Shown: piece after piece, positions 1 to 64,000 of the stretch
Numbering within the stretch: position 1 is the first letter of the stretch
How the letters are laid out: each line of letters starts with the position of its first letter
NCBI RefSeq assembly: GCF_031128465.2
Contig: NZ_CP155618.1
Coordinates: 4,454,501-4,518,500, forward strand
Reading direction: 5' to 3'
Length of the DNA: 64,000 nucleotides
From: Mariniflexile litorale
GTDB lineage: Bacteria > Bacteroidota > Bacteroidia > Flavobacteriales > Flavobacteriaceae
The notes under the pieces: generated by a model
Databases searched by the model: none
What the model saw: only the letters and a program-made list of their open reading frames with translations
Told to the model about the DNA's origin: nothing
Position numbers and translations under genes: made by a program

Positions 1-639
1 TGGCAAGATGTAAATGGTGTGGAAGTTTGGAAAGAAGTAAATGATGTATATAGAGCTATGCTAAATGATTATCAATTAAAAAACCCTGTTAAACCAAGCT
101 TGTTCTTAGAAGGTTCTTATGAATATGGCACCTATCGTCATGAATGTGGATGGGTAACGCCAGTTAGAGTTCGCAGACAATTTTATCAAACATTTTTTGC
201 TGGTGGGGCTGGACATACCTATGGAGCTGCTCCTATTTGGGCCATGAGAGGCAATGAAGGTGATTATAATTGTGGCTATACTTGGCAAGAAGCCTTAAAT
301 TTCCCTGGGGCAATTCAAATAGCAAAAATTGGGAAACCATTTTTAATAGACCACAAGTGGAATGAATGGATTCCAAACGGGAATGTTATTTCTGGAGTTG
401 GTGAAAATGAAAGTTTAAAAACTGCCGTTACTACAAAATCAGGAGATATGGCATTGATTTATTTCTCTAACAACTCTAGTTGTCGTGTAAACAATGTTTT
501 GAATAAAGATGCTGAAGCATACTGGTTTTATCCTAGAAATGGAGAAATAGAGAAAGTCTCTTCTTTTAAAGATAATGAATCGAAAGCTATGGTACCTCCA
601 TCAAATTGGGAAGATGCTATATTAGTATTGAAAAATTAA
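1..639 (+). CDS. Apiosidase-like (DUF4038, GH140-type) glycoside hydrolase, C-terminal part
   Basis: The frame is open from the first base, so the gene starts left of the window; the GTG at 19 is only an internal codon. About 212 residues remain. The first half resembles the end of the DUF4038 TIM-barrel (apiosidase-like catalytic domain), with blocks LFLEGSYEYG and GGAGHTYGAAPIW. The second half resembles the small beta-sandwich 'putative collagen-binding' domain that ends these proteins (AYWFYPRNGEIE, then a WEDAILVL tail). The characterised GH140 enzyme of Bacteroides thetaiotaomicron removes apiose from rhamnogalacturonan II. The signal peptide and the first catalytic acid lie outside the window. 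A GH105 gene follows 28 bp downstream, probably in the same transcript. Family assignment is good; the exact linkage cut is inferred. Confidence 0.8.
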   Translation, partial: WQDVNGVEVWKEVNDVYRAMLNDYQLKNPVKPSLFLEGSYEYGTYRHECGWVTPVRVRRQFYQTFFAGGAGHTYGAAPIWAMRGNEGDYNCGYTWQEALNFPGAIQIAKIGKPFLIDHKWNEWIPNGNVISGVGENESLKTAVTTKSGDMALIYFSNNSSCRVNNVLNKDAEAYWFYPRNGEIEKVSSFKDNESKAMVPPSNWEDAILVLKN

Positions 640-667
640 AATCATAAAATAAAACTTAAATTCCAAT

Positions 668-2041
668 ATGAATACATTTAAATACATATTAATTGTACTT
701 TTTATAGTACCTCAAATACATTTACTTAATGCTCAAGAAAACAGCTCTAGTAGAATTCCGGAATATGAAATTCCATATGAATTCCCTGAAGTTGATAACA
801 TCAAGGAGGTTTTAAATAGAATTCGTGTTTATTATGAAGCTTCGAGTCCTCAAACTATAGTGGATGGTCAAACAGGAAAAGAAATAACCAACTTTAAAAC
901 ATTCAATTTAAATGCTGAACCATCCAAAGGTTTTTCAAGCGAATTCTCTTATACTCATGGTGTTGTACTTTCAGCTTTTGATTATATAGAGGATGTAACA
1001 GGAGATAAAGCCTTTTTCTCTAATAACATTAAATTTTATGATTATGTGCTTAAAAATTTACCATATTTTCAAAAAAATTCAAAAAAAATAACCAAAGAAA
1101 AAATTGGAAGTTGGGGCAGAATTCTAAATTTTCATGCACTTGACGACTGTGGTTCTATTAGCGCAGCAATGATTAAAACTTATTTAAAAAATAAAAATGA
1201 AAATTATTTAAAATTAATCAATCAAGCTGCCGATCATATTTCAAATAACCAATTTCGTTTAGAAAATGGCACATTAGCAAGAAACCGTCCACAATACGAA
1301 TCGGTATGGGCAGATGATATGTACATGAGTGTTCCTTTTCTAGCGAATATGGGTGTATTGACTGGTGACAACAAATATTTTGATGATGCTGTAAAACAAG
1401 TGCTTCAAATGGGCGATAAATTATATATAAAAGATAAGGAATTGTTTGACCATGGTTGGAATGTTACTTCAGGTGATTATGACCCACATTTTTACTGGGG
1501 ACGCGCAAATGGATGGGTTTTAATGTCCATGGCTGAATTGCTGAGTGTTTTACCTGATGATTACAAAGGGAGAGATGAAATTCTGCACTTATACCGTTCG
1601 ATGGTGCGTTCCTTAGCAAATTTGCAAGACGGAACAGGATTCTGGCATAATCTGTTGGATAAAAGTGATACCTATACAGAAACATCTTGTACAGCCATGT
1701 TTACTTTTGCTATTGCTAAAGGTATTAATGAAGGTTGGGTTAGTCATGTTTACGGTCCTGTGGCCCTAACAGGTTGGAACGCAACTAAAACACGCGTACT
1801 TGAAAATGGTGCCGTAGATGGTACTTGTGAAGGTACAACGTTCGCACACGACAACACTTACTATTATAATAGAGGAAAAAGCATTTATGCGACTCATGGC
1901 TATGGCCCTGTGCTTTATGCGGGTGCGGAAATGATTAAGCTATTACAAAATGACACCCTTGAAATTCAAAAAGCAAAAGATAACTCTGTGAATAGCACGT
2001 ATCATTTTATTCTAAAAAGTGAATGGCCAAATAAACACTAA
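668..2041 (+). CDS. GH105 unsaturated rhamnogalacturonyl/uronyl hydrolase
   Basis: The 457-residue secreted protein has a signal peptide ending near LLNAQ (residue 23), then an (alpha/alpha)6-barrel of GH88/GH105 type. The WADDMYM block at residues 214-220 is the family motif that carries the catalytic aspartate, and WGRANGW at 277-283 is another family signature. These enzymes hydrate the 4,5-unsaturated uronic acid that polysaccharide lyases leave on oligosaccharides, releasing it from rhamnogalacturonan or other uronides. Length is slightly above the usual 370-400 residues, because of the signal peptide and a short C-terminal tail. It sits 28 bp after the apiosidase-like gene and is followed by a strong bidirectional terminator. 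Substrate (rhamnogalacturonan versus another uronide) is not decided by sequence. Confidence 0.88.
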   Translation: MNTFKYILIVLFIVPQIHLLNAQENSSSRIPEYEIPYEFPEVDNIKEVLNRIRVYYEASSPQTIVDGQTGKEITNFKTFNLNAEPSKGFSSEFSYTHGVVLSAFDYIEDVTGDKAFFSNNIKFYDYVLKNLPYFQKNSKKITKEKIGSWGRILNFHALDDCGSISAAMIKTYLKNKNENYLKLINQAADHISNNQFRLENGTLARNRPQYESVWADDMYMSVPFLANMGVLTGDNKYFDDAVKQVLQMGDKLYIKDKELFDHGWNVTSGDYDPHFYWGRANGWVLMSMAELLSVLPDDYKGRDEILHLYRSMVRSLANLQDGTGFWHNLLDKSDTYTETSCTAMFTFAIAKGINEGWVSHVYGPVALTGWNATKTRVLENGAVDGTCEGTTFAHDNTYYYNRGKSIYATHGYGPVLYAGAEMIKLLQNDTLEIQKAKDNSVNSTYHFILKSEWPNKH

Positions 2042-2079
2042 GTTTACTAAGCCATTTTATATTTTTAGACAATCTACTA

Positions 2080-2115
2080 AAACAAAAAGCACCAATTATA
2101 TGGTGCTTTTTGTTT
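2080..2115. terminator. Bidirectional intrinsic terminator between GH105 and FGGY kinase
   Basis: A perfect 15-bp inverted repeat, AAACAAAAAGCACCA and its complement, encloses a 6-nt loop (2095-2100). The A/T-rich ends give a U-run in both directions, so it can end the rightward GH105 transcript and the leftward kinase operon. Confidence 0.88.
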
Positions 2116-3613
2116 ATTGTTTTTTATCATTAATTATTAATTGCCAACCTAAATAGGCATCATTTACAATATCATTATTTTTATTTGGGTCATAACGTTT
2201 AATCATTTCACTAGGCAATTTTGGTAGTTCTTCAAAATTTTTCCAAAGTTTTACGCCCAATCCAGAAATTAAAGCTGCTCCCCATGCTGAAACATCGGTA
2301 ATTCCCATGTTGGTTATTGGGGTTTTTAATAAATCTGCGATAAATTGCATTAAAAACTTATTGGCAGTAATACCTCCGTTTACTTTTAATTCTTTTAAAG
2401 ATGTTTTCGTTTCTTTTTCAATAGAATGAATAACATCTTTTATTTGAAATGCAATTGATTCTAAACTTGCTCTCACTAAATGCGCTTTGGTTGTTCCGAA
2501 AGTTAATCCATGAACAGAAGCTTTCCAATCTTTTTGCCAATAAGGTGCTCCCATACCACTAAAAGCTGGGATTAAATAAACACCTTCATTGTTTTCTAAC
2601 GAGGTTGCCATAGGTTCAATATCACTATAAGTGGTAAAAACATCTAATTGATTTTTCAACCATTCAATAGTAGAACCACAACTTACTATCACGCCTTCTA
2701 GAGCATAATTTACTTGGCCTTCAACACTCCATCCAATAGTGGTTAGCATACCGTTTTGAATATCTTTAGAAATATTCTCAGCATGCCATAAAATAGATGA
2801 ACCTGTACCTAAAGTGGCTTTTGCCATACCATTAGTAAAACATTCTTCACCAAAGAAAGCTGCTTGAGAATCGCCAATAATTCCTGTTATAGGAAGCGCA
2901 TTTTTAAAAGCCCCTTCAAAAGTTGAATCCCCAAAATGGTCGGATGAAAATGTAACCTCTGGCAAATTTATATTTTCTATACCAAATGTTTTCAAAAGCG
3001 ATTTATCCCATTCCAAATTATAAATATTATAGAATAAAGTTCTCGATGCGTTTGTATATTCTGATTTAAAACTTTTGTGATTAGTAAGTTTGTAAAGCAA
3101 CCAAGTATCAACCGTTCCAAAGTAGGCGTCTCCATCATGGATGGCTTTTTTTACTTTATCATTATTTTCATTAAGCCATATAACTTTTGTTGCTGAAAAA
3201 TAAGGGTCAATAGTTAAACCTGTACTCGAATTTATAGCTTTTTCTAAATTACTTTCTTTTAAACGCTCACAAACTTCAACAGATCGTTTACATTGCCAAA
3301 CTACTGCATTATGTAATGGATTTCCGTTTTTATCCCATAATACAAAAGTTTCCCGTTGGTTAGAAATACCACAAGAAACAACACTGTTTTCTTCGCCTGG
3401 AAATTGTTCGTTAAATTGATTCATACAATTTTTAACGGCGTTTATAACCGACTGATAAATCTCCATAGGATCCTGCTCTACAAAACTAGATTGGGGATAG
3501 TATGATTTTAAAGATTCAGTAGTTTTAATAACAACTTTTCCAAATTCATCAAAGATTATAGCTTTAGTACCACTCGTTCCTTGATCGATGGATAAAATAT
3601 ATGATTTAGACAT
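2114..3613 (-). CDS. FGGY-family carbohydrate kinase, glycerol-kinase-like
   Basis: The 499-residue FGGY sugar kinase transfers the ATP gamma-phosphate to a polyol or ketose. DQGTSGTKAIIFD near residue 9 is the N-terminal phosphate-binding loop. The SNQRETFVLWD and GVYLIPAFSGMGAPYW blocks resemble glycerol kinase more than xylulokinase. Length is that of GlpK. It is the last gene of the leftward operon, 38 bp after the permease and followed by a terminator. No glycerol facilitator or glycerol-3-phosphate dehydrogenase is nearby. Beside an isomerase and a split transketolase, the better reading is a ketopentose kinase; D-apulose kinase (ApsK-type) is the leading candidate and D-ribulose/D-xylulose kinase the alternative. 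The family is certain, the substrate is inferred. Confidence 0.85.
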   Translation of the reverse strand: MSKSYILSIDQGTSGTKAIIFDEFGKVVIKTTESLKSYYPQSSFVEQDPMEIYQSVINAVKNCMNQFNEQFPGEENSVVSCGISNQRETFVLWDKNGNPLHNAVVWQCKRSVEVCERLKESNLEKAINSSTGLTIDPYFSATKVIWLNENNDKVKKAIHDGDAYFGTVDTWLLYKLTNHKSFKSEYTNASRTLFYNIYNLEWDKSLLKTFGIENINLPEVTFSSDHFGDSTFEGAFKNALPITGIIGDSQAAFFGEECFTNGMAKATLGTGSSILWHAENISKDIQNGMLTTIGWSVEGQVNYALEGVIVSCGSTIEWLKNQLDVFTTYSDIEPMATSLENNEGVYLIPAFSGMGAPYWQKDWKASVHGLTFGTTKAHLVRASLESIAFQIKDVIHSIEKETKTSLKELKVNGGITANKFLMQFIADLLKTPITNMGITDVSAWGAALISGLGVKLWKNFEELPKLPSEMIKRYDPNKNNDIVNDAYLGWQLIINDKKQ

Positions 3614-3651
3614 AATAATTTTTACTTTAAATAAAGACTTTTTTTTAAAGC

Positions 3652-4623
3652 TTAGTCTTCGCTAGGGTGATTTAATCGATCCATAATTACGGCTACTAAT
3701 ATTACCAAACCTTTGATTATTTGTTGCCAAAAAGGCGATACGTTTAGCAATACCAATCCACTATTCAACACACCGATAATAAGTGCTCCTTGAACAGTTC
3801 CCATAATAGAACCTCTACCTCCAGATAGTGAAGTACCACCAATAACTACAGCCGCAATAGAATCTAATTCATAGCTCATACCAGCATTTGGTTGCGCAGA
3901 GTCTAAACGAGATGTTAGTATAATACCACCTACTGCTGCTAAAATACCAGCAATGGCATACACCCAAATTTTTATTTTATTAATGTTGATGCCTGATAGT
4001 CTGGCAGCACTTTCATTCCCACCAATAGCATAAATATGTCTACCAAATTGCGTTTTCTTAGTAACAATTACCGCAATAACCACTATAATAACAGTAATCC
4101 AAACAGGCATAGGTATCCCTAAAAACCAACCTGTTCCTATAAAATCGAAACTATCACCCAATCCAGTTATAGGGAAACCACCAGTCCATAACATGGTAGC
4201 ACCTCTTGCAATAGTTAACATAGCTAAAGTTGCCACGAACGGAGGTACTTTAAAGCGTGTAATCATCCACCCATTAAACACTCCTAGAGATCCACCAATT
4301 ACTAAACCTGCAAGTATAGCACCGAATACAGTAAACCCAATGTAGGTATTAAACGCAGGAACTTCTAAACCAAATTTTAAGAGCCCAGCAGCAACAGCAC
4401 CACTAAAAGCAAGAATAGAACCTACAGACAAGTCTATTCCTTTTGTGAGTATAACTAAGGTCATACCCACAGAGATACATACGTTTATAGATATTTGTCT
4501 TGCAATGTTCCATCCATTTTCCATGGTGAAAAACTTATCAGACATGATAGTTAAAACAATACATAGCACCAATAGTGCAATAATGGATTGAAATTTTACT
4601 AAAGTATTTTTTACATCAGCCAT
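3652..4623 (-). CDS. Sugar ABC transporter permease, RbsC-type (CUT2)
   Basis: This 323-residue inner-membrane protein has about eight to ten hydrophobic segments and matches the BPD_transp_2 family. Visible family features are the GMTLVILTKGIDLSVGS block in the second and third helices and the ARLSGIN EAA-like loop before the last helices. It would form the homodimeric channel for the periplasmic sugar bound by the lipoprotein encoded at 6927-7880. The ATPase gene lies 54 bp upstream in the operon and the kinase 38 bp downstream. Such CUT2 importers are uncommon in Bacteroidota, which mostly use symporters. The substrate is probably a pentose-like monosaccharide. Confidence 0.9.
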   Translation of the reverse strand: MADVKNTLVKFQSIIALLVLCIVLTIMSDKFFTMENGWNIARQISINVCISVGMTLVILTKGIDLSVGSILAFSGAVAAGLLKFGLEVPAFNTYIGFTVFGAILAGLVIGGSLGVFNGWMITRFKVPPFVATLAMLTIARGATMLWTGGFPITGLGDSFDFIGTGWFLGIPMPVWITVIIVVIAVIVTKKTQFGRHIYAIGGNESAARLSGININKIKIWVYAIAGILAAVGGIILTSRLDSAQPNAGMSYELDSIAAVVIGGTSLSGGRGSIMGTVQGALIIGVLNSGLVLLNVSPFWQQIIKGLVILVAVIMDRLNHPSED

Positions 4624-4677
4624 TTTAAAGTCTTATTTTGTTTTTATTGAGTGGTTTCGTTGGGTTATTTCTAATTA

Positions 4678-6198
4678 TTATATAATAGCCGCTTTCATAA
4701 TAGCTTCTTCATTGAAATTTTCTTGACTGAATTCTCCAGTGATTCTTGAATCGCTTAATACTAGAATTCTATCAGAAATAGCCATAATTTCTGGAAGTTC
4801 TGAAGAAACAACTACGAGTCCCAATCCATCTTTTGCTAAATTATTTATTAGATGATAAATCTCATTTTTTGCATTTACATCAATGCCACGTGTTGGTTCA
4901 TCTAGAAATAATATTTTTGGTGTCGTAGCAAGCCATTTAGAAAGCACTACTTTTTGTTGATTTCCACCACTCAAATTTCCTGAAAGTTGTTTCTCTGAAG
5001 GCGTTTTAATTTTAAGAGCTTCAATATATTTTTTAGATAAAAGTGCTTCAAGTTTAGAGTTTAAAAATCCACTTTTTACCACGTCGTTAATACTTGCCAT
5101 ACTAACGTTTTTTGATATTTCCATTTGTAATACCAAACCATCTTCTTTTCGGTCTTCAGGTACTAAGCCCATACCATTTTTAATGGCGTCCATTACCGAT
5201 TTGATTCGGACTTGTTTGTTTTCAATAAATACAGAACCTGACATGATATTAGCATGCAATCCAAAAAGTGTTTCTAATAATTCTGTTCTTCCTGCACCCA
5301 TTAAGCCAAATACTCCAAGAACTTCTCCCTTTTTAACACAAAAATTAATATCCTTTATTAAATAAGATGATTTACTTGTGATTTTTGGAAGCGATATATT
5401 TTCTACTCTAAGAACCTCTTCTCCAAAGGGAACAGTTTCTTTTTTATACATGTTTTTAATGTCCCTACCCACCATTAATCGGATAAGGTCGTCCTTTTTT
5501 GCATCTTGAACATTTTCTATACTTCCAACAATTTTCCCATCTCGTAAACCTATAAATCGGTCTGCAATTAAAAAAAGTTCATCTAATTTGTGAGAGATAT
5601 ATAAAATGGAAACATTGTCTTTTTTAAGCGATGCAATAATTTTAAATAGTGATTCAACCTCGGTATCTGAAATCGCCGATGTTGGTTCATCCATAATAAC
5701 CAATTTAGCTTCTTCTAATAACGCCTTGGCTATTTCTATAAGTTGTTGTTCACCTACTCTAAGTTCAGAAACCAATGTTTTAGGGTTCAAATTACAATCC
5801 AAACGAGTTAGTAGCTCTTTAGTTTTGTTGTTCATTTGTTTAGAATCTAAGATTCCGAACACATTGTGTAGTTCTCTACCTAAAAATATATTTTCAGTAA
5901 TGCTTAAATAAGGAATTAAATTTAATTCTTGATGAATAATAGCAATACCTTTTTGCATGGCATCTTTTGGGTTGCTAAAATTCACTTCTTCATTATTTAA
6001 CAGAAGCCTCCCTTCATAATCTGGATATACTCCAGATAAAATTTTCATCAATGTCGATTTTCCTGCGCCATTTTCCCCAACAATCACATTCACTTTTCCT
6101 GTATGAACGTCAAGGTTTACATCGCTTAAAGCGATAACACCTCCAAATTTCTTAGTTATATTTTTGGCTTGTAATAATATGTTTGGTTGGTTTTCCAC
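4678..6198 (-). CDS. Sugar ABC transporter ATPase, RbsA-type with two ATPase domains
   Basis: The 506-residue protein carries two fused ABC domains, as in RbsA/XylG. The first has a canonical Walker A (GENGAGKST, about 41-49), a signature region LRVGEQQ and Walker B LVIMDEPTS. The second has the degenerate P-loop GLMGAGRTE usual for this family but a full LSGGNQQ signature and ILFLDEPTRG. It would energise the RbsC-type permease. Only 4 bp separate it from the upstream DUF2291 gene, so the two are probably translationally coupled. The name rbsA would imply ribose, which the context does not support. Confidence 0.92.
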   Translation of the reverse strand: MENQPNILLQAKNITKKFGGVIALSDVNLDVHTGKVNVIVGENGAGKSTLMKILSGVYPDYEGRLLLNNEEVNFSNPKDAMQKGIAIIHQELNLIPYLSITENIFLGRELHNVFGILDSKQMNNKTKELLTRLDCNLNPKTLVSELRVGEQQLIEIAKALLEEAKLVIMDEPTSAISDTEVESLFKIIASLKKDNVSILYISHKLDELFLIADRFIGLRDGKIVGSIENVQDAKKDDLIRLMVGRDIKNMYKKETVPFGEEVLRVENISLPKITSKSSYLIKDINFCVKKGEVLGVFGLMGAGRTELLETLFGLHANIMSGSVFIENKQVRIKSVMDAIKNGMGLVPEDRKEDGLVLQMEISKNVSMASINDVVKSGFLNSKLEALLSKKYIEALKIKTPSEKQLSGNLSGGNQQKVVLSKWLATTPKILFLDEPTRGIDVNAKNEIYHLINNLAKDGLGLVVVSSELPEIMAISDRILVLSDSRITGEFSQENFNEEAIMKAAII

Positions 6199-6202
6199 GA
6201 TT

Positions 6203-6826
6203 TTAATTATTGAATTTTATAATAAGTGGAATTACTTTTAATGCTTGCAAATTAGGAGACTTGGTATTTACTTTAACGGCACCTTTAAAATATAACGTAT
6301 CACCTTCCTTTACTTTTTGTTTGAAAGGTGGAACAATAGTTTCCCTTACGATATTGTTAAGCTCAACAGAAATAGTATTGAAGTCCATCGTATTTTGAAA
6401 ACTTCCAATATCTGCTAAACCACTTCCGTCTCTAATGGCATTTCCAAAAATAAAATCGGTTGCTATTCGTATTTGTTGTTTGCTATCATCATCAATTGCT
6501 ACCAAAACATCTTCTTCTTCAATAGCAATAACTGTAGCATTGCCATCAATAATAAAATTGTAATCATTGCTAATTCCAAGTTTTTTTCCTTTTTGTTCAC
6601 AATATTTTTCCACACCTTTAGTAATATCTGCTAGAAATTCTGAAACATTAATAGCTGGGAGAGTTTCAATATTATTAGACATAAAATCGGTTGCCAAAGT
6701 TTTGGCATCAAAAACGCTGGTGCTTTGTTCTTCTTTAACTTTATCTAATGGCTCAAAATAAACAGCATTGTAAAGTGATAAAACTAAAATAACTACTATG
6801 ACGATATATTTAACTGGTTTTTTCAT
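6203..6826 (-). CDS. DUF2291 protein linked to the sugar ABC importer
   Basis: The 207-residue protein has one N-terminal membrane anchor (about residues 7-25) and a soluble, presumably periplasmic domain. It matches DUF2291, recognised by a FGNAIRDGSG block followed by a conserved F-Q segment. The family has no established biochemical role, and as I recall is encoded inside operons for CUT2 sugar importers, as here between binding protein and ATPase. A role as an assembly or substrate-delivery partner is inference. The ATPase gene starts 4 bp downstream; the binding-protein gene ends 100 bp upstream. Confidence 0.82.
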   Translation of the reverse strand: MKKPVKYIVIVVILVLSLYNAVYFEPLDKVKEEQSTSVFDAKTLATDFMSNNIETLPAINVSEFLADITKGVEKYCEQKGKKLGISNDYNFIIDGNATVIAIEEEDVLVAIDDDSKQQIRIATDFIFGNAIRDGSGLADIGSFQNTMDFNTISVELNNIVRETIVPPFKQKVKEGDTLYFKGAVKVNTKSPNLQALKVIPLIIKFNN

Positions 6827-6926
6827 GTGTTTATATATTATCTACTTTTATTGTCACATAGTCCTTCCATATAATCATTCCCTTGAATATCGAGAGTTCG
6901 TTATGGAAGTTTCATGGTTAATTATT

Positions 6927-7880
6927 TTAATTGTTAGCAATAAATTTATTAATGTTCTCTTGTGTAACAACTTCAACAGCAAGTGGTGTTTTTGCGCTAA
7001 AATCTCTTTTCCCATTTATATATTCATCGGCTAATTCAGCAGCAGTTCTAGCCATTTTCTTAGAAGATTGCATTACGGTAGCTGTTATTTTATTATCAGC
7101 TATGGCATTCATAACATCATTTTCTCCATCAAAACCAAAAATCATAACTTCTTTTTCTTTTCCAGCGGCTACTAATGCTTGATAAGCCCCCATGGCCATA
7201 GAATCATTTCCACAAAATACAGCGTTAATATCTGGATTTGATTGCATAATTGACTCCAATTTATCCATTGCTATACTTCTATCAAAATCGGCACTTTGTT
7301 GTGCAACCATTTCCAATTCAGGAAAAAGATCGACCACACTATGAAACCCTTTGGATCGGTTCCAAGTATTATTATCGCCCACCAATCCTAACAATTCAAC
7401 ATATTTTCCTTTTTTGTTAAGTTTACGAACAAAATATTCACCTAATTCCACACAACCAGAAAAACTATCTGAAATTATTTGTGAAGTTGCTGCATCTAAA
7501 GAATTTACCTCTCTATCCATGCAAAAAACAGGAACACCTGCTTTCTTTGCACGTTTAACATTCGATACGGAACCCTCTGAATCGGTTGGATTGAATAATA
7601 CAGCACTGTAACCTGCTGCAATTAAATTCTCGAAATGCTCTGCTTCTTTTGATGTATTGTTTTGTGAATCGAAAATAGTGGCTTCATAACCTAACTCTCT
7701 GGCTCGTTCTGCAGCAGATTCTGCAAAAGCAACGAACCAAGAGTTGTTTAGTGTTGAAATAACAACCGCTATTTTTTTAGGGCCATCTTCCTTTTTTGAG
7801 TTACAGCTGAATACAGTAAATATGGCTAGTAATAAAAGAATTAGATTTTGTGGTTTGAATGGTTTAGTTGGTATGCTCAT
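6927..7880 (-). CDS. Sugar-binding lipoprotein of the ABC importer (Peripla_BP_4)
   Basis: This 317-residue periplasmic binding protein of RbsB type has an N-terminal hydrophobic segment ending in TVFSC, a lipobox with Cys26, so it is probably lipidated rather than free. The mature part starts with KKIAVVISTLNNSWF, the usual first strand and ligand loop, and contains the aromatic/asparagine-rich ligand positions NNTW and GNDSMAMGAY plus the hinge GFDGEND. Of the operon genes this is the best candidate to define the imported sugar. It follows the transketolase subunits (11 bp downstream of the second) and precedes DUF2291. Binding of D-apiose is proposed from context only; ribose, xylose or another pentose remain possible. 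Confidence 0.9.
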   Translation of the reverse strand: MSIPTKPFKPQNLILLLLAIFTVFSCNSKKEDGPKKIAVVISTLNNSWFVAFAESAAERARELGYEATIFDSQNNTSKEAEHFENLIAAGYSAVLFNPTDSEGSVSNVKRAKKAGVPVFCMDREVNSLDAATSQIISDSFSGCVELGEYFVRKLNKKGKYVELLGLVGDNNTWNRSKGFHSVVDLFPELEMVAQQSADFDRSIAMDKLESIMQSNPDINAVFCGNDSMAMGAYQALVAAGKEKEVMIFGFDGENDVMNAIADNKITATVMQSSKKMARTAAELADEYINGKRDFSAKTPLAVEVVTQENINKFIANN

Positions 7881-7891
7881 AAAATCTAATT

Positions 7892-8863
7892 TTAAATATC
7901 TAACAATTCTTTACACGTTTTAAACAAACCGTCTTTCGATATGCCGTAATGGTTAAAGATTTCTACCTGAGAACCAGTAACGGTATATTCATCAGGAATT
8001 CCAACAATTTTAAATGGATTTTTAAATCCCTTTTGAAAGAGATGAGATGCACAAGCTTCTCCCAAACCACCGTTTACCATGTGTTCTTCAACAGTAATAA
8101 TTGGTCTTCCGTTTGAAGCTAATTCTTCTAATAATTTAATATCCAAAGGTTTTATAGTATGCATACTAACTACAGTCGCCTTCATATCATGTTCATCTTC
8201 AAGTTTTTTTGCAGCTAACCAAGCAGGATAAACGGTTTCACCTGTAGCAATAATTGTAATATCATTACCCTCTCTAACAACACGACCTTTACCAAACTCA
8301 AAAGTCTTATTATCTTCTTTTAAAAAAGGCATGGCTTTTTTGCCATAGCGCATGTATACAGGTTTATTGGTTTTAGCAGCTAAACGAACTGCTTGTTCTG
8401 TTTCAAAATTATCAGCTGGTGCAACGATAATGATATTGTTTATGGCACGAAGCACAGCATAATCGTGTAAACTATGGTGTGTGGTACCAAGTGCACCGTA
8501 ACTAACACCAGAGCTGATACCCACTAAAGTTACAGGGTTATCAGAATAACAAACATCATTTTTAATTTGCTCCAAGGCTCTTGCACTTAAAAAACATGCA
8601 GGAGATACTGCAAATGTTTTTTTACCTGCTGAAGCTAATCCAGCTGCTACACCCACTAAATTTTGTTCTGCAATACCTACTTCAACAATTTGATTAGGAT
8701 ACTTTTCTCCAAAAGGAACTAACTTTCCTGAACCACGTGAATCACTAGTTACTGCAATAATATTTCTATCGGTTTCAGCTAATGCTTGCAATGTTTCAGA
8801 AAAAACATCTTGATTAGCCTTACCCATTTTTAAATCCTTTTCCTCTATTTTATCTAATTCCAT
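7892..8863 (-). CDS. Transketolase subunit B (pyrimidine-binding and C-terminal domains)
   Basis: The 323-residue protein covers the second half of transketolase. The Pyr domain contains EVGIAEQN, with the catalytic glutamate that activates thiamine diphosphate, and YGALGTTHHSLHD. The C-terminal transketolase domain contains TVEEHMVNGGLGEA. It forms the enzyme with subunit A, whose gene ends 5 bp upstream. Two-subunit transketolases occur both as general enzymes and in dedicated pathways such as apulose-4-phosphate transketolase (AptAB), which moves a two-carbon unit to glyceraldehyde 3-phosphate. An alternative start is Met13 (position 8827). Placement in a sugar operon argues for a dedicated role. 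Confidence 0.9.
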   Translation of the reverse strand: MELDKIEEKDLKMGKANQDVFSETLQALAETDRNIIAVTSDSRGSGKLVPFGEKYPNQIVEVGIAEQNLVGVAAGLASAGKKTFAVSPACFLSARALEQIKNDVCYSDNPVTLVGISSGVSYGALGTTHHSLHDYAVLRAINNIIIVAPADNFETEQAVRLAAKTNKPVYMRYGKKAMPFLKEDNKTFEFGKGRVVREGNDITIIATGETVYPAWLAAKKLEDEHDMKATVVSMHTIKPLDIKLLEELASNGRPIITVEEHMVNGGLGEACASHLFQKGFKNPFKIVGIPDEYTVTGSQVEIFNHYGISKDGLFKTCKELLDI

Positions 8864-8868
8864 GATCT

Positions 8869-9693
8869 CTAGATTAATGCTTCTGCTTCTCTTAATTCGG
8901 AAAGTGCTAATTCATATTGCTCTGGTGATGGTACACCATGATGCCATTTTGTTACACCTTCCATATAACTAATTCCTTTTCCTTTTATGGTATGCGCTAT
9001 AATGAAACTTGGTTTTCCTGTTTCTAACGGACCACTATTCAAGGCTTCTTCAAGTTCTTCTAGATTATGACCGTCAACTTCTTTAACTGCCCAACCAAAT
9101 GCTTCTAATTTTTGGCGAACAGAATCGGTATTCATAACATCTTTATTGTAACCTGTAATTTGTTGTTTGTTATTATCTAAAATGGCATACAAATTATCTA
9201 ATTTATAATGTGATGCAGATAAAAATGCTTCCCAATTAGAACCTTCTGGTAATTCACCATCTCCCAAAAGGGTATAAACACGATGAGATTTGTCATCTAA
9301 TTTAGCAGCGATGGCTTCACCAACACAAATAGGTAATCCATGACCTAAAGCCCCTGTGTTTTGTTCAACACCATTTACTTTTTTAGTTGGGTGACCAATA
9401 TAATGTGATTGATATTGACAAAGGGTTTCTAAATCTGATTCTGGAAAAAAACCTCTATCCGCAAGGGTTACAAAAAGTGCCTCAACACAATGACCTTTAC
9501 TTTGAATGTATCGGTCGCGATGGGGATTTTTGAAATTGTTTGGATCTACATTTAAAACACGGTTATAGAGCACGTTTAAAGTGTCTACACACGATAAACT
9601 ACCGCCCGTATGTCCTGCTTTTGCTTTATATATATACTTAAGAAGATTTTTTCTCAAGAATACAGATTTTAATTTTAATTCTTTATTCGTCAT
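8869..9693 (-). CDS. Transketolase subunit A (thiamine-diphosphate-binding domain)
   Basis: This 274-residue protein equals the N-terminal (PP) domain of transketolase. It shows AGHTGGSLSCVD near residue 26, GALGHGLPICVGEA, and the thiamine-diphosphate/Mg2+ motif GDGELPEGSNWEA closed by LDNNKQQ about 30 residues later. It lacks the pyrimidine-binding and C-terminal domains, which the next gene supplies. The isomerase gene ends 30 bp upstream, and a palindrome TAATCGATTA lies in and at the edge of that gap. The fold is certain; donor and acceptor sugars are inferred from context. Confidence 0.9.
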   Translation of the reverse strand: MTNKELKLKSVFLRKNLLKYIYKAKAGHTGGSLSCVDTLNVLYNRVLNVDPNNFKNPHRDRYIQSKGHCVEALFVTLADRGFFPESDLETLCQYQSHYIGHPTKKVNGVEQNTGALGHGLPICVGEAIAAKLDDKSHRVYTLLGDGELPEGSNWEAFLSASHYKLDNLYAILDNNKQQITGYNKDVMNTDSVRQKLEAFGWAVKEVDGHNLEELEEALNSGPLETGKPSFIIAHTIKGKGISYMEGVTKWHHGVPSPEQYELALSELREAEALI

Positions 9694-9716
9694 TTTTTTT
9701 AATTTATGAGAAAATT

Positions 9717-9726
9717 TAATCGATTA
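9717..9726. promoter_or_regulatory. Palindrome TAATCGATTA before transketolase subunit A
   Basis: This perfect 10-bp palindrome overlaps the stop codon of the isomerase gene, 24 bp upstream of the transketolase A start. With one following C, the same 11-bp string recurs next to the susC promoter (12432-12442). Its core fits the AAnCGnTT pattern of LacI-type operators. A regulatory role is inference. Confidence 0.35.
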
Positions 9727-11139
9727 CCCTTTATGGTTATAAATATCCCAGCCCATGTAGTTACCTAATGCTTCTTCAAGAATAGCTCCTGTTTTTGATG
9801 CATTCATAACAACATGATGTTCAAAACCATTTCTACATACATGATTCATTAAACCTTGTAAGTTTCCTATTTTTGCAACTGCTCTATTTCCAAAAGTTTT
9901 TAATGGGTCGTCTGTTAATTCACCTTCGCCTATATAGGCTTTAATGATCCCTTTAGGATCGTCTGTACTAATTCTTCCATATGTTAGTGGCATGGCGGGT
10001 GTACGACCATCTAAAGCACCATACGTGTTTTCAACACCAACACTAGTACCTAAAATAGGTGCATTACTAATTTCGATATCCGGTAAAAATGACTTTGCCC
10101 AATTTCCACAATGGAACAGCACGCATTTTTCTGGGTCGTCTGCATAGTTATTATTCCAATCTACTAAAGCACTTGGAGAACCCGATGCTAATTGCATCGC
10201 ATACATACTTAAAGTTCCTGTAACGTCAACTTCACAAGCCGAGGGTAGCATATTCTCGGACATGATACTCATAGTTGTACACACATTACATCCAAAATTT
10301 TGTTGTAAAGAGGTCCAGCACTGAATGGCAGTAGCGTCTAATTCATATTCATCAACATAATCATTTAGAACAACATCCAGTTTTGCTATTTGAATCATAG
10401 CATCATTAGGTGTTTTTCCTTTTGGAGCGTAAGCATTTATTTTATCTAAGTGCTGTTTAACCGAAGCATCATCCTTAGTAAGTTTGTTTGCTTTCCCAAG
10501 AATTTCAGATAAATCTGCTGTTACAACTGTGATACCATTTCTTTGTAATATTTTTTCAGAATAACGCACTGTGTTAAATGCTCCTGGTCTAGCACCTATA
10601 GCACCAATTCTAATATTTCTCATACCTTTTACAACGCGGCAAACAGATATAAAATCTTTTAAATCTTTTTGAAAAACAGGATCAGTTGGGTGAGAAACGT
10701 GTTGACTAGTAAGTGAATATTTAATCCCATATTGGTACAAGTTATTGCAAACTGATATTTTACCACACCAAGAATCACGACGATTAACTACATTCATTTT
10801 AGATAATTCATCTGGGTATGCTTGTATTAAAACAGGAACGTTTAAATTAGCAAGTTTTAGTGTATCTGCAACCCCTCTTTCATCTCCAAAGTTTGGCAAA
10901 AGCACCAAAATTCCAGCCAACTCATCTCTATGTTTTTTAAAGAGGTCTGCACATTTTTGTGAATCTTTATAGGTTTCAACACCCCCTAATTTAGTATCTG
11001 TTGTTTCTAATAAAATTGGTTTTAAGTTTAATTTCGCAAAAACATCCACAATTTCTGTTCTTGCTTTTTCAACTAAACTATCTGGGAAAAAATCACGATT
11101 CCCAATTATAATTCCAATACTTAATGATTTTTTTGACAT
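9724..11139 (-). CDS. L-fucose/L-arabinose isomerase family protein (candidate aldopentose isomerase)
   Basis: The 471-residue protein has the FucI/AraA architecture. A Rossmann-like N-terminal part runs to about residue 170 and contains LPNFGDERG. A C-terminal part carries CEVDVTG (Glu303) and LVDWNN (Asp327), which align by pattern with the metal-binding Glu and Asp of FucI, and histidines at 343 and 441-442 that could complete the site. It is shorter than FucI (about 590 residues) and near AraA (about 500), but I see no close match to either. It is the first metabolic gene of the operon. The expected reaction is aldose-ketose isomerisation of the imported sugar, with D-apiose to D-apulose the leading guess and D-arabinose to D-ribulose an alternative. 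Confidence 0.75.
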   Translation of the reverse strand: MSKKSLSIGIIIGNRDFFPDSLVEKARTEIVDVFAKLNLKPILLETTDTKLGGVETYKDSQKCADLFKKHRDELAGILVLLPNFGDERGVADTLKLANLNVPVLIQAYPDELSKMNVVNRRDSWCGKISVCNNLYQYGIKYSLTSQHVSHPTDPVFQKDLKDFISVCRVVKGMRNIRIGAIGARPGAFNTVRYSEKILQRNGITVVTADLSEILGKANKLTKDDASVKQHLDKINAYAPKGKTPNDAMIQIAKLDVVLNDYVDEYELDATAIQCWTSLQQNFGCNVCTTMSIMSENMLPSACEVDVTGTLSMYAMQLASGSPSALVDWNNNYADDPEKCVLFHCGNWAKSFLPDIEISNAPILGTSVGVENTYGALDGRTPAMPLTYGRISTDDPKGIIKAYIGEGELTDDPLKTFGNRAVAKIGNLQGLMNHVCRNGFEHHVVMNASKTGAILEEALGNYMGWDIYNHKG

Positions 11140-11225
11140 GTTATTTATTATAAAATTGAAGCTAATATTATTTAAATGATATTAAAGATGTGTAACTATT
11201 AGTCGATGGTCAATTCTGTAAAGCT

Positions 11226-11993
11226 TTATGCTAAAATGACTTCGATTTCATGGTTTTTAAAAACTTTCTTATCCGATTCTTTGATTCCTGAGTCTGTTAC
11301 TATATAATCTATTAAAGATAGCGCTCCTAAACTCGCTAAAGCACTTTTGCCTATTTTGGTACTATCCGCTACCAAATAGGTAATATCAGCAGCTTCTATC
11401 ATCGCTCTTTTAACAACCAAGTCACTAATACTTGGATAAGTTAAGCCCGATTTTAATGAAATTCCAGCAGTTGCTAGAAATAGTTTTTGCACATTCAAAC
11501 CTTTAAAAAAATCGGCAGCCTTTTGCCCTGTAAGTGATAAAGTTGGAGGTTTAAATTCTCCTCCAGTCATTATAACTTCTATACCAGGCTCAGTACCTAA
11601 CATCAATGCTATATTCAAGGCATTGGTTATTACTGTTAAATTTTTAAAACCAATTAATTTTTTAGCTAATTCCGTGGTAGTGCTACCTGAGTCCAAAATA
11701 ATAGTATCCCCTAATTCAATATATTCTAGACATTTAAGTGCAATAGATTCTTTTTGCTCTAAATTCTCTTGGTGAAATAATGCAAAATTTTTAACATGGT
11801 CTTCAATATTTTTCATAAAAGCACCTCCATGCTCTCTAATTATTAAACCTTGTTTTTCTAGCTTCTCTAGGTCTTGTCTCACAGTTACTTCGGTAACTTT
11901 GAACAACTTTGCTAAATCAACTACTTTTGCAGAACCATCTTCTTGAAGCAGTTCCATTATTTTTTCTCGTCGTTTATTGGGTAATATTGCCAT
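11226..11993 (-). CDS. DeoR-family transcriptional regulator
   Basis: The 255-residue regulator has an N-terminal winged helix of HTH_DeoR type (about residues 5-60, with TEVTVRQDLEKLEKQG as recognition region) and a C-terminal DeoRC sensor domain that usually binds a phosphorylated sugar. The DSGSTTTELAK loop near residue 100 is the typical phosphate site. It heads the leftward operon, 86 bp before the isomerase gene, and lies divergent from susC across a 502-bp gap holding three AAACGAAA elements. It probably controls the catabolic operon, and perhaps the divergent susC/susD genes, in response to a phosphorylated intermediate. Effector and operators are inferred. Confidence 0.9.
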   Translation of the reverse strand: MAILPNKRREKIMELLQEDGSAKVVDLAKLFKVTEVTVRQDLEKLEKQGLIIREHGGAFMKNIEDHVKNFALFHQENLEQKESIALKCLEYIELGDTIILDSGSTTTELAKKLIGFKNLTVITNALNIALMLGTEPGIEVIMTGGEFKPPTLSLTGQKAADFFKGLNVQKLFLATAGISLKSGLTYPSISDLVVKRAMIEAADITYLVADSTKIGKSALASLGALSLIDYIVTDSGIKESDKKVFKNHEIEVILA

Positions 11994-12182
11994 ACTACAA
12001 AGAAAAGAAAAAAAACGAAAAATAAAGCAAAAATCAGAAGAATTAAATATTTTAATAAAATAGCACTCTAATAATTTTAATTCACAATTTCGATTTCATC
12101 GTTAAAAATAAGAACCTTTTATTTAAAAAATAAATTACACTTATTTTCCTACATAATGCATGTGGATGAATAAATATCGATT

Positions 12183-12198
12183 AAAAACAATTGTTTTT
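12183..12198. promoter_or_regulatory. Perfect 16-bp palindrome
   Basis: AAAAACAATTGTTTTT reads identically on both strands and has no loop, so it is better as a protein site than as a terminator. No known operator consensus was recognised. Confidence 0.3.
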
Positions 12199-12252
12199 TA
12201 TGCTTTACAATTTTTTCTCGGTGTAATTCTACTACACAATGTTATTTGTTCT

Positions 12253-12280
12253 CAAAATTATTCTTTTTCATTCTTAACAA
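12253..12280 (-). promoter_or_regulatory. Candidate leftward promoter for the DeoR operon
   Basis: On the minus strand TTG (12280-12278) is followed after 17 nt by TAATTTTG (12260-12253), matching the Bacteroidota -33/-7 pattern. It implies a leader of about 250 nt before the regulator gene, which is long, so confidence is low. Confidence 0.3.
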
Positions 12281-12421
12281 TAATAAAAATCTTACTTTTT
12301 TATTTATCATTTTAACTAACTAATACCATTCTAATCGTGTTTTTTTTCATACAAAAACATAGTAAACGAAAAAAAAAATTAAAAAAAACGAAAAAAAAAA
12401 TAAATAATAAACAAATAATTT

Positions 12422-12441
12422 TATATTTGGATAATCGATTA
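12422..12441 (+). promoter_or_regulatory. susC promoter -7 element with adjacent operator-like palindrome
   Basis: TATATTTG at 12422-12429 fits TAnnTTTG and lies 66 bp before the susC start. Two bases later comes the palindrome TAATCGATTA (12432-12441), where a bound repressor would block initiation. No clear -33 TTG is present. Confidence 0.5.
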
Positions 12442-12495
12442 CATGTTAACAAACTGTATCATACCAACTTAACACTAAATTAAAAACTATTATTT

Positions 12496-15400
12496 ATGAC
12501 AAACCAAAACTTACTTAGTTTTCTACAAATCTTTTTAAGATATATAGAAGCTATAAAACAGAATTTTAAAAAAAATGACCTATTATTTTTAATGGGTTTA
12601 TTATTTATTTGTACGGGCTCTTTACATGCTCAAAATAAAACTGTTACGGGCAAAGTAACGGACGGTGATGATTTGGAAGGCCCTTTAGCTGGAGTGACTA
12701 TTCTTGTTAAAGGTACCAACAACGGAACCTCTACAGACTTTGATGGAGATTTCACTCTTAATAATGTAAGTGAAACTGCAACTTTAGTATTTTCCTATAT
12801 AGGTTATGTTACCCAAGAAATTCCTGTAAATTATAAAACGACCTTTAATGTAACTCTAAAGCCAAGTTTAGAATCTCTAGATGAAGTTAAGATAGTAGCT
12901 ATTGGTTATGGAACAGTAAAAAGGGAGAACTTAACAGGTTCGGTTGCATCAATATCAGCAAAGGAATTATCTAAAGTTGCGGTAACAAATGTTTCGGAAG
13001 CCTTAGCAGGAAGACTACCTGGTGTAAGCGTTCAAGCCATAGATGGAGCTCCTGGGGCTGACATTATAATTCGTGTAAGGGGTGGAGGATCTATTAATAA
13101 TGATAATTCACCACTATATGTCGTTGATGGACTCATTGTTGATAATTTAAACGACCTTCCTCCAGGTGATATAGAAAGCATTGATGTTTTGAAAGATGCT
13201 GCCTCTACTGCTATTTATGGATCCCGTGCATCAAATGGGGTCATATTAGTTTCTACTAAAAGAGCAAAAGCAGGTAAAACGACGGTTACTTATAATACTT
13301 TTTTTCAAGTTAAAACGTTCCCATCAGAAAGAAAGTACAACGTTTTATCTCCTTACGAATTTGCATTAATGCAATATGAGACAGCTGCCATAGGTGGAGC
13401 AACTACACTTGCACAATTCACAAAAGACTACGGTCATTTTGGTGATTTAAAGTTGTATAAAAATATGAAACCAATTGATAGACAAGAAGATTTGTTTGGT
13501 AAATCTAATTTTTCAAGATATAATAATTTTAATATCACAGGAGGAACTGAAGCCACTAGAATGTTTCTTAGTTATACTTCAAATAGAGATTCTGGTTTAA
13601 TGCCAGATAGCGGTCAAGATAGAGATGCTCTAAATTTTAAATTAAATCATCAAATTTCTGATAAATTAAAAATTGATGCAGGAGCTAGAATAACAACTAA
13701 TTTGATAAAGGGATCTGGTATTAGTGGTACGTCTGGATTAAAAGTATCTAATTTAGTTACTAATAGACCTATCAACGGTCTTGCAGACGAGTTGATTATT
13801 AATCCGGATTCTGCAGATGATGATTATTTGCAAGACTACATAGCCTCTTATTTAAATCCTGTTGAATATAGCAAACAAGATTGGAGACAAAAAAAGAGTT
13901 TAAGTTATATATTTAATGCAGGTTTAACTTGGGATATCTTAAATAATCTAAAAGCTAATACAGCGGTATCTCTAAATAAAACGTATGGAGAAAATCTGAG
14001 ATTTTATGGACCTATAACAGGTGTTTCAAAAGAAAATGGAGGCGCGCCTGTTGGCACTAAATACGATTATGAAGATAAGTCTTATAGAATTACAAATACG
14101 TTGAATTACAGCTTTAAAAATCTTGGAAAACATGATGTGAATATATTAATTGGGCAAGAAGTAGGTTCTTCTGGAGGAATAAATCAATCTATACAAGTAG
14201 GTGGTTTTAGACCTTCCATACAACCTGAAGAGCTATTTGCAAATACGCAATTAGGAGACTCTCAGTACACCTATCAAAGCACTAAAGAAGAGACGGACAC
14301 AAACATATTTTCTCTTTTCTCTAGAGCTAATTATTCCTATGATGATAAGTACTTATTTACAGCAACTGTGCGTAGAGACGAATCCAGTATATTTTCTAAA
14401 AGCAATAGAGTAGGGTATTTCCCAGCCTTTTCTGCTGGGTGGAAAATTTCAAGCGAACCGTTCTTAAAAGATTCAAAAGCAATTAATCAGTTGAAGTTAA
14501 GAATTGGCTATGGAGCTACAGGTAATGATAATATTCCAACTAATTCAACAAACCTATTATATTTTGCAAGTGACTCTAGAGGACCTGGATTTACTAATGA
14601 TTTGCCTTCCTCTTATTATTATGCTGGTGGTGGTAGTACATTATATAACCCAGATTTAATATGGGAAACTACTATTGGTAAAAATATTGGTTTAGACTTT
14701 ACATTGTTTAACTCTGTTGTAAATGGAAGTTTAGATTTTTACAGAAATGAAGTAAAAGATTTACTAGTAAAAGGTCTTATTCAAGGAAGCCCTGGGTTTA
14801 GCACGCAATGGTCTAATGCAGGAAACACTTCTAATCAAGGAGCTGAGTTAGGTTTGAGCATGAACGTATTAAATAAAAAAGATTATTCGTTAACTATCAA
14901 CGCTAATTTTGGTACCAATAAATTCAGAATTGACAAACTTCCTGGACTTGATAAGCAGCAATTTTCAACAACAAATTGGGCTAGTACGGATTTAAACTGG
15001 TATGAGGATTATTTGCTAAAAGAAGGAGACGAAGTTGGCTTAATTTATGGTTACAAAAATGATGGTTTCTATACGGTTGATGATTTTGATCAAGTAACGC
15101 CTACTACATATGCGTTAAAAGCAGGATTACCTAATCCAGGAGGCCTTTATGGCACAACTCTTAGGCCAGGCTCTATGAAAATTAAAGATTTAAATAACGA
15201 TGGCGAAATTGACAAAGATAATGACCGTACTGTAATTGGGAGTACATTACCAAAAGCAACAGGTGGATTTGGTTTTACAGCAAATTTAAAAGGATTTGAT
15301 ATCTCAGCCTTTTTTAACTGGTCTTATGGAAATGACGAATATAATGCAGGGAAAATTGCCTATAATTCATTGTTTGCAAGAAATGGCGGTTCTTATTTAA

Positions 15401-15852
15401 ATATGTTGACTACTATGGATTCGTCTAATAGATTTACTTATATTGATATTGATGGTACATATACTGGTACTCCTGGTCAAATTATAACTGACTTAGCACA
15501 ATTAGGGGAATTGAATGCTGATAAAACAATATGGAGTGGTAATATTTCATTTGCAAATAGAAAACCGCAACTCACTGATTGGGCTGTTGAAGATGCCTCT
15601 TACATTAGATTTAGCAACCTTACTATTGGGTATACTATGCCAATGAAGGCTATTCAAAATTCTATTATTTCTAATTTACGCTTTTATGTAACAGGAACAA
15701 ATTTATATCTATGGACTAAGTACTCTGGATATGATCCTGATGCAAATAACTCTAGAAGTAATGATGGTTATCAGGGTTTAACTCCTGGGTTAGATTTTTC
15801 ATCTTATCCAAAAAATAGATCATATACTTTTGGTGTAAATGCTAGCTTTTAA
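12496..15852 (+). CDS. SusC/RagA-family TonB-dependent outer-membrane transporter
   Basis: The 1118-residue protein has a hydrophobic signal segment preceded by an unusually long cytoplasmic N-terminus of about 30 residues (cleavage near LHAQ, residue 46). It continues with a CarboxypepD_reg-like beta-sandwich (KVTGKVTDG... region with NGTSTDFDGDFTL), a plug domain carrying GRLPGVSVQ and IDVLKDAASTAIYGSRASNGVI, and a 22-strand barrel ending in YTFGVNASF. It imports oligosaccharides across the outer membrane together with the SusD-type lipoprotein encoded 39 bp downstream. The substrate is expected to be a pectin fragment, because the third gene and the GH105/apiosidase genes point that way. 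A -7 element and an operator-like palindrome precede it. Confidence 0.95.
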   Translation: MTNQNLLSFLQIFLRYIEAIKQNFKKNDLLFLMGLLFICTGSLHAQNKTVTGKVTDGDDLEGPLAGVTILVKGTNNGTSTDFDGDFTLNNVSETATLVFSYIGYVTQEIPVNYKTTFNVTLKPSLESLDEVKIVAIGYGTVKRENLTGSVASISAKELSKVAVTNVSEALAGRLPGVSVQAIDGAPGADIIIRVRGGGSINNDNSPLYVVDGLIVDNLNDLPPGDIESIDVLKDAASTAIYGSRASNGVILVSTKRAKAGKTTVTYNTFFQVKTFPSERKYNVLSPYEFALMQYETAAIGGATTLAQFTKDYGHFGDLKLYKNMKPIDRQEDLFGKSNFSRYNNFNITGGTEATRMFLSYTSNRDSGLMPDSGQDRDALNFKLNHQISDKLKIDAGARITTNLIKGSGISGTSGLKVSNLVTNRPINGLADELIINPDSADDDYLQDYIASYLNPVEYSKQDWRQKKSLSYIFNAGLTWDILNNLKANTAVSLNKTYGENLRFYGPITGVSKENGGAPVGTKYDYEDKSYRITNTLNYSFKNLGKHDVNILIGQEVGSSGGINQSIQVGGFRPSIQPEELFANTQLGDSQYTYQSTKEETDTNIFSLFSRANYSYDDKYLFTATVRRDESSIFSKSNRVGYFPAFSAGWKISSEPFLKDSKAINQLKLRIGYGATGNDNIPTNSTNLLYFASDSRGPGFTNDLPSSYYYAGGGSTLYNPDLIWETTIGKNIGLDFTLFNSVVNGSLDFYRNEVKDLLVKGLIQGSPGFSTQWSNAGNTSNQGAELGLSMNVLNKKDYSLTINANFGTNKFRIDKLPGLDKQQFSTTNWASTDLNWYEDYLLKEGDEVGLIYGYKNDGFYTVDDFDQVTPTTYALKAGLPNPGGLYGTTLRPGSMKIKDLNNDGEIDKDNDRTVIGSTLPKATGGFGFTANLKGFDISAFFNWSYGNDEYNAGKIAYNSLFARNGGSYLNMLTTMDSSNRFTYIDIDGTYTGTPGQIITDLAQLGELNADKTIWSGNISFANRKPQLTDWAVEDASYIRFSNLTIGYTMPMKAIQNSIISNLRFYVTGTNLYLWTKYSGYDPDANNSRSNDGYQGLTPGLDFSSYPKNRSYTFGVNASF

Positions 15853-15891
15853 TTAAAATAGGTTATAAAATTAATTTAAAAATATATCACT

Positions 15892-17772
15892 ATGAAAACA
15901 ATTAAAAAAATATTAATTATACTAACGGCAGTTCTTTTGAGTGGCTGTTCAGATTTTTTAGAACCAGATTCGCCTTCAACATTTGATAAAGTTTTAGTTT
16001 ACTCTAATCTTGATGATGCTAGAAAAGCGACCAATAATATTTACGTTCAATTTGGTCAAGATGGTTATAGAACCAGACTTTCCATTACCATGCAGGGAAT
16101 TACTGATATAATGACTGGTGGAGATAAAAGCTCTACTAAGGATAATTATCAAATTATGGCTTTGAAAGCGGTTTCTAGTAATGGCGATTTAGCTAAGGCA
16201 TGGACATCCGCTTACACAGCTATTAAAGATTGTAACTTTGTGATTGAAGGTTTATCGAATAGTGCTCTTTTCAATTCTACTGATCCAGCTATTAGTGCAG
16301 AAATGCATCAGTTAATTGGAGAGGCATATACTATTAGAGCATTCTGGTACAGTCAATTAGTTTATAATTGGGGTGATGTGCCTTATTATAGAAACGCTCC
16401 AGTAGCAGGTGATAATTTTGATCTTCCAAAAACAGATAGAAATCAAATTCTTTCGGAAATGATTGATGATTTAAGAGCTGCTGAAACAGGAATGAAATGG
16501 GCTAGTCAAGTACCACAATCTTGTCAGCAAGTAAATAGAGAATATGCAATAGGAATGATTGCTAGATTATCATTGCAACGTGCTGGGTACTATTTAAAAC
16601 CAGATATGACTAAAGATGTAGCAACACCTGCTGATCGTGCTGCCTATTATACCATTGCCAGAGATTATTCTCAGAAATTAATGACTTTAAAAGACAGACC
16701 TTTAGCAACAGATTTTGCACAAATATTTAAAAATCAATGCAATAGAATTTACCCGTCAGAAAGCGATATGTTATTTGAAGTGCCTTTCGCTATTGGTGCA
16801 GGAGAAGTAGGTTATAATGTGGGAATGAATGTGGCTTCATCAGATAAACATCCTTATGGGAAGGGTGGTCATGATTATAGTATGCCACTTTCTTATTTCT
16901 ACTCTTTCGATACAAAAGATAAAAGATTACCTGCCACTTGTGGTTTGTATGATTTAACAAATCCTGCAGGAACAACTCTTACATTAATTCCATCAGCGGT
17001 TTCAAGTACTGGTATTGCTCAAGCAAAATGGAGTGTAGCGTATGTTGAAGGTGGGAATGGTTCTTCAGTAACAAAAGGAACAGGTATTAACTGGCCCATG
17101 ATGCGTTATTCAGATGTTTTATTAATGTTTGCAGAAGCTGAAAATGAATTAAACGGACCAACTCAAGCTGCAAAAGATGCCTTAAAAAGAGTAAGACAAA
17201 GAGCTTTTGATAGCGCAAATTGGTCTACAAAAGTGGATGATTATATTACTACTATTTCGGCTAGTAAGGCTTCTTTCCTAAAGGCTATTGTTGATGAAAG
17301 AGCTTGGGAATTTGGCGGGGAATTGTTAAGAAAAAATGATTTAGTGAGATGGGGTATTTACGAAGATAAAATGCTCGAAACTGTAAATAAAATAAAGGCT
17401 ATAGGTGATCAATCTATTGCGAATGATCCAAATTCTATATATGCTAATTACATTTACTGGAGAGTTGATAATAAAAAAATAACTATTTATGATGGATTAA
17501 ACAGTAATACACCTCCTCCTGGTTATAATGCAAATGTAACTGTTACAACTGATATTAGTACTGGCGATACACTTCCTTTAGACGCATGGCAAAGATCTGA
17601 CTGGTCAAATAAAATGAAAAGTAGTACTACTGGTTTATATAACACCTTTTTAGACACTCAATATTCACCATACATAGATTCAACACCTATTAGATATATT
17701 CAACCCATACCATCTGGCACCATTAGCAATAGCGCCATTCTAGTAAATGATGGTTACGGATTCACTAATTAA
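15892..17772 (+). CDS. SusD/RagB-family nutrient-binding lipoprotein
   Basis: The 626-residue surface lipoprotein has a signal peptide with lipobox LLSGC (Cys19) followed by the usual SDFLEPDSP start of mature SusD proteins. The N-terminal TPR-like helices (YTIRAFWYSQLVYNWGDVPY) and the C-terminal RagB domain (MRYSDVLLMFAEAENEL, then VDERAWEFGGELLRKNDLVRW) are typical. It closes over the SusC barrel and binds the oligosaccharide. It is co-transcribed with susC and with the beta-helix protein that begins 12 bp downstream. Length is slightly above the usual 500-600. Confidence 0.95.
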   Translation: MKTIKKILIILTAVLLSGCSDFLEPDSPSTFDKVLVYSNLDDARKATNNIYVQFGQDGYRTRLSITMQGITDIMTGGDKSSTKDNYQIMALKAVSSNGDLAKAWTSAYTAIKDCNFVIEGLSNSALFNSTDPAISAEMHQLIGEAYTIRAFWYSQLVYNWGDVPYYRNAPVAGDNFDLPKTDRNQILSEMIDDLRAAETGMKWASQVPQSCQQVNREYAIGMIARLSLQRAGYYLKPDMTKDVATPADRAAYYTIARDYSQKLMTLKDRPLATDFAQIFKNQCNRIYPSESDMLFEVPFAIGAGEVGYNVGMNVASSDKHPYGKGGHDYSMPLSYFYSFDTKDKRLPATCGLYDLTNPAGTTLTLIPSAVSSTGIAQAKWSVAYVEGGNGSSVTKGTGINWPMMRYSDVLLMFAEAENELNGPTQAAKDALKRVRQRAFDSANWSTKVDDYITTISASKASFLKAIVDERAWEFGGELLRKNDLVRWGIYEDKMLETVNKIKAIGDQSIANDPNSIYANYIYWRVDNKKITIYDGLNSNTPPPGYNANVTVTTDISTGDTLPLDAWQRSDWSNKMKSSTTGLYNTFLDTQYSPYIDSTPIRYIQPIPSGTISNSAILVNDGYGFTN

Positions 17773-17784
17773 ACTCATAAAAAA

Positions 17785-19437
17785 ATGAAAAACCTTAATA
17801 TAAAAATCTGTTACACACTACTACTATTAGTTGGTGTATTATTTTTTAACTCGTGTAGCGATGACGCTATACAAGAAGATGGAATCCAACTTTTTAGACC
17901 AGTTTTGAATGTGCCATTATATGCTGAAAAAAATGCAATTATAGTTAAAATGGGGCTATTTAAAACTGCCGTTGGATATAAGATAGAACTAAGTAGGGAT
18001 AATTTTGCTACACCAGCAATAAAGATCATTGAAACTACCGATCCTACCATAATTATTCCAAATTTATTATGGAATACGACGTATCAAGTTAGAGCAATGA
18101 CCTATGCGGCAGATCCACAATATAACAGTGAAGTTGCAGAATTTGGCGAAGTTAAAACTGGTCGTTTTCCTTCCATTTTAGCAATACCTCAAAGTGACGA
18201 TATTATTGACAATGCCTTAAATGTGCGTTGGACGGTTTCAGGTTCACCTGTAACCACTATAAAAATATTTGAAGCAGCTGATGAAGAATTAGCGAATGAG
18301 TTAGCTAGTTATACTACTACAGAAGCTCAACAACTTACAGGTTTAAGAAGTATAAAACAATTAGCAGCATCTACAGCATACACTGTAGCCATTTATAGTG
18401 ATGATGTTTTAAGAGGGTTTGAAATTTTCACTACTAAAGCTGCATTGCCTACCACAGGAGATCTTGTTGATGCAAGAGGTGACGATTTGTTTGACCCAGC
18501 AACAGATGATGGCACCTATTTAAACAATAAAATTGCGGAAATTATGGCTTTACCTAATGGTGGCACTTTAATTCTTGATGGAGATCAAGAATACATATTT
18601 AAAGGCACCACAATTAATAATAGCATTAAAATTATAAGTGGATACAGTTTAAATACTGGTGGAGCCAAAATAAATGTTAATAGTAACTTTAATATTGCCA
18701 ACAATGCTAGTATTGATCATGTAATATTATCAGGATTAAAACTAGATGGTAGAGACAAAAACCCGTATTTTCTGAATGTTGGAGATGCGGCATCATTTAA
18801 TATAAACACCTATAGATTTGAAAATTGTTACATGACTGAAATTAGAACTTTTGCACGTATTAGAAGCGGTGTTACTGGTGCTGTAAATAATTTTGAGATT
18901 GATAATTGTTCATTATTTCGTGCTGGTAAAGATTATTATTTATTTACGTATGAAGGAAGTAATGCAGGTTTTACGATAGGAAATGTTAAACTTACACGTT
19001 CTACTTTTCAAAGAACTCAAAGATTATTGAGACATGCAGGTCCAGATCCAATAAATAGTATTATCATAAGTGATTGTACCTTGGGTGAAACAACACTATA
19101 TAATAATGTATGGTTTGAACTTACTCCAATAGTTACTAACGGTATTAAATTTACGAACTCACTTATTGGTAGAGCGTGGGATAATACCACTGCTCCCGGA
19201 CTTACTAATGCACCTTCTAAGTTTTTGAAATTAGGAAATGGCTCTATAGTTACTTTCGAGAATACCTTTCAAACAAATGATGTTATTTGGGACGCCTCTT
19301 ACATACAGCCAACAATTCCTGTATATAACGGTACTGTAAGTGATTTATGGGTAGATTCTATAAATGGTGATTTTAATATTAAAGATAAGACTTTTGTAGG
19401 AAGAAGTACTAGTGGAGATCCCCGCTGGAGATTATAA
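17785..19437 (+). CDS. Surface lipoprotein with fibronectin-III-like and beta-helix domains (DUF5123/DUF4957 type)
   Basis: This 550-residue lipoprotein has lipobox FFNSC (Cys24). Residues about 40-225 look like two fibronectin-III-like modules (NTTYQVRAMTYA and STAYTVAIYSDD are typical strand patterns). Residues about 230-550 form a right-handed beta-helix with repeated N-rich turns (NSIIISDCTL, NFEIDNCSLF), matching DUF4957/DUF5123 proteins found as the third gene of pectin loci. No pectate-lyase catalytic residues were recognised, so a glycan-binding role at the cell surface is more likely than cleavage. It follows susD by 12 bp and ends the transcript just before a terminator. Confidence 0.75.
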   Translation: MKNLNIKICYTLLLLVGVLFFNSCSDDAIQEDGIQLFRPVLNVPLYAEKNAIIVKMGLFKTAVGYKIELSRDNFATPAIKIIETTDPTIIIPNLLWNTTYQVRAMTYAADPQYNSEVAEFGEVKTGRFPSILAIPQSDDIIDNALNVRWTVSGSPVTTIKIFEAADEELANELASYTTTEAQQLTGLRSIKQLAASTAYTVAIYSDDVLRGFEIFTTKAALPTTGDLVDARGDDLFDPATDDGTYLNNKIAEIMALPNGGTLILDGDQEYIFKGTTINNSIKIISGYSLNTGGAKINVNSNFNIANNASIDHVILSGLKLDGRDKNPYFLNVGDAASFNINTYRFENCYMTEIRTFARIRSGVTGAVNNFEIDNCSLFRAGKDYYLFTYEGSNAGFTIGNVKLTRSTFQRTQRLLRHAGPDPINSIIISDCTLGETTLYNNVWFELTPIVTNGIKFTNSLIGRAWDNTTAPGLTNAPSKFLKLGNGSIVTFENTFQTNDVIWDASYIQPTIPVYNGTVSDLWVDSINGDFNIKDKTFVGRSTSGDPRWRL

Positions 19438-19457
19438 AAATAGTTTAGTTTGTTTAT

Positions 19458-19500
19458 AAAGGTATGCTTTGATATTTAATTATTATAGCATACCTTTTTT
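19458..19500 (+). terminator. Intrinsic terminator of the susC-susD operon
   Basis: The stem AAAGGTATGCT/AGCATACCTTT (11 bp, 18-nt loop) is followed by further T residues, 20 bp after the last stop codon of the operon. Confidence 0.85.
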
Positions 19501-19609
19501 GTAGTTTGTTCATTTAAATAGTGAATATCGCGAAACATAGCCAAAGTAAGACCTTTTACGTACTATTAATCTAAAAAATCTAATTGGCATTTATTGCCGT
19601 ATATAAATT

Positions 19610-19632
19610 AGCCTCACCTTGTGAGGCTTTTT
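19610..19632 (+). terminator. Second intrinsic terminator; possible end of a small RNA
   Basis: The stem AGCCTCAC/GTGAGGCT with loop CTT is followed by a T-run. The preceding 110 bp hold no gene, so it may back up the first terminator or end a short non-coding transcript. Confidence 0.7.
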
Positions 19633-19704
19633 GTTAAATTTAAACTGTTTATTAACAATATTTTTTAAATTAGTAAACTGAAAAAAATCAAAACTTATCT
19701 AAAA

Positions 19705-20337
19705 ATGAATTACACCAAACCTTTAACCTTTTTAACGCTTTTATTTTCATTAGCAATTTTCTCTCAAACAAGTGGTTCAGAAGATGATAAGCTATCCCTA
19801 AACAGTGGTACGATTGATAACCAATTTGATTATGTGATTACAAAATCGAACGGTTGGAGAGATGAACGCGGACAATCATACAGAGTTATAAAAGCCCATT
19901 GGTTAACAGATCTAAAAGCACATACTCTAGACTCTTTACAAGCCATTCGTAAAAATTTAGTAGCTACTGAAATTACTGTAAAAGCACAAACACAAGAAAT
20001 TGCAGATTTAAAAACCAGTCTTTCCAACACACAAAATAATTTAGATAAAACAAAAAGCGAAAAAAACAGCATATCATTATTTGGTACCCAAATGAGCAAA
20101 AGTGGTTATAGCGGACTCATGTGGTCTATAATTGCTATATTATTAGCTTTCTTAATATTCTTTATATATAAGTTTAAAAATAGTAATGCTGTTACTAAAG
20201 AAGCTAAACGCACACTTTCGGATGTTGAAGATGAATTTGAAGAACACCGTAAAATAGCTGTAGAACGCGAACAAAAAGTACGACGCCAGTTGCAAGATGA
20301 AATAAATAAACAAAAAATAATTAAAGCAAAGAAATAA
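19705..20337 (+). CDS. Membrane-anchored coiled-coil protein of unknown function
   Basis: The 210-residue protein was not assigned to a functional family. A signal peptide ends near IFSQT (residue about 22). A region after it reads YVITKSNGWRDERGQSYRVIKAHWL, followed by a coiled coil (about 75-125, heptads with LDSLQAIRKNL and LKTSLSNTQNNL). One membrane helix (about 138-160) precedes a charged, helical cytoplasmic tail rich in K and E. Similar proteins recur in Flavobacteriaceae, and I recall some being labelled tRNA methyltransferase; nothing here supports that. It stands alone between a terminator and the convergent LytT-type gene. A structural or sensing role at the inner membrane is a guess. 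Confidence 0.7.
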   Translation: MNYTKPLTFLTLLFSLAIFSQTSGSEDDKLSLNSGTIDNQFDYVITKSNGWRDERGQSYRVIKAHWLTDLKAHTLDSLQAIRKNLVATEITVKAQTQEIADLKTSLSNTQNNLDKTKSEKNSISLFGTQMSKSGYSGLMWSIIAILLAFLIFFIYKFKNSNAVTKEAKRTLSDVEDEFEEHRKIAVEREQKVRRQLQDEINKQKIIKAKK

Positions 20338-20381
20338 ACTTTGTTTCTTTTTTATATTTATAACTTGACTCGACTCATAAA

Positions 20382-21113
20382 TTATACACCTAACCGCTTC
20401 ACTACATAATCTTTATAAGTGTCTCCTATTGGGATTTGAATACCATCCACAATAATTTTGGTTTTTTGTAATGCTTTTATAAAATCTATATTTACAACAA
20501 AAGACCTATGAACTCTTATAAAACGAGTAGGAGGAAGTTTTTCAAGAATATCTTTAAAACTCGATAGTGTTAAAATAGCCTTATCAGACTGAGATGTGTA
20601 AATTTTTATATAATCTTTTAAGCCTTGAATATATTTTATAGAATCAGTATTTATTTTAATATTTTCGTATTCAGATTTAACAAAAATAAAATTATCTTGA
20701 GCCTTAACTTGTGGCAATTCAATGGCTATATCTCCTTTTAAGCTATTTTTATTTTCCAACTCGTATTTTTCTTTTGCACGAGTTACTGCCTTTAAAAATC
20801 TGTGAAAAGGTATGGGTTTTACCAGATAATCTGTAGCATTTAAGTTAAATCCATCTAAAGCGTATTCTGGATATGCCGTTGTAAAAATAAATTGTGGCAT
20901 ATTGTCTAACGCTTTTACCAAATCAATCCCTGTTAGATTTGGCATTTCAATATCTAAAAAAATTAGATCTACTTTATGTTTATTTAGTAATGTTATAGCT
21001 TCCAAAGGATTTGTGCATTTAACAACAATTTCAAGCCCTCCTATTTGTTTTATATAAGATTCTATAACATCAATTGCTAACGGTTCATCATCAATAATTA
21101 CACACTTCATCAA
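20382..21113 (-). CDS. LytTR-type response regulator
   Basis: The 243-residue regulator has a receiver domain with phospho-acceptor Asp in DLIFLDIEMPN (about residue 54) and a C-terminal LytTR DNA-binding domain (IKYIQGLKDYIKIYT, then FIRVHRSFVVNIDFI). It overlaps the kinase gene by 4 bp, so the pair is translationally coupled and forms one two-component system. Targets are unknown; the kelch/DUF4907 genes upstream in the same operon and the divergent DUF4270/porin genes are the obvious candidates. Confidence 0.93.
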   Translation of the reverse strand: MMKCVIIDDEPLAIDVIESYIKQIGGLEIVVKCTNPLEAITLLNKHKVDLIFLDIEMPNLTGIDLVKALDNMPQFIFTTAYPEYALDGFNLNATDYLVKPIPFHRFLKAVTRAKEKYELENKNSLKGDIAIELPQVKAQDNFIFVKSEYENIKINTDSIKYIQGLKDYIKIYTSQSDKAILTLSSFKDILEKLPPTRFIRVHRSFVVNIDFIKALQKTKIIVDGIQIPIGDTYKDYVVKRLGV

Positions 21114-22153
21114 TCTAATTTTAACTCTAAATTTACAACAAATCTGCTATCCTTTTCTTGAACTTCAAGTTTGTGTTTATTAGGGTATAAAAGTTCCAAC
21201 CGTTCTTTGGTGTTTTGCAAACCAATTCCCGAACTGCCTTTGTCAGTTTTTCTATTCCCAATAACATTAATACATTTAAAATGTAAATCATTGTCTTGTA
21301 TATTTATTTCAATTTTAACCTCAGTATGCCCTTTAAAATCGGTACCATACTTAAAGGCATTTTCTATAAAGGAAATAAATAACAACGGTCTTATTTTTTG
21401 ATTTGCTATAGCCCCACGAATATTTAGTATAACATCTTTATTATTAGCAATACGTAAACGTTGTAATTTTAAGTAATTTTGAATATACTCCACCTCTTTA
21501 GACAGTGATACAAATTCACTATTGGTTTCATACAACATATACCGCATCAATTCAGATAGAGTAATGATAGCTTCAGGAGCATCATTCGATTTTTTGGTTG
21601 TAAGTGAATAAATACTATTTAATGAATTAAATAAAAAATGTGGACTTAATTGATGTTTTAAAAAATGAAGTTCGGTTGATGCTCTTTGGACTTCTATTTC
21701 TCTTTTTTTTCGGTCGTTTTTATTCCATTCTGAATACACTTTTAAAGCTGTACCCGTTACTATTAACAAAACATTAAAAATAAAGGGACCAATTAACCTC
21801 ATTCGAGAAAACGAATCAACCCTGGTTTTTGAAAAAGGTGGGTTGAAATTAGGGTTATGTCTCATATCTATAGTGAACTGGTTAAAAACTACTAATACTG
21901 TTGTAATGAGAATTAATAAACTAACAATATATAGAAATGTCTTTTTTTTTAGTAAAAACCGAGTTACCAAATACGAATAGTTTATGTAAAAAAGCAGCAA
22001 ATTACTAATCAATATAAATACAATCCTTCTATTAATGATTTCATCCCCGGCTCTGGGTTGCATTAAACTAAAACATACAAAAACAGCCCAAATAGAAACG
22101 TGTATGACTATTTGATTACGTTTTCTATTTTTTGTTGAATTTGTATTTTGCAT
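21110..22153 (-). CDS. LytS-type sensor histidine kinase (His_kinase family)
   Basis: This 347-residue membrane kinase has four N-terminal transmembrane helices within about residues 12-135 and little periplasmic exposure. The phospho-acceptor His sits in LKHQLSPHFLFNSLNSIYSL, the signature of the LytS/YehU-type kinases, and an HATPase_c domain carries FIENAFKYG and GSSGIGLQNTKERL. It overlaps its regulator by 4 bp and follows the DUF4907 gene by 4 bp. Because the sensor lacks a large extracytoplasmic domain, the neighbouring DUF4907 and kelch proteins may act as its input; this is inference. Confidence 0.93.
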   Translation of the reverse strand: MQNTNSTKNRKRNQIVIHVSIWAVFVCFSLMQPRAGDEIINRRIVFILISNLLLFYINYSYLVTRFLLKKKTFLYIVSLLILITTVLVVFNQFTIDMRHNPNFNPPFSKTRVDSFSRMRLIGPFIFNVLLIVTGTALKVYSEWNKNDRKKREIEVQRASTELHFLKHQLSPHFLFNSLNSIYSLTTKKSNDAPEAIITLSELMRYMLYETNSEFVSLSKEVEYIQNYLKLQRLRIANNKDVILNIRGAIANQKIRPLLFISFIENAFKYGTDFKGHTEVKIEINIQDNDLHFKCINVIGNRKTDKGSSGIGLQNTKERLELLYPNKHKLEVQEKDSRFVVNLELKLD

Positions 22154-22157
22154 GGTA

Positions 22158-22502
22158 CTAATTTATACAGTTTAATTTAATACCAAGATGTTTTATATCT
22201 AAAAGTGATATTCTTGGATTTTCTTTATTATTCAATTTTGTTTTGACTAAATCGGCCATTTTTTGAGCATCTTGTAATGTACAAAAAGATTGATTATTTT
22301 GTATCGTTGGTATATAATCTTGCTTAATTAAAAGCTTCTTATTGTAATTAATACTATAGCCATAGCCTGTACTTGTTTTATAAACCTCTGTTGTAAAAGC
22401 TTCCGTTTTACTATTAAAAGCGGTGGTATTTATTATAAAATAGGTTAAAACAGCACTAAAACTAAGTAGTATAGCTATTATATATTTTTGCTTATTATTC
22501 AT
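22158..22502 (-). CDS. DUF4907 protein, small membrane-anchored
   Basis: The 114-residue protein has one N-terminal hydrophobic segment (residues about 8-27) and a small exported domain. The pattern TEVYKTSTGYGYSI, a Q-rich middle and a helix LQDAQKMADLVKTKL match DUF4907, a Bacteroidota family of unknown role. It sits 4 bp before the LytS-type kinase gene and after the kelch gene, from which it is separated by a structured element (22526-22585). It could be a periplasmic partner of the kinase. Confidence 0.75.
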   Translation of the reverse strand: MNNKQKYIIAILLSFSAVLTYFIINTTAFNSKTEAFTTEVYKTSTGYGYSINYNKKLLIKQDYIPTIQNNQSFCTLQDAQKMADLVKTKLNNKENPRISLLDIKHLGIKLNCIN

Positions 22503-22525
22503 TGGCTTTAAAAAATAAAATAAAA

Positions 22526-22585
22526 ATCCAAAGCACTGAGGTTACTAAACGTACAGAAATGTACATGAGAGTTTGTGCCTTGGAT
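22526..22585 (-). terminator. Two-part stem-loop between kelch and DUF4907 genes (terminator or attenuator)
   Basis: An 11-bp outer stem with one mismatch (22526-22536 with 22575-22585) encloses an inner hairpin GTACA/TGTAC with a 4-nt loop (22551-22564). On the minus strand the outer stem is followed by a T-rich run ending at the DUF4907 start, so it can reduce read-through from the kelch gene. Confidence 0.6.
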
Positions 22586-22620
22586 AAAAAAAACTACTAA
22601 TCAATTATTTTAATTATATA

Positions 22621-23610
22621 CTAATCTTCATCATCATAGTCGTCTTGAGGAAATACTTCATAAATGTCATCTAAGTATAAACTTCCTGTTCTACCCATTA
22701 ATACGTAACCTTTACTCCCATTAGAAAAAGCAACAGCATCTTGACGAACGGTTCCTTCTAATGCTGAGATTTCTTCCCATTCATCAAGCGTTGGGTTGTA
22801 TTCCCAAATGGTACCCACAGCCCCTCCATAATAACCTGTTGCTATATACCCTAGACCATCAATACTTAGCCCTACGGCATTAGATCGGGTGATACTGTAA
22901 TCGTCATCCTCATCTATATCATTTTTACGAGTCCAAACTTCAGTAGTTGGATCAAATTCCCAAAAATCCACTTTATACAATCCATTACTAACCCCTGTAC
23001 CTAAATATACTTTATCATTTATAATAAAAGAGGTCGCATCAATTCTTTTTTCACCTCCAAAACCAACAAGTTCAGACCACGTATCGGTTAATGGATTGTA
23101 CTTCCAAAAATCTTTTTTATCGTTATCACCATCATTACCAGTGCCAATATAACCCAAACCATTAATTCCAAATTCTACAGCTGCACGTCTTACCCCGCCA
23201 CCAAAATTGGCTTTTTGAGTCCATGAATTAGCAGTTGGATCATACGCCCAAAAATCGCTTAACTCATCGTCTCCATCATAACCCACTCCTACATATCCTT
23301 TATCATCTATAGCAAAGCCTGATGCCGAACTTCTTCCTAGCCCTGGAAAATCGGCTTTTTGAACCCAATAATTTCCTTCAATATTATATTGCCAAAAATC
23401 ATTTAAATATTCATCACCATCATAACCAGTTCCCATATATCCAAAATCACCAATCGTGAAACTAATGGCATTACTTCGTGGCGTACCATCAAAAACCGAT
23501 CGCTCTTGCCAATTACCTCTATCTTCCTCATCATCATCAGTTGAACAACCTGTAAAAGTGATTGAAGTAATAGAAAGAATTAATATTAAAAGTGTTTTAT
23601 TGTTTTTCAT
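22621..23610 (-). CDS. Six-blade kelch-repeat lipoprotein
   Basis: The 329-residue lipoprotein has lipobox TFTGC (Cys22) and an acidic linker, then six kelch repeats of about 47 residues. Each starts with R-x-x-A, runs through GYxGTGYDGD-like turns and ends DFWxYxPxxxxW. The last blade is shorter and the C-terminus is very acidic (DDYDDED). Kelch propellers bind proteins or glycans; no catalytic residues are visible. It probably faces the cell surface or periplasm. It is the first intact gene of the leftward operon with DUF4907, LytS and LytT. The start codon overlaps the end of a barrel-gene fragment by 14 bp. Confidence 0.85.
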   Translation of the reverse strand: MKNNKTLLILILSITSITFTGCSTDDDEEDRGNWQERSVFDGTPRSNAISFTIGDFGYMGTGYDGDEYLNDFWQYNIEGNYWVQKADFPGLGRSSASGFAIDDKGYVGVGYDGDDELSDFWAYDPTANSWTQKANFGGGVRRAAVEFGINGLGYIGTGNDGDNDKKDFWKYNPLTDTWSELVGFGGEKRIDATSFIINDKVYLGTGVSNGLYKVDFWEFDPTTEVWTRKNDIDEDDDYSITRSNAVGLSIDGLGYIATGYYGGAVGTIWEYNPTLDEWEEISALEGTVRQDAVAFSNGSKGYVLMGRTGSLYLDDIYEVFPQDDYDDED

Positions 23611-23806
23611 AATCTATTTTTTGTTTTTTTATATTAAACTTTATCCCCACTGATAAAAACGGCTTTGATTTTGTGTTAAAATTAAATTCAGAATTATCCT
23701 CATTATTAAGTAGTGTATATTTATTAGAAAGTGAATAACCTCCAGAAAATGAAATAACCCAAAAATCATCCATACTATAATTTATCAATTTAAATTTTTG
23801 CCAAAT
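23597..23806 (-). pseudogene. Remnant of an outer-membrane beta-barrel protein gene (C-terminal end)
   Basis: About 69 codons are open between an in-frame stop near 23807 and the stop at 23597. The peptide (VISFSGGYSLSNKY, then KPFLSVGIKFNI) has the alternating pattern and terminal strand of an outer-membrane barrel, but there is no start with a signal peptide and no rest of the barrel upstream. It overlaps the kelch start by 14 bp, as an intact upstream operon gene would. I read it as what is left after a deletion. A short real protein starting at TTG 23788 cannot be excluded. Confidence 0.5.
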
Positions 23807-23898
23807 CTATTTTTTACATTCAACAAACAAAAACATAATAGCTGTTCTAGGGATTAGTCTATACTAACACTGAATTTTTTAAGACCAACACCAAAAAA

Positions 23899-23906
23899 TA
23901 AATTTG
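23899..23906 (+). promoter_or_regulatory. -7 element for the DUF4270/porin operon
   Basis: TAAATTTG fits TAnnTTTG and lies 100 bp before the DUF4270 start; no clear -33 box. The rest of this gap shows nothing else convincing. Confidence 0.35.
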
Positions 23907-24006
23907 GAAGTAACTAATAACCCGTTGGCATATTAAAATACTGCTTTGGTATAACTAATTTCATTTGAGAATGCCGTTTAATTAAGTTCGCTGAAATTAT
24001 TGACTT

Positions 24007-25320
24007 ATGACCATTAGGCAAGCCGTTGCGATTCCCATACTTAGTGTGGTATTACTTTGTATTCTAATAACATCTTGTGAAAAAGACAGCGAAAACGCTC
24101 CTGTTGGAGAAGATTGGATGGATTTAGATACCCAAGTTTATTATATTGATACACTAACTGTTAACGCCACTACTTTTAAATTTGATTCTATTGCCGTTTC
24201 TGGTACAGATAGATTATTAATTGGCGCTTACACCGACCCCGTTTTTGGTTTTACTAAAAGTAAAAGTTATGCGCAGTTTACAAACTCGATTTACACTTTA
24301 GATAGCGATGCTGTTTTCGATTCTATTGCCTTAATTTTAAATTATGACAACTATTTTTATAATGACACCATACCTGTTCAGAAAATAAATGTGTATGAAA
24401 TCATAAAAGACGTTGAACCCGATGATGACGCAGATAGCTATTATAATACAACCCGTATAACGGTAAACACCACACCTATAGCATCAAAAAGTTTTATTGC
24501 AAAACCTAAGAAAGATGACTCGTTACACGTTACACTAAATAACATCTTCGGAAAAACCCTATTCGAAAACTTAAGAGATAATAAAATTAATAATTCCGAT
24601 GAATTTTTAAAAGCTTACCAAGGCATTCTTATTGAACCTGATAACAATAACACCGCCATATTAGGATTTTTAAAAAGCAGCTTTATAAGAATATATTACA
24701 CCGATAAAGATGAATTGGAAACAGAGGTATCGACCTTTGATATGCTTTTTAATACAACTAATAGTTTTCATAATGTTTCAAATACCGTTGAAGGAACTGT
24801 TTTTGAAACATTAACAAGTCAAGAAATCTATTTACCAAGTTCTATTACCAATAACACAAGCTTTATGCAAGCTGGAACTGGAATTGCCACCAGAATAGAC
24901 ATTCCCAACTTAGAATCTCTGTATGACATATCGGGTACAGGAATTATTATTGATGCCTATTTAAAAATATCATTAAAACAAAATTCTAGCACCAAGAATC
25001 TTCATACTAATGATTCTCTCAATGTATATATCATAGATAAGAAATCTAACATTGTAAGTGCTTTAACGGATACACAGGGAAATACCGTGTTAGGTTTAAT
25101 TGACCAAGAAGACACCGAATTTAATATAACAACCTACTCTATTCCTGTTAAATATTTTCTCAATCTTAAACTAACTGATATTAATGGTGACGATTTGTTT
25201 TTAGCTATTTACCCTAAAGATTATAATAAATCGGTTAACAGATATATACTAAATGGTGAAGGCGCTTCAAATAACATAAAATCCAAACTCGAATTAATTT
25301 ACGCTATTTATGATAAATAA
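24007..25320 (+). CDS. DUF4270 lipoprotein
   Basis: The 437-residue lipoprotein has lipobox LITSC (Cys24). It matches DUF4270, a Bacteroidota family of beta-rich surface or periplasmic proteins without a proven role, recognised by the opening pattern (Y-IDTLTV ... LIGAYTDPVFG-TKSKSYAQF) and the middle DSIALILNYDNYFY. It overlaps the following outer-membrane protein gene by 11 bp, so the two are coupled and probably act together. The cluster lies divergent from the kelch/LytST operon. Confidence 0.8.
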   Translation: MTIRQAVAIPILSVVLLCILITSCEKDSENAPVGEDWMDLDTQVYYIDTLTVNATTFKFDSIAVSGTDRLLIGAYTDPVFGFTKSKSYAQFTNSIYTLDSDAVFDSIALILNYDNYFYNDTIPVQKINVYEIIKDVEPDDDADSYYNTTRITVNTTPIASKSFIAKPKKDDSLHVTLNNIFGKTLFENLRDNKINNSDEFLKAYQGILIEPDNNNTAILGFLKSSFIRIYYTDKDELETEVSTFDMLFNTTNSFHNVSNTVEGTVFETLTSQEIYLPSSITNNTSFMQAGTGIATRIDIPNLESLYDISGTGIIIDAYLKISLKQNSSTKNLHTNDSLNVYIIDKKSNIVSALTDTQGNTVLGLIDQEDTEFNITTYSIPVKYFLNLKLTDINGDDLFLAIYPKDYNKSVNRYILNGEGASNNIKSKLELIYAIYDK

Positions 25321-26563
25321 ATATATGCTACTAACTACATTTTTTGTAGTATGTGCAACACAATTAACAGCACAATCCAATGCATTATCTAGCTCACCTT
25401 ATTCGCTATATGGTTTAGGTTTGAGCAACGAAACCTCTACAGGAAAAGTAAATGGATTAAACGGATTAGGTATTGCCATGCCTTCTACTACGTTTATAAA
25501 TAATTCAAACCCAGCATCGTTTGGCAATATATTATTAAACTCTTTTCTCTTCGACTTTGGTATAAAGGCACAAACCAATCTACTAGCCGAAGGGAGCAGT
25601 AACAACTCCAATATAATAGCAAATTTTTCAAATATTTCATTGGCATTTCCTGTAACAAAACAATCTGGATTTGGTGTTACTCTAATACCTTTTACTAGTG
25701 TTGGATATAACATATCTGGCATAGAAACAAATATAGAAGGTACAAACAACAATATTTTTATTACAGATATAGAAGGTACCGGTGGAATAAATGATTTAAA
25801 ACTTAACTACGGATATGCATTCACTAATAAATTCCGATTTGGTATTACTGGTTCTGTGCTATTTGGTAAAATAACCGAAACCGAAACCGATTATTTACCT
25901 AATAATACATTTATTATAGAAGATATAAATTACTACTCAGGCTTACGTCTAGGTTTTGGTTTTCAGTACGACCATATTTTTAAGAATGTTTCAATTGGAG
26001 GAACAGCCCATCTGCCTACAAGTTTAAAAGGAAGTAAATCAAGTACTATAGCCTTATATACCATAGATTCTTCAATCGATTTAACCGAAAATTCCGAAAG
26101 CAGTATTGATGATTTTAATTTACCTTTAGAACTTGGTTTTGGTATACAAACAAACTTAAAAAAATATTTTTCGATAAATTTAGATTATAAAAAAAGTTAT
26201 TGGAGCAATACAAACCAAACAGACCAACTTGGTACTTATGTAAATCAAAATTTATTTGGTATTGGTTTGCAATATGCGGCTGAAAAAAAAGTATCTAAAT
26301 TCTTTAATAATCTAGAATACCGAGTTGGCTATAATTTTAATGATGGAAATTTAGAAGTAAACAATCATCGTGTAAAAAATAACACCTTGAATTTAGGTGT
26401 TGGATTGCCATTAAACGGTTACTCAAATTCTATGATTAATATTGGGTATTCGTATGGTAGCAAAGGACAAATTACTAATGGTTTAATAAAAGAAAACTAC
26501 CACTTGCTTTCCATTAACTTCAGCTTAGAAGGCATTTGGTTTCAAAAGCGTAAAATTGATTAG
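25310..26563 (+). CDS. Outer-membrane beta-barrel protein (FadL/PorV-like pattern)
   Basis: This 417-residue exported protein has a signal peptide ending at LTAQS (about residue 22) and a beta-barrel with many Gly/aromatic alternations (GFGVTLIPFTSVGYNI, YGYAFTNKFRFGITG, RVGYNF). The start SSPYSLYGLGLSN recalls flavobacterial proteins loosely related to FadL or PorV, but no channel family could be named securely. It is translationally coupled with the DUF4270 lipoprotein and ends at a bidirectional terminator shared with guaB. Confidence 0.75.
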   Translation: MINKYMLLTTFFVVCATQLTAQSNALSSSPYSLYGLGLSNETSTGKVNGLNGLGIAMPSTTFINNSNPASFGNILLNSFLFDFGIKAQTNLLAEGSSNNSNIIANFSNISLAFPVTKQSGFGVTLIPFTSVGYNISGIETNIEGTNNNIFITDIEGTGGINDLKLNYGYAFTNKFRFGITGSVLFGKITETETDYLPNNTFIIEDINYYSGLRLGFGFQYDHIFKNVSIGGTAHLPTSLKGSKSSTIALYTIDSSIDLTENSESSIDDFNLPLELGFGIQTNLKKYFSINLDYKKSYWSNTNQTDQLGTYVNQNLFGIGLQYAAEKKVSKFFNNLEYRVGYNFNDGNLEVNNHRVKNNTLNLGVGLPLNGYSNSMINIGYSYGSKGQITNGLIKENYHLLSINFSLEGIWFQKRKID

Positions 26564-26615
26564 CTTTAATAATTAACGTAACGATAAAAATGAAGAAGTA
26601 AACTTTATTCTTATA

Positions 26616-26655
26616 AAAAAAGACAGTCTATAATAAATTACAGACTGTCTTTTTT
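26616..26655. terminator. Bidirectional terminator between porin-like gene and guaB
   Basis: AAAAAAGACAGTCT pairs with its complement over a 12-nt loop, with A/T runs on both sides; it serves both converging genes. Confidence 0.85.
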
Positions 26656-26675
26656 AAATTAAGATCTATTGAAAT

Positions 26676-28148
26676 TTACCTAGAATAATTAGGTGATTCT
26701 TTGGTAATAGTCACATCGTGAGGATGGCTTTCATTAATACCACTTGCCGTAATTTTTACAAATTGCCCTGTTTCTTTTAAAGTAGCAATATCTTTAGCTC
26801 CGCAATAGCCCATACCAGCTCGCAAGCCTCCAATAAACTGATGAATACTTTCGTATAGATCGCCTTTGTAAGGTACACGACCTACAATACCTTCTGGCAC
26901 TAATTTTTTTATATCATCTTCAACATCTTGAAAATAACGGTCTTTACTACCTTCTTTCATCGCCTCAACCGATCCCATACCACGATACGATTTAAATTTT
27001 CTACCTTCGTAAATAATGGTTTCTCCTGGTGATTCTTTAGTTCCTGCTAAAAGCGACCCGAGCATTACCGTATCTGCACCTGCTGCAATAGCTTTAGGAA
27101 TATCACCTGTATAGCGAATACCACCATCAGCAATTACAGGAACACCTGTACCTTTTATAGCTGCAGCAACTTCTAAAACCGCAGAAAACTGAGGAAAACC
27201 TACGCCTGCAACTACACGTGTTGTACAAATAGACCCAGGACCTATACCCACTTTTACAGCATCGGCTCCTGCTTCTACTAAATATTTTGCTGCTGCTCCT
27301 GTAGCAATGTTACCTACAATAACATCTAAATTCGGAAACTTTGCCTTAATGTCTTTCAAGACTCTTACCACACCTTGGGTATGTCCATGTGCCGTATCAA
27401 TTACCACAGCATCAACCCCTGCATTTACTAAGGCTTCAGTTCTATCAATTGCATCTCCTGTAACTCCAATAGCTGCAGCAACACGCAAACGGCCATATTG
27501 GTCTTTGTTCGCCATAGGCTTTTGACTCAATTTGGTAATATCTCTAAAAGTAATTAAGCCAGATAGTTTATAATTATCGTCTACAATAAGTAATTTTTCT
27601 ATTTTATGTTTTTGAAGTATTATTTCAGCTTCACTTAAGGAAGTTCCAACGGCAGCAGTTACTAGGTTCTCGCTAGTCATTACCTCAACGATTGGACGTT
27701 TTTTATCGTGTTCGAAACGCAAATCGCGGTTAGTAACAATTCCCTTTAAAGTTCCTTCTTCATCTACAATAGGAATTCCTCCAATGCCATATTCTGCCAT
27801 CGCTTTCTTTGCATCATTAACAATTGCTGTTAATGGCAAGGTTACTGGATCTATAATCATACCACTCTCGGCACGTTTCACCTTTCTAACCTTTAAAGCC
27901 TGAGCTTCAATAGTCATGTTTTTATGCAATACACCAATGCCTCCTTCTTGCGCCATAGCAATAGCCATTTTGCTTTCAGTAACAGTATCCATAGCTGCCG
28001 ATATAATAGGCACGTTAATGGTTATATTCCGTGTGAATTTTGTTTGAATATTAACTTCTCTTGGAAGTACTTCTGAGTATGCTGGAACGAGTAGAACGTC
28101 GTCGTAGGTTAACCCTTCTCCCAGAATTTTATTTTGATGTGCGGTCAT
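26676..28148 (-). CDS. guaB: IMP dehydrogenase
   Basis: The 490-residue enzyme oxidises IMP to XMP with NAD+, the committed step to GMP. A TIM barrel carries the catalytic Cys loop [13 protein letters not shown], the D-G-G phosphate site [13 protein letters not shown] and the mobile flap, and two CBS domains lie within about residues 95-200. The start is set at [10 protein letters not shown] (28148): a -7 element TATATTTG at 28182-28175 lies just upstream, so the 13-codon extension to 28187 would begin upstream of the predicted transcript start. Confidence 0.97.
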
Positions 28149-28174
28149 GATGCAATTATGATTATAATTGCGTG

Positions 28175-28182
28175 CAAATATA
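28175..28182 (-). promoter_or_regulatory. -7 element of guaB
   Basis: Minus-strand TATATTTG fits TAnnTTTG, giving a leader of only about 20 nt before the ATG at 28148 and deciding the start codon. Confidence 0.6.
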
Positions 28183-28296
28183 CACATTTTTTTCTGTTTG
28201 AATCCTTTAAAACTAAAGGAATAAAAAATAGTGATTAAATAAAGTTTGGTCTTCTAACTATTTAAAATAGTAAAGAAATAAATACCTACAAAAATT

Positions 28297-29001
28297 TTAT
28301 CGTTTAATATTTTTAAAGTAAATTCTAAGTGTATTTAATGCGTATTCATAACGCATTTCTTTGTTTTCTAAATCGCCCATAAATTGAAGCTCTTTTGGAA
28401 CAAAAATCCCATATAAACACTTTCTCTGCAAAATATTTTCAACCTTTTTCAAACTTCGAGCATCCATTGTATTTATAATTTCATTAACCCAAATATACTG
28501 CTCTTTATAGAGAATATCTTTGTCCCATTCTAAACCAGCTTTTTCATTTAAGATACTTGTTAATTTAAAAAGGTTATTTATTTCAATAAATGAATTTTTA
28601 AAAATAGATTCACTGCAACTATTTGCATAGTTCATAATCTTTTTATTTGCAAAAACGTTACTAGGAAAAGCTTCCATTAAACTTAATTTTCTAGAAATAA
28701 AATACACCATTTTAAACCAAACAACTTGGTGTCCCTTTTTTTCAACTTCTGTTTGAACCCATTTGTAAAAGTCTTTACGCTCTGAAAAACTATTGTATTC
28801 TTGGGAAAGATTGTTTTCTAAATTAAATGAATTGGCGAGTTTCCAAACATCTGTATTATTGGTTCTATCTGATTTTAACCAATCTGAAGCCAGTAAATTT
28901 TCTTTGTGTGTGGTTTTATGATAGATTTTTAAACTTTTCCACTCCTTTGCATAAACAGAAAGGTTTAAAATAAACAAGAATAAAAAACAATACACTCTCA
29001 T
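28297..29001 (-). CDS. Secreted protein of unknown function
   Basis: The 234-residue protein has a signal peptide ending near SVYAKE (residue 19). The mature part is alpha-helical by pattern and rich in K, E and aromatic residues (WKSLKIYHKTTHKENLL, FYKWVQTEVEKKGHQVVWFK, then a C-terminal YEYALNTLRIYFK). No domain was recognised and no catalytic motif is visible. It stands alone between guaB and a TonB-type barrel gene, 67 bp downstream of the latter's end region on the same strand. The periplasm is the likely location. Confidence 0.7.
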   Translation of the reverse strand: MRVYCFLFLFILNLSVYAKEWKSLKIYHKTTHKENLLASDWLKSDRTNNTDVWKLANSFNLENNLSQEYNSFSERKDFYKWVQTEVEKKGHQVVWFKMVYFISRKLSLMEAFPSNVFANKKIMNYANSCSESIFKNSFIEINNLFKLTSILNEKAGLEWDKDILYKEQYIWVNEIINTMDARSLKKVENILQRKCLYGIFVPKELQFMGDLENKEMRYEYALNTLRIYFKNIKR

Positions 29002-29068
29002 AATTCTTTAAAATTACAAGAAAATAACATTCAAATTGACTCTTTAATAGTTTTATTTTTTTAACTTC

Positions 29069-31810
29069 TTAACGCCTTCCTGAACCTCGTCTAGAATTTC
29101 CTCCGCTTAGATTCATTTTCTGACCAGCAAAACGTCCAAATTTGTAAACAAAGGTTAGCATAAAGTACTGTTCTAATATTTTATTTTCTACATCTTGAAT
29201 AGAGGTTTCTGAAATAGACCTACTATATCCGTTATTTTTTCCTAAAATATCATAACCCACGGCTGTTAATGTGGCTTTATTATCCCAAAGCTGTACCCCT
29301 AACCCTGCATTCCAAAAAACAGCTGCTCCATCAAAATCATCACCTACCCTACTGTTATATCGATACGATACTTTGTTAGTAAAAAAAGCATCTTTAAGAA
29401 AAAACACAGACGATTCTAACCTTAAATTCTGCACAAAATATTCGTTATCATTATACGTATTAGTGTCGTATTTAGTATTTGTTAAGGCATAACTATAAGA
29501 TGTACTTATATCTATTTTCTTGTCGTACGAATAACTAAATGACAACGAAGGTTTGAGCGTATACGTTTTTGTGGTGAATTTTAGAGTATTTTGAATAGAC
29601 CTAATATTATCATAGTCGCCTTTTAACCTTAAATTGATATTGAAATTAGTTTTTTTACTAAAATATGATTTTGAAATAGCTGTATTTCCTGAAATACTAT
29701 AATCGCCATTTATATTTTCATAGGTTGTATAACGAATTAAATCTGAATCTGTTATTGTAGAATTAATAATTTTGTCTTGTACAAATTCCGCTTTCGCATT
29801 TGCTGTAACATTAATGTTATTATACGCAATATTGTTTTGGTATCTTAAACCAACCTCATGACTAACAGCTGGCTTTAAAAATGGGTTCCCTGTTCTTATA
29901 CTGGTTATATTACTAACATCGGCAATAGGCTGTAATTGGCTAATTGATGGTAGATTAACGTTTTGATCATAGTCTAACCTAACATTTTTATAACCTTTTT
30001 CATCACGATAACGAACACTACCTGAATAGGTTACATAGTCAAACTCATTTTTAAAATTACGAGCTTCTATAATGTTATCTTCATAGTTTCTAAAGGCACT
30101 TGTATAAGAACCTTCTAACTCAAAACGAAATTCTTTATAATCATAACGTACCCCTAAAGAAGGTCTAATGGTTGTATTTACATATCTACTATTAACACTT
30201 ATTTGATCGTTAAAATCATCATACTTTTCAGTATTTTCATTATAATCATAAATAGATTTTTCATCTTTTTGACTATTTACAGTAGCAGTATATCTAGGAG
30301 TTAATCTAAAATTAGTAAACAACTCTTTATTCCATCTTGCATTTAAATTTATTTTTGCTCCTGAATTATTGGAGTTCGAGATTTGGTCTTGAACAACAGA
30401 TGTGTTGCTGCTTTCTAAATCATTTTTAGAATAGTTTGAACCTTGGCCATCTTGACTATCAAAATCAGTAGTGATTCCTATATTAAAATAATCTCTTTTA
30501 TCCCCTATTCTCGATGTTACTTCAAACGTATTACCAAAATTATAATTCCTAGTATTCGATTCATTTTTAGAAAAATAGGTGCTTACTAAATCACCATTAG
30601 CATATTCTGATTTTTTGGTTGATGTTGAAAAAGAGTCGGTGTTTGATGTATTGAAATTAGTTTTATTTGAGAGCTGTACATTGTTTCTTGATGTTTTGTT
30701 TTTTGGTTCAATAAGAAACTTTAAATCGGACCCAACATCGTGTCTATCAGAATCATTAAAACCTCTACTCTCTGAATTAGTAATATAATTTAAATCAGGC
30801 AAGAAATTCTCGGTATAACTTTTTTGGGCTCTATCATTACTTTGGTTACTGTACTTATAATCGGCATTTACCCGTGTTTCGTTCCATTTTCCTTTAGAAA
30901 AGTTTGCACCTAAAAAATCGGATTCAATATATCCATTACTAGAGTCGGCATCGGGTAAAGAATTAAAACCTCGGGACATGTTTATATTGTTAGTTCCCAT
31001 TATTACACCTAATTGTTTACCATCTATAAGTTGAAATAAATTGGCATTGGCTTGATATTTTTCGTCGGTACCATAGCCTAAATTCACATCTCCAAAGTAA
31101 GCTTTATTTTGTCCCTTCTTAATTTTTAGGTTTATCTCTTTCGTACCAGAATCAGATTCTTCACCTGTAAACTTTTGCATATCTGTTTTGAAATCGGTTA
31201 CCTGTACTTTACTAATAGCATTACTAGGAATATTCTTTAAAGCAATAGCCCCATTTTTTTCACCAAAAAATCGCATACCATCTACATTAATGGCTTCTAC
31301 TTCTACACCATTTACAGTGATAATTCCATCTAAGTCAATTTCTACACCAGGAAGTTTTTTTAATAAATCTTCAACCTTATCATTTGGCATTGTTTTAAAA
31401 CTATCGGCATTGTATTCAATGGTATCCCTTTTAATCAAAATTGGTGGCGCTTTAGCAATAATAGAAACTACATTTAACTCTTCGGCCTGATCGTCTAGAG
31501 TAATAGATCCCATGTTTAACTGTTTTCCTGTAGGAACATCAATATCTTGTTTATAAGGTTTGTAACCCATATAAGCAATATTAAAAATGGCTTTGGGTTC
31601 GTTTTCTGTATTAACCTGTAAATAAAATTCGCCATTTTTATTAGTAATTCCGTAAGCTATGGGAATACTATCTTTTATACTTTGAAGGTACACAGTAGCA
31701 CCTTCTAAAACATGTGCACTTTCATCTTTAACAATGCCTTCTAAAGTAAACTTTTGAGCAAATAATGTTGTTGAAATAAATAACGAGAGTAGTATAACTA
31801 ATTTTTTCAA
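29069..31810 (-). CDS. TonB-dependent receptor-like outer-membrane barrel (OMP_b-brl_3 type)
   Basis: The 913-residue outer-membrane protein has a signal peptide ending LFAQ (residue 19), a CarboxypepD_reg-like domain (FTLEGIVKDESAHVLEGATV to about residue 105), and a plug-like region with VEDLLKKLPGVEIDLDG and INVDGMRFFGE. A large barrel follows. The C-terminus is a Gly/Arg/Ser-rich tail (GGNSRRGSGRR). Proteins of this type usually lack the SusD partner and may transport or secrete unknown substrates. No accessory gene accompanies it here. Confidence 0.85.
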   Translation of the reverse strand: MKKLVILLSLFISTTLFAQKFTLEGIVKDESAHVLEGATVYLQSIKDSIPIAYGITNKNGEFYLQVNTENEPKAIFNIAYMGYKPYKQDIDVPTGKQLNMGSITLDDQAEELNVVSIIAKAPPILIKRDTIEYNADSFKTMPNDKVEDLLKKLPGVEIDLDGIITVNGVEVEAINVDGMRFFGEKNGAIALKNIPSNAISKVQVTDFKTDMQKFTGEESDSGTKEINLKIKKGQNKAYFGDVNLGYGTDEKYQANANLFQLIDGKQLGVIMGTNNINMSRGFNSLPDADSSNGYIESDFLGANFSKGKWNETRVNADYKYSNQSNDRAQKSYTENFLPDLNYITNSESRGFNDSDRHDVGSDLKFLIEPKNKTSRNNVQLSNKTNFNTSNTDSFSTSTKKSEYANGDLVSTYFSKNESNTRNYNFGNTFEVTSRIGDKRDYFNIGITTDFDSQDGQGSNYSKNDLESSNTSVVQDQISNSNNSGAKINLNARWNKELFTNFRLTPRYTATVNSQKDEKSIYDYNENTEKYDDFNDQISVNSRYVNTTIRPSLGVRYDYKEFRFELEGSYTSAFRNYEDNIIEARNFKNEFDYVTYSGSVRYRDEKGYKNVRLDYDQNVNLPSISQLQPIADVSNITSIRTGNPFLKPAVSHEVGLRYQNNIAYNNINVTANAKAEFVQDKIINSTITDSDLIRYTTYENINGDYSISGNTAISKSYFSKKTNFNINLRLKGDYDNIRSIQNTLKFTTKTYTLKPSLSFSYSYDKKIDISTSYSYALTNTKYDTNTYNDNEYFVQNLRLESSVFFLKDAFFTNKVSYRYNSRVGDDFDGAAVFWNAGLGVQLWDNKATLTAVGYDILGKNNGYSRSISETSIQDVENKILEQYFMLTFVYKFGRFAGQKMNLSGGNSRRGSGRR

Positions 31811-31900
31811 GGTTTGGTTTTATCTTAGGTTCATGCCTTAGACCTAACTATCTAAAGAAAGTTTAATGTACAAATGTTAAAAAAAACTTAAAGAATTTTA

Positions 31901-34324
31901 TTAGATTTTAATTTGCAAGGTTGTGTACCAATTTCTTGGTGCCGAAGGAATAATACCCGGACCTGGATATCCCGTAGCACGTCTTGTGAAATAGGCGTTA
32001 TTTAGCAAATTATTAATACCGGTTTCTAGCTTGAAACGTTTGTAGGTATAGGCTAATGATAAATCTAACACATCATAACTTGGTATTTTTCCAATTACAC
32101 CACTTAAATCAGAGTCAACGGAATTGGTAGCATCGGTAAATTGTTGAGACAAATAGGTATATTGCACACTTGCTGAAAGGTTTTTATAACCAAACTTCAA
32201 CCCTGTTTTCAAGTTTAAATCTGGCACAAACTCTACTTTGTTCCCTTTCACACCTATTTGATCGGATGCTGTATATTCAGAATTAATAATTGAGGTATTT
32301 ATAAAATAGTTAAAACTAAAATCATTACTCAAATTAATAATCTTTTTTAAGTTAAAATCAAATAATGATTCTACACCATACATAATGGCATCACCCACAT
32401 TTCCGCGTTCACTAATAATACGATTATCGCTCAGTACTTTTTGTACAAAACCAATACGCCCATTATAAAACAAACCGAAGACACCTAAATCGTACGATAC
32501 AATACTTTTGTAATTACCACGAATTCCTAAATCGGTAGTAAAGCCTTTTTCATCAGTAATATTAGGGTTGATAGCAAAAGCTGGGTTGTTTATATTTATA
32601 TCTGAAAAGGTTACTGAACGGTAGTTTTGTGATATATTTCCATAAGTTTCAAAACTAGTTGTTGGTTTGTAACTTAATCCCAAACCTAATAATACAAACG
32701 AACGATCGAAATCTTGATTATCTTCCACCGTTTCTTCAAAAATCACATTACCTGCCGCATCGGTATTAATACGTTTGTAAAAACCTTCACTTTGTGTTCT
32801 GATGTATTCAAAACGGAAACCTGGAGTGACTGAAAATTTATCACTTACATAAAAAATATTTTCACCGAAAACTGCTATATTCAAATTGGGTAAATCAAAT
32901 TGAGATTGGTTAGAGTAATTGGGAAACTCTTCATTATAAAAATTAAAATTAGGTCCTATTCCATCACTTCCGGGCCCTTGTTGCTGATAATTATTGGCTT
33001 TATAAAATTTTCCGCCAATTAAAAATGTTGCATCTTTTTGTGCTACTTTATACTTACTTAACAAACGGGTTTCAAACCCAAAATTCTTAAAATCGCCTTT
33101 TATTAAATCTCGTTCACTTCCGGGATCAATTTGATCGACTCTATTCGTTCTAAAGCCTAAAGCATTTCTTGAGGCATTTAAACCGAAAAAATTAAAAGTA
33201 AAATTGGTTTGGTCTGAAAATTTATGAGCCAACTTTAAATTATATAGCAACCAATCTATTTGAAACCAATTACGCTCTCTATTGCTTTGATACGGATCGT
33301 TATAAAACATCTGATCTGTTAAGCCACCACCCTGTTGTGCTAAATAGCGCAAATAGGTTAATTCGCCCGTTATTTTAGTTTTATCATTAAACTTATAACC
33401 TACATGTGTAAAAAAGTTTTTAGATTCAAATTCTGAATTGGGCCTAAACCCATCACCTTTTTTGTAGTTGAAATAAGTATAATAACTAAACTTATCTTTT
33501 GTACCGCTTAAACTGGTGAAATTGGTGTATAGCCCATTGCTACCTAAAGTATTTCGGGTAATTAACTCTATTGTTTTAAAAGGATTCGGTTCTTTCATTT
33601 TAAAATTTATTAATCCTCCAAACTGTGTTCCATATTGCAATGAAGCAGCTCCACGAATTACCTGAATTTCTTTTAAACCTTCAGACGCTGGCGTATAATA
33701 ACTTTCTGGATACCCCAACACATCGGCGCTAATATCGTACCCATTTTGTCTGGTATTAAAATTGGCTGTTCTATTGGGGTCTAAACCCCGACCACCAATA
33801 TTAAGTTGTAAACCTGCATCATCATTTTGATAAATATTCAAGCCTGCAACCTGACTAAAAAGCTGACGTGCATTATTTGATGCCAAATTTGCCATAGACT
33901 GATCGACTAAAACAACCTCTGTTTTTTTTCCTGCGTAAATAGCCGTGCCTTCTACATCTTTTAATCGCGACAATTCAAACACTTTTGCGCGTCGAGACGT
34001 TATTTCTACTTCCGATAAGGTAACCGACAACTCATTCAATTTTGCATTTACTACCACATTTTCAGTAACTGTAATAGGTATTTCGAATACTTCAAATTCA
34101 TAAGAAAAGAATACTAAAGTAATGTTTTTCTTTTCCGTTTCAAACTCGTAATAACCAGTGGCATTTGTGGTCGCCTTCAATCCAGAAACCTTATCATAAA
34201 CCTGTACTTGATCTACTGGTTGGTTCGTGTTTGTATGAGTTACGATACCAGAAATTTTGTGTTGCGCCTGTGATGCGATACTTAAAAGCAGTATCAAAAC
34301 TATTTTAAAATCCTTTAATCTCAT
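31901..34324 (-). CDS. FecA-type TonB-dependent receptor, probable metal/siderophore uptake
   Basis: This 807-residue receptor has a signal peptide ending SQAQ (residue 21), a CarboxypepD_reg-like domain to about residue 95, a plug with LNIGGRGLDPNRTANFNTRQNG and EIQVIRGAASLQYGTQFGG, and a barrel ending in the aromatic NWYTTLQIKI. Plug features match ferric-citrate/siderophore receptors more than sugar transporters. It is the last gene of a four-gene operon (DUF4856, imelysin-like, HTTM, receptor) and overlaps the HTTM gene by 20 bp. Iron or another metal complex is inferred as substrate from the imelysin-type partner. Confidence 0.88.
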   Translation of the reverse strand: MRLKDFKIVLILLLSIASQAQHKISGIVTHTNTNQPVDQVQVYDKVSGLKATTNATGYYEFETEKKNITLVFFSYEFEVFEIPITVTENVVVNAKLNELSVTLSEVEITSRRAKVFELSRLKDVEGTAIYAGKKTEVVLVDQSMANLASNNARQLFSQVAGLNIYQNDDAGLQLNIGGRGLDPNRTANFNTRQNGYDISADVLGYPESYYTPASEGLKEIQVIRGAASLQYGTQFGGLINFKMKEPNPFKTIELITRNTLGSNGLYTNFTSLSGTKDKFSYYTYFNYKKGDGFRPNSEFESKNFFTHVGYKFNDKTKITGELTYLRYLAQQGGGLTDQMFYNDPYQSNRERNWFQIDWLLYNLKLAHKFSDQTNFTFNFFGLNASRNALGFRTNRVDQIDPGSERDLIKGDFKNFGFETRLLSKYKVAQKDATFLIGGKFYKANNYQQQGPGSDGIGPNFNFYNEEFPNYSNQSQFDLPNLNIAVFGENIFYVSDKFSVTPGFRFEYIRTQSEGFYKRINTDAAGNVIFEETVEDNQDFDRSFVLLGLGLSYKPTTSFETYGNISQNYRSVTFSDININNPAFAINPNITDEKGFTTDLGIRGNYKSIVSYDLGVFGLFYNGRIGFVQKVLSDNRIISERGNVGDAIMYGVESLFDFNLKKIINLSNDFSFNYFINTSIINSEYTASDQIGVKGNKVEFVPDLNLKTGLKFGYKNLSASVQYTYLSQQFTDATNSVDSDLSGVIGKIPSYDVLDLSLAYTYKRFKLETGINNLLNNAYFTRRATGYPGPGIIPSAPRNWYTTLQIKI

Positions 34325-35669
34325 CTGTAAATGGTAAAATCCATGTTTTGTGTTGAAATGATTCTTTTTCTTTATATAAATCGACTTTTGAATCGATATA
34401 TGGCCGACTTAACCGCCCGTTTAATGCGACATAACTTTCTACAAATACCTGAACGTTTTCATGTCCTTGCGACGTAAAATGATCGCCTAAATAATGAGCA
34501 TATTCTAATATAAAATCGGGTTGAAAACTCATTTGTTTTTCTTGAAATGGTGTTAAAAAATCTTTATTATCTACATAAAAAGAACTACCTGTTTTAGCGT
34601 TTGCTATTTTAAATGTGCTCATCCCCATTTTTTCCATAAGCATCACTCGCCATGAAAAGCGGTAGCCTTCTTCTGTCCAAAATAATTCACTTGGATAAAA
34701 CATGTATCGAAAGGGTAATACCAACTGAATGACAAAAAACACGGTAATAATTGACACTACTAAATTTTGTTTTTTGAATACAAATGTGTCTTTTAAATCT
34801 ATTTTGAAATTTCTATTAAAAGGTTTTAAAATATTCTTTAATATGGAAATTATTTTATGATGAAAACTTGCACTAAAGAAAATGAGTGTTGATACAATCA
34901 TGATATAAGGAAACATCCCTATAGGAAACAACACACTTGTAAATACATGAAAGCATACGACGGTTGCAAAAGCAACCCAACGTGTTTTTTTATATAATAA
35001 TAGAAACGGAATACTTAAATCGTACAGCATGCCACTCCAACTCATGGCATAATGAAACCACTCTTGCTGCATGATGCCTTCTCCAATAAAAGGTAAATCA
35101 TATTTAGAAGGTAACCATATTTTTAGAGGCATGGCTTTGAATAACCAATCGGAATTAATTTTTGCTAAACCGGCATAAAAATACACCATTCCTAAAAGGA
35201 GTTTGAGGCTATCAATTGTCCATTTTGGAATAAATTTAAAGCTTTCTTTTTTAATAAGATTATCTACCGAAAAATAGCTGTTGGCAGGTAAAAAAATCAT
35301 TAAAAAACTTAACAGGCTAATACAGTAATAATGATTCAAATACGTAGTTTTATCCATGAGTTCGATGTAGGTAAAACTCAAGAAAAACACTATGATTGCC
35401 AATCTATATTTTAATCCGATGGCAACTAATAAAGCCGAAAAACCACAGATCGCAAAAAGCCCATAGGTATAAACACCTAATGGTTTTATAAACTCAAATC
35501 CATAATAGGTGAAATGAAATTTAGGATTTATATATAACGTTTCAATCCAACCATAAGCCCAAAAACGAATGATACTAAAAAGCATCATAACACCAAACAA
35601 CATGCGGAATACGGCCAAAGGAGCTGCATCGGTTTTTGTTGCTACATATGTTTTTAAATTGAAACCCAT
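34305..35669 (-). CDS. HTTM-domain membrane protein, vitamin-K-dependent gamma-carboxylase-like
   Basis: The 454-residue protein has about eight to ten membrane helices in residues 15-315 and a hydrophilic C-terminal part. The YLNHYY and FLPANSYFSVD blocks and YFYAGLAKINSDW match the HTTM (horizontally transferred transmembrane) family related to human gamma-glutamyl carboxylase. Lys170 corresponds by pattern to the catalytic Lys218 of the human enzyme, while the lysine before it is replaced by Ala. Bacterial members have no settled function. It overlaps the receptor gene by 20 bp, showing tight coupling, and a hairpin at 35680-35709 precedes it. Confidence 0.85.
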   Translation of the reverse strand: MGFNLKTYVATKTDAAPLAVFRMLFGVMMLFSIIRFWAYGWIETLYINPKFHFTYYGFEFIKPLGVYTYGLFAICGFSALLVAIGLKYRLAIIVFFLSFTYIELMDKTTYLNHYYCISLLSFLMIFLPANSYFSVDNLIKKESFKFIPKWTIDSLKLLLGMVYFYAGLAKINSDWLFKAMPLKIWLPSKYDLPFIGEGIMQQEWFHYAMSWSGMLYDLSIPFLLLYKKTRWVAFATVVCFHVFTSVLFPIGMFPYIMIVSTLIFFSASFHHKIISILKNILKPFNRNFKIDLKDTFVFKKQNLVVSIITVFFVIQLVLPFRYMFYPSELFWTEEGYRFSWRVMLMEKMGMSTFKIANAKTGSSFYVDNKDFLTPFQEKQMSFQPDFILEYAHYLGDHFTSQGHENVQVFVESYVALNGRLSRPYIDSKVDLYKEKESFQHKTWILPFTDEIKGF

Positions 35670-35679
35670 ATAAAAACGA

Positions 35680-35709
35680 AAAGATTCTCTAACACATTAG
35701 AGAATCTTT
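35680..35709 (-). terminator. Hairpin between imelysin-like and HTTM genes
   Basis: A perfect 13-bp stem AAAGATTCTCTAA with its complement and a 4-nt loop is followed on the minus strand by a T-rich run, 11 bp before the HTTM start. Inside an operon it suggests attenuation of the two downstream genes or mRNA processing. Confidence 0.65.
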
Positions 35710-35731
35710 AATTGTTTTATTTTTATTATAA

Positions 35732-36847
35732 TTAATCGCCATCGGCATCTATATAGTCGACACTAATATTCATAGCTTGTACCATATCGACTTTAAATAA
35801 TACGACTGCTTTTTGCAATTCATCAAAAGCGATGGTCATTTTAGAATTATCGGTATTCACCTGATTGGTAAAATTAGCATCTAAAGCTTGTAATTTTGTA
35901 CGTGCTACGTTTAATTGGTTATTAATTAAAGTACTTAAATCATTGCCTCCTTTTGCAATATTCAAATAATCTAAATAAGCTTTAAAACTATTTGCCGTTG
36001 AAGCTGTATTATAAGCCTTTCCATTAAAGAAATTTTGAACGGCGTTTATCGCATCCAAAGCTAAAACTTTAGAAACCTCTTGGTTGTAATATGCTTCTAC
36101 TTTATCGGGTAATGGGTTTGTAGAAAAATTACCTGCTGGAATTCCAATTTTATTAGCTCGCAATCCTTTTTCGTAATAGAAAATAAAATCGTTTGTCAAT
36201 TTATTTGTAGCACTAGTTGCTGTATTTGTTGTGCTGTTAACAAAAGTATCTCTGTAACCCGAAGTCCAATCATTTAAAACCGTTTCGGTAAGCGTTTTCA
36301 TCTGATTAACAAGATCTGACAGATACTTTTTATAACCGCTAGCATTGGTATTGGTTGTATATATATTTAATATCGCCACATCACCTGAAGCAACACCGTA
36401 AAGTAAATAATCTAAAGCAGGAAAACCTACTGCATCATTATTATTGGCATGTGCTAAATCGTATGTCCCATTAGTAATATTGGTTTCAATATCGGTCACC
36501 GTTGTTGGATACACATTCATTTGATACCCATAATTAATGGCTTCTGCTTTTCCTATGTTAAACATTTCAGCATATTGCCATACTTTATAAGCGTTTAACC
36601 ACGCAGTACGCAATGCATCCAAACTGGTTTGATTTGGCGTTCCCACAAAACCATCTTTAGCAGTTACTAAAGCTTGTAATTTAGTGTTCAAATCTTGATG
36701 AACTGGAATAATAATATTATCTGCCCAATTAATAAGCATGGTTTGTCTGTCAAAATTATCTAATGATTTTTCATCACCCTTATCTGAACTACTACAAGCG
36801 GCAATTATTAAAGTTAAAACGACTGCCGAAATAATTTTTTTAATCAT
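35732..36847 (-). CDS. Imelysin-family lipoprotein
   Basis: The 371-residue lipoprotein has lipobox IAACS (Cys18). It matches the all-helical imelysin/peptidase-M75-like family of periplasmic or surface proteins tied to iron uptake. The family motif GxHxxE appears as GFPALDYLLYG, with His replaced by Pro and Glu by Asp, so the classical metal-binding residues are missing at that site. It is flanked by hairpins on both sides within the operon. A binding rather than enzymatic role alongside the TonB-dependent receptor is likely. Confidence 0.85.
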   Translation of the reverse strand: MIKKIISAVVLTLIIAACSSSDKGDEKSLDNFDRQTMLINWADNIIIPVHQDLNTKLQALVTAKDGFVGTPNQTSLDALRTAWLNAYKVWQYAEMFNIGKAEAINYGYQMNVYPTTVTDIETNITNGTYDLAHANNNDAVGFPALDYLLYGVASGDVAILNIYTTNTNASGYKKYLSDLVNQMKTLTETVLNDWTSGYRDTFVNSTTNTATSATNKLTNDFIFYYEKGLRANKIGIPAGNFSTNPLPDKVEAYYNQEVSKVLALDAINAVQNFFNGKAYNTASTANSFKAYLDYLNIAKGGNDLSTLINNQLNVARTKLQALDANFTNQVNTDNSKMTIAFDELQKAVVLFKVDMVQAMNISVDYIDADGD

Positions 36848-36881
36848 AACCCTATTCTTCTTAAATATTTTGCAAATATAA

Positions 36882-36920
36882 ATAAGCAGACGGATTATTT
36901 TTATAAATCCATCTGCTTAT
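36882..36920 (-). terminator. Hairpin between DUF4856 and imelysin-like genes
   Basis: A 15-bp stem with one mismatch (36882-36896 with 36906-36920) and a 9-nt loop lies in the 99-bp gap; on the minus strand the T-rich run is weak. Partial terminator or processing site. Confidence 0.55.
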
Positions 36921-36946
36921 ATTCATTAAAACTAATTTAACTTATA

Positions 36947-38143
36947 TTAATTAGCATCTTTTGCTTGCGCTGTTGTAAAACCAAACTTTGCTGCTATAGC
37001 ATCAGATATATTATCTATTGTGGTTTCTGTTACATCCCAAAAACCATTTCCTGCCATAAGTTGTGCTAAATAACCATCAACTTCCGTTTTAGTTACATAA
37101 GGCGATGTTGAGTTTGGTTTTCTTGTAAATTGTAAACTATAAATAAACCCATAAGCTTCAGACAATGCATGAAATGCTCTCGCATTATCAATTCCTAAAT
37201 TTGCTTTTGAAGCTTGTAAATAAAACACACCTCTTACCGCTGGTATTTTAGATAGGTTCTCTCTAATTATTTCAGCTTGTTGATCGCGAATTGTATATTT
37301 TTTTGCTACAATTGCTGCTCTTCCTAACTTAAAAGCATTGTAAACATCTTCAGCCAACGTTGAAAAGTCTGAATCGCCTCCTACTCTTTCAATATATTCA
37401 CTTAAAAATTGATCAGCATCCAATACTGGCTCCGCAGGATTCGCTTCACTACCATATAAATAACCATAAGCTTCATCCCATTTATGCTCCATAGAGGTAT
37501 AACTTTTACCTGCTTCTAAAACACCATTATTATTATCAGCGATGTTTGAACCCGCATCTAACACAGCTGGACTTAAATAGTTATTTAATATTTGATCCAT
37601 CATTAAACCACCAATTAATCCTTTTGCAAACGCTTGGTTTAACTCCAAACCTTTACCAGTAATATAACGGATAGAACCACCTCCATTTTGTTGTAACTGA
37701 CCTGCATTTCCCGCAGTAGCAACAGTAATCCAATTAGGAAAAACTTCAGATACCTGTGTTGCTATCCAACCATCAAAATCAGCTTTGATAGCATTTGATA
37801 CAGTTGTATTAGCAGAATAATAATCAGTTGAAGCAGCTACTTTACTACGAACATTTTTGTCTGATGCATTTAAATTAGCTTCCGTAAAATCATTTTCTCC
37901 TTGAGCATGCGCAAACATGGCATTTAACTGGACTTCAGTTTTTGTATTGTCTTTTAAAGCATTTACGACTGCATCTGCCATTTGAATTCTAGTCGTTTGA
38001 CCGTTAAAATCCACTGTTGAAGCATTATCACGTGTAAACACGTAAGTTGCTGGAGTTTCTATTGATTTTGAATTATCGTCATCCTTTGAACATGATGCCA
38101 GTAATGCTGCGGATACAGCTACGAGTGATAAGATTTTATTCAT
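36947..38143 (-). CDS. DUF4856 lipoprotein
   Basis: This 398-residue lipoprotein has lipobox LLASC (Cys18) and matches DUF4856, a Bacteroidota family, by the TRIQMADAVV start region, GKGLELNQAFAKGLIGGLMMDQILNNYL and the MEHKWDEAYGYLYG block. The last resembles imelysin-like helices and carries a His and Glu that could bind metal. It is the first gene of the operon with the imelysin-like protein, HTTM protein and receptor, which suggests a metal-related surface function. A good -33/-7 promoter precedes it. Confidence 0.82.
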   Translation of the reverse strand: MNKILSLVAVSAALLASCSKDDDNSKSIETPATYVFTRDNASTVDFNGQTTRIQMADAVVNALKDNTKTEVQLNAMFAHAQGENDFTEANLNASDKNVRSKVAASTDYYSANTTVSNAIKADFDGWIATQVSEVFPNWITVATAGNAGQLQQNGGGSIRYITGKGLELNQAFAKGLIGGLMMDQILNNYLSPAVLDAGSNIADNNNGVLEAGKSYTSMEHKWDEAYGYLYGSEANPAEPVLDADQFLSEYIERVGGDSDFSTLAEDVYNAFKLGRAAIVAKKYTIRDQQAEIIRENLSKIPAVRGVFYLQASKANLGIDNARAFHALSEAYGFIYSLQFTRKPNSTSPYVTKTEVDGYLAQLMAGNGFWDVTETTIDNISDAIAAKFGFTTAQAKDAN

Positions 38144-38183
38144 TTTATTTAGACTTGATATAAATAGTAATTTAATTCTTGTG

Positions 38184-38214
38184 CAAAAATAAAATACAAA
38201 ATGACATCTGCAAA
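38184..38214 (-). promoter_or_regulatory. Promoter of the DUF4856-imelysin-HTTM-receptor operon
   Basis: Minus-strand TTTG (38214-38211), a 19-nt spacer and TATTTTTG (38191-38184) match the Bacteroidota -33/-7 consensus, 40 bp before the start codon. It is the clearest promoter in the window. Confidence 0.7.
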
Positions 38215-38284
38215 GTTTATTTAGATTAAATTTAAATAAAAGTTGCGAATATTTAATTTTTTAGATTTTTAGAACCTTTATAGA

Positions 38285-39151
38285 TTAATGATAAACACTA
38301 AAAATTTTAGTAGCCTCGTTATGAGCACTTTCAAAACTAAGAGCATTTAAGCTGTTATTTTTTTGAGAAGTAAAGTAAGATAACAACTTTTCGGTTGGCA
38401 TATTGCCAATTAACTCGTCTGTTGCCATGGGACAACCCCCATAACCTTGTATGGCACCATCAAAACGTTTACATCCTGCTTTGTAAGCAGCATCTATTTT
38501 TTCAAACCAGGTAGAAGGTGTAGTATGCAAATGGGCTCCAAATTCTATTTTTCTGTATCGAGAAATCAAATTTGAAAACAAATAGTGTATACTTTCAGCA
38601 TTTGAACTACCAATAGTATCACTCAATGATAATATTTTAACCCCCATACCACTTAAACGCTCAGTCCACTCCCCTACGATGTCAACATTCCATGGGTCGC
38701 CATAAGGGTTTCCAAAACCCATAGAAATATAAACCACTACTTCTTTATTAGTTTTATTAGCAATTTCTAAAATTTCAGACAATATAATTATAGATTGGGC
38801 AATGGTTTTATGCGTGTTTCGCATTTGAAAATTCTCAGATATTGAAAAAGGATAACCTAAATAACCTATTTCAGGATGTTTACTAGCTTCTTCGGCTCCT
38901 CGAGTATTTGCAATGATGGCTAATAACTTGCTGCTGGTTTTACTTAAATCTAATTGTGATAATACTTCAGCTGTATCTACCATTTGCGGGATGGCTTTAG
39001 GCGACACAAAACTTCCAAAATCAATGGTATCAAAGCCTACACGTAGTAACGACTGGATGTATTGCACTTTTTTCTCTGTGGGAATAAATTGCTTTATACC
39101 TTGCATAGCGTCTCGTGGACATTCTATAATCTTTATTTGGCTCGACATCAT
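38285..39151 (-). CDS. Hydroxymethylglutaryl-CoA lyase-type enzyme
   Basis: The 288-residue HMGL-like TIM barrel is expected to cleave HMG-CoA to acetyl-CoA and acetoacetate at the end of leucine degradation. PRDAMQ (Asp14) corresponds to the catalytic PRDGLQ, HLHTT (His207, His209) to the metal-binding HCHDT, and GYGGCP (Cys240) to the signature cysteine. Each motif is slightly altered. No leucine-degradation partner genes lie nearby. Met1 and Met2 are both possible starts. A related aldol-type lyase is the alternative. Confidence 0.85.
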   Translation of the reverse strand: MMSSQIKIIECPRDAMQGIKQFIPTEKKVQYIQSLLRVGFDTIDFGSFVSPKAIPQMVDTAEVLSQLDLSKTSSKLLAIIANTRGAEEASKHPEIGYLGYPFSISENFQMRNTHKTIAQSIIILSEILEIANKTNKEVVVYISMGFGNPYGDPWNVDIVGEWTERLSGMGVKILSLSDTIGSSNAESIHYLFSNLISRYRKIEFGAHLHTTPSTWFEKIDAAYKAGCKRFDGAIQGYGGCPMATDELIGNMPTEKLLSYFTSQKNNSLNALSFESAHNEATKIFSVYH

Positions 39152-39497
39152 TTGGATTAAAATACAATGCTAAAAATACTTTATTTTTTATAAAAGCTTA
39201 ATTAAAAAAAGTAAAAAGTTAGTTCTTAAAAGAATTCCAAAGAATAACCTATTCAAAAAGTGAAGAGTATCAACTGAGTATTTAAAAATGATAGTATTTA
39301 CAATAGTTTGAAGTATAAAATAGATGTAAACTTAACTTACTTAGGCAAAGACTTCTACCTGTTAAAACAGAATTCCATAAACGGAAAAATCAGAATCAAT
39401 AAGCTTATTGTCAAATAGTCGATAAATCTCACGCTTCAACGTTTTTATTATTGATAACATCAATTAAGGAATACATTTGAAAAAATGTTTTCCCCAA
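39152..39497. other. Gene-poor stretch before the metalloprotease gene
   Basis: This 346-bp A/T-rich gap shows no clear RNA gene or repeat. A 47-codon open stretch on the plus strand (39278-39418) has a protein-like composition (DVNLTYLGKDFYLLK) but no start codon or partner and may be a fragment or chance. Confidence 0.4.
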
Positions 39498-41417
39498 ATG
39501 AATATTTTTAAACCTACATTTCATACTATTTTATTTCTGTTATACCTGTCATTTGGCACTATCGGTTTTGCTCAAAATGAAGCAGCATCATGCGGAACCA
39601 TTACCTCAAAAAAATCTTTAGACTTTTATAAAAGCATTAAACCACAACTCAATAACTACGAACAAGTTTTTATGCAAAAGCAATTGTCTAAAAACTCATC
39701 GAATAAGTTAATTAACTCTATCCCTGTAAAAGCCCATATTATTCGAAATTCTAACGGAACTGGAGGCATGTGTGAAGCAAATCTTAATACGGCTATTGCT
39801 AATTTAAATAGCATCTATGCCGATGCATATATGGAGTTCTTTTTATGTGATGGAATAAATTATATAAACGAAGACAGCCTTTGCCATTTAAAAAAAGGTG
39901 ACGAGAAAACGTTAATAGAAACCAATAATGTTACTGGTTTAATAAATATTTATTTTACCGATTATATTGAAAATGATTCTGATGAAAGCATCTGCGGTTA
40001 TGTGGATAACGAAGGTAGAAAGGATGTGATTGTTATAAAAAACAGTTGTGTTTCTAACAATTCTACACTAGCTCATGAAATGGGACATTTTTTCTCATTG
40101 ATGCATACCCATGGTCCTGATGATACAAAAACCACCGAATTAGTGGATGCTAGTAATTGCGATACCGATGGGGATGGCATATGCGACACCCCTGCCGACC
40201 CAAAGTTAACCCATAAAAACATTAATAATTTTTGCCAGTATATTGGAACCGAAACCGATGCCAACGGCGCTAATTATATACCCGATACAGGCAATATCAT
40301 GTCTTATTCTATGAAAGGCTGTCGTTCACATTTTTCACAACAGCAACTAGCACGTATGAATGCATTTTATCTTATTGCAAAAAACTATTTGGCTTGTCCA
40401 ACATTCAATACAAATTTTACGGCAGATATTAGTCAAACTTGCGACGAATCCTTAACTGTAAACTTTGAAAGCTATTGTAAAAACATCAATAAATGGGCAT
40501 GGGACATGGATGGTGATGGGGTTATTGATTATACCACACAAAATCCATCACATACCTTTACAACAGGTGTTTATGATATAACATTAACCGTTTCTAATAA
40601 ATCGAAATGCATAAGAAAAACCTATTCCAAATTTATAAAAGTTGGTAATGCTGAATCACTATTTAATGAAGATTTTGAATCTTACAACTTACAAAACGAT
40701 GCCAATTGGACCGCTAGAGATGTAACTAAAAATGGCTACAACTGGCTTTTAAATAAAGGGGGTACTAGCTCTGATACCACAGGACCACTTTTCTCAAAAA
40801 CAACAAACAACCAGTCTTACACCTATATGTATGCTGAAGCATCGGGTGCACAACCTGGTGATATTACCGAATTAATTTCACCATGTATAGATATAACAAA
40901 TCCAAATTCCGAACTTGAATTCTCATACCACATGTTTGGTAAAGGTATTGGTGAATTACATATTGATATTAAAACAGATGACGGTTATATAAACGATGTT
41001 GTTCCTGCAATTATTGGTAGCCAACAGAAGCATCAAGATGAGGCATTTTTAATTAAGAATATCAATTTATCTGAATACATCGGTCAAACTATTAACGTTC
41101 GTTTTAGGGCCGTAAGAGGCTATAATTGGGATGGTGATATTGCTATTGATAACATTTTTATTAAAACCATAGATGTTCCAATTACAAATGCTACTGTTAA
41201 AATATATCCAAACCCTATATCTGGAAAAACCATTCATGTTGCTATTTCACAACCGTACACAACTGCAAGTTATCATCTTACTGATTTAACAGGAAACGTT
41301 ATACTAGCAGGAAATTTAATAAATAAGCAAATATATGTTGGGAGCTTAACTTCAGGTATGTATTTACTAACCATTAGAAGTAAAGGCACTACTGTTACTA
41401 AAAAGATTATAAAATAA
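39498..41417 (+). CDS. Secreted M43-family metalloprotease with PKD domain and type IX sorting signal
   Basis: The 639-residue exported zinc protease has a signal peptide ending GFAQ and a short propeptide. The catalytic domain has AHEMGHFFSLMHTHG (HExxHxxxxxH zinc motif) and the Met-turn NIMSYSMKG, the pattern of pappalysin/cytophagalysin (M43B) enzymes. A PKD-like domain follows (WAWDMDGDGVIDY ... THTF-type strands), then a MAM/jelly-roll-like domain and a C-terminal type A sorting domain (VKIYPNPISG to KKIIK) for the type IX secretion system. ATG at 39498 is preferred to TTG 39477 because it starts a standard signal peptide. It is a single-gene unit convergent with pyrD. Confidence 0.9.
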   Translation: MNIFKPTFHTILFLLYLSFGTIGFAQNEAASCGTITSKKSLDFYKSIKPQLNNYEQVFMQKQLSKNSSNKLINSIPVKAHIIRNSNGTGGMCEANLNTAIANLNSIYADAYMEFFLCDGINYINEDSLCHLKKGDEKTLIETNNVTGLINIYFTDYIENDSDESICGYVDNEGRKDVIVIKNSCVSNNSTLAHEMGHFFSLMHTHGPDDTKTTELVDASNCDTDGDGICDTPADPKLTHKNINNFCQYIGTETDANGANYIPDTGNIMSYSMKGCRSHFSQQQLARMNAFYLIAKNYLACPTFNTNFTADISQTCDESLTVNFESYCKNINKWAWDMDGDGVIDYTTQNPSHTFTTGVYDITLTVSNKSKCIRKTYSKFIKVGNAESLFNEDFESYNLQNDANWTARDVTKNGYNWLLNKGGTSSDTTGPLFSKTTNNQSYTYMYAEASGAQPGDITELISPCIDITNPNSELEFSYHMFGKGIGELHIDIKTDDGYINDVVPAIIGSQQKHQDEAFLIKNINLSEYIGQTINVRFRAVRGYNWDGDIAIDNIFIKTIDVPITNATVKIYPNPISGKTIHVAISQPYTTASYHLTDLTGNVILAGNLINKQIYVGSLTSGMYLLTIRSKGTTVTKKIIK

Positions 41418-41419
41418 AA

Positions 41420-42454
41420 CTAAGTAGTCTTAAGAAGTGCTTTGTTAATCGCTTTTACCAAACTGGGACCTTCGTAAATAAAACCAGTGTAGACCTGTAC
41501 CAAATCGGCACCTGCTGCTATCTTTTCTAAAGCATCTTCGGCGGAGTGAATACCACCAACTCCTATTATCGGGAATGCTTTATTGCTTTTATTGGTTAGA
41601 TATTTAATAACTTGTGTACTTTTATTTTTAACAGGCTGTCCACTTAAACCGCCGTTTCCAATAGCTTCTAATTGTGCTTCAGAAGCTTTTAAACCCACTC
41701 TATCAGTAGATGTATTACTCGCAATAACTCCATCTAATTTGGTAACAGTAACCAAATCTATAATTTCATCTAATTGATTATTATTTAAATCGGGGGAAAT
41801 TTTTAAAAGTATAGGCTTTTGTTTTTCAAATGTTTGATTTGCTTTTTGTACAGCGCCAATCAACTCTTCTAAATATTCTTTATCGTTTAGTTTGGCATGA
41901 CTTCCCACATTTGGGCAACTTACATTTAATACAAAATAATCTACATATGGGTGCAGTGCATTAAAGCACTCTAGGTAATCTTTCGTATAATCTTCAGGTT
42001 TTGTGTTGGTGTTTTTTCCAATATTCCCACCTATAATAAGTCTTCCTTTATTCTTTTTTAATTGTGTTATAGCAGCTTCAAGACCTTCATTATTAAAACC
42101 CATACGGTTAATAATACCTTGATCGTCTTTTAAACGAAATAAACGCTTTTTAGGATTTCCTGCTTGTGCTTTAGGGGTTACAGTTCCTATTTCAATAAAA
42201 CCAAATCCAAAATTTGCTAATTCATTATACAACACCGCATTCTTATCAAATCCTGCTGCTAAACCTACTGGGTTTTTAAAAGTAATGCCAAATAAGTTTC
42301 TTTCCAATCGTTTGTCATTCACAACATACAAACTTCTAAAAACAGCAGAGAAACCTGGTATTTTAGAGCTGTTTTTTATTAGTGAGAATGTAAAATAATG
42401 AATCTTTTCTGGGTCAAACAAGAAAAATAACGGGCGAAGTAATAGTTTGTACAT
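41420..42454 (-). CDS. pyrD: Dihydroorotate dehydrogenase (quinone), class 2
   Basis: The 344-residue FMN enzyme oxidises dihydroorotate to orotate with quinone as acceptor. The N-terminal amphipathic helix (about residues 1-30), [17 protein letters not shown] and NVSCPNVG with the class 2 catalytic Ser are present, as are KISPD and [11 protein letters not shown] near the C-terminus. It ends 3 bp from the protease gene on the opposite strand. A -7 element TACTTTTG lies at 42476-42469. Confidence 0.96.
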
Positions 42455-42468
42455 CTGTATTATTTGTG

Positions 42469-42476
42469 CAAAAGTA
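42469..42476 (-). promoter_or_regulatory. -7 element of pyrD
   Basis: Minus-strand TACTTTTG fits TAnnTTTG, 14 bp before the pyrD start, implying a very short leader. Confidence 0.5.
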
Positions 42477-42535
42477 CTCCTAAATATTTAAAATAAAAAA
42501 TCATCCTTTTCAAAAGCCAAAAAAATTAATAATCG

Positions 42536-42543
42536 TACTTTTG
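42536..42543 (+). promoter_or_regulatory. -7 element of pepT
   Basis: TACTTTTG fits TAnnTTTG, 77 bp before the pepT start and divergent from the pyrD element. Confidence 0.45.
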
Positions 42544-42620
42544 AACTTTAAAAGGTTACTTGATTTTTCGTACTCAAACTCTAAAAAGTTATACCTTAAC
42601 CCTCTAAAATTCATTTCAAA

Positions 42621-43862
42621 ATGATTTCAAAAGAACACATTATAAAACGCTTTATAAGTTACGTTACCATTGATACCGAATCGGATCCGACATCAAACAC
42701 CACTCCTAGCACTGCTAAACAATGGGTTTTGGCGAACAAACTAGCCGAAGAACTAAAAACCATTGGCATGCACGATGTGAGCATTGATGAAAACGCTTAT
42801 ATTATGGCAACCTTACCAAGTAATGTAAGCCATGAAACACCTACTATTGGTTTTATTTCGCATTTTGATACCTCACCCGATTTTACCGGTGCCAATATAA
42901 AACCTCAAATTATTGAAGATTACAATGGGAAAGATATTGTTTTAAATGAAGCTGAAAACATTATTCTGTCTCCAGATTATTTTGACGATTTACTGCAATA
43001 TAAAGGTCAAACCCTAATTACAACGGATGGTACAACCCTATTGGGGGCTGATGATAAAGCAGGCATTACCGAAATTGTTTCGGCTATGGAATATTTAATT
43101 AACCATCCAGAAATTAAACACGGAACCATTAAAGTTGGGTTTACTCCAGATGAAGAAATAGGCAGAGGCGCCCATAAATTTGATGTTGATAAATTTGGAG
43201 CCGATTGGGCATACACCATGGATGGTAGCCAAATAGGCGAATTAGAATATGAAAACTTTAATGCCGCTGGTGCTGTTGTAAAAGTAAAAGGTAAAATTGT
43301 ACACCCAGGGTATGCCAAGGGTAAAATGATAAATTCGATGTATATTGCCCAAGAATTTATCAACTCATTACCAAGACTTGAAACTCCTGAACACACCGAT
43401 GAGTATCAAGGATTTTTCCATTTATCTTCCATAAAAGGCGAAGTAGAAGAAACTGTTTTAGAATATATTATTCGCGACCACGATTTCGGGCATTTTGAAG
43501 CACGCAAAGCCGTTATGAAAAAATTAACCAACGAGTTAAACGAACAATACGGCTGGGAAGTAATAAGCGTTGAAATAAAAGATCAATATTTTAATATGCG
43601 TAAAAAGATTGAACCCGTAATGCATATTGTAGACATTGCTGAAGAAGCCATGAAACAGCTTCATATTGAACCGCTTATAAAACCAATTCGTGGTGGTACT
43701 GATGGCTCACAATTAAGTTATAAGGGCTTACCTTGCCCCAATATATTTGCTGGCGGACATAACTTTCATGGCCGTTACGAATATGTGCCTGTTGAAAGCA
43801 TGATAAAAGCCACCGAAGTAATTTGTAAAATTGCTGAATTAACTGCTTTAAAAAAACAATAA
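42621..43862 (+). CDS. pepT: Peptidase T (tripeptide aminopeptidase)
   Basis: This 413-residue M20 zinc peptidase releases the N-terminal residue of tripeptides in the cytoplasm. Visible residues are the metal-binding [16 protein letters not shown] with bridging Asp, [10 protein letters not shown] with the catalytic Glu, the dimerisation domain ([14 protein letters not shown]) and the final [10 protein letters not shown]. Length is the PepT standard. It stands alone and ends in a long hairpin shared with the convergent response-regulator gene. Confidence 0.95.
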
Positions 43863-43870
43863 GTTGACAT

Positions 43871-43927
43871 AAATATTTAGTAATAAAAAATCCAGCTAGT
43901 TGCTGGATTTTTTATTACTAAATATTT
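43871..43927. terminator. Very long bidirectional terminator (26-bp perfect stem)
   Basis: Positions 43871-43896 pair without mismatch with 43902-43927 around the 5-nt loop TAGTT. The GC-richer core ATCCAGC sits next to the loop with T-runs on both sides. It serves pepT and the convergent two-component operon. Confidence 0.9.
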
Positions 43928-43940
43928 CTTCTTCTAAACG

Positions 43941-44642
43941 TTAATTTACTACCAATCTAAACCCTTCGCCGTGTATGTTTAGTATTTCTACTTTTTCATC
44001 TAACTTCATGTATTTACGCAGTTTGGCAATGTACACATCCATACTACGTGATGTAAAGTAGTTATCGTCTCTCCAAATTTTGGTTAATGCTAATTCACGA
44101 GGCATCAAATCATTTTCATGTAACGCCAATAGACGTAACAACTCATTTTCTTTAGGTGATAATTTAACGGGGGATCCGCCATCAAATTTCAAAAACCGCA
44201 ACTTAGAGTTTAAATCAAAACGCCCTATTTTAAACTCAAATTGCTTACTATCTGAAATCGTTTCTGTAGCTTTGCGTTGTATAATGGCTTTAATTTTCAT
44301 TAACAACACTTCACTATCAAACGGCTTGTTTAAATAATCGTCGGCACCTACCTTATAACCTCTTAAAACATCTTCTTTCATGGTTTTGGCAGTTAAGAAA
44401 ACAATAGGTACATCGGTATTCTTTTCACGTATCTCTTTTGCTAAAGTAAACCCATCTTTATAGGGCATCATAACATCTAGAATGCATAAATCGTAATCGT
44501 CTTTTTTAAATTTTTCGAAACCTTCCATTCCGTTTTTGGCATGAACAACATCGTAATCGTTCATCATCAAATAATCTTTAAGAACGATTCCAAAATTAGG
44601 ATCGTCTTCCACTAGTAATATTTTCTTTTTTTGCTCTTCCAT
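43941..44642 (-). CDS. OmpR-family response regulator
   Basis: The 233-residue regulator has a receiver domain (acid pocket VEDD, phospho-acceptor Asp in LCILDVMMPYKDGF, about residue 54, Lys in NKPF) and a C-terminal OmpR/PhoB winged helix (KLSPKENELLRLL, then RSMDVYIAKLRK). It resembles the RprY regulators of Bacteroidota. The kinase gene ends 2 bp upstream, so the pair is one operon. Direct repeats TTAACATTT just upstream of the kinase gene could be an autoregulatory site. Confidence 0.93.
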   Translation of the reverse strand: MEEQKKKILLVEDDPNFGIVLKDYLMMNDYDVVHAKNGMEGFEKFKKDDYDLCILDVMMPYKDGFTLAKEIREKNTDVPIVFLTAKTMKEDVLRGYKVGADDYLNKPFDSEVLLMKIKAIIQRKATETISDSKQFEFKIGRFDLNSKLRFLKFDGGSPVKLSPKENELLRLLALHENDLMPRELALTKIWRDDNYFTSRSMDVYIAKLRKYMKLDEKVEILNIHGEGFRLVVN

Positions 44643-44644
44643 TT

Positions 44645-46216
44645 TTATGATATTATTGGAAGCTTTATAATAAAAACGCTTCCTTTGTCTTTTTCACTTT
44701 CAACTGATACATGACCTTGATGGTCTTCTACAATTCGTTTTACATAGGCCAAACCTAAACCATGACCTTTAATATTATGAATGTTTCCTGTGTGTTCTCT
44801 ATAAAATTTTTCGAATACACGTTTGGCAGCCGCTTTACTCATACCACTACCATGATCTTTTATTTTTAATAAAATATTGTTTCCAACATTTTCAGTATAT
44901 ACTTCTATTTTAGGTGCTTCTGGAGAATACTTGATAGCGTTGTCCAGAATATTTACTATCACATTCGTAAAGTGGGTTTCGTTTGCTAAAACGGATGTTT
45001 TCTGTGCGTTAAAAAATGTTTTAATATACCCTTGCCTGTCTTCAACAATGAGTTCTACATGTGTAATAGCATCTTCAACGATTTCATGCAAGTCTAACCG
45101 ATCCTTACTTATATTTAATTCATTTTTTTCTAATTTAGATATTCTTAATACGTTTTCTACTTGCGCGTGCATGCGTTTATTTTCCTCTTTTATCATTACC
45201 AAGTATCGCATTACTTTTTCTTTATCATCAATAACTTTTGGATTCTTTATAGCATCTAGAGCCAAATTTATGGTGGCAATGGGTGTTTTAAACTCATGCG
45301 TCATATTATTAATAAAATCTGTTTTTATTTCTGATATTTTACGCTGTTTTACTAATTGGTACAAAGCACTTCCGTAAGCCAAAATAATAATGGATGTAAA
45401 AATTACCGATAGTAAAATCATACCCATAATAGATGATAAAATAAACTTTTTATCATCTGGAAAATTCACCAAAAGTTTATACGTGCTTTGTTTACTTTCA
45501 TTATAAAACATAAAAACACTAAATGCTGATGCATCGTTATTCTCAAAATTATCGCTGCGTACTCTCGTTGCTAAATCATTACTATAAATGGCAAATTCAA
45601 AATCGATATTAATACTGTCTTCTTTAAGTTTTTCCGATAATAACTTTTGTATTTCTTCTTTGGTTACACGCTTATGAATGGGTAATCTGGATGCCAAATC
45701 TTTATAAACATCTTCAAAAACAATTTCATCAGTACTAGACATATTGTCTAACAGCAATAACTTATCATTAGTACTTAAGTCTAAGTCTAAACTAGACCCT
45801 CCGTTTTGGTATACTTTAGTTTCGCGATTGCTTAAAATACGTTTTACATTAATGGTATCTAAACCTATGTCAAAGAGCGATGAATTAAACTTATAATTTT
45901 CTTCTAAAGTACCGTTTCTGTAAACTACGGTTTCTTTAGAATCAAAATCTTCCTTAATAATATATAAATTTCTAATTGCTGCGGTATCTACTTTAACGCC
46001 CTGAGAAATTAAATCTTGAAGTTTATATACATATTCTGAGTACTCACGTTTTTCTATGGTATTAGAAACATAATTAAGTACCTTGTTTACATTAAACCTA
46101 AAACGTTCCTTTTCGTTTTTTACAGAACCATTAATATAATACCCTTGAACAAAAATAATACCTATAAGAGACAAACTCATTAACAGTATTAATAACACAA
46201 ATATTTTTTTGCTCAT
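44645..46216 (-). CDS. Sensor histidine kinase (RprX-like)
   Basis: The 523-residue kinase has two membrane helices (about 5-25 and 263-285) bracketing a periplasmic sensor domain of about 235 residues. HisKA contains NNMTHEFKTPIATI with the phospho-acceptor His, and HATPase has NILDNAIKYSPEAP and GHGLGLAYVKRI. It is followed by the OmpR-family regulator after 2 bp. A -7 element TAATTTTG ends only 5 bp before the ATG, so its mRNA may be nearly leaderless. The signal sensed is unknown. Confidence 0.93.
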   Translation of the reverse strand: MSKKIFVLLILLMSLSLIGIIFVQGYYINGSVKNEKERFRFNVNKVLNYVSNTIEKREYSEYVYKLQDLISQGVKVDTAAIRNLYIIKEDFDSKETVVYRNGTLEENYKFNSSLFDIGLDTINVKRILSNRETKVYQNGGSSLDLDLSTNDKLLLLDNMSSTDEIVFEDVYKDLASRLPIHKRVTKEEIQKLLSEKLKEDSINIDFEFAIYSNDLATRVRSDNFENNDASAFSVFMFYNESKQSTYKLLVNFPDDKKFILSSIMGMILLSVIFTSIIILAYGSALYQLVKQRKISEIKTDFINNMTHEFKTPIATINLALDAIKNPKVIDDKEKVMRYLVMIKEENKRMHAQVENVLRISKLEKNELNISKDRLDLHEIVEDAITHVELIVEDRQGYIKTFFNAQKTSVLANETHFTNVIVNILDNAIKYSPEAPKIEVYTENVGNNILLKIKDHGSGMSKAAAKRVFEKFYREHTGNIHNIKGHGLGLAYVKRIVEDHQGHVSVESEKDKGSVFIIKLPIIS

Positions 46217-46220
46217 TATT

Positions 46221-46286
46221 CAAAATTAACATTTTAACATTTAGTGCTGGTGCCTTTTAACCTTACATTAACAAAAATGTTAAAAT
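46221..46286 (-). promoter_or_regulatory. Kinase promoter with TTAACATTT repeats and 12-bp inverted repeat
   Basis: The -7 TAATTTTG occupies 46228-46221. TTAACATTT occurs at 46226-46234 and again at 46234-46242, and ATTTTAACATTT (46231-46242) has its exact complement at 46275-46286. OmpR-type regulators bind such repeats, so autoregulation is plausible but unproven. Confidence 0.45.
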
Positions 46287-46292
46287 TTGAGT

Positions 46293-46880
46293 TTATTTGC
46301 TTGATTTAAGTATGTTAAGATGAATTTCACGCACTTGTTTTATAGTGTTTTCAAGTAATATATTAATAATCACATAATCAGAAAGCTTTACTTTTTCTTC
46401 ATCTGTCCATTGATTTTTCATGATAGCTAACACTTTATCTTTAGTTGTTACATCTCTTTTAAGTAAACGCTCTATACGTATGGCCTTTGGAGCTGTAACG
46501 GTAATAACATAATCACATTCCTGATAACTACCATTTTCAAACAAAATAGCAACTTCTTTTATAACATAAGGTGCGTCTTGTTTTAACTGCCATTTTTTAA
46601 AATGCATTGCTACTCGTGGGTGTACTATGGCGTTCATTTTTTGCAAATATGCTTTATCGTTGAAAATAATATTTGCGATAAAAGGTTTGTTTAATTGATT
46701 GTCTATATAAGCTTCATTACCAAATAATTTAATGAGTTTTCGCCTAATAACTTTAGACGTATTCATAAGTCTTTTTGCTTCATCATCAGCAATATAAACA
46801 GGAATACCCAATGCTTCAAATTGTCTGGCAACCATTGTTTTACCACTTCCAATACCACCTGTTAAACCTACTATTATCAT
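46293..46880 (-). CDS. coaE: Dephospho-CoA kinase
   Basis: This 195-residue P-loop kinase performs the last step of coenzyme A synthesis. GLTGGIGSGKT at residues 5-15 is the Walker A, IYIADDEAKRLM-type sequence the substrate-binding segment and FENGSYQECDYVITV the lid/Walker B region. It overlaps the YbbR-domain gene by 4 bp, and no promoter is visible, so it is the third gene of the glycosyltransferase-ybbR-coaE operon. Confidence 0.95.
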   Translation of the reverse strand: MIIVGLTGGIGSGKTMVARQFEALGIPVYIADDEAKRLMNTSKVIRRKLIKLFGNEAYIDNQLNKPFIANIIFNDKAYLQKMNAIVHPRVAMHFKKWQLKQDAPYVIKEVAILFENGSYQECDYVITVTAPKAIRIERLLKRDVTTKDKVLAIMKNQWTDEEKVKLSDYVIINILLENTIKQVREIHLNILKSSK

Positions 46881-47836
46881 TCTATTATAATGAATTCTAT
46901 ACGTTGCTGTTTAATTTTTACATTTTTAGCTGTTTCAGGAAATTTTTCTAATTCTGGCACCAAAATCGATTGATTATTTACTGCATTACTATAATTACAA
47001 ATTACATTAAAATCTTTTGCCGAAATTGAATTAAAATTACTCAAACTTACATAATAGGATACGTTAACTTCTTTTGGAAAGTATTTTAAATTAATATTAT
47101 TTGGCACATTAATAATAGTTACAGGAACTTTTAAGGTTCCCTCAGTAAACTTTTCAACGGTTGCTTTTAAAAGGACTTTATCGTTTGAAAATGTCAAATC
47201 CTTATTTGTTTTAGGAAGTTTTAATTTAACGGTTTCTGATATATCTTTTTTGACATTCACTAATAAAACTTTTTCCGTTTGAATAAAATCTACTTTGGAA
47301 ACTAAAGCTTTAGGCCCCACCACCACCACCGAGTCTGGTATTAAAACATACGGTTTTGAAACATCGAATCCAGGATTATACTTTATGTCTGAATTTAATT
47401 TTACAGGTACTTTTTTCACCATATTTACCCCATATCTAAATGTCAGAACGTCTGGTGAGACATTTAGTAATTCAACCTTTTTATCAAACTGGGTATTTTC
47501 TAAATAGGCTTTAGATTTATTCCATATAAAAACAGAATCTTTTTTATAAACATCTTTTTTAAAATCGATTATAATTTTAGGTTCAGAGAAATAATAGGAT
47601 AGCCATTTAAAACCATGTGTTTTTAAAGTAATGTTTAACGCTATAGAATCGTTAAAAATAATATTTTCTTGGGGTACGTTTATTTTTTCAATATTAAAAA
47701 CAATGGTATTTGTAGTTGTTTTTGAGAGTTTTGTGAATATTAAAATGATGAATGCCAAAAATAAGAATAAAAAAAATACATTTATTTTTTTGTTCTTAAT
47801 AGAGGCTAATATGTCGGACTTTATTTTTTTTATCAT
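46877..47836 (-). CDS. YbbR-domain protein (CdaR-like), membrane-anchored
   Basis: The 319-residue protein has one N-terminal membrane helix (about residues 18-38) and exported YbbR-like repeats, seen as recurring V-x-V-P-V-x-L or tion-like strands (KKVPVKLNSDIKY, GTLKVPVTIINVP). In Firmicutes YbbR/CdaR controls the diadenylate cyclase CdaA; no such cyclase is in this window. It overlaps the genes on both sides by 4 bp (glycosyltransferase and coaE), so all three are translationally coupled. Function in Bacteroidota is not established. Confidence 0.8.
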   Translation of the reverse strand: MIKKIKSDILASIKNKKINVFFLFLFLAFIILIFTKLSKTTTNTIVFNIEKINVPQENIIFNDSIALNITLKTHGFKWLSYYFSEPKIIIDFKKDVYKKDSVFIWNKSKAYLENTQFDKKVELLNVSPDVLTFRYGVNMVKKVPVKLNSDIKYNPGFDVSKPYVLIPDSVVVVGPKALVSKVDFIQTEKVLLVNVKKDISETVKLKLPKTNKDLTFSNDKVLLKATVEKFTEGTLKVPVTIINVPNNINLKYFPKEVNVSYYVSLSNFNSISAKDFNVICNYSNAVNNQSILVPELEKFPETAKNVKIKQQRIEFIIIE

Positions 47837-48840
47837 GATGATTTAAAAAACAAATTTGGAAAATGTGTTTTAGGGTTCTTTTTAAAAATTTCTACAACTA
47901 AAGTTGATTTTAAAAATCCATAGCCATAACCAAAAAACTGTATCCCAATGGCTATTAACGATAATAACGAAACTACAAAATTTTTAGTTGTTAATAAAGC
48001 TGTTAAAAATGCTAATGCAAAATACAAGGCATAAAGTATGATAAACAACTTAATTTGAAATGCCATTAAAAAAACGGACCCTATAAATCCTAAACTAAAG
48101 AAAGTTGGAAACCAATAAGTTATTTTTTTTGTTGAAGGATGCCAGCTATTTAAAATAGGGCGAACTAACCCAAACTTATACACTTGTTTGTAAAATTTAC
48201 TCCAAGAAATACGCCGTTTGTGGTACACAAAAGCTTCTGGAATCAACGCTGTTTTATAACCTAAACCCCAAAGACGAATGGATAAATCGGGATCCTCCCC
48301 AGGATGAATGAAACCAAAACCTTCAGATGCCAAAAAAGCTTCTTTTGAAATGCCCATATTAAAACTTCTGGGTTGAAATGTATTAACACTCTTTTTATTA
48401 CCTCGAATACCTCCTGTGGTAATAACCGATGTCATTGAAAAATTAATCGCTTTTTGTAAATTACTAAACGATTGATGTGCTGCATCTGGTCCACCAAAGC
48501 AATCTACATAATTTGTAGTTAAACTCTTTTCAACTTCAAATAAATAGTTTTCAGGCAGAATACAATCAGAATCTAAAATAATAAAATAATTTCCTTTAGC
48601 ATGATGCATCCCAAAATTTCTAGAATCGCCAGGACCGGAATTTTTCTTAAAAAAGTAGGAGATATTAAGTTTGGCTGTAAAAGTATCAACAATGACTTTT
48701 GATGGTATCGTAGAACCATCTTCAACAATAACAATTTCAAATTTAGTATCCGTTTTCAAGCCAACAAAACTTTGCAAAAGCTCTTGCGTTTCGTCTGGCC
48801 GATTGTAAACGGGGATAATGAATGAAAATTGTAATTGCAT
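47833..48840 (-). CDS. Family 2 glycosyltransferase, membrane-associated
   Basis: The 335-residue enzyme has an N-terminal GT-A domain: FSFIIPVYNRPDE at the start, the metal-binding ILDSDC (DxD-type) near residue 95 and the acceptor region GEDPDLSIRLW. It is followed by three to four membrane helices from about residue 235. It would transfer a sugar from a nucleotide donor to a lipid or surface glycan; donor and acceptor cannot be told. It is the first gene of the operon with the YbbR protein and coaE, and its -7 element ends 4 bp before the ATG. Confidence 0.88.
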   Translation of the reverse strand: MQLQFSFIIPVYNRPDETQELLQSFVGLKTDTKFEIVIVEDGSTIPSKVIVDTFTAKLNISYFFKKNSGPGDSRNFGMHHAKGNYFIILDSDCILPENYLFEVEKSLTTNYVDCFGGPDAAHQSFSNLQKAINFSMTSVITTGGIRGNKKSVNTFQPRSFNMGISKEAFLASEGFGFIHPGEDPDLSIRLWGLGYKTALIPEAFVYHKRRISWSKFYKQVYKFGLVRPILNSWHPSTKKITYWFPTFFSLGFIGSVFLMAFQIKLFIILYALYFALAFLTALLTTKNFVVSLLSLIAIGIQFFGYGYGFLKSTLVVEIFKKNPKTHFPNLFFKSS

Positions 48841-48844
48841 AACA

Positions 48845-48852
48845 CAAATGTA
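48845..48852 (-). promoter_or_regulatory. -7 element of the glycosyltransferase operon
   Basis: Minus-strand TACATTTG fits TAnnTTTG and ends 4 bp before the start codon, implying a leaderless transcript. Confidence 0.5.
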
Positions 48853-48861
48853 ATTAAAGCA

Positions 48862-48890
48862 AATAAAAAAGCCACCTTATACAAGTGGCT
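48862..48890 (-). terminator. Intrinsic terminator after fabI
   Basis: On the minus strand, AGCCAC pairs with GTGGCT (48890-48885 with 48875-48870) around a 9-nt loop and is followed by a T-run. Confidence 0.75.
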
Positions 48891-48954
48891 ATGTTTTATT
48901 TTTTTAAAATTTCACAAGTTTTAAAAAACCTATGAAGTTTTTTATATTATTTTA

Positions 48955-49770
48955 TTATTCTCCTACAAAAGTGCTCATAACAGCGTCACTAACGCCCATG
49001 TTGCTAAAACCTCCATCGTGAAATAGATTTTGCAAGGTAACACGCTTTGTTAAATCACTAAATAATGTAACGGTATAGTTAGCACAATCTAATGCGGTGG
49101 CGTTACCAAGTGGCGACATTTTATCAGCATAAGCAATAAATCCGTCAAATCCTTTTACACCACTACCAGCAGTTGTAGGTGTTGGCGACTGAGAAATAGT
49201 ATTTACACGCACTTTTTTATCACGACCAAAGAAATATCCAAAACTACGAGCTATGCTTTCTAAATAGGCTTTATTATCAGCCATATCATTATAATCAGGG
49301 AATACACGTTGTGCAGCCATATAAGTTAAAGCTACGATACTTCCCCATTCGTTCATGGCATCTTGCTTATAAAGCGTTTGCATTACTTTATGAAAAGACA
49401 TTGCGGAAACATCTGTTCCTTTTTGTGTCCAATCGTAATTTTGGTCTGTATAGTGTTTTCCCTTTCTAACGTTAATAGACATCCCAATAGAATGTAAAAC
49501 AAAATCTATTTTACCTCCAAGAATTTCTACAGATTGTTTAACCAAATTTTCTATATCTTCAATCGAAGTGGCATCTGCAGGAATAATTTGAGATCCCGTT
49601 TTTTCAGCTAATTCATTAATTTGTCCCATTCTCATGGCAACTGGCGCATTGGTTAAAACAAAAGTACCTCCTTCTTCGTGAACGCGTTCTGCTGTTTTCC
49701 AAGCAATTGAATTTGAGTCTAATGCTCCAAAAATAATTCCTCTTTTCCCTTTTAGTAAATTGTATGACAT
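48955..49770 (-). CDS. fabI: Enoyl-[acyl-carrier-protein] reductase (NADH)
   Basis: This 271-residue short-chain-dehydrogenase-type enzyme reduces the trans-2-enoyl-ACP double bond in fatty-acid elongation. GALDSNSIAWKTAERV is the FabI cofactor loop and HSIGMS follows strand 4. The active-site pair has the FabI spacing Tyr-x6-Lys (YNDMADNK), and SPTPTTAGSG replaces the usual GPIRTLA-type substrate loop. It has its own -7 element (TATCTTTG, 49816-49809) and a terminator downstream, so it is monocistronic. Confidence 0.94.
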   Translation of the reverse strand: MSYNLLKGKRGIIFGALDSNSIAWKTAERVHEEGGTFVLTNAPVAMRMGQINELAEKTGSQIIPADATSIEDIENLVKQSVEILGGKIDFVLHSIGMSINVRKGKHYTDQNYDWTQKGTDVSAMSFHKVMQTLYKQDAMNEWGSIVALTYMAAQRVFPDYNDMADNKAYLESIARSFGYFFGRDKKVRVNTISQSPTPTTAGSGVKGFDGFIAYADKMSPLGNATALDCANYTVTLFSDLTKRVTLQNLFHDGGFSNMGVSDAVMSTFVGE

Positions 49771-49808
49771 ACTTTTTGGTTTATATGTTGATTTGTTAAA
49801 TTAGTGTG

Positions 49809-49816
49809 CAAAGATA
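49809..49816 (-). promoter_or_regulatory. -7 element of fabI
   Basis: Minus-strand TATCTTTG fits TAnnTTTG, 38 bp before the fabI start and ending just outside the recN stop region. Confidence 0.55.
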
Positions 49817-49819
49817 CAA

Positions 49820-51472
49820 TTAATTCAATAATTCTTTAGCATGTGCTATGGCTGAAGACGACATTTCTAAACCACCTAACATTTGAGCAATTTCAACAAT
49901 ACGTTCGTCATGGTTTAGTTTCACTAAATTGGTTTGTGTTACCTCGTTCACGTCTTCTTTAAATACTTTAAAATGCGCATGTCCTTTCGCTGCAATTTGT
50001 GGTAAATGGGTTATAGAAAACACTTGCATGGTTTTACTCATTTGCAACATGATATCGCCCATTTTATTTGAAATTTCACCCGAAACCCCTGTGTCAATTT
50101 CATCAAACATAATGGTTGGTAATTGAATATATTTTGACAACACCGATTTTATAGCTAGCATAATACGCGATAACTCACCTCCTGAAGCGGCCTTCTTAAG
50201 ATCGTTAAAATTCCCACCTTTATTAGCAGAAAACAAAAATGACAAGTCGTCTTTACCGTTTGCTAAAAATGCTTCCTCATAAAGAACCTCTATTTTAAAC
50301 TGAGCATTCGGCATACCTAAACTCGCTAAAAGAGTTTCTAATTGTTCTTTTAACTGTGGAATAATATCGGTTCGCTTAGTATGGATCTCTTTTGAAATAG
50401 TATTTAATTCAGCCTCCTTATTTTCTATTTCTAATTGTTTCTTTTGAATAGACGCATCTAAATTTTCGGTAAACGAAACCTTTTCCTCTAGCTGCGTTTT
50501 AATAGTTATTAAATCTAAAACACTATCCACAACATGCTTTTGCATTAAGTTATGAAGTACACGCAATTTAGAATCGACAACAGCTAACCTATTTGGGTCG
50601 GCTTCCAAATTTTCTTGTAATATATCAACTTCTTTAAAAACATCATCCATGTCAATTAAACTACTATTGACTCTGTTAAATAAATCGTTGTATTTTAATG
50701 AATAACTCGAGAGTTTTTGTAGTGTGTTTTTTAAAGAGGTTAATGCAGGTAGAAGCCCTATTTGTTCTTCATTTAATAATTGATATGCTTCAGACAGTTT
50801 TTCTTTAATACCTTCAATATTATTTAAAGTTTCATATTCATCTTCAAGCAATTCTAATTCGCCATCAACCAAATTAGCTTCAACCAACTCGCTTAATAAA
50901 AACGAATTATAATCGTGTTCTTTAATGGCATCTGCCTGAAAATCTAAAAGTTCTTTAAGCTCCTTTTTTAATTTTTTATATACTTTTAATTCTAATTTAT
51001 ACGCTTGAAGTATATCTTCATTATTAGCCAAGGCATCAATAACTTGAAATTGAAATTCGTTACTTGTTAACTGCAAGGTTTCATGCTGTGAATGAATATC
51101 AATCAATCGTTCACCTAACAATTGTAAACTATTTAAATTTACGGGCGAATCGTTTACAAAAGCTCGCGATTTTCCAGAAGGCAATATCTCTCTGCGGATA
51201 ATGGTTTGCGCTTCGTAATCAAGATTTTCTGCTTTAAAAAGCGATTGAAGTTTGTAGTTTGAAATATTAAAAACCGCTTCAATAACGCACTTTTCCTCTG
51301 TGTTTTTTAAACTGCTTAAATCGGCACGTTTCCCAAGAATTAATGATAAGCCCCCTAAAAGTATTGATTTCCCTGCACCAGTTTCACCAGTAATTATAGA
51401 AAACCCATCGTTAAACTCTACATGAAGTTTGTCGATTAAAGCGTAATTTTTTATGGAAAGAGATGTTAACAT
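49820..51472 (-). CDS. recN: DNA repair protein RecN
   Basis: The 550-residue SMC-like ATPase takes part in recombinational repair of double-strand breaks. The N-terminal half-ATPase has TGETGAGKSILLGGL (Walker A). A long central coiled coil (about 155-375) follows, then the C-terminal half with ASGGELSRIMLAIKSVL and TIMFDEIDTGVSGE. Length is normal. It follows porD by 44 bp on the same strand; the gap holds a small tandem repeat. Confidence 0.95.
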   Translation of the reverse strand: MLTSLSIKNYALIDKLHVEFNDGFSIITGETGAGKSILLGGLSLILGKRADLSSLKNTEEKCVIEAVFNISNYKLQSLFKAENLDYEAQTIIRREILPSGKSRAFVNDSPVNLNSLQLLGERLIDIHSQHETLQLTSNEFQFQVIDALANNEDILQAYKLELKVYKKLKKELKELLDFQADAIKEHDYNSFLLSELVEANLVDGELELLEDEYETLNNIEGIKEKLSEAYQLLNEEQIGLLPALTSLKNTLQKLSSYSLKYNDLFNRVNSSLIDMDDVFKEVDILQENLEADPNRLAVVDSKLRVLHNLMQKHVVDSVLDLITIKTQLEEKVSFTENLDASIQKKQLEIENKEAELNTISKEIHTKRTDIIPQLKEQLETLLASLGMPNAQFKIEVLYEEAFLANGKDDLSFLFSANKGGNFNDLKKAASGGELSRIMLAIKSVLSKYIQLPTIMFDEIDTGVSGEISNKMGDIMLQMSKTMQVFSITHLPQIAAKGHAHFKVFKEDVNEVTQTNLVKLNHDERIVEIAQMLGGLEMSSSAIAHAKELLN

Positions 51473-51487
51473 TCAAGTTAAAAATTT

Positions 51488-51509
51488 AAAGTTGAAAAGT
51501 TGAAAGTTG
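51488..51509. repeat. Short tandem repeat AAAGTTG x3
   Basis: AAAGTTG, AAAAGTTG and AAAGTTG stand in direct succession between the porD stop and the recN start. The copy number could vary by slippage and alter spacing; effect unknown. Confidence 0.6.
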
Positions 51510-51516
51510 AGATAAC

Positions 51517-52404
51517 TTAAAACTTAATATTTTGCCATTTACTGCTATGCATAGGCGCTACTTTTTGTAGTGTTTCTTTAACGCTTGCTATATTTACATT
51601 GGGGCCATCGCTAAAAATTTGTTCAATTTCATCGGCTTTCGCATCAAAAAAAGTTCTTAGTAAAAACGAATTGGGTCGGCGACTGTTCATAGCCTGAAAT
51701 TGTTTTAAAGCTCCTGATATTTCCTCCTTACCCTCTTTTGCATTGTTGCTCATAACGTCTAAACCTTTACGATGGTAGGCATACATAACATTTTTATATT
51801 CCTTAAAGGTTGGCGATAGGATATTGTCTATAAGTGCAAATCTACTTTGTAAACCATCTGCCAATTTCCAGCCTTTAAAATTATCTTGTTGTGAATAATT
51901 AACTATGGTTTGAGCTTGTTGAAAATAAGCATCACCACCGTTTGGAGAAAACGATTCGGCATCTAAACCTAAAATTATATTTATATGAAATGCCAACACA
52001 GATACTAAGTTCGATTCGTATTGCGTTGGACTAAAAATTAAATTTTGAAATTCTAAATAGATGAAATTAAAATCTTTGTCGTTAAAATTATAAATTGGCG
52101 TGGTAAACGATGAACCATAAACAGGGCGTGAAGATTGCACTTGCAACGATGCTTGAAACGACTCGCTATTATAATTTACAATATTAACAATCATGCTACA
52201 ATCAATACGTTCTTGACTGGAAAAAGCTTTGTTAGTCCATTTAGTATTATTAATAAACTCTTTTAATTGTTTTTCTAAAGTTTTAAAAATGGGAAGGTTT
52301 TCGTTACCCGTTTGTTGTGCATTAACAACCACATTGCAGTTTAACTCTTGGGAAAAACTGACGATTCCAAAACCAAATATTAAAATTATGAGTATGTTAC
52401 GCAT
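51517..52404 (-). CDS. porD: Type IX secretion protein PorD (DUF4835)
   Basis: The 295-residue periplasmic protein has a signal peptide ending VSFSQ (about residue 18) and matches DUF4835/PorD, seen in ELNCNVVVNAQQTGNENLPIFKTLEKQLKEF-type opening, FSSQERIDCSMIVNI and the LVSVLAFHINIILGLDAESF segment. PorD is needed for type IX secretion in gliding and pathogenic Bacteroidota. This fits the sorting domain on the protease at 39.5 kb. It overlaps coaBC by 8 bp. Confidence 0.88.
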   Translation of the reverse strand: MRNILIILIFGFGIVSFSQELNCNVVVNAQQTGNENLPIFKTLEKQLKEFINNTKWTNKAFSSQERIDCSMIVNIVNYNSESFQASLQVQSSRPVYGSSFTTPIYNFNDKDFNFIYLEFQNLIFSPTQYESNLVSVLAFHINIILGLDAESFSPNGGDAYFQQAQTIVNYSQQDNFKGWKLADGLQSRFALIDNILSPTFKEYKNVMYAYHRKGLDVMSNNAKEGKEEISGALKQFQAMNSRRPNSFLLRTFFDAKADEIEQIFSDGPNVNIASVKETLQKVAPMHSSKWQNIKF

Positions 52405-53608
52405 TAATTTGTTCTAAAATTTTATTAAGTAAATCGTTAGCAACGGCTGCCTTCGATTTTAATTGAAATTTAGTCACCGTATCCTCATCATCTATAAAAG
52501 TAACTTTATTTGTGTCGCTTTTAAAACCGGCACCTATATCATTTAACGAATTTAAAACAATTAAATTTAAATTCTTTCTTTTTAATTTGTCTTTTGCATT
52601 TTCGAGTTCGTTATTAGTTTCTAAAGCAAAACCTACTAAATACTGGTTGGTTTTAATAGCTCCCAAAGAAGCTAAAATATCTTTTGTTTTTTCTAACTCT
52701 AAAGTTAACGTAGATGCTTTCTTTTTTATTTTTTGAGAAGCAACTTCTTTTGGTTTATAGTCGGCAACTGCTGCAGAAAGGATAGCAATATCAACCATTT
52801 TGAAATGCTCATGAACCGCATCATACATATCGTTAGCACTCACAACAGGAATGACATGTATAAGATTATGTGACACCTTTTGGTGTGTAGGTCCCGTTAT
52901 TAAAACAACCTCGGCACCAAGATTGGCTGATGCTTTGGCAATTTCAAAACCCATTTTTCCACTAGAATGATTACCAATAAATCGTACAGGATCGATAGCT
53001 TCATGCGTTGGGCCAGCTGTAATAAGTACTTTTTTTCCTTTAAGGGGTAGTGTCTCTAAAATATTATTTTCCATAAACGAAACAATAGATTCGGGTTCTG
53101 CCATTCTACCTTCACCTACTAAACCACTGGCTAATTCTCCACTTACGGCAGGAATCATAATATTACCGTAGCTTTTTAAAATCTTAAAGGAGCGTAAGGT
53201 ACTTTCGTGTTTGTACATATCTAAATCCATGGCTGGTGCAAAATATACAGGACATTTAGCAGATAAATAAGTCGCTAACAACAAATTATCACAAACGCCA
53301 TTTGCCATTTTTGATAAGGTATTTGCTGTAGCGGGCGCAATAATAAATAAATCGGCCCACAAACCTAAATCAACATGATTATTCCATACAACGTTATCCG
53401 CTTCTTCATTTATGAAAGATGAATAAACTGGATGTTTTGAAAGTGTTGATAAGGTTAAAGGAGTAATAAATTCTTTAGCAGAAGGTGTCATAACGACTTT
53501 TACGTTAGCACCCGATTTTACAAACAACCTTACTAATGAAGCTGTTTTATAAGCGGCAATACCAGCAGTTATACCTAATAATATTTTTTTTCCGCTTAAA
53601 ATACTCAT
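52397..53608 (-). CDS. coaBC: Bifunctional phosphopantothenoylcysteine decarboxylase / phosphopantothenate-cysteine ligase
   Basis: This 403-residue enzyme makes 4'-phosphopantetheine for coenzyme A. The N-terminal flavin-dependent CoaC domain starts LLGITAGIAAYK and keeps the active-site His78 (NHVDLGLWADL). Two other catalytic positions are changed: PAMN is PAMD (Asp128), and the flap Cys of E. coli Dfp (Cys158) is Ser161 (GELASGLVGEGRM). The CoaB domain (from about residue 185) has ITAGPTHEAIDPVR and NHSSGKMG, as usual. I believe the CoaC changes recur in Bacteroidota. It overlaps porD by 8 bp. Confidence 0.94.
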   Translation of the reverse strand: MSILSGKKILLGITAGIAAYKTASLVRLFVKSGANVKVVMTPSAKEFITPLTLSTLSKHPVYSSFINEEADNVVWNNHVDLGLWADLFIIAPATANTLSKMANGVCDNLLLATYLSAKCPVYFAPAMDLDMYKHESTLRSFKILKSYGNIMIPAVSGELASGLVGEGRMAEPESIVSFMENNILETLPLKGKKVLITAGPTHEAIDPVRFIGNHSSGKMGFEIAKASANLGAEVVLITGPTHQKVSHNLIHVIPVVSANDMYDAVHEHFKMVDIAILSAAVADYKPKEVASQKIKKKASTLTLELEKTKDILASLGAIKTNQYLVGFALETNNELENAKDKLKRKNLNLIVLNSLNDIGAGFKSDTNKVTFIDDEDTVTKFQLKSKAAVANDLLNKILEQINA

Positions 53609-53643
53609 AAAAAATAGTTTTCAGAATTCTTATGATTAATACG

Positions 53644-53689
53644 AATTAAACTCCAAGACCATATATTTATATCGTTTTGGAGTTTAATT
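53644..53689 (-). terminator. Hairpin between rpoZ and coaBC
   Basis: A perfect 13-bp stem AATTAAACTCCAA and its complement enclose a 20-nt loop, 23 bp after the rpoZ stop. The following T-run is weak, so partial termination is likely. Confidence 0.6.
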
Positions 53690-53711
53690 AATAACATTGA
53701 AATTTCAGAAA

Positions 53712-54047
53712 TTACTCCTGATTATCTTCCTCTGTATTTCTAAAATATATTTTATCTGTTAACCATTCTTGAACAGCTAAAGCATGTGGTTTTGGCAATT
53801 TTTCGTAAAATTTAGAAACCTCAATTTGCTCTTTATTTTCAAAGATCTCTTCTAAACTGTCGTTATAAGTAGCAAATTCTTCTAACTTATCGATAAGTTC
53901 TTTTTTAATCTCTGTGTTAATCTGTTCAGCACGTCTTGCGATGATTGAAATTGACTCGTAAATATTTTCTGTTGGTTCGTCAATTTGATTTCTGTCGTAC
54001 GTGATGGTGTTAACAGGTGCATTGGTTTTCTTTAAATCCATTGTCAT
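53712..54047 (-). CDS. rpoZ: RNA polymerase omega subunit (Rpb6-like)
   Basis: The 111-residue acidic protein matches the Bacteroidota omega subunit, which is divergent from the proteobacterial one: ENIYESISIIARRAEQINTEIK carries the conserved RA-Q-I core, and the C-terminal part KPHALAVQEWLTDKIYF is group-specific. It lies 6 bp after bamD on the same strand. Met3 is an equally good start. Confidence 0.9.
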   Translation of the reverse strand: MTMDLKKTNAPVNTITYDRNQIDEPTENIYESISIIARRAEQINTEIKKELIDKLEEFATYNDSLEEIFENKEQIEVSKFYEKLPKPHALAVQEWLTDKIYFRNTEEDNQE

Positions 54048-54053
54048 TGTTAT

Positions 54054-54881
54054 TTAACTTTTAGTGCTATATTTTTGTAATTGTTCATTTAATTCTAAAG
54101 CCATTTTGTCAACTTCTTCTGTATGCTTAGAATTAGCATATGCTTTTTTAAATGAATCATGATATTCTTTGGCTTGTTCCAAACGGGTTTTCTTTAAAGG
54201 AACAATACCGGTTAGTGTCTTTTTGTATTCCACACTATTAACCGCTAATTTATAAGCAGAATCAAATCTTAAAAACAAAGCTTCTTCACGCAATGTAGAA
54301 CCAGGAAAATCGAACATAAAATTATCAAACGACTTCACAGACGCTGGGTAATCAGAGATTGTATTGTATTGTTTAGCGATACTAAATGCTTTCTTTTCTA
54401 ATTTAAAATCTAACTCATGGACTAATTTATTAGCTTCAGAAAGATATTCAGACTCAGGGAACATATTTATGAAATCTTGAAGTTTCTCTATAGCAGCTTT
54501 AGTTTCTTTTTGGTCTTTAGTATAAGCTGGCGACAACATATAGTAACTCTTTGCTCCTAAAAAAGAGGCTTCTTCTAATTTTTCACTTTTAGGGTAACTG
54601 GATGCAAAACGTTCAAACTGATAACCTGCTGTATAATAATCTTTCATTTTATAAAATGAATTAGAATATAAATACATCAACTTTTCAGCTTGTGGTTTCC
54701 CTCTATAATTAGGTACTATTTGAGCAAACAGTTTATTGGCTTTGGCAAATTTGCCTTCGTTGTATAAATCTTCTCCCAATTTAAACTTGGTAGCAATATC
54801 TTCGTTTTTTAATGCCTTTTGATATTCGCTACAAGAGCTTAAAAATGTGATAGTTATTAATATGTAAAGAAATCTCTTCAT
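54054..54881 (-). CDS. bamD: Outer-membrane assembly lipoprotein BamD
   Basis: The 275-residue lipoprotein has lipobox LSSCS (Cys17). TPR-like helices appear as GEDLYNEGKFAKANKLFAQI, YYTAGYQFERFASSYPKSEK and KLQDFINMFPESEY, the BamD pattern. It works with BamA in folding outer-membrane barrels, which this genome has in number. A -7 element TAATTTTG (54906-54899) precedes it, and rpoZ follows after 6 bp. Confidence 0.93.
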   Translation of the reverse strand: MKRFLYILITITFLSSCSEYQKALKNEDIATKFKLGEDLYNEGKFAKANKLFAQIVPNYRGKPQAEKLMYLYSNSFYKMKDYYTAGYQFERFASSYPKSEKLEEASFLGAKSYYMLSPAYTKDQKETKAAIEKLQDFINMFPESEYLSEANKLVHELDFKLEKKAFSIAKQYNTISDYPASVKSFDNFMFDFPGSTLREEALFLRFDSAYKLAVNSVEYKKTLTGIVPLKKTRLEQAKEYHDSFKKAYANSKHTEEVDKMALELNEQLQKYSTKS

Positions 54882-54898
54882 AGTTTTGAAACAAGATG

Positions 54899-54906
54899 CA
54901 AAATTA
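54899..54906 (-). promoter_or_regulatory. -7 element of the bamD-rpoZ operon
   Basis: Minus-strand TAATTTTG fits TAnnTTTG, 17 bp before the bamD start. Confidence 0.5.
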
Positions 54907-55016
54907 AGTTATTAATATGGATTTTAAAAATATTATTTTACTGCTAAAATAATGGCTTAAATACAGCCATCATCACGATTAAGTAATATTTAACAGATAT
55001 ATATTTAACTGCGACC

Positions 55017-55895
55017 TTAAAAGTGATTTACAAATGATTTAATTTTCTTTTTTAATTCATTTGAAGCTGGCACCAATGGCAATCTAACACTGTCTTTACA
55101 TAACTCTAGAGTTTCAAAAACAGCTTTAATACCTGCTGGATTGTTTTCTTCAAAAATATAACCAATTACATCCATTAATTTATAATGAAGTTTATAAGCT
55201 TCTTTAGCATTTCCTTTTAAGCCTAAACGAATCATTTCTGAAAATTCTTTGGGAAATCCTTGACCTATTACCGAAATAACGCCTGCTCCTCCTGCTAGCA
55301 CAATACCCAAAGCCAAATCGTCATCACCCGAAATAATTAAAAAGTCTTTGGGTTTGTTTTTAATTAACTGAAAATATTGCGAAACATTGTTTCCCGCCTC
55401 TTTAATAGCAATCACATTTTTGAAATCGTTAGCTAGCCTTAAAGTAGTTTCAACTTCCATATTTTTTGAAGTACGACCTGGAACATTGTATAAAATAATA
55501 TCAACAGGTGATGCTTCTGAAATAGCTTTGAAATGCTGATAAATACCCTCTTGAGTTGGTTTACTGTAATATGGAGAAACCGATAGTATCGCATCAAAAT
55601 TAGTTAAATCAGTAGTTTTCACTTCTTCTATAACTTGAGCTGTATTATTTCCTCCAATACCTAAAACCAAAGGAACACGTCCCTTATTAGCTTTAGAAAT
55701 GGTTACTATAACATCTTTCTTTTCTTGTGCTGTTATGGTTGCGCTTTCAGCAGTAGTACCACACACAACAAGATATTCTACCCCATTTTCTATATTGAAA
55801 TTCACAATATTTACTAAGGCATCATGATCTACTGTTAAATCTGATTTAAAAGGTGTAACTAAAGCAACTCCAGTTCCTAGAAACTTACTATTCAT
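55017..55895 (-). CDS. dapA: 4-hydroxy-tetrahydrodipicolinate synthase
   Basis: This 292-residue TIM-barrel aldolase condenses pyruvate and aspartate semialdehyde in lysine and diaminopimelate synthesis. GTTAESATI (Thr pair of the active site), LYNVPGRT with the catalytic Tyr and AIKEAGNNV with the Schiff-base Lys (about residue 163) are present, as is [10 protein letters not shown] near the C-terminus. It overlaps the upstream gene by 8 bp and is followed by a 135-bp gap before bamD. Confidence 0.95.
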
Positions 55896-56415
55896 TCTTA
55901 ATTTTATTTAATATAGTTAGGTATTTAAAAATTTCGTTTTTAAATACGTTAAATTCTGTTAGGCTTGTTTTAATAATAAGGTCATTTAAACGCTCGTCGG
56001 CTTGTAACATCCCCACTTTAAACTGTGCTTTTGATAAGGCTGTAAACAATTTTAATTCTGTAATATCTGCTTCGTAATAACTGATTAAAACATCAAATTT
56101 AGTATCTAAAAAGGTTTGTAATTCGCTGTTTTTAATAAGACCATTCCAAGCAATATCGTCGGGATTATAACAAATATCCCAAGATTTAAGGGTTTCTTTT
56201 TTATTTGAAGAAAACGCTATAATCTTTAACCTATTAGGAAGTACTTTTAAATAAGACGATAGTGTATTAAACTGTTCAAAATCATTAACTTCATCTAAAT
56301 TAAAGATAATCCCTAAACTTTCAACCTTATTATCTGAAACATTTACATAGCGTTCAGATAACAATTTATTGATGCGTTTTTTAATAGATTTTTCTCTAAA
56401 ACCTTTTAAAATCAT
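55888..56415 (-). CDS. Conserved cytoplasmic protein of unknown function (DUF6913-like)
   Basis: The 175-residue protein has no signal peptide. A basic N-terminus ([20 protein letters not shown]) is followed by a domain with strand-like segments [30 protein letters not shown] and [12 protein letters not shown] that looks alpha/beta. It resembles the family I know as DUF6913 in Flavobacteriaceae. It overlaps dapA by 8 bp, so the two are co-transcribed from a -7 element at 56441-56434. Function unknown. Confidence 0.75.
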
Positions 56416-56426
56416 TTATCTTTATA

Positions 56427-56441
56427 CTTTGCGCAAAGGTA
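56427..56441 (-). promoter_or_regulatory. Promoter element inside palindrome CTTTGCGCAAAG
   Basis: Minus-strand TACCTTTG (56441-56434) fits TAnnTTTG for the DUF6913-dapA operon. It shares CTTTGCGCAAAG, a perfect 12-bp palindrome (56427-56438), with an imperfect TATACTTTG pointing right towards the 5'-nucleotidase genes. The two -7 elements are back to back. Confidence 0.45.
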
Positions 56442-56473
56442 ATAAAAGTACATTCAAAAAATCTATTAAAAAT

Positions 56474-57232
56474 ATGAGGTTTACATATTTAATTTATTTG
56501 TTATATATATTACTGGTTTTTAATTGTAAACCTCCTAAAAACTATTTGACTAAAATTGAAGGTAAACAAATTCAAATTACAGATTCATTAGCAATTGACC
56601 CCAATGTTGAAGCCTTCATAAAACCTTATAGAGCACACATTGAAAAAGATTTAGACAGCGTGTTGGCATATGCTGTTAGTAAATACACAAAATCTGATGG
56701 AGAGTTTAATACAGCCATTGGTAATTTTATGGCAGATGCTATTTTTGATGAAGCCAACCCCATTTTTAAAAATAGAACCGGTAATAATATAGATATGGTC
56801 ATTTTAAATCATGGCGGTATTCGTTCTATTATTAATAAAGGAAACATAACTACCCGAACCGCTTTCGAATTAATGCCTTTTGAAAATAGTATCGTTGTTG
56901 TTGCTATGAAAGGCACACAAATAGACAACTTGGTTTCCTATTTAAGTAAAGCACATAAAGCACACCCTATTTCTAAACTTAAAATGACTATTGACAAAAA
57001 ATTTAATGTTGTTGAAGCATCTATTAATGATGAAAAAATTCAATTGAATAAAACCTATTATGTGGCCACCAACGATTATTTATATAATGGTGGTGATAAT
57101 ATGACTTTTTTTAAACCAAACAATGGTCTTTATGTTTTAGATTATAAGATACGAAATGCCCTAATAGATCATTTTAAAAAAGTAGATACTATAAACCCTG
57201 TAAGAGATGAGAGGTTTATACAATTAAAATAA
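56474..57232 (+). CDS. 5'-nucleotidase C-terminal domain lipoprotein
   Basis: The 252-residue lipoprotein has lipobox LVFNC (Cys18). It corresponds to the C-terminal substrate-binding domain of periplasmic 5'-nucleotidase (UshA): NTAIGNFMADAIFDEA, LNHGGIR with the Arg that grips the nucleotide carboxyl/phosphate region, FELMPFENSIVVV and YYVATNDYLYNGGDNM. The metallophosphatase domain is absent and is encoded by the next gene, 4 bp downstream. ATG at 56474 is chosen because it begins the signal peptide; the open frame extends further upstream without one. Confidence 0.88.
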   Translation: MRFTYLIYLLYILLVFNCKPPKNYLTKIEGKQIQITDSLAIDPNVEAFIKPYRAHIEKDLDSVLAYAVSKYTKSDGEFNTAIGNFMADAIFDEANPIFKNRTGNNIDMVILNHGGIRSIINKGNITTRTAFELMPFENSIVVVAMKGTQIDNLVSYLSKAHKAHPISKLKMTIDKKFNVVEASINDEKIQLNKTYYVATNDYLYNGGDNMTFFKPNNGLYVLDYKIRNALIDHFKKVDTINPVRDERFIQLK

Positions 57233-57236
57233 ATAT

Positions 57237-58154
57237 ATGAAACGTAGAGATTTTATTCAGCAAACATCGGCAACAGCTGCTTTGGTAACCATTGGCAGTT
57301 TGGGGCTTCAATCGTTTACAACCAGCTCAAAGATATCTAAAATCACTATTTTACACACAAATGATGTGCATAGCCACATCGATCCTTTTGGCCCCGAAGA
57401 TGGGAGAAATGCGAACAAAGGTGGTATTGCTAGGAGAGCGCGTTTAATTGAATCTATTAGAAACGAAAACCCCAACACACTTTTATTAGATGCTGGTGAT
57501 ATTTTTCAGGGTACCCCCTATTTTAATTATTATGGCGGTGAATTGGAATTTAAACTGATGAGCAAATTAAAATATGATGCAGCCACAGTAGGTAACCACG
57601 ATTTTGACAATGGAATTGATGGTTTATATACCCAATTACCACATGCTCAGTTTCAATTTATTTCTTCAAATTATGATTTTTCGAATACCGTAATGCATAC
57701 GCATGTAAATCCATATAATATCTTTAAAAAAGATGGGATTAAAATTGGCGTTTTTGGATTAGGTATTGAACTAGATGGTTTGGTTGACCCCTCCATGTAC
57801 AAAGAAACAAAGTATTTAGATCCTGTTGAGATAACTCAAGATATGACACGCATTCTAAAGACAGTTGAAAAATGTGATTTGGTAATATGCTTATCACATT
57901 TAGGTTATGATTATAAAACAAATCCCGATAAAATGAGCGATTTAAAACTAGCTGGTTTAACTAAAGATATCGATTTAATTATTGGTGGACATACACACAC
58001 TTTTTTACCCAAGCCAAGTATTGTAAAAAATAAGGAAGGCAAAAACATGTTAGTAAACCAAGTTGGATGCTATGGCATTAATCTTGGTAGAATAGATTTT
58101 TATTTTGATGCAAATAAAAATCTATCTGTAAACGGCACAGCTATTGTTGTTTAA
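57237..58154 (+). CDS. 5'-nucleotidase N-terminal (metallophosphatase) domain protein
   Basis: This 305-residue protein begins with MKRRDFIQQTSATAAL, a twin-arginine-type signal, although the RR is followed by D. The calcineurin-like fold shows HTNDVHSHIDPF, DAGDIFQG, VGNHDFDNG (with the GNHD catalytic dyad) and IIGGHTHTF, all metal ligands intact. With the preceding lipoprotein it rebuilds a complete UshA-like nucleotidase, in the reverse order of the usual single chain. Its end overlaps the convergent membrane-protein gene by 4 bp. Confidence 0.9.
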   Translation: MKRRDFIQQTSATAALVTIGSLGLQSFTTSSKISKITILHTNDVHSHIDPFGPEDGRNANKGGIARRARLIESIRNENPNTLLLDAGDIFQGTPYFNYYGGELEFKLMSKLKYDAATVGNHDFDNGIDGLYTQLPHAQFQFISSNYDFSNTVMHTHVNPYNIFKKDGIKIGVFGLGIELDGLVDPSMYKETKYLDPVEITQDMTRILKTVEKCDLVICLSHLGYDYKTNPDKMSDLKLAGLTKDIDLIIGGHTHTFLPKPSIVKNKEGKNMLVNQVGCYGINLGRIDFYFDANKNLSVNGTAIVV

Positions 58155-58900
58155 GATAAAACAGCATCAGATGAATAATTTTCCAAATGTAGTTGTTTGG
58201 ACTTCTTCTTAGTGAAGTTTAGATTTATAATATATCTAAACATCAAATAAAGCGCTACAGTATAAAATATATTTTGTAATAGTTCGAAACTCCAATTGTA
58301 TAAAAAATATAGATTTATATAATTTAACATAACGGATAATCCAAAAAATATTATTGCAGTTAAAAATAAAACAGACTGTCTTGTTTGCGTGTTTAAATAC
58401 ACTGCAAAAGAAGAAAATCCTAAAATAATTAACATTAAACTTTTAACTCCAAACAACAATACTTCTTTAGGGTTAGGGACAAATGTTTGTAATATACTAT
58501 GAACAATATATAAGAAATATAAAGCAATAGAAAACACCACTATCAAATATACACCTATTAATGTATTAAACTCAAGTATCTTAAATTTAGGACACATCAT
58601 TAACAAATACATATAACTAATTATATAAAGAATACTTGAAGCTTCAATGAGGACTTCTTCTGGAAAAAAGACATAAGCTATATCTCCTAAAAAAGAAAAC
58701 ATTAAAAAAGAGACAAAAGTAAGCCCCAATGTATTATATTTTATAAAAAAGAAAATTAAAAATACAGGAATGCAAAGCGGTATTGCGGTTTTTAAAATCA
58801 ATGCATCTTCTGTAACGGCACCAATAATATTAATAATGATTAATATTATTAAAGCGCAAAGAAACACTTTATTAAACGTAAATTTAAGCCAATTATTCAC
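58151..58900 (-). CDS. Multi-span membrane protein, YhhN-like, paralogue 1
   Basis: The protein is about 249 residues with about eight transmembrane helices (for example FLCALIILIIINIIGAV and LGLTFVSFLMFSFLGDIAYVF). The FLGD motif in the second or third helix and overall layout recall YhhN/TMEM86 (lysoplasmalogenase-like) proteins, but similarity is weak. The start is uncertain: TTG at 58927 would lie inside a -7 element TATATTTG (58932-58925), so GTG at 58900 is preferred. A related gene lies at 59268-59984 on the same strand, and both promoters carry a TTTTATCGA-type motif. Confidence 0.65.
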   Translation of the reverse strand: MNNWLKFTFNKVFLCALIILIIINIIGAVTEDALILKTAIPLCIPVFLIFFFIKYNTLGLTFVSFLMFSFLGDIAYVFFPEEVLIEASSILYIISYMYLLMMCPKFKILEFNTLIGVYLIVVFSIALYFLYIVHSILQTFVPNPKEVLLFGVKSLMLIILGFSSFAVYLNTQTRQSVLFLTAIIFFGLSVMLNYINLYFLYNWSFELLQNIFYTVALYLMFRYIINLNFTKKKSKQLHLENYSSDAVLS

Positions 58901-58924
58901 AGTATTTACATAAGTAGGTTGACG

Positions 58925-58932
58925 CAAATATA
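58925..58932 (-). promoter_or_regulatory. -7 element of membrane-protein paralogue 1
   Basis: Minus-strand TATATTTG fits TAnnTTTG and rules out the TTG at 58927 as start if it is used. Confidence 0.45.
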
Positions 58933-59267
58933 ATAATAAATATTTATTTAATCGATAAAAAAATACTTTTCATCGATTATTTATTGATTATTATGCGTTT
59001 TATCGAATAAATTGAATTTTTTTTAATAAAAAATTACATCGCAAATATCTAACCATATAGCATCCAAACACGCATAATAAAAAACACATATTCAGTTAAT
59101 ATTGAGAATTATTGTAATGTCCGTTTGATGAATACACTTCGTTTTAAGTTTTCACCCATCCATAAAGTGGATTTATTTTTTATAAAGTTAGATTAGAAAC
59201 GTATGGAGGTTATATTTAGTTATCCCAAATTAAAACAGAAGAACTCTGAAGTCTAAAAACATATAAG
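58933..59267. promoter_or_regulatory. Intergenic region with clustered TTTATCGAT-type motifs
   Basis: This A/T-rich gap contains no gene. Near paralogue 1 it has TAATCGATAAAA and CATCGATTA in inverted arrangement (about 58950-58981) and CGTTTTATCGA at 58996-59006. The same 11-mer CGTTTTATCGA recurs at 60049-60059 upstream of paralogue 2. A possible rightward hairpin ATCC/GGAT with a T-rich tail lies near 59158-59180. The rest shows nothing recognisable. Confidence 0.4.
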
Positions 59268-59984
59268 TCAGTCAATTAACACATTCACATCTACCCGTGT
59301 AACTTCGTACTCAATTTTAGATTGCTTATAGAAAAAATAAAAAGCTAACACATATAAAGTTGTAGAAACTACATTCAGCAAGTGCCTTTCTGAAATATAA
59401 GTATAAGCTACCCATATTACTTCACCAAACACAATACATAAAGCACCTAAAAACATATACAAAGACTTCACATTATCTCTATAAAAATAGTTTACCAATG
59501 CTAAAGACAAGAACAATAACATAACAATGTTATATATTAATTCTACATAATATTCATTTGATTTAGCTACAAAGGGGTCTATTATTGCTTGTAAAACGTA
59601 AACAATATATATATTTAAAATAGTTAAAACCACTAAATGAATTTTATAATTTTTCAGCACATGAAATAATGAAAGAGATTTAAAAACCTCAACAATCAGG
59701 AAGATATATGCTAATATATATAAAGAATTACCTATAAAATATTCAGACTTATGCGAAATATAAGACGTTAAGAAAATCATTAAGTCTGATATAGAAAATA
59801 ATATTAAAAAAAGTGTGAAAAATAGAGACTTCTTTTTTATATTTACAAAATACAACAAAGTAACTACTGGTAATATAATTGATTTGAGAGCATTTGCAAT
59901 TTCTTCTTCATTTCTGAATTGATAGATTACCGATAGAATATAAAGTAATAATGATAAAATTACCAAGGCTTTCGACTTGTTCAT
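59268..59984 (-). CDS. Multi-span membrane protein, YhhN-like, paralogue 2
   Basis: The 238-residue protein has about eight membrane helices starting at once after the N-terminus (ALVILSLLLYILSVIY). ALKSIILPVVTLLYF followed by FTLFLILFSISDLMIFL parallels the KTAIPLCIPVFLIFF ... FLGDIAYVF layout of paralogue 1, and both recall YhhN/TMEM86 proteins; here the G of GD is replaced by S. Function unknown. It has its own -7 element and shares an 11-bp upstream motif with paralogue 1. Confidence 0.7.
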   Translation of the reverse strand: MNKSKALVILSLLLYILSVIYQFRNEEEIANALKSIILPVVTLLYFVNIKKKSLFFTLFLILFSISDLMIFLTSYISHKSEYFIGNSLYILAYIFLIVEVFKSLSLFHVLKNYKIHLVVLTILNIYIVYVLQAIIDPFVAKSNEYYVELIYNIVMLLFLSLALVNYFYRDNVKSLYMFLGALCIVFGEVIWVAYTYISERHLLNVVSTTLYVLAFYFFYKQSKIEYEVTRVDVNVLID

Positions 59985-60008
59985 AATAACAATTTATAAT
60001 TAAAAATG

Positions 60009-60059
60009 CAAATATAGTTATATTTCGCAATATGACGTTAAAAAAAGACGTTTTATCGA
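60009..60059 (-). promoter_or_regulatory. Promoter and shared motif of membrane-protein paralogue 2
   Basis: Minus-strand TATATTTG (60016-60009) is the -7 element. CGTTTTATCGA (plus-strand reading, 60049-60059) lies 33 bp further upstream and is identical to the copy at 58996-59006 near paralogue 1. Confidence 0.5.
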
Positions 60060-60071
60060 TATAATTACGAA

Positions 60072-62102
<2,031 letters not shown>

Positions 62103-62122
62103 TTATTTTTAATTCTAAACTG

Positions 62123-63010
62123 TTAATTCTTCACTCCTTTAATCATTCTATCTTTTCTAAATAGATCCTGTTTTAATTCAATGTGACTAAAATGATGTTT
62201 TACTAATAATTGAATCATATCGTTTCCAAGATATTCATTAATCTCAAAAAACAAACTACCGTTTTCAGACAATTTATCAAGAGCAAATCGTGTAATGGCT
62301 TTGTAAAACAATAACGGATCGTCGTCTTTAACAAACAATGCTAAATGAGGTTCGTTATCTAGTACATTCGGTTTCATTTGTTGCTTTTCTTGCTCCCTTA
62401 CATACGGTGGGTTTGAGACAATGATATCAAATTTCAATGTTTCAAATTCCAAATTCCAAATTCCACCTGTCATGGGTTTTTGATCTTCGGTCTTTAAAAT
62501 ATCGGCTTCAATAAATTCAACGTCAACCGCATTCAATTCAGCATTTTTCTTTGCCATTTTCAAAGCTTGTGTACTTACATCTAATGCATAAACTTTTGCG
62601 TTAGGCAATTGTTTTGCTAAAGCAATGGCAATACAGCCACTACCCGTTCCAATATCTAAAATAATTGGGCTTTGGTTTTCAGATACTTGGTGTTGATGAA
62701 TAATCCATTCCACCAATTCTTCTGTTTCGGGTCTTGGTATTAAAGTGTGTTCATTTACTTTAAAAGGTAAACCATAAAATTCGGTTTCACCTAATATATA
62801 TTGTATGGGATGCTGTTTTTTTAATAATTCTAAAGCAATTAAAATCGCATCATAGTTTTCAAACAACATTTGAGGCTCCATAGCCAATTTAATTCTTGAA
62901 ATATGATAATAGGATTCAATCAACATAAAAAAGAAACTGTCCACTTCTTCTTTTCCATATAAAGAATCTAATTCTTCGTGAAATGTGTTTTGTATGTCTT
63001 TTAAACTCAA
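62123..63010 (-). CDS. prmC: Release factor glutamine methyltransferase
   Basis: This 295-residue SAM-dependent enzyme methylates the GGQ glutamine of release factors. A helical N-terminal domain precedes the Rossmann fold with ILDIGTGSGCIAIALA (SAM site) and the diagnostic IVSNPPYV. A segment of about 15 residues around MTGGIWNLEFETL before the NPPY strand looks like an insertion relative to the shortest family members. It follows the GNAT gene by 36 bp, probably in one operon. Confidence 0.95.
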   Translation of the reverse strand: MSLKDIQNTFHEELDSLYGKEEVDSFFFMLIESYYHISRIKLAMEPQMLFENYDAILIALELLKKQHPIQYILGETEFYGLPFKVNEHTLIPRPETEELVEWIIHQHQVSENQSPIILDIGTGSGCIAIALAKQLPNAKVYALDVSTQALKMAKKNAELNAVDVEFIEADILKTEDQKPMTGGIWNLEFETLKFDIIVSNPPYVREQEKQQMKPNVLDNEPHLALFVKDDDPLLFYKAITRFALDKLSENGSLFFEINEYLGNDMIQLLVKHHFSHIELKQDLFRKDRMIKGVKN

Positions 63011-63046
63011 AATTTTTCTTTTAATTCAGTAATCAAAAACTTTTAA

Positions 63047-63538
63047 TTACAAATCTTTTACCATCCAAACACCACACGAAAAATGCCCCGTATTGCCTAA
63101 AGCCCCTTTTAAATGTTTAAAACCGTAACTATCGTAAATATGTATCGCTGCTTTTAATTGGGGTGCCGATTCTAAATAACACTTCTTATATCCCAAATTT
63201 TTGGCTGCTGACAAACATTTCTCAAATAGTAATCTACCATAACCTTTTCCTCTAACCTTTGGGGAAAAATACATTTTTTGAATTTCACACACATTCGCTT
63301 CAAAGTCCTTTAAAGGTTTTACGCCACCGCCGCCCAAAATTTCACCATCTTGTTCAATCACAAAATAAACATCATTATCATTTTGATAGGATTCATACAT
63401 TTGTGGTGTTTCTTCATCAGAATAAGCTGTTCCTTCCAAAGGAATTTTAAATTCATGAAAACATGCCCTAATAATTTGCTCAATTTGAGCATTATCATTA
63501 GGTGCTATTTTCCGAATAACAATAGTATCTTTACTCAT
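63047..63538 (-). CDS. GNAT-family N-acetyltransferase
   Basis: The 163-residue protein has the GNAT fold: an N-terminal strand-helix (IVIRKIAPNDNAQIEQIIR), a central strand with GEILGGGGVKPL, the acetyl-CoA motif VRGKGYGRLLFEKCL (R/Q-x-x-G-x-G/A) and a final YGFKHL segment. The substrate (protein N-terminus, amine or antibiotic-like) cannot be told. It lies upstream of prmC on the same strand and divergent from the lipoprotein gene at the right edge. Confidence 0.88.
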   Translation of the reverse strand: MSKDTIVIRKIAPNDNAQIEQIIRACFHEFKIPLEGTAYSDEETPQMYESYQNDNDVYFVIEQDGEILGGGGVKPLKDFEANVCEIQKMYFSPKVRGKGYGRLLFEKCLSAAKNLGYKKCYLESAPQLKAAIHIYDSYGFKHLKGALGNTGHFSCGVWMVKDL

Positions 63539-63548
63539 TATAAAATGT

Positions 63549-63556
63549 TAATTTTG
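63549..63556 (+). promoter_or_regulatory. -7 element of the LEA-type lipoprotein gene
   Basis: TAATTTTG fits TAnnTTTG, 50 bp before the start codon; no clear -33 box. Confidence 0.35.
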
Positions 63557-63605
63557 TGTCGATGTTTGTCGGGATGAAGATACATTAAATCTGAAAAATC
63601 AGGAA

Positions 63606-64000
63606 ATGAAACGCGTTATAATCTTATCAACAATATTGCTTACTCTTTTTAACTGCTCTGTAAATGAGAAGCCTGAATTTTTAGGTGTTGAAAATATAAA
63701 AATACTTGAATCTACCCCAAAATACGTCATTCTTACTGCTGATGCACTATTTGAAAACCCTAATATTATTGGTGGCGAACTAGAAGTGAACGATATAAAA
63801 GTTTATGTTAATGATAGTGAAATGGCCTCGGTGTCATCTAAAAATTTTGAAGTTCCTGGTGAAAAGAACTTTTCTATACCATTGATAGCCAATGTACCTG
63901 TTGATAGTATTTTTGGAGATGAAAATTTAAGCCATTTAATTGGCACTTTGCTAACTAAAAAAATGACCGTACAATATAAAGGTGTGATTAATTATAAAGT
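63606..64000 (+). CDS. LEA type 2-like lipoprotein, 5' part
   Basis: The frame is open from ATG 63606 to the right edge (131 codons), so the gene is cut by the window. It starts MKRVIILSTILLTLFNC, a signal peptide with lipobox Cys17. The mature part (ENIKILESTPKYVILTADALFENPN, then ELEVNDIKVYVNDSEMASVSS) follows the beta-strand pattern of LEA14/WHy domains, common as periplasmic lipoproteins in Flavobacteriaceae. The role is unknown; stress protection is only a family association. Confidence 0.78.
   Translation, partial: MKRVIILSTILLTLFNCSVNEKPEFLGVENIKILESTPKYVILTADALFENPNIIGGELEVNDIKVYVNDSEMASVSSKNFEVPGEKNFSIPLIANVPVDSIFGDENLSHLIGTLLTKKMTVQYKGVINYK

Follow-up and report, generated by a model that had tools for sequence, protein, structure and literature searches.

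Analysis of a 64,000-nucleotide stretch of the Mariniflexile litorale genome (hereafter, the window) points, very probably, to a mosaic module for D-apiose utilization, encoded by a nine-gene operon on the minus strand (2114-11993) and accompanied by a set of pectin-related genes. The direct results behind this module are the gene content, the phylogenetic placement of the isomerase and of the N subunit of the transketolase, and the changes in the kinase pocket. The clades of these two enzymes, together with the pectate lyases and apiosidases of the left flank, make D-apiose a well supported predicted substrate of the system. If so, the apiose pathway extends, in mosaic form, to many Bacteroidota and is tied to a pectin locus suited to the apiogalacturonan of seagrasses or duckweeds.

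There is a high probability that the locus encodes apiogalacturonan breakdown followed by apiose use, all substrates and the order of the steps being predicted from the genes. Under this scenario, PL1- and PL10-type lyases and a pectin esterase would cut the apiogalacturonan backbone, the GH105-type enzyme would remove the unsaturated ends, and GH140-type apiosidases, perhaps together with nucleoside-hydrolase-fold proteins, would liberate D-apiose. The free sugar would be taken up via the ribose-type ABC importer, converted to apulose by the AraA/FucI-type isomerase and phosphorylated by the GlpK-like kinase. Finally, the two-subunit transketolase would transfer a two-carbon unit to glyceraldehyde 3-phosphate, yielding xylulose 5-phosphate and dihydroxyacetone phosphate, a reaction that is taken from the published apiose pathway.

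Organization and spread of the predicted apiose locus

The genes of the locus are listed in Table 1. Every gene named in the first-pass annotation was recovered at its place, and the proposal of a single operon that includes the isomerase, split transketolase, CUT2 importer, FGGY kinase and DeoR regulator is borne out by the common strand and intergenic gaps of 4-100 bases; likewise, the genes at 12496-17772 match SusC and SusD, as had been suggested for the flank. The apiosidase at the window edge comprises the last 212 codons of a 488-aa PF13204 protein, the 5' part of which lies to the left of the window (PF13204 domain at C1:4453778-4454842 in contig coordinates).

Table 1. Genes of the predicted D-apiose locus (window coordinates)
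Predicted product	Position	Strand	Basis
GH140-type apiosidase (PF13204), C-terminal part	1..639	+	best PDB match 8t9w 'Apiosidase' 4e-46
GH88/GH105-type unsaturated uronyl hydrolase	668..2041	+	PF07470; best PDB match 3k11 3e-99
GlpK-like FGGY kinase, predicted apulose kinase	2114..3613	-	Ser at GlpK positions 247 and 271; separate clade in tree
CUT2 ABC permease, RbsC-like	3652..4623	-	50% to E. coli RbsC
CUT2 ABC ATPase, RbsA-like	4678..6198	-	46% to E. coli RbsA
DUF2291 protein	6203..6826	-	PF10054; position as in enterobacterial apiose clusters (by annotation)
Sugar-binding lipoprotein (SBP), TmRBP type	6927..7880	-	pocket comparison
Transketolase C subunit, AptB-like	7892..8863	-	38-40% to AptB (pairwise comparison)
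Transketolase N subunit, AptA clade	8869..9693	-	tree
AraA/FucI-fold isomerase (Fucose_iso_C), predicted D-apiose isomerase	9724..11139	-	tree; fold model
DeoR-family regulator	11226..11993	-	profile match
SusC-like TonB-dependent receptor	12496..15852	+	profile match
SusD-like lipoprotein	15892..17772	+	profile match
DUF5123 lipoprotein	17785..19437	+	profile match; fn3 scored under its cut-off

Relatives of the locus were identified through the isomerase. Among 80 named loci, the best of 553 relatives and hence a sample biased to close kin, both transketolase halves are present in 77, the SBP in 72, the DUF2291 protein and the ATPase in 69 each, and the permease in 66. The closest named isomerase among the matches listed is that of Confluentibacter lentus (96%), which makes the Flavobacteriaceae the probable family of the host; the habitats of such relatives invite the guess that the host is marine.

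The closest known system is the D-apiose degradation pathway I (ApsI, AplK, AptA/AptB), known from Pectobacterium and E. coli and also from Actinobacillus succinogenes. The shared features are the isomerase (absent in E. coli), the FGGY kinase, the two-subunit transketolase and a CUT2 importer with a DUF2291 protein, although no blastp match was obtained between the DUF2291 protein of the operon and that of the E. coli apiose cluster. In contrast to pathway I, the permease, ATPase and kinase of the present operon are of ribose- or glycerol-type ancestry, the SBP has another type of pocket, a DeoR protein takes the place of the sugar-binding regulator, and hydrolases are encoded next to the operon. 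Growth on D-apiose is reported for E. coli and E. fergusonii strains that carry such a cluster (PMC13001218).

Isomerase and transketolase

In the phylogenetic tree, the operon isomerase belongs to a single clade with isomerases of enterobacterial apiose clusters (support 100/100; rows: the window, 20 loci taken as every fourth of the 80, 4 further genomes, 3 enterobacterial and 8+2 distant sequences). The genes for these clade-mates, from Sodalis, Rahnella and Klebsiella, adjoin aptA/aptB and a kinase homologue, and we infer that they represent the published ApsI. The AlphaFold model of the isomerase matches AraA (7chl, 4.8e-16); this model is weak (pLDDT 64) and was therefore used for the fold only. 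The transketolase N subunit similarly groups with four AptA sequences, that of E. coli among them, in a clade (99/89) set apart from 25 other Bacteroidota homologues. This tree included the window, 20 loci (again every fourth of the 80), 4 AptA and the 25 homologues, which remained of 30 loci once five operon-type ones had been excluded and which include at least one full-length transketolase.

One transketolase pair (G044) that is sister to the AptA clade is located in a polysaccharide-biosynthesis cluster. The sulfoquinovose (sulfo-transketolase) pathway was also considered and rejected: SftI, the only NCBIfam match of the isomerase, scores 97.9 bits where the cut-off is 700, and the operon encodes an FGGY kinase.

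Kinase

The operon kinase scores 546 bits with the GlpK model, far above the ribulokinase models, and E. coli GlpK is closer to it than the kinases of enterobacterial apiose clusters are. The operon kinase is GlpK-like in 10 of the 18 columns that tell GlpK and AplK apart; it is AplK-like at two of the three discriminating pocket columns and at 6 of the 15 outside the pocket, and its Tyr136 is common to GlpK. Positions 247 and 271 (counting Met), which we take to be glycerol-pocket contacts of GlpK, are occupied by Gln and Phe in 27 of 27 GlpK proteins; both are Ser in 60 of 60 operon kinases (the window and 59 loci) and in all four kinases of enterobacterial apiose clusters. The operon kinases form their own clade in an unrooted tree with three supported clades (24 operon, 14 GlpK and 4 AplK rows; L122 left out). 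In a quick tree that retained this long outlier, with 60 operon rows (the window and 59 of the 63 loci with a kinase match), they do not fall on one side of a branch.

The affinity of the kinase to glycerol kinase would suit a variant of the apiose pathway in which apulose is cut by the transketolase before any phosphorylation, and the dihydroxyacetone set free is then the substrate of the kinase. Such a route would also be compatible with the seven relatives in which a permease but no kinase match was found within the fetched stretch (L061, L100, L102, L103, L105, L109 and L084, in the last of which the contig ends). Given the loss of the two glycerol-contact residues in every operon kinase and enterobacterial apiose-cluster kinase compared, we consider this variant improbable, and phosphorylation of apulose itself appears to be the preferable reading.

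Importer and alternative substrates

The pocket of the SBP is identical to that of its closest solved relative, the ribose-binding protein of Thermotoga maritima (TmRBP), at all but 1 of 15 sites, and differs at five of the 15 from apiose-bound 5ibq and from the Sodalis, Rahnella and Klebsiella SBPs; the pocket of the SBP from the E. coli SE15 apiose cluster is of neither type. Over the whole length, the SBP is slightly nearer to the Sodalis and Rahnella proteins (39%) than to RbsB (35%). The permease and the ATPase are closer to E. coli RbsC and RbsA than to their enterobacterial apiose counterparts. The complete apiose-utilization module proposed in the first-pass annotation, to be judged by enzyme phylogeny and by the ligand of the SBP, is thus upheld in part: the isomerase and the transketolase N subunit group with apiose clusters and the flank is pectin-related, whereas the SBP pocket is of the TmRBP type and the permease, ATPase and kinase are nearer to RbsC, RbsA and GlpK.

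These ribose-like features, along with the fact that TmRBP was solved with ribose (PMC2630998), could indicate that the operon imports and uses D-ribose, the isomerase, transketolase and kinase being side branches. However, ribokinase and RbsD are absent from the nine operon genes, an isomerase and a dedicated transketolase would be superfluous for ribose, and neither the grouping of the isomerase and transketolase N subunit with apiose-cluster proteins nor the pectin locus in the flank would be expected, so that D-ribose is a very unlikely substrate.

The near-identical pocket also links the SBP to the T. maritima 'ribose' operon (RbsR regulon), which is induced by ribose and xylose and holds a transketolase, two predicted D-arabinose enzymes and, unlike the present operon, a ribokinase (PMC3750489). 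The present operon also raises the question whether the T. maritima operon is itself an apiose operon. The two predicted enzymes and the AraA/FucI type of the isomerase might be taken to favor D-arabinose use, via D-ribulose and its phosphorylation by the kinase to ribulose 5-phosphate, but this substrate is likewise very unlikely because an AptA-type dedicated transketolase would be superfluous, the isomerase and transketolase N clades point elsewhere, the kinase scores far higher with GlpK than with ribulokinase models and D-arabinose is not known as a pectin sugar.

Left flank and polysaccharide target

The first-pass annotation suggested extending the sequence to the left in search of further hydrolases. 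The left flank (~35 kb, outside the window) indeed encodes apiosidases, three PL10-type and five PL1-type lyases and one pectinesterase, as well as nucleoside-hydrolase-like proteins of the PF07632 family that could not have been seen from the window. The apiosidases carry the PF13204 domain and resemble apiosidases of known structure, in agreement with their prediction as GH140-type enzymes. Since no family specific for rhamnogalacturonan II was recognized among the 24 flank ORFs in a Pfam scan (Pfam covers these families incompletely), the gene content appears to fit apiogalacturonan better than rhamnogalacturonan II. One of the PL1-type lyases matches PDB 9buj ('Pectate lyase'), presumably PfPL1 of Pseudoalteromonas fuliginea, a bacterium of another phylum with a pectin locus that resembles the present one in this type of lyase. 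PfPL1 is active on apiogalacturonan (PMC11229556). A point against the apiogalacturonan reading is that, among the best 80 of the 553 relatives, pectin or apiosidase genes were found in only 14, within flanks of at most 10 kb.

Nucleoside-hydrolase-like proteins

Proteins of the Sde182 (PF07632) family, for which we know of no activity, are encoded near the operon in 45 of the best 80 of the 553 relatives, and in 24 of the 80 they are located within the operon and share its strand, these cases covering four different slots and eight named families; none of 10 control loci contains such a protein. Across genomes, Sde182 proteins and apiosidases co-occur (p ~2e-10, relatedness ignored). The model of the protein from one relative (L047) matches 2yhg (3.8e-42), the structure of Sde_0182 from Saccharophagus degradans, with which the neighboring proteins share family and fold, and a T. 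brucei nucleoside hydrolase (4i73, 6.4e-4). When the Sde182 alignment was compared as a profile with E. coli RihC, no match was obtained. Four Asp residues, presumably the calcium ligands of the family, are strictly conserved in all 14 aligned members (the sets of 14 and 11 Sde182 proteins were hand-picked).

We estimate an even chance that these proteins have no more than a furanose-binding role or use unrelated ribosides as substrates, traveling with plant-polymer genes generally. Sde_0182 was inactive on nucleosides, and a role as a furanose-interacting module has been proposed for it (PMC8910321). Furthermore, the annotations of the enterobacterial apiose clusters include no Sde182 protein, none was shown in 35 of the best 80 of the 553 relatives, and PF07632 and PF13204 occur within 10 kb of each other in only one (G051) of the 16 genomes having both (296-genome sample, window genome excluded). 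The in-operon, same-strand positions and the invariant Asp residues argue against this view. Nucleoside hydrolases grip ribose through a calcium site, and, by analogy, we tentatively propose that the Sde182 proteins might be a new class of apiofuranosidases with the nucleoside-hydrolase fold, in which the calcium site would grip the cis-2,3-diol of apiofuranose and O-apiosides would be cleaved. A link between Sde182 and apiose genes was not found in the literature searched. Should the proposal hold, an orphan family with a structure known since 2011 would gain a directly testable function, and the PF01156 nucleoside hydrolases encoded within some of the operons would form another branch of this kind.

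Operon and its left flank

All nine genes of the operon that the first-pass annotation had described as an isomerase, a split transketolase, a CUT2 importer, an FGGY kinase and a DeoR regulator are present, with intergenic gaps of 4-100 bases, in a genome of 4.52 Mb that consists of a single contig (the window spans positions 4454501-4518500).

Genes of the nine-gene operon and its neighbors in the window
Feature	Position	Strand
DeoR, isomerase, transketolase N, transketolase C, sugar-binding lipoprotein (SBP), DUF2291, ATPase, permease, kinase	11993 to 2114	minus
PF13204 apiosidase, truncated by the window edge, then GH105-type gene	left of operon	plus
SusC, SusD, DUF5123 lipoprotein	right of operon	

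The leftward extension suggested in the same annotation (4416001-4455500, fetched as L006 and L007) did contain further hydrolases. Its genes from L006:3882 (4419882) onward include three of PL10 type (PF09492), five related ones of PL1 type without a Pfam match at 1e-5, one pectinesterase, three PF13204 proteins above the cut-off (one with its end inside the window) and five of the six PF07632 (Sde182 family) genes in the whole genome. The one PL1-type gene compared with PDB matched 9buj ('Pectate lyase', 3e-59), and the PF13204 proteins Api1 (L007:13234-14649) and Api2 (the gene ending in the window) matched the DUF4038 structures 3kzs/5msy (1e-128) and 8t9w ('Apiosidase', 4e-46), respectively. 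This gene set fits apiogalacturonan, described as homogalacturonan bearing apiofuranose branches (PMC11229556), as the substrate. The flank also encodes a protein with two FGE-sulfatase-type stretches (L007:1728-3194). Elsewhere in the genome, a second Fucose_iso_C protein (G000:C1:2551352-2551843, within a 595-aa frame) is probably a true L-fucose isomerase.

Isomerase and transketolase

Escherichia coli and E. fergusonii strains with the apiose cluster are reported to grow on D-apiose, in contrast to K-12, in a study where the E. coli SE15 cluster was the query (PMC13001218). The SE15 cluster comprises genes for the SBP, DUF2291, ATPase, permease, kinase, regulator, aptA and aptB, with two SDRs (L008:12042-13657, 17009-17944) where the window operon has the isomerase; in Sodalis, Rahnella and Klebsiella, plasmid records contain the SE15 parts but with an isomerase like that of the window operon (52-53% identity). 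We infer that this enterobacterial isomerase is the published ApsI. The Klebsiella pneumoniae record (CP110761.1) is an 11.6-kb linear 'plasmid' with the apiose cluster and little else, perhaps an assembly fragment.

The isomerase and the transketolase N subunit both clustered with enterobacterial apiose-cluster proteins, which supports D-apiose as the substrate. In the isomerase tree, 25 operon and three enterobacterial isomerases form one clade (100/100), separate from eight Bacteroidota isomerases that are about 49% identical to that of the window; two distant sequences lie outside. Group-fixed columns separate these groups less sharply than the tree does: 20 are exclusive to the operon and enterobacterial sequences, 17 are shared by the operon sequences and the eight, and 12 by the enterobacterial sequences and the eight. 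In the transketolase N tree, 21 operon proteins and four AptA form one clade (99/89), separate from 25 other homologues, one of which (L160) is the sister of the operon-AptA pair. In genome G044 (L187), a two-subunit transketolase pair with an N half that branches as sister of the AptA clade lies within a polysaccharide-biosynthesis cluster and could serve to make a branched sugar.

Kinase and importer

The kinase comparison proposed in the first-pass annotation gave a divided answer. By identity, the window kinase is closer to GlpK (40%) than to the enterobacterial apiose-cluster kinases (36%), and operon kinases form a separate clade in a careful, unrooted tree but not in a quick tree with a long outlier. 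Among seven positions that we take to be the glycerol contacts of GlpK, four are identical in all kinases and Tyr136 is common to operon kinases and GlpK, whereas at positions 247 and 271 both operon and enterobacterial kinases have Ser, in contrast to the Gln and Phe of all 27 GlpK compared. Given that the 18 discriminating columns of the whole kinase are split between 10 GlpK-like and 8 AplK-like, the pocket result is suggestive but is no statistical proof. Six loci (L061, L100, L102, L103, L105, L109) have the permease with no kinase match after it; in L100, a fructose-1,6-bisphosphatase gene takes the kinase's place.

The main evidence against the D-apiose reading comes from the importer. 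The permease and the ATPase are closest to RbsC (50%) and RbsA (46%), respectively, and the SBP scores higher with the Thermotoga maritima ribose-binding protein (346 bits) than with the apiose-bound structure 5ibq (212 bits). At 15 sites presumed to contact ribose, the SBP is the same as the T. maritima protein save for Leu in place of Ile, and five of the sites set it apart from 5ibq as well as from the SBPs of Sodalis, Rahnella and Klebsiella; by overall identity, nevertheless, it is closer to the Sodalis and Rahnella SBPs (39%) than to RbsB (35%). Neither pocket pattern describes the SE15 SBP, which makes pocket type a weak guide. The SE15 pocket is unlike the other seven compared, and the E. 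coli cluster may also import a related compound.

The T. maritima 'ribose' operon, reported to combine predicted D-arabinose enzymes with a transketolase and to be induced by ribose and xylose (PMC3750489), may itself be a second apiose operon. In control searches, PF13204 and PF10054 (DUF2291) were detected above the cut-off in this genome, where PF02952 was also matched (position relative to the cut-off not given).

Distribution of the operon

At a threshold of E 1e-20, the isomerase was detected in 15 of 296 genomes of the phylum: five with at least 69% identity (window included), eight with about 49% and two with 26-28%. Four of the five close-isomerase genomes have all nine genes; the fifth (L027) matched the isomerase and transketolase N only, with no DeoR match, and its contig ends there. 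Within the fetched stretches, the eight intermediate loci (L028-L035), which lack the split transketolase, yielded no match to transketolase C, SBP or DUF2291; transketolase N was matched in two (L033, L034), in L034 by a full-length transketolase. In L031, the isomerase gene is accompanied by genes for a GH127, an FGGY kinase and an SSF symporter; L028 has an SSF symporter gene together with one for an aldose epimerase.

For the best 80 (named loci) of 553 isomerase relatives, the counts are 77 loci for the transketolase halves, 72 for the SBP, 69 for DUF2291 and for the ATPase, 66 for the permease, 65 for DeoR and 63 for the kinase, contig ends explaining part of the absences; the apiosidase was present in six and any pectin-type gene, apiosidase counted, in 14.

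Nucleoside-hydrolase-like neighbors

In the same best 80 of 553 loci, PF07632-like proteins were matched in 45 (44 under other search settings) and PF01156-like proteins in four, compared with PF07632 in none of ten control loci (14-20 kb) at more distant isomerases (Fisher p 0.0006). The link is uneven (one of 11 Sphingobacteriaceae and one of nine Chitinophagaceae loci). PF07632-like matches lie within the operon, on the same strand, in 24 of the 80 loci from eight named families; counted as matches, with some genes perhaps contributing two, 20 fall between transketolase C and SBP, five between isomerase and transketolase N and one between DeoR and isomerase. Four more, in Flavobacterium (28-31% identity), occupy the permease/kinase slot.

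With the window genome omitted and relatedness ignored, PF07632 is present in four of four close-isomerase genomes versus 22 of 291 others (p 5e-5), PF13204 in three of four versus 33 of 291 (p 0.006), and PF13204 in 16 of 26 genomes with PF07632 versus 20 of 269 without it (p 2e-10). The intermediate-isomerase genomes showed no excess of either family (two of eight each). Side-by-side placing is rare in this sample: PF07632 adjoins the isomerase in one of the four close-isomerase genomes (G158) and lies within 10 kb of PF13204 in one of 16 genomes having both (G051).

A predicted model of a PF07632 member (L047; pLDDT 72) matched 2yhg, the Sde_0182 structure (3.8e-42), and only weakly a Trypanosoma brucei nucleoside hydrolase (6e-4). 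Four aspartates, at positions 49, 55, 56 and 283 of the flank protein L007:14708-16183, are invariant in 14 of 14 PF07632 proteins, and we take them to be the calcium site. Ribose and apiose furanosides have in common a cis-2,3-diol that arabinofuranosides lack. Sde_0182 is reported to retain a calcium ion, to be without nucleosidase activity and to have a proposed interaction with furanoses (PMC8910321). Therefore, the common diol and these properties together suggest that PF07632 proteins could be apiofuranosidases, a tentative reading that we judge somewhat less probable than its negation. Our literature search, which left most subscription journals uncovered, found no paper on a nucleoside hydrolase with apiose, DUF1593 or apulose, and novelty in print is unproven. 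PF01156 nucleoside hydrolases are encoded within the operon of a Spirosoma (L107:13481-14515), where an esterase gene also separates those of the isomerase and transketolase N, and beside the operon in L102 (18792-19832).
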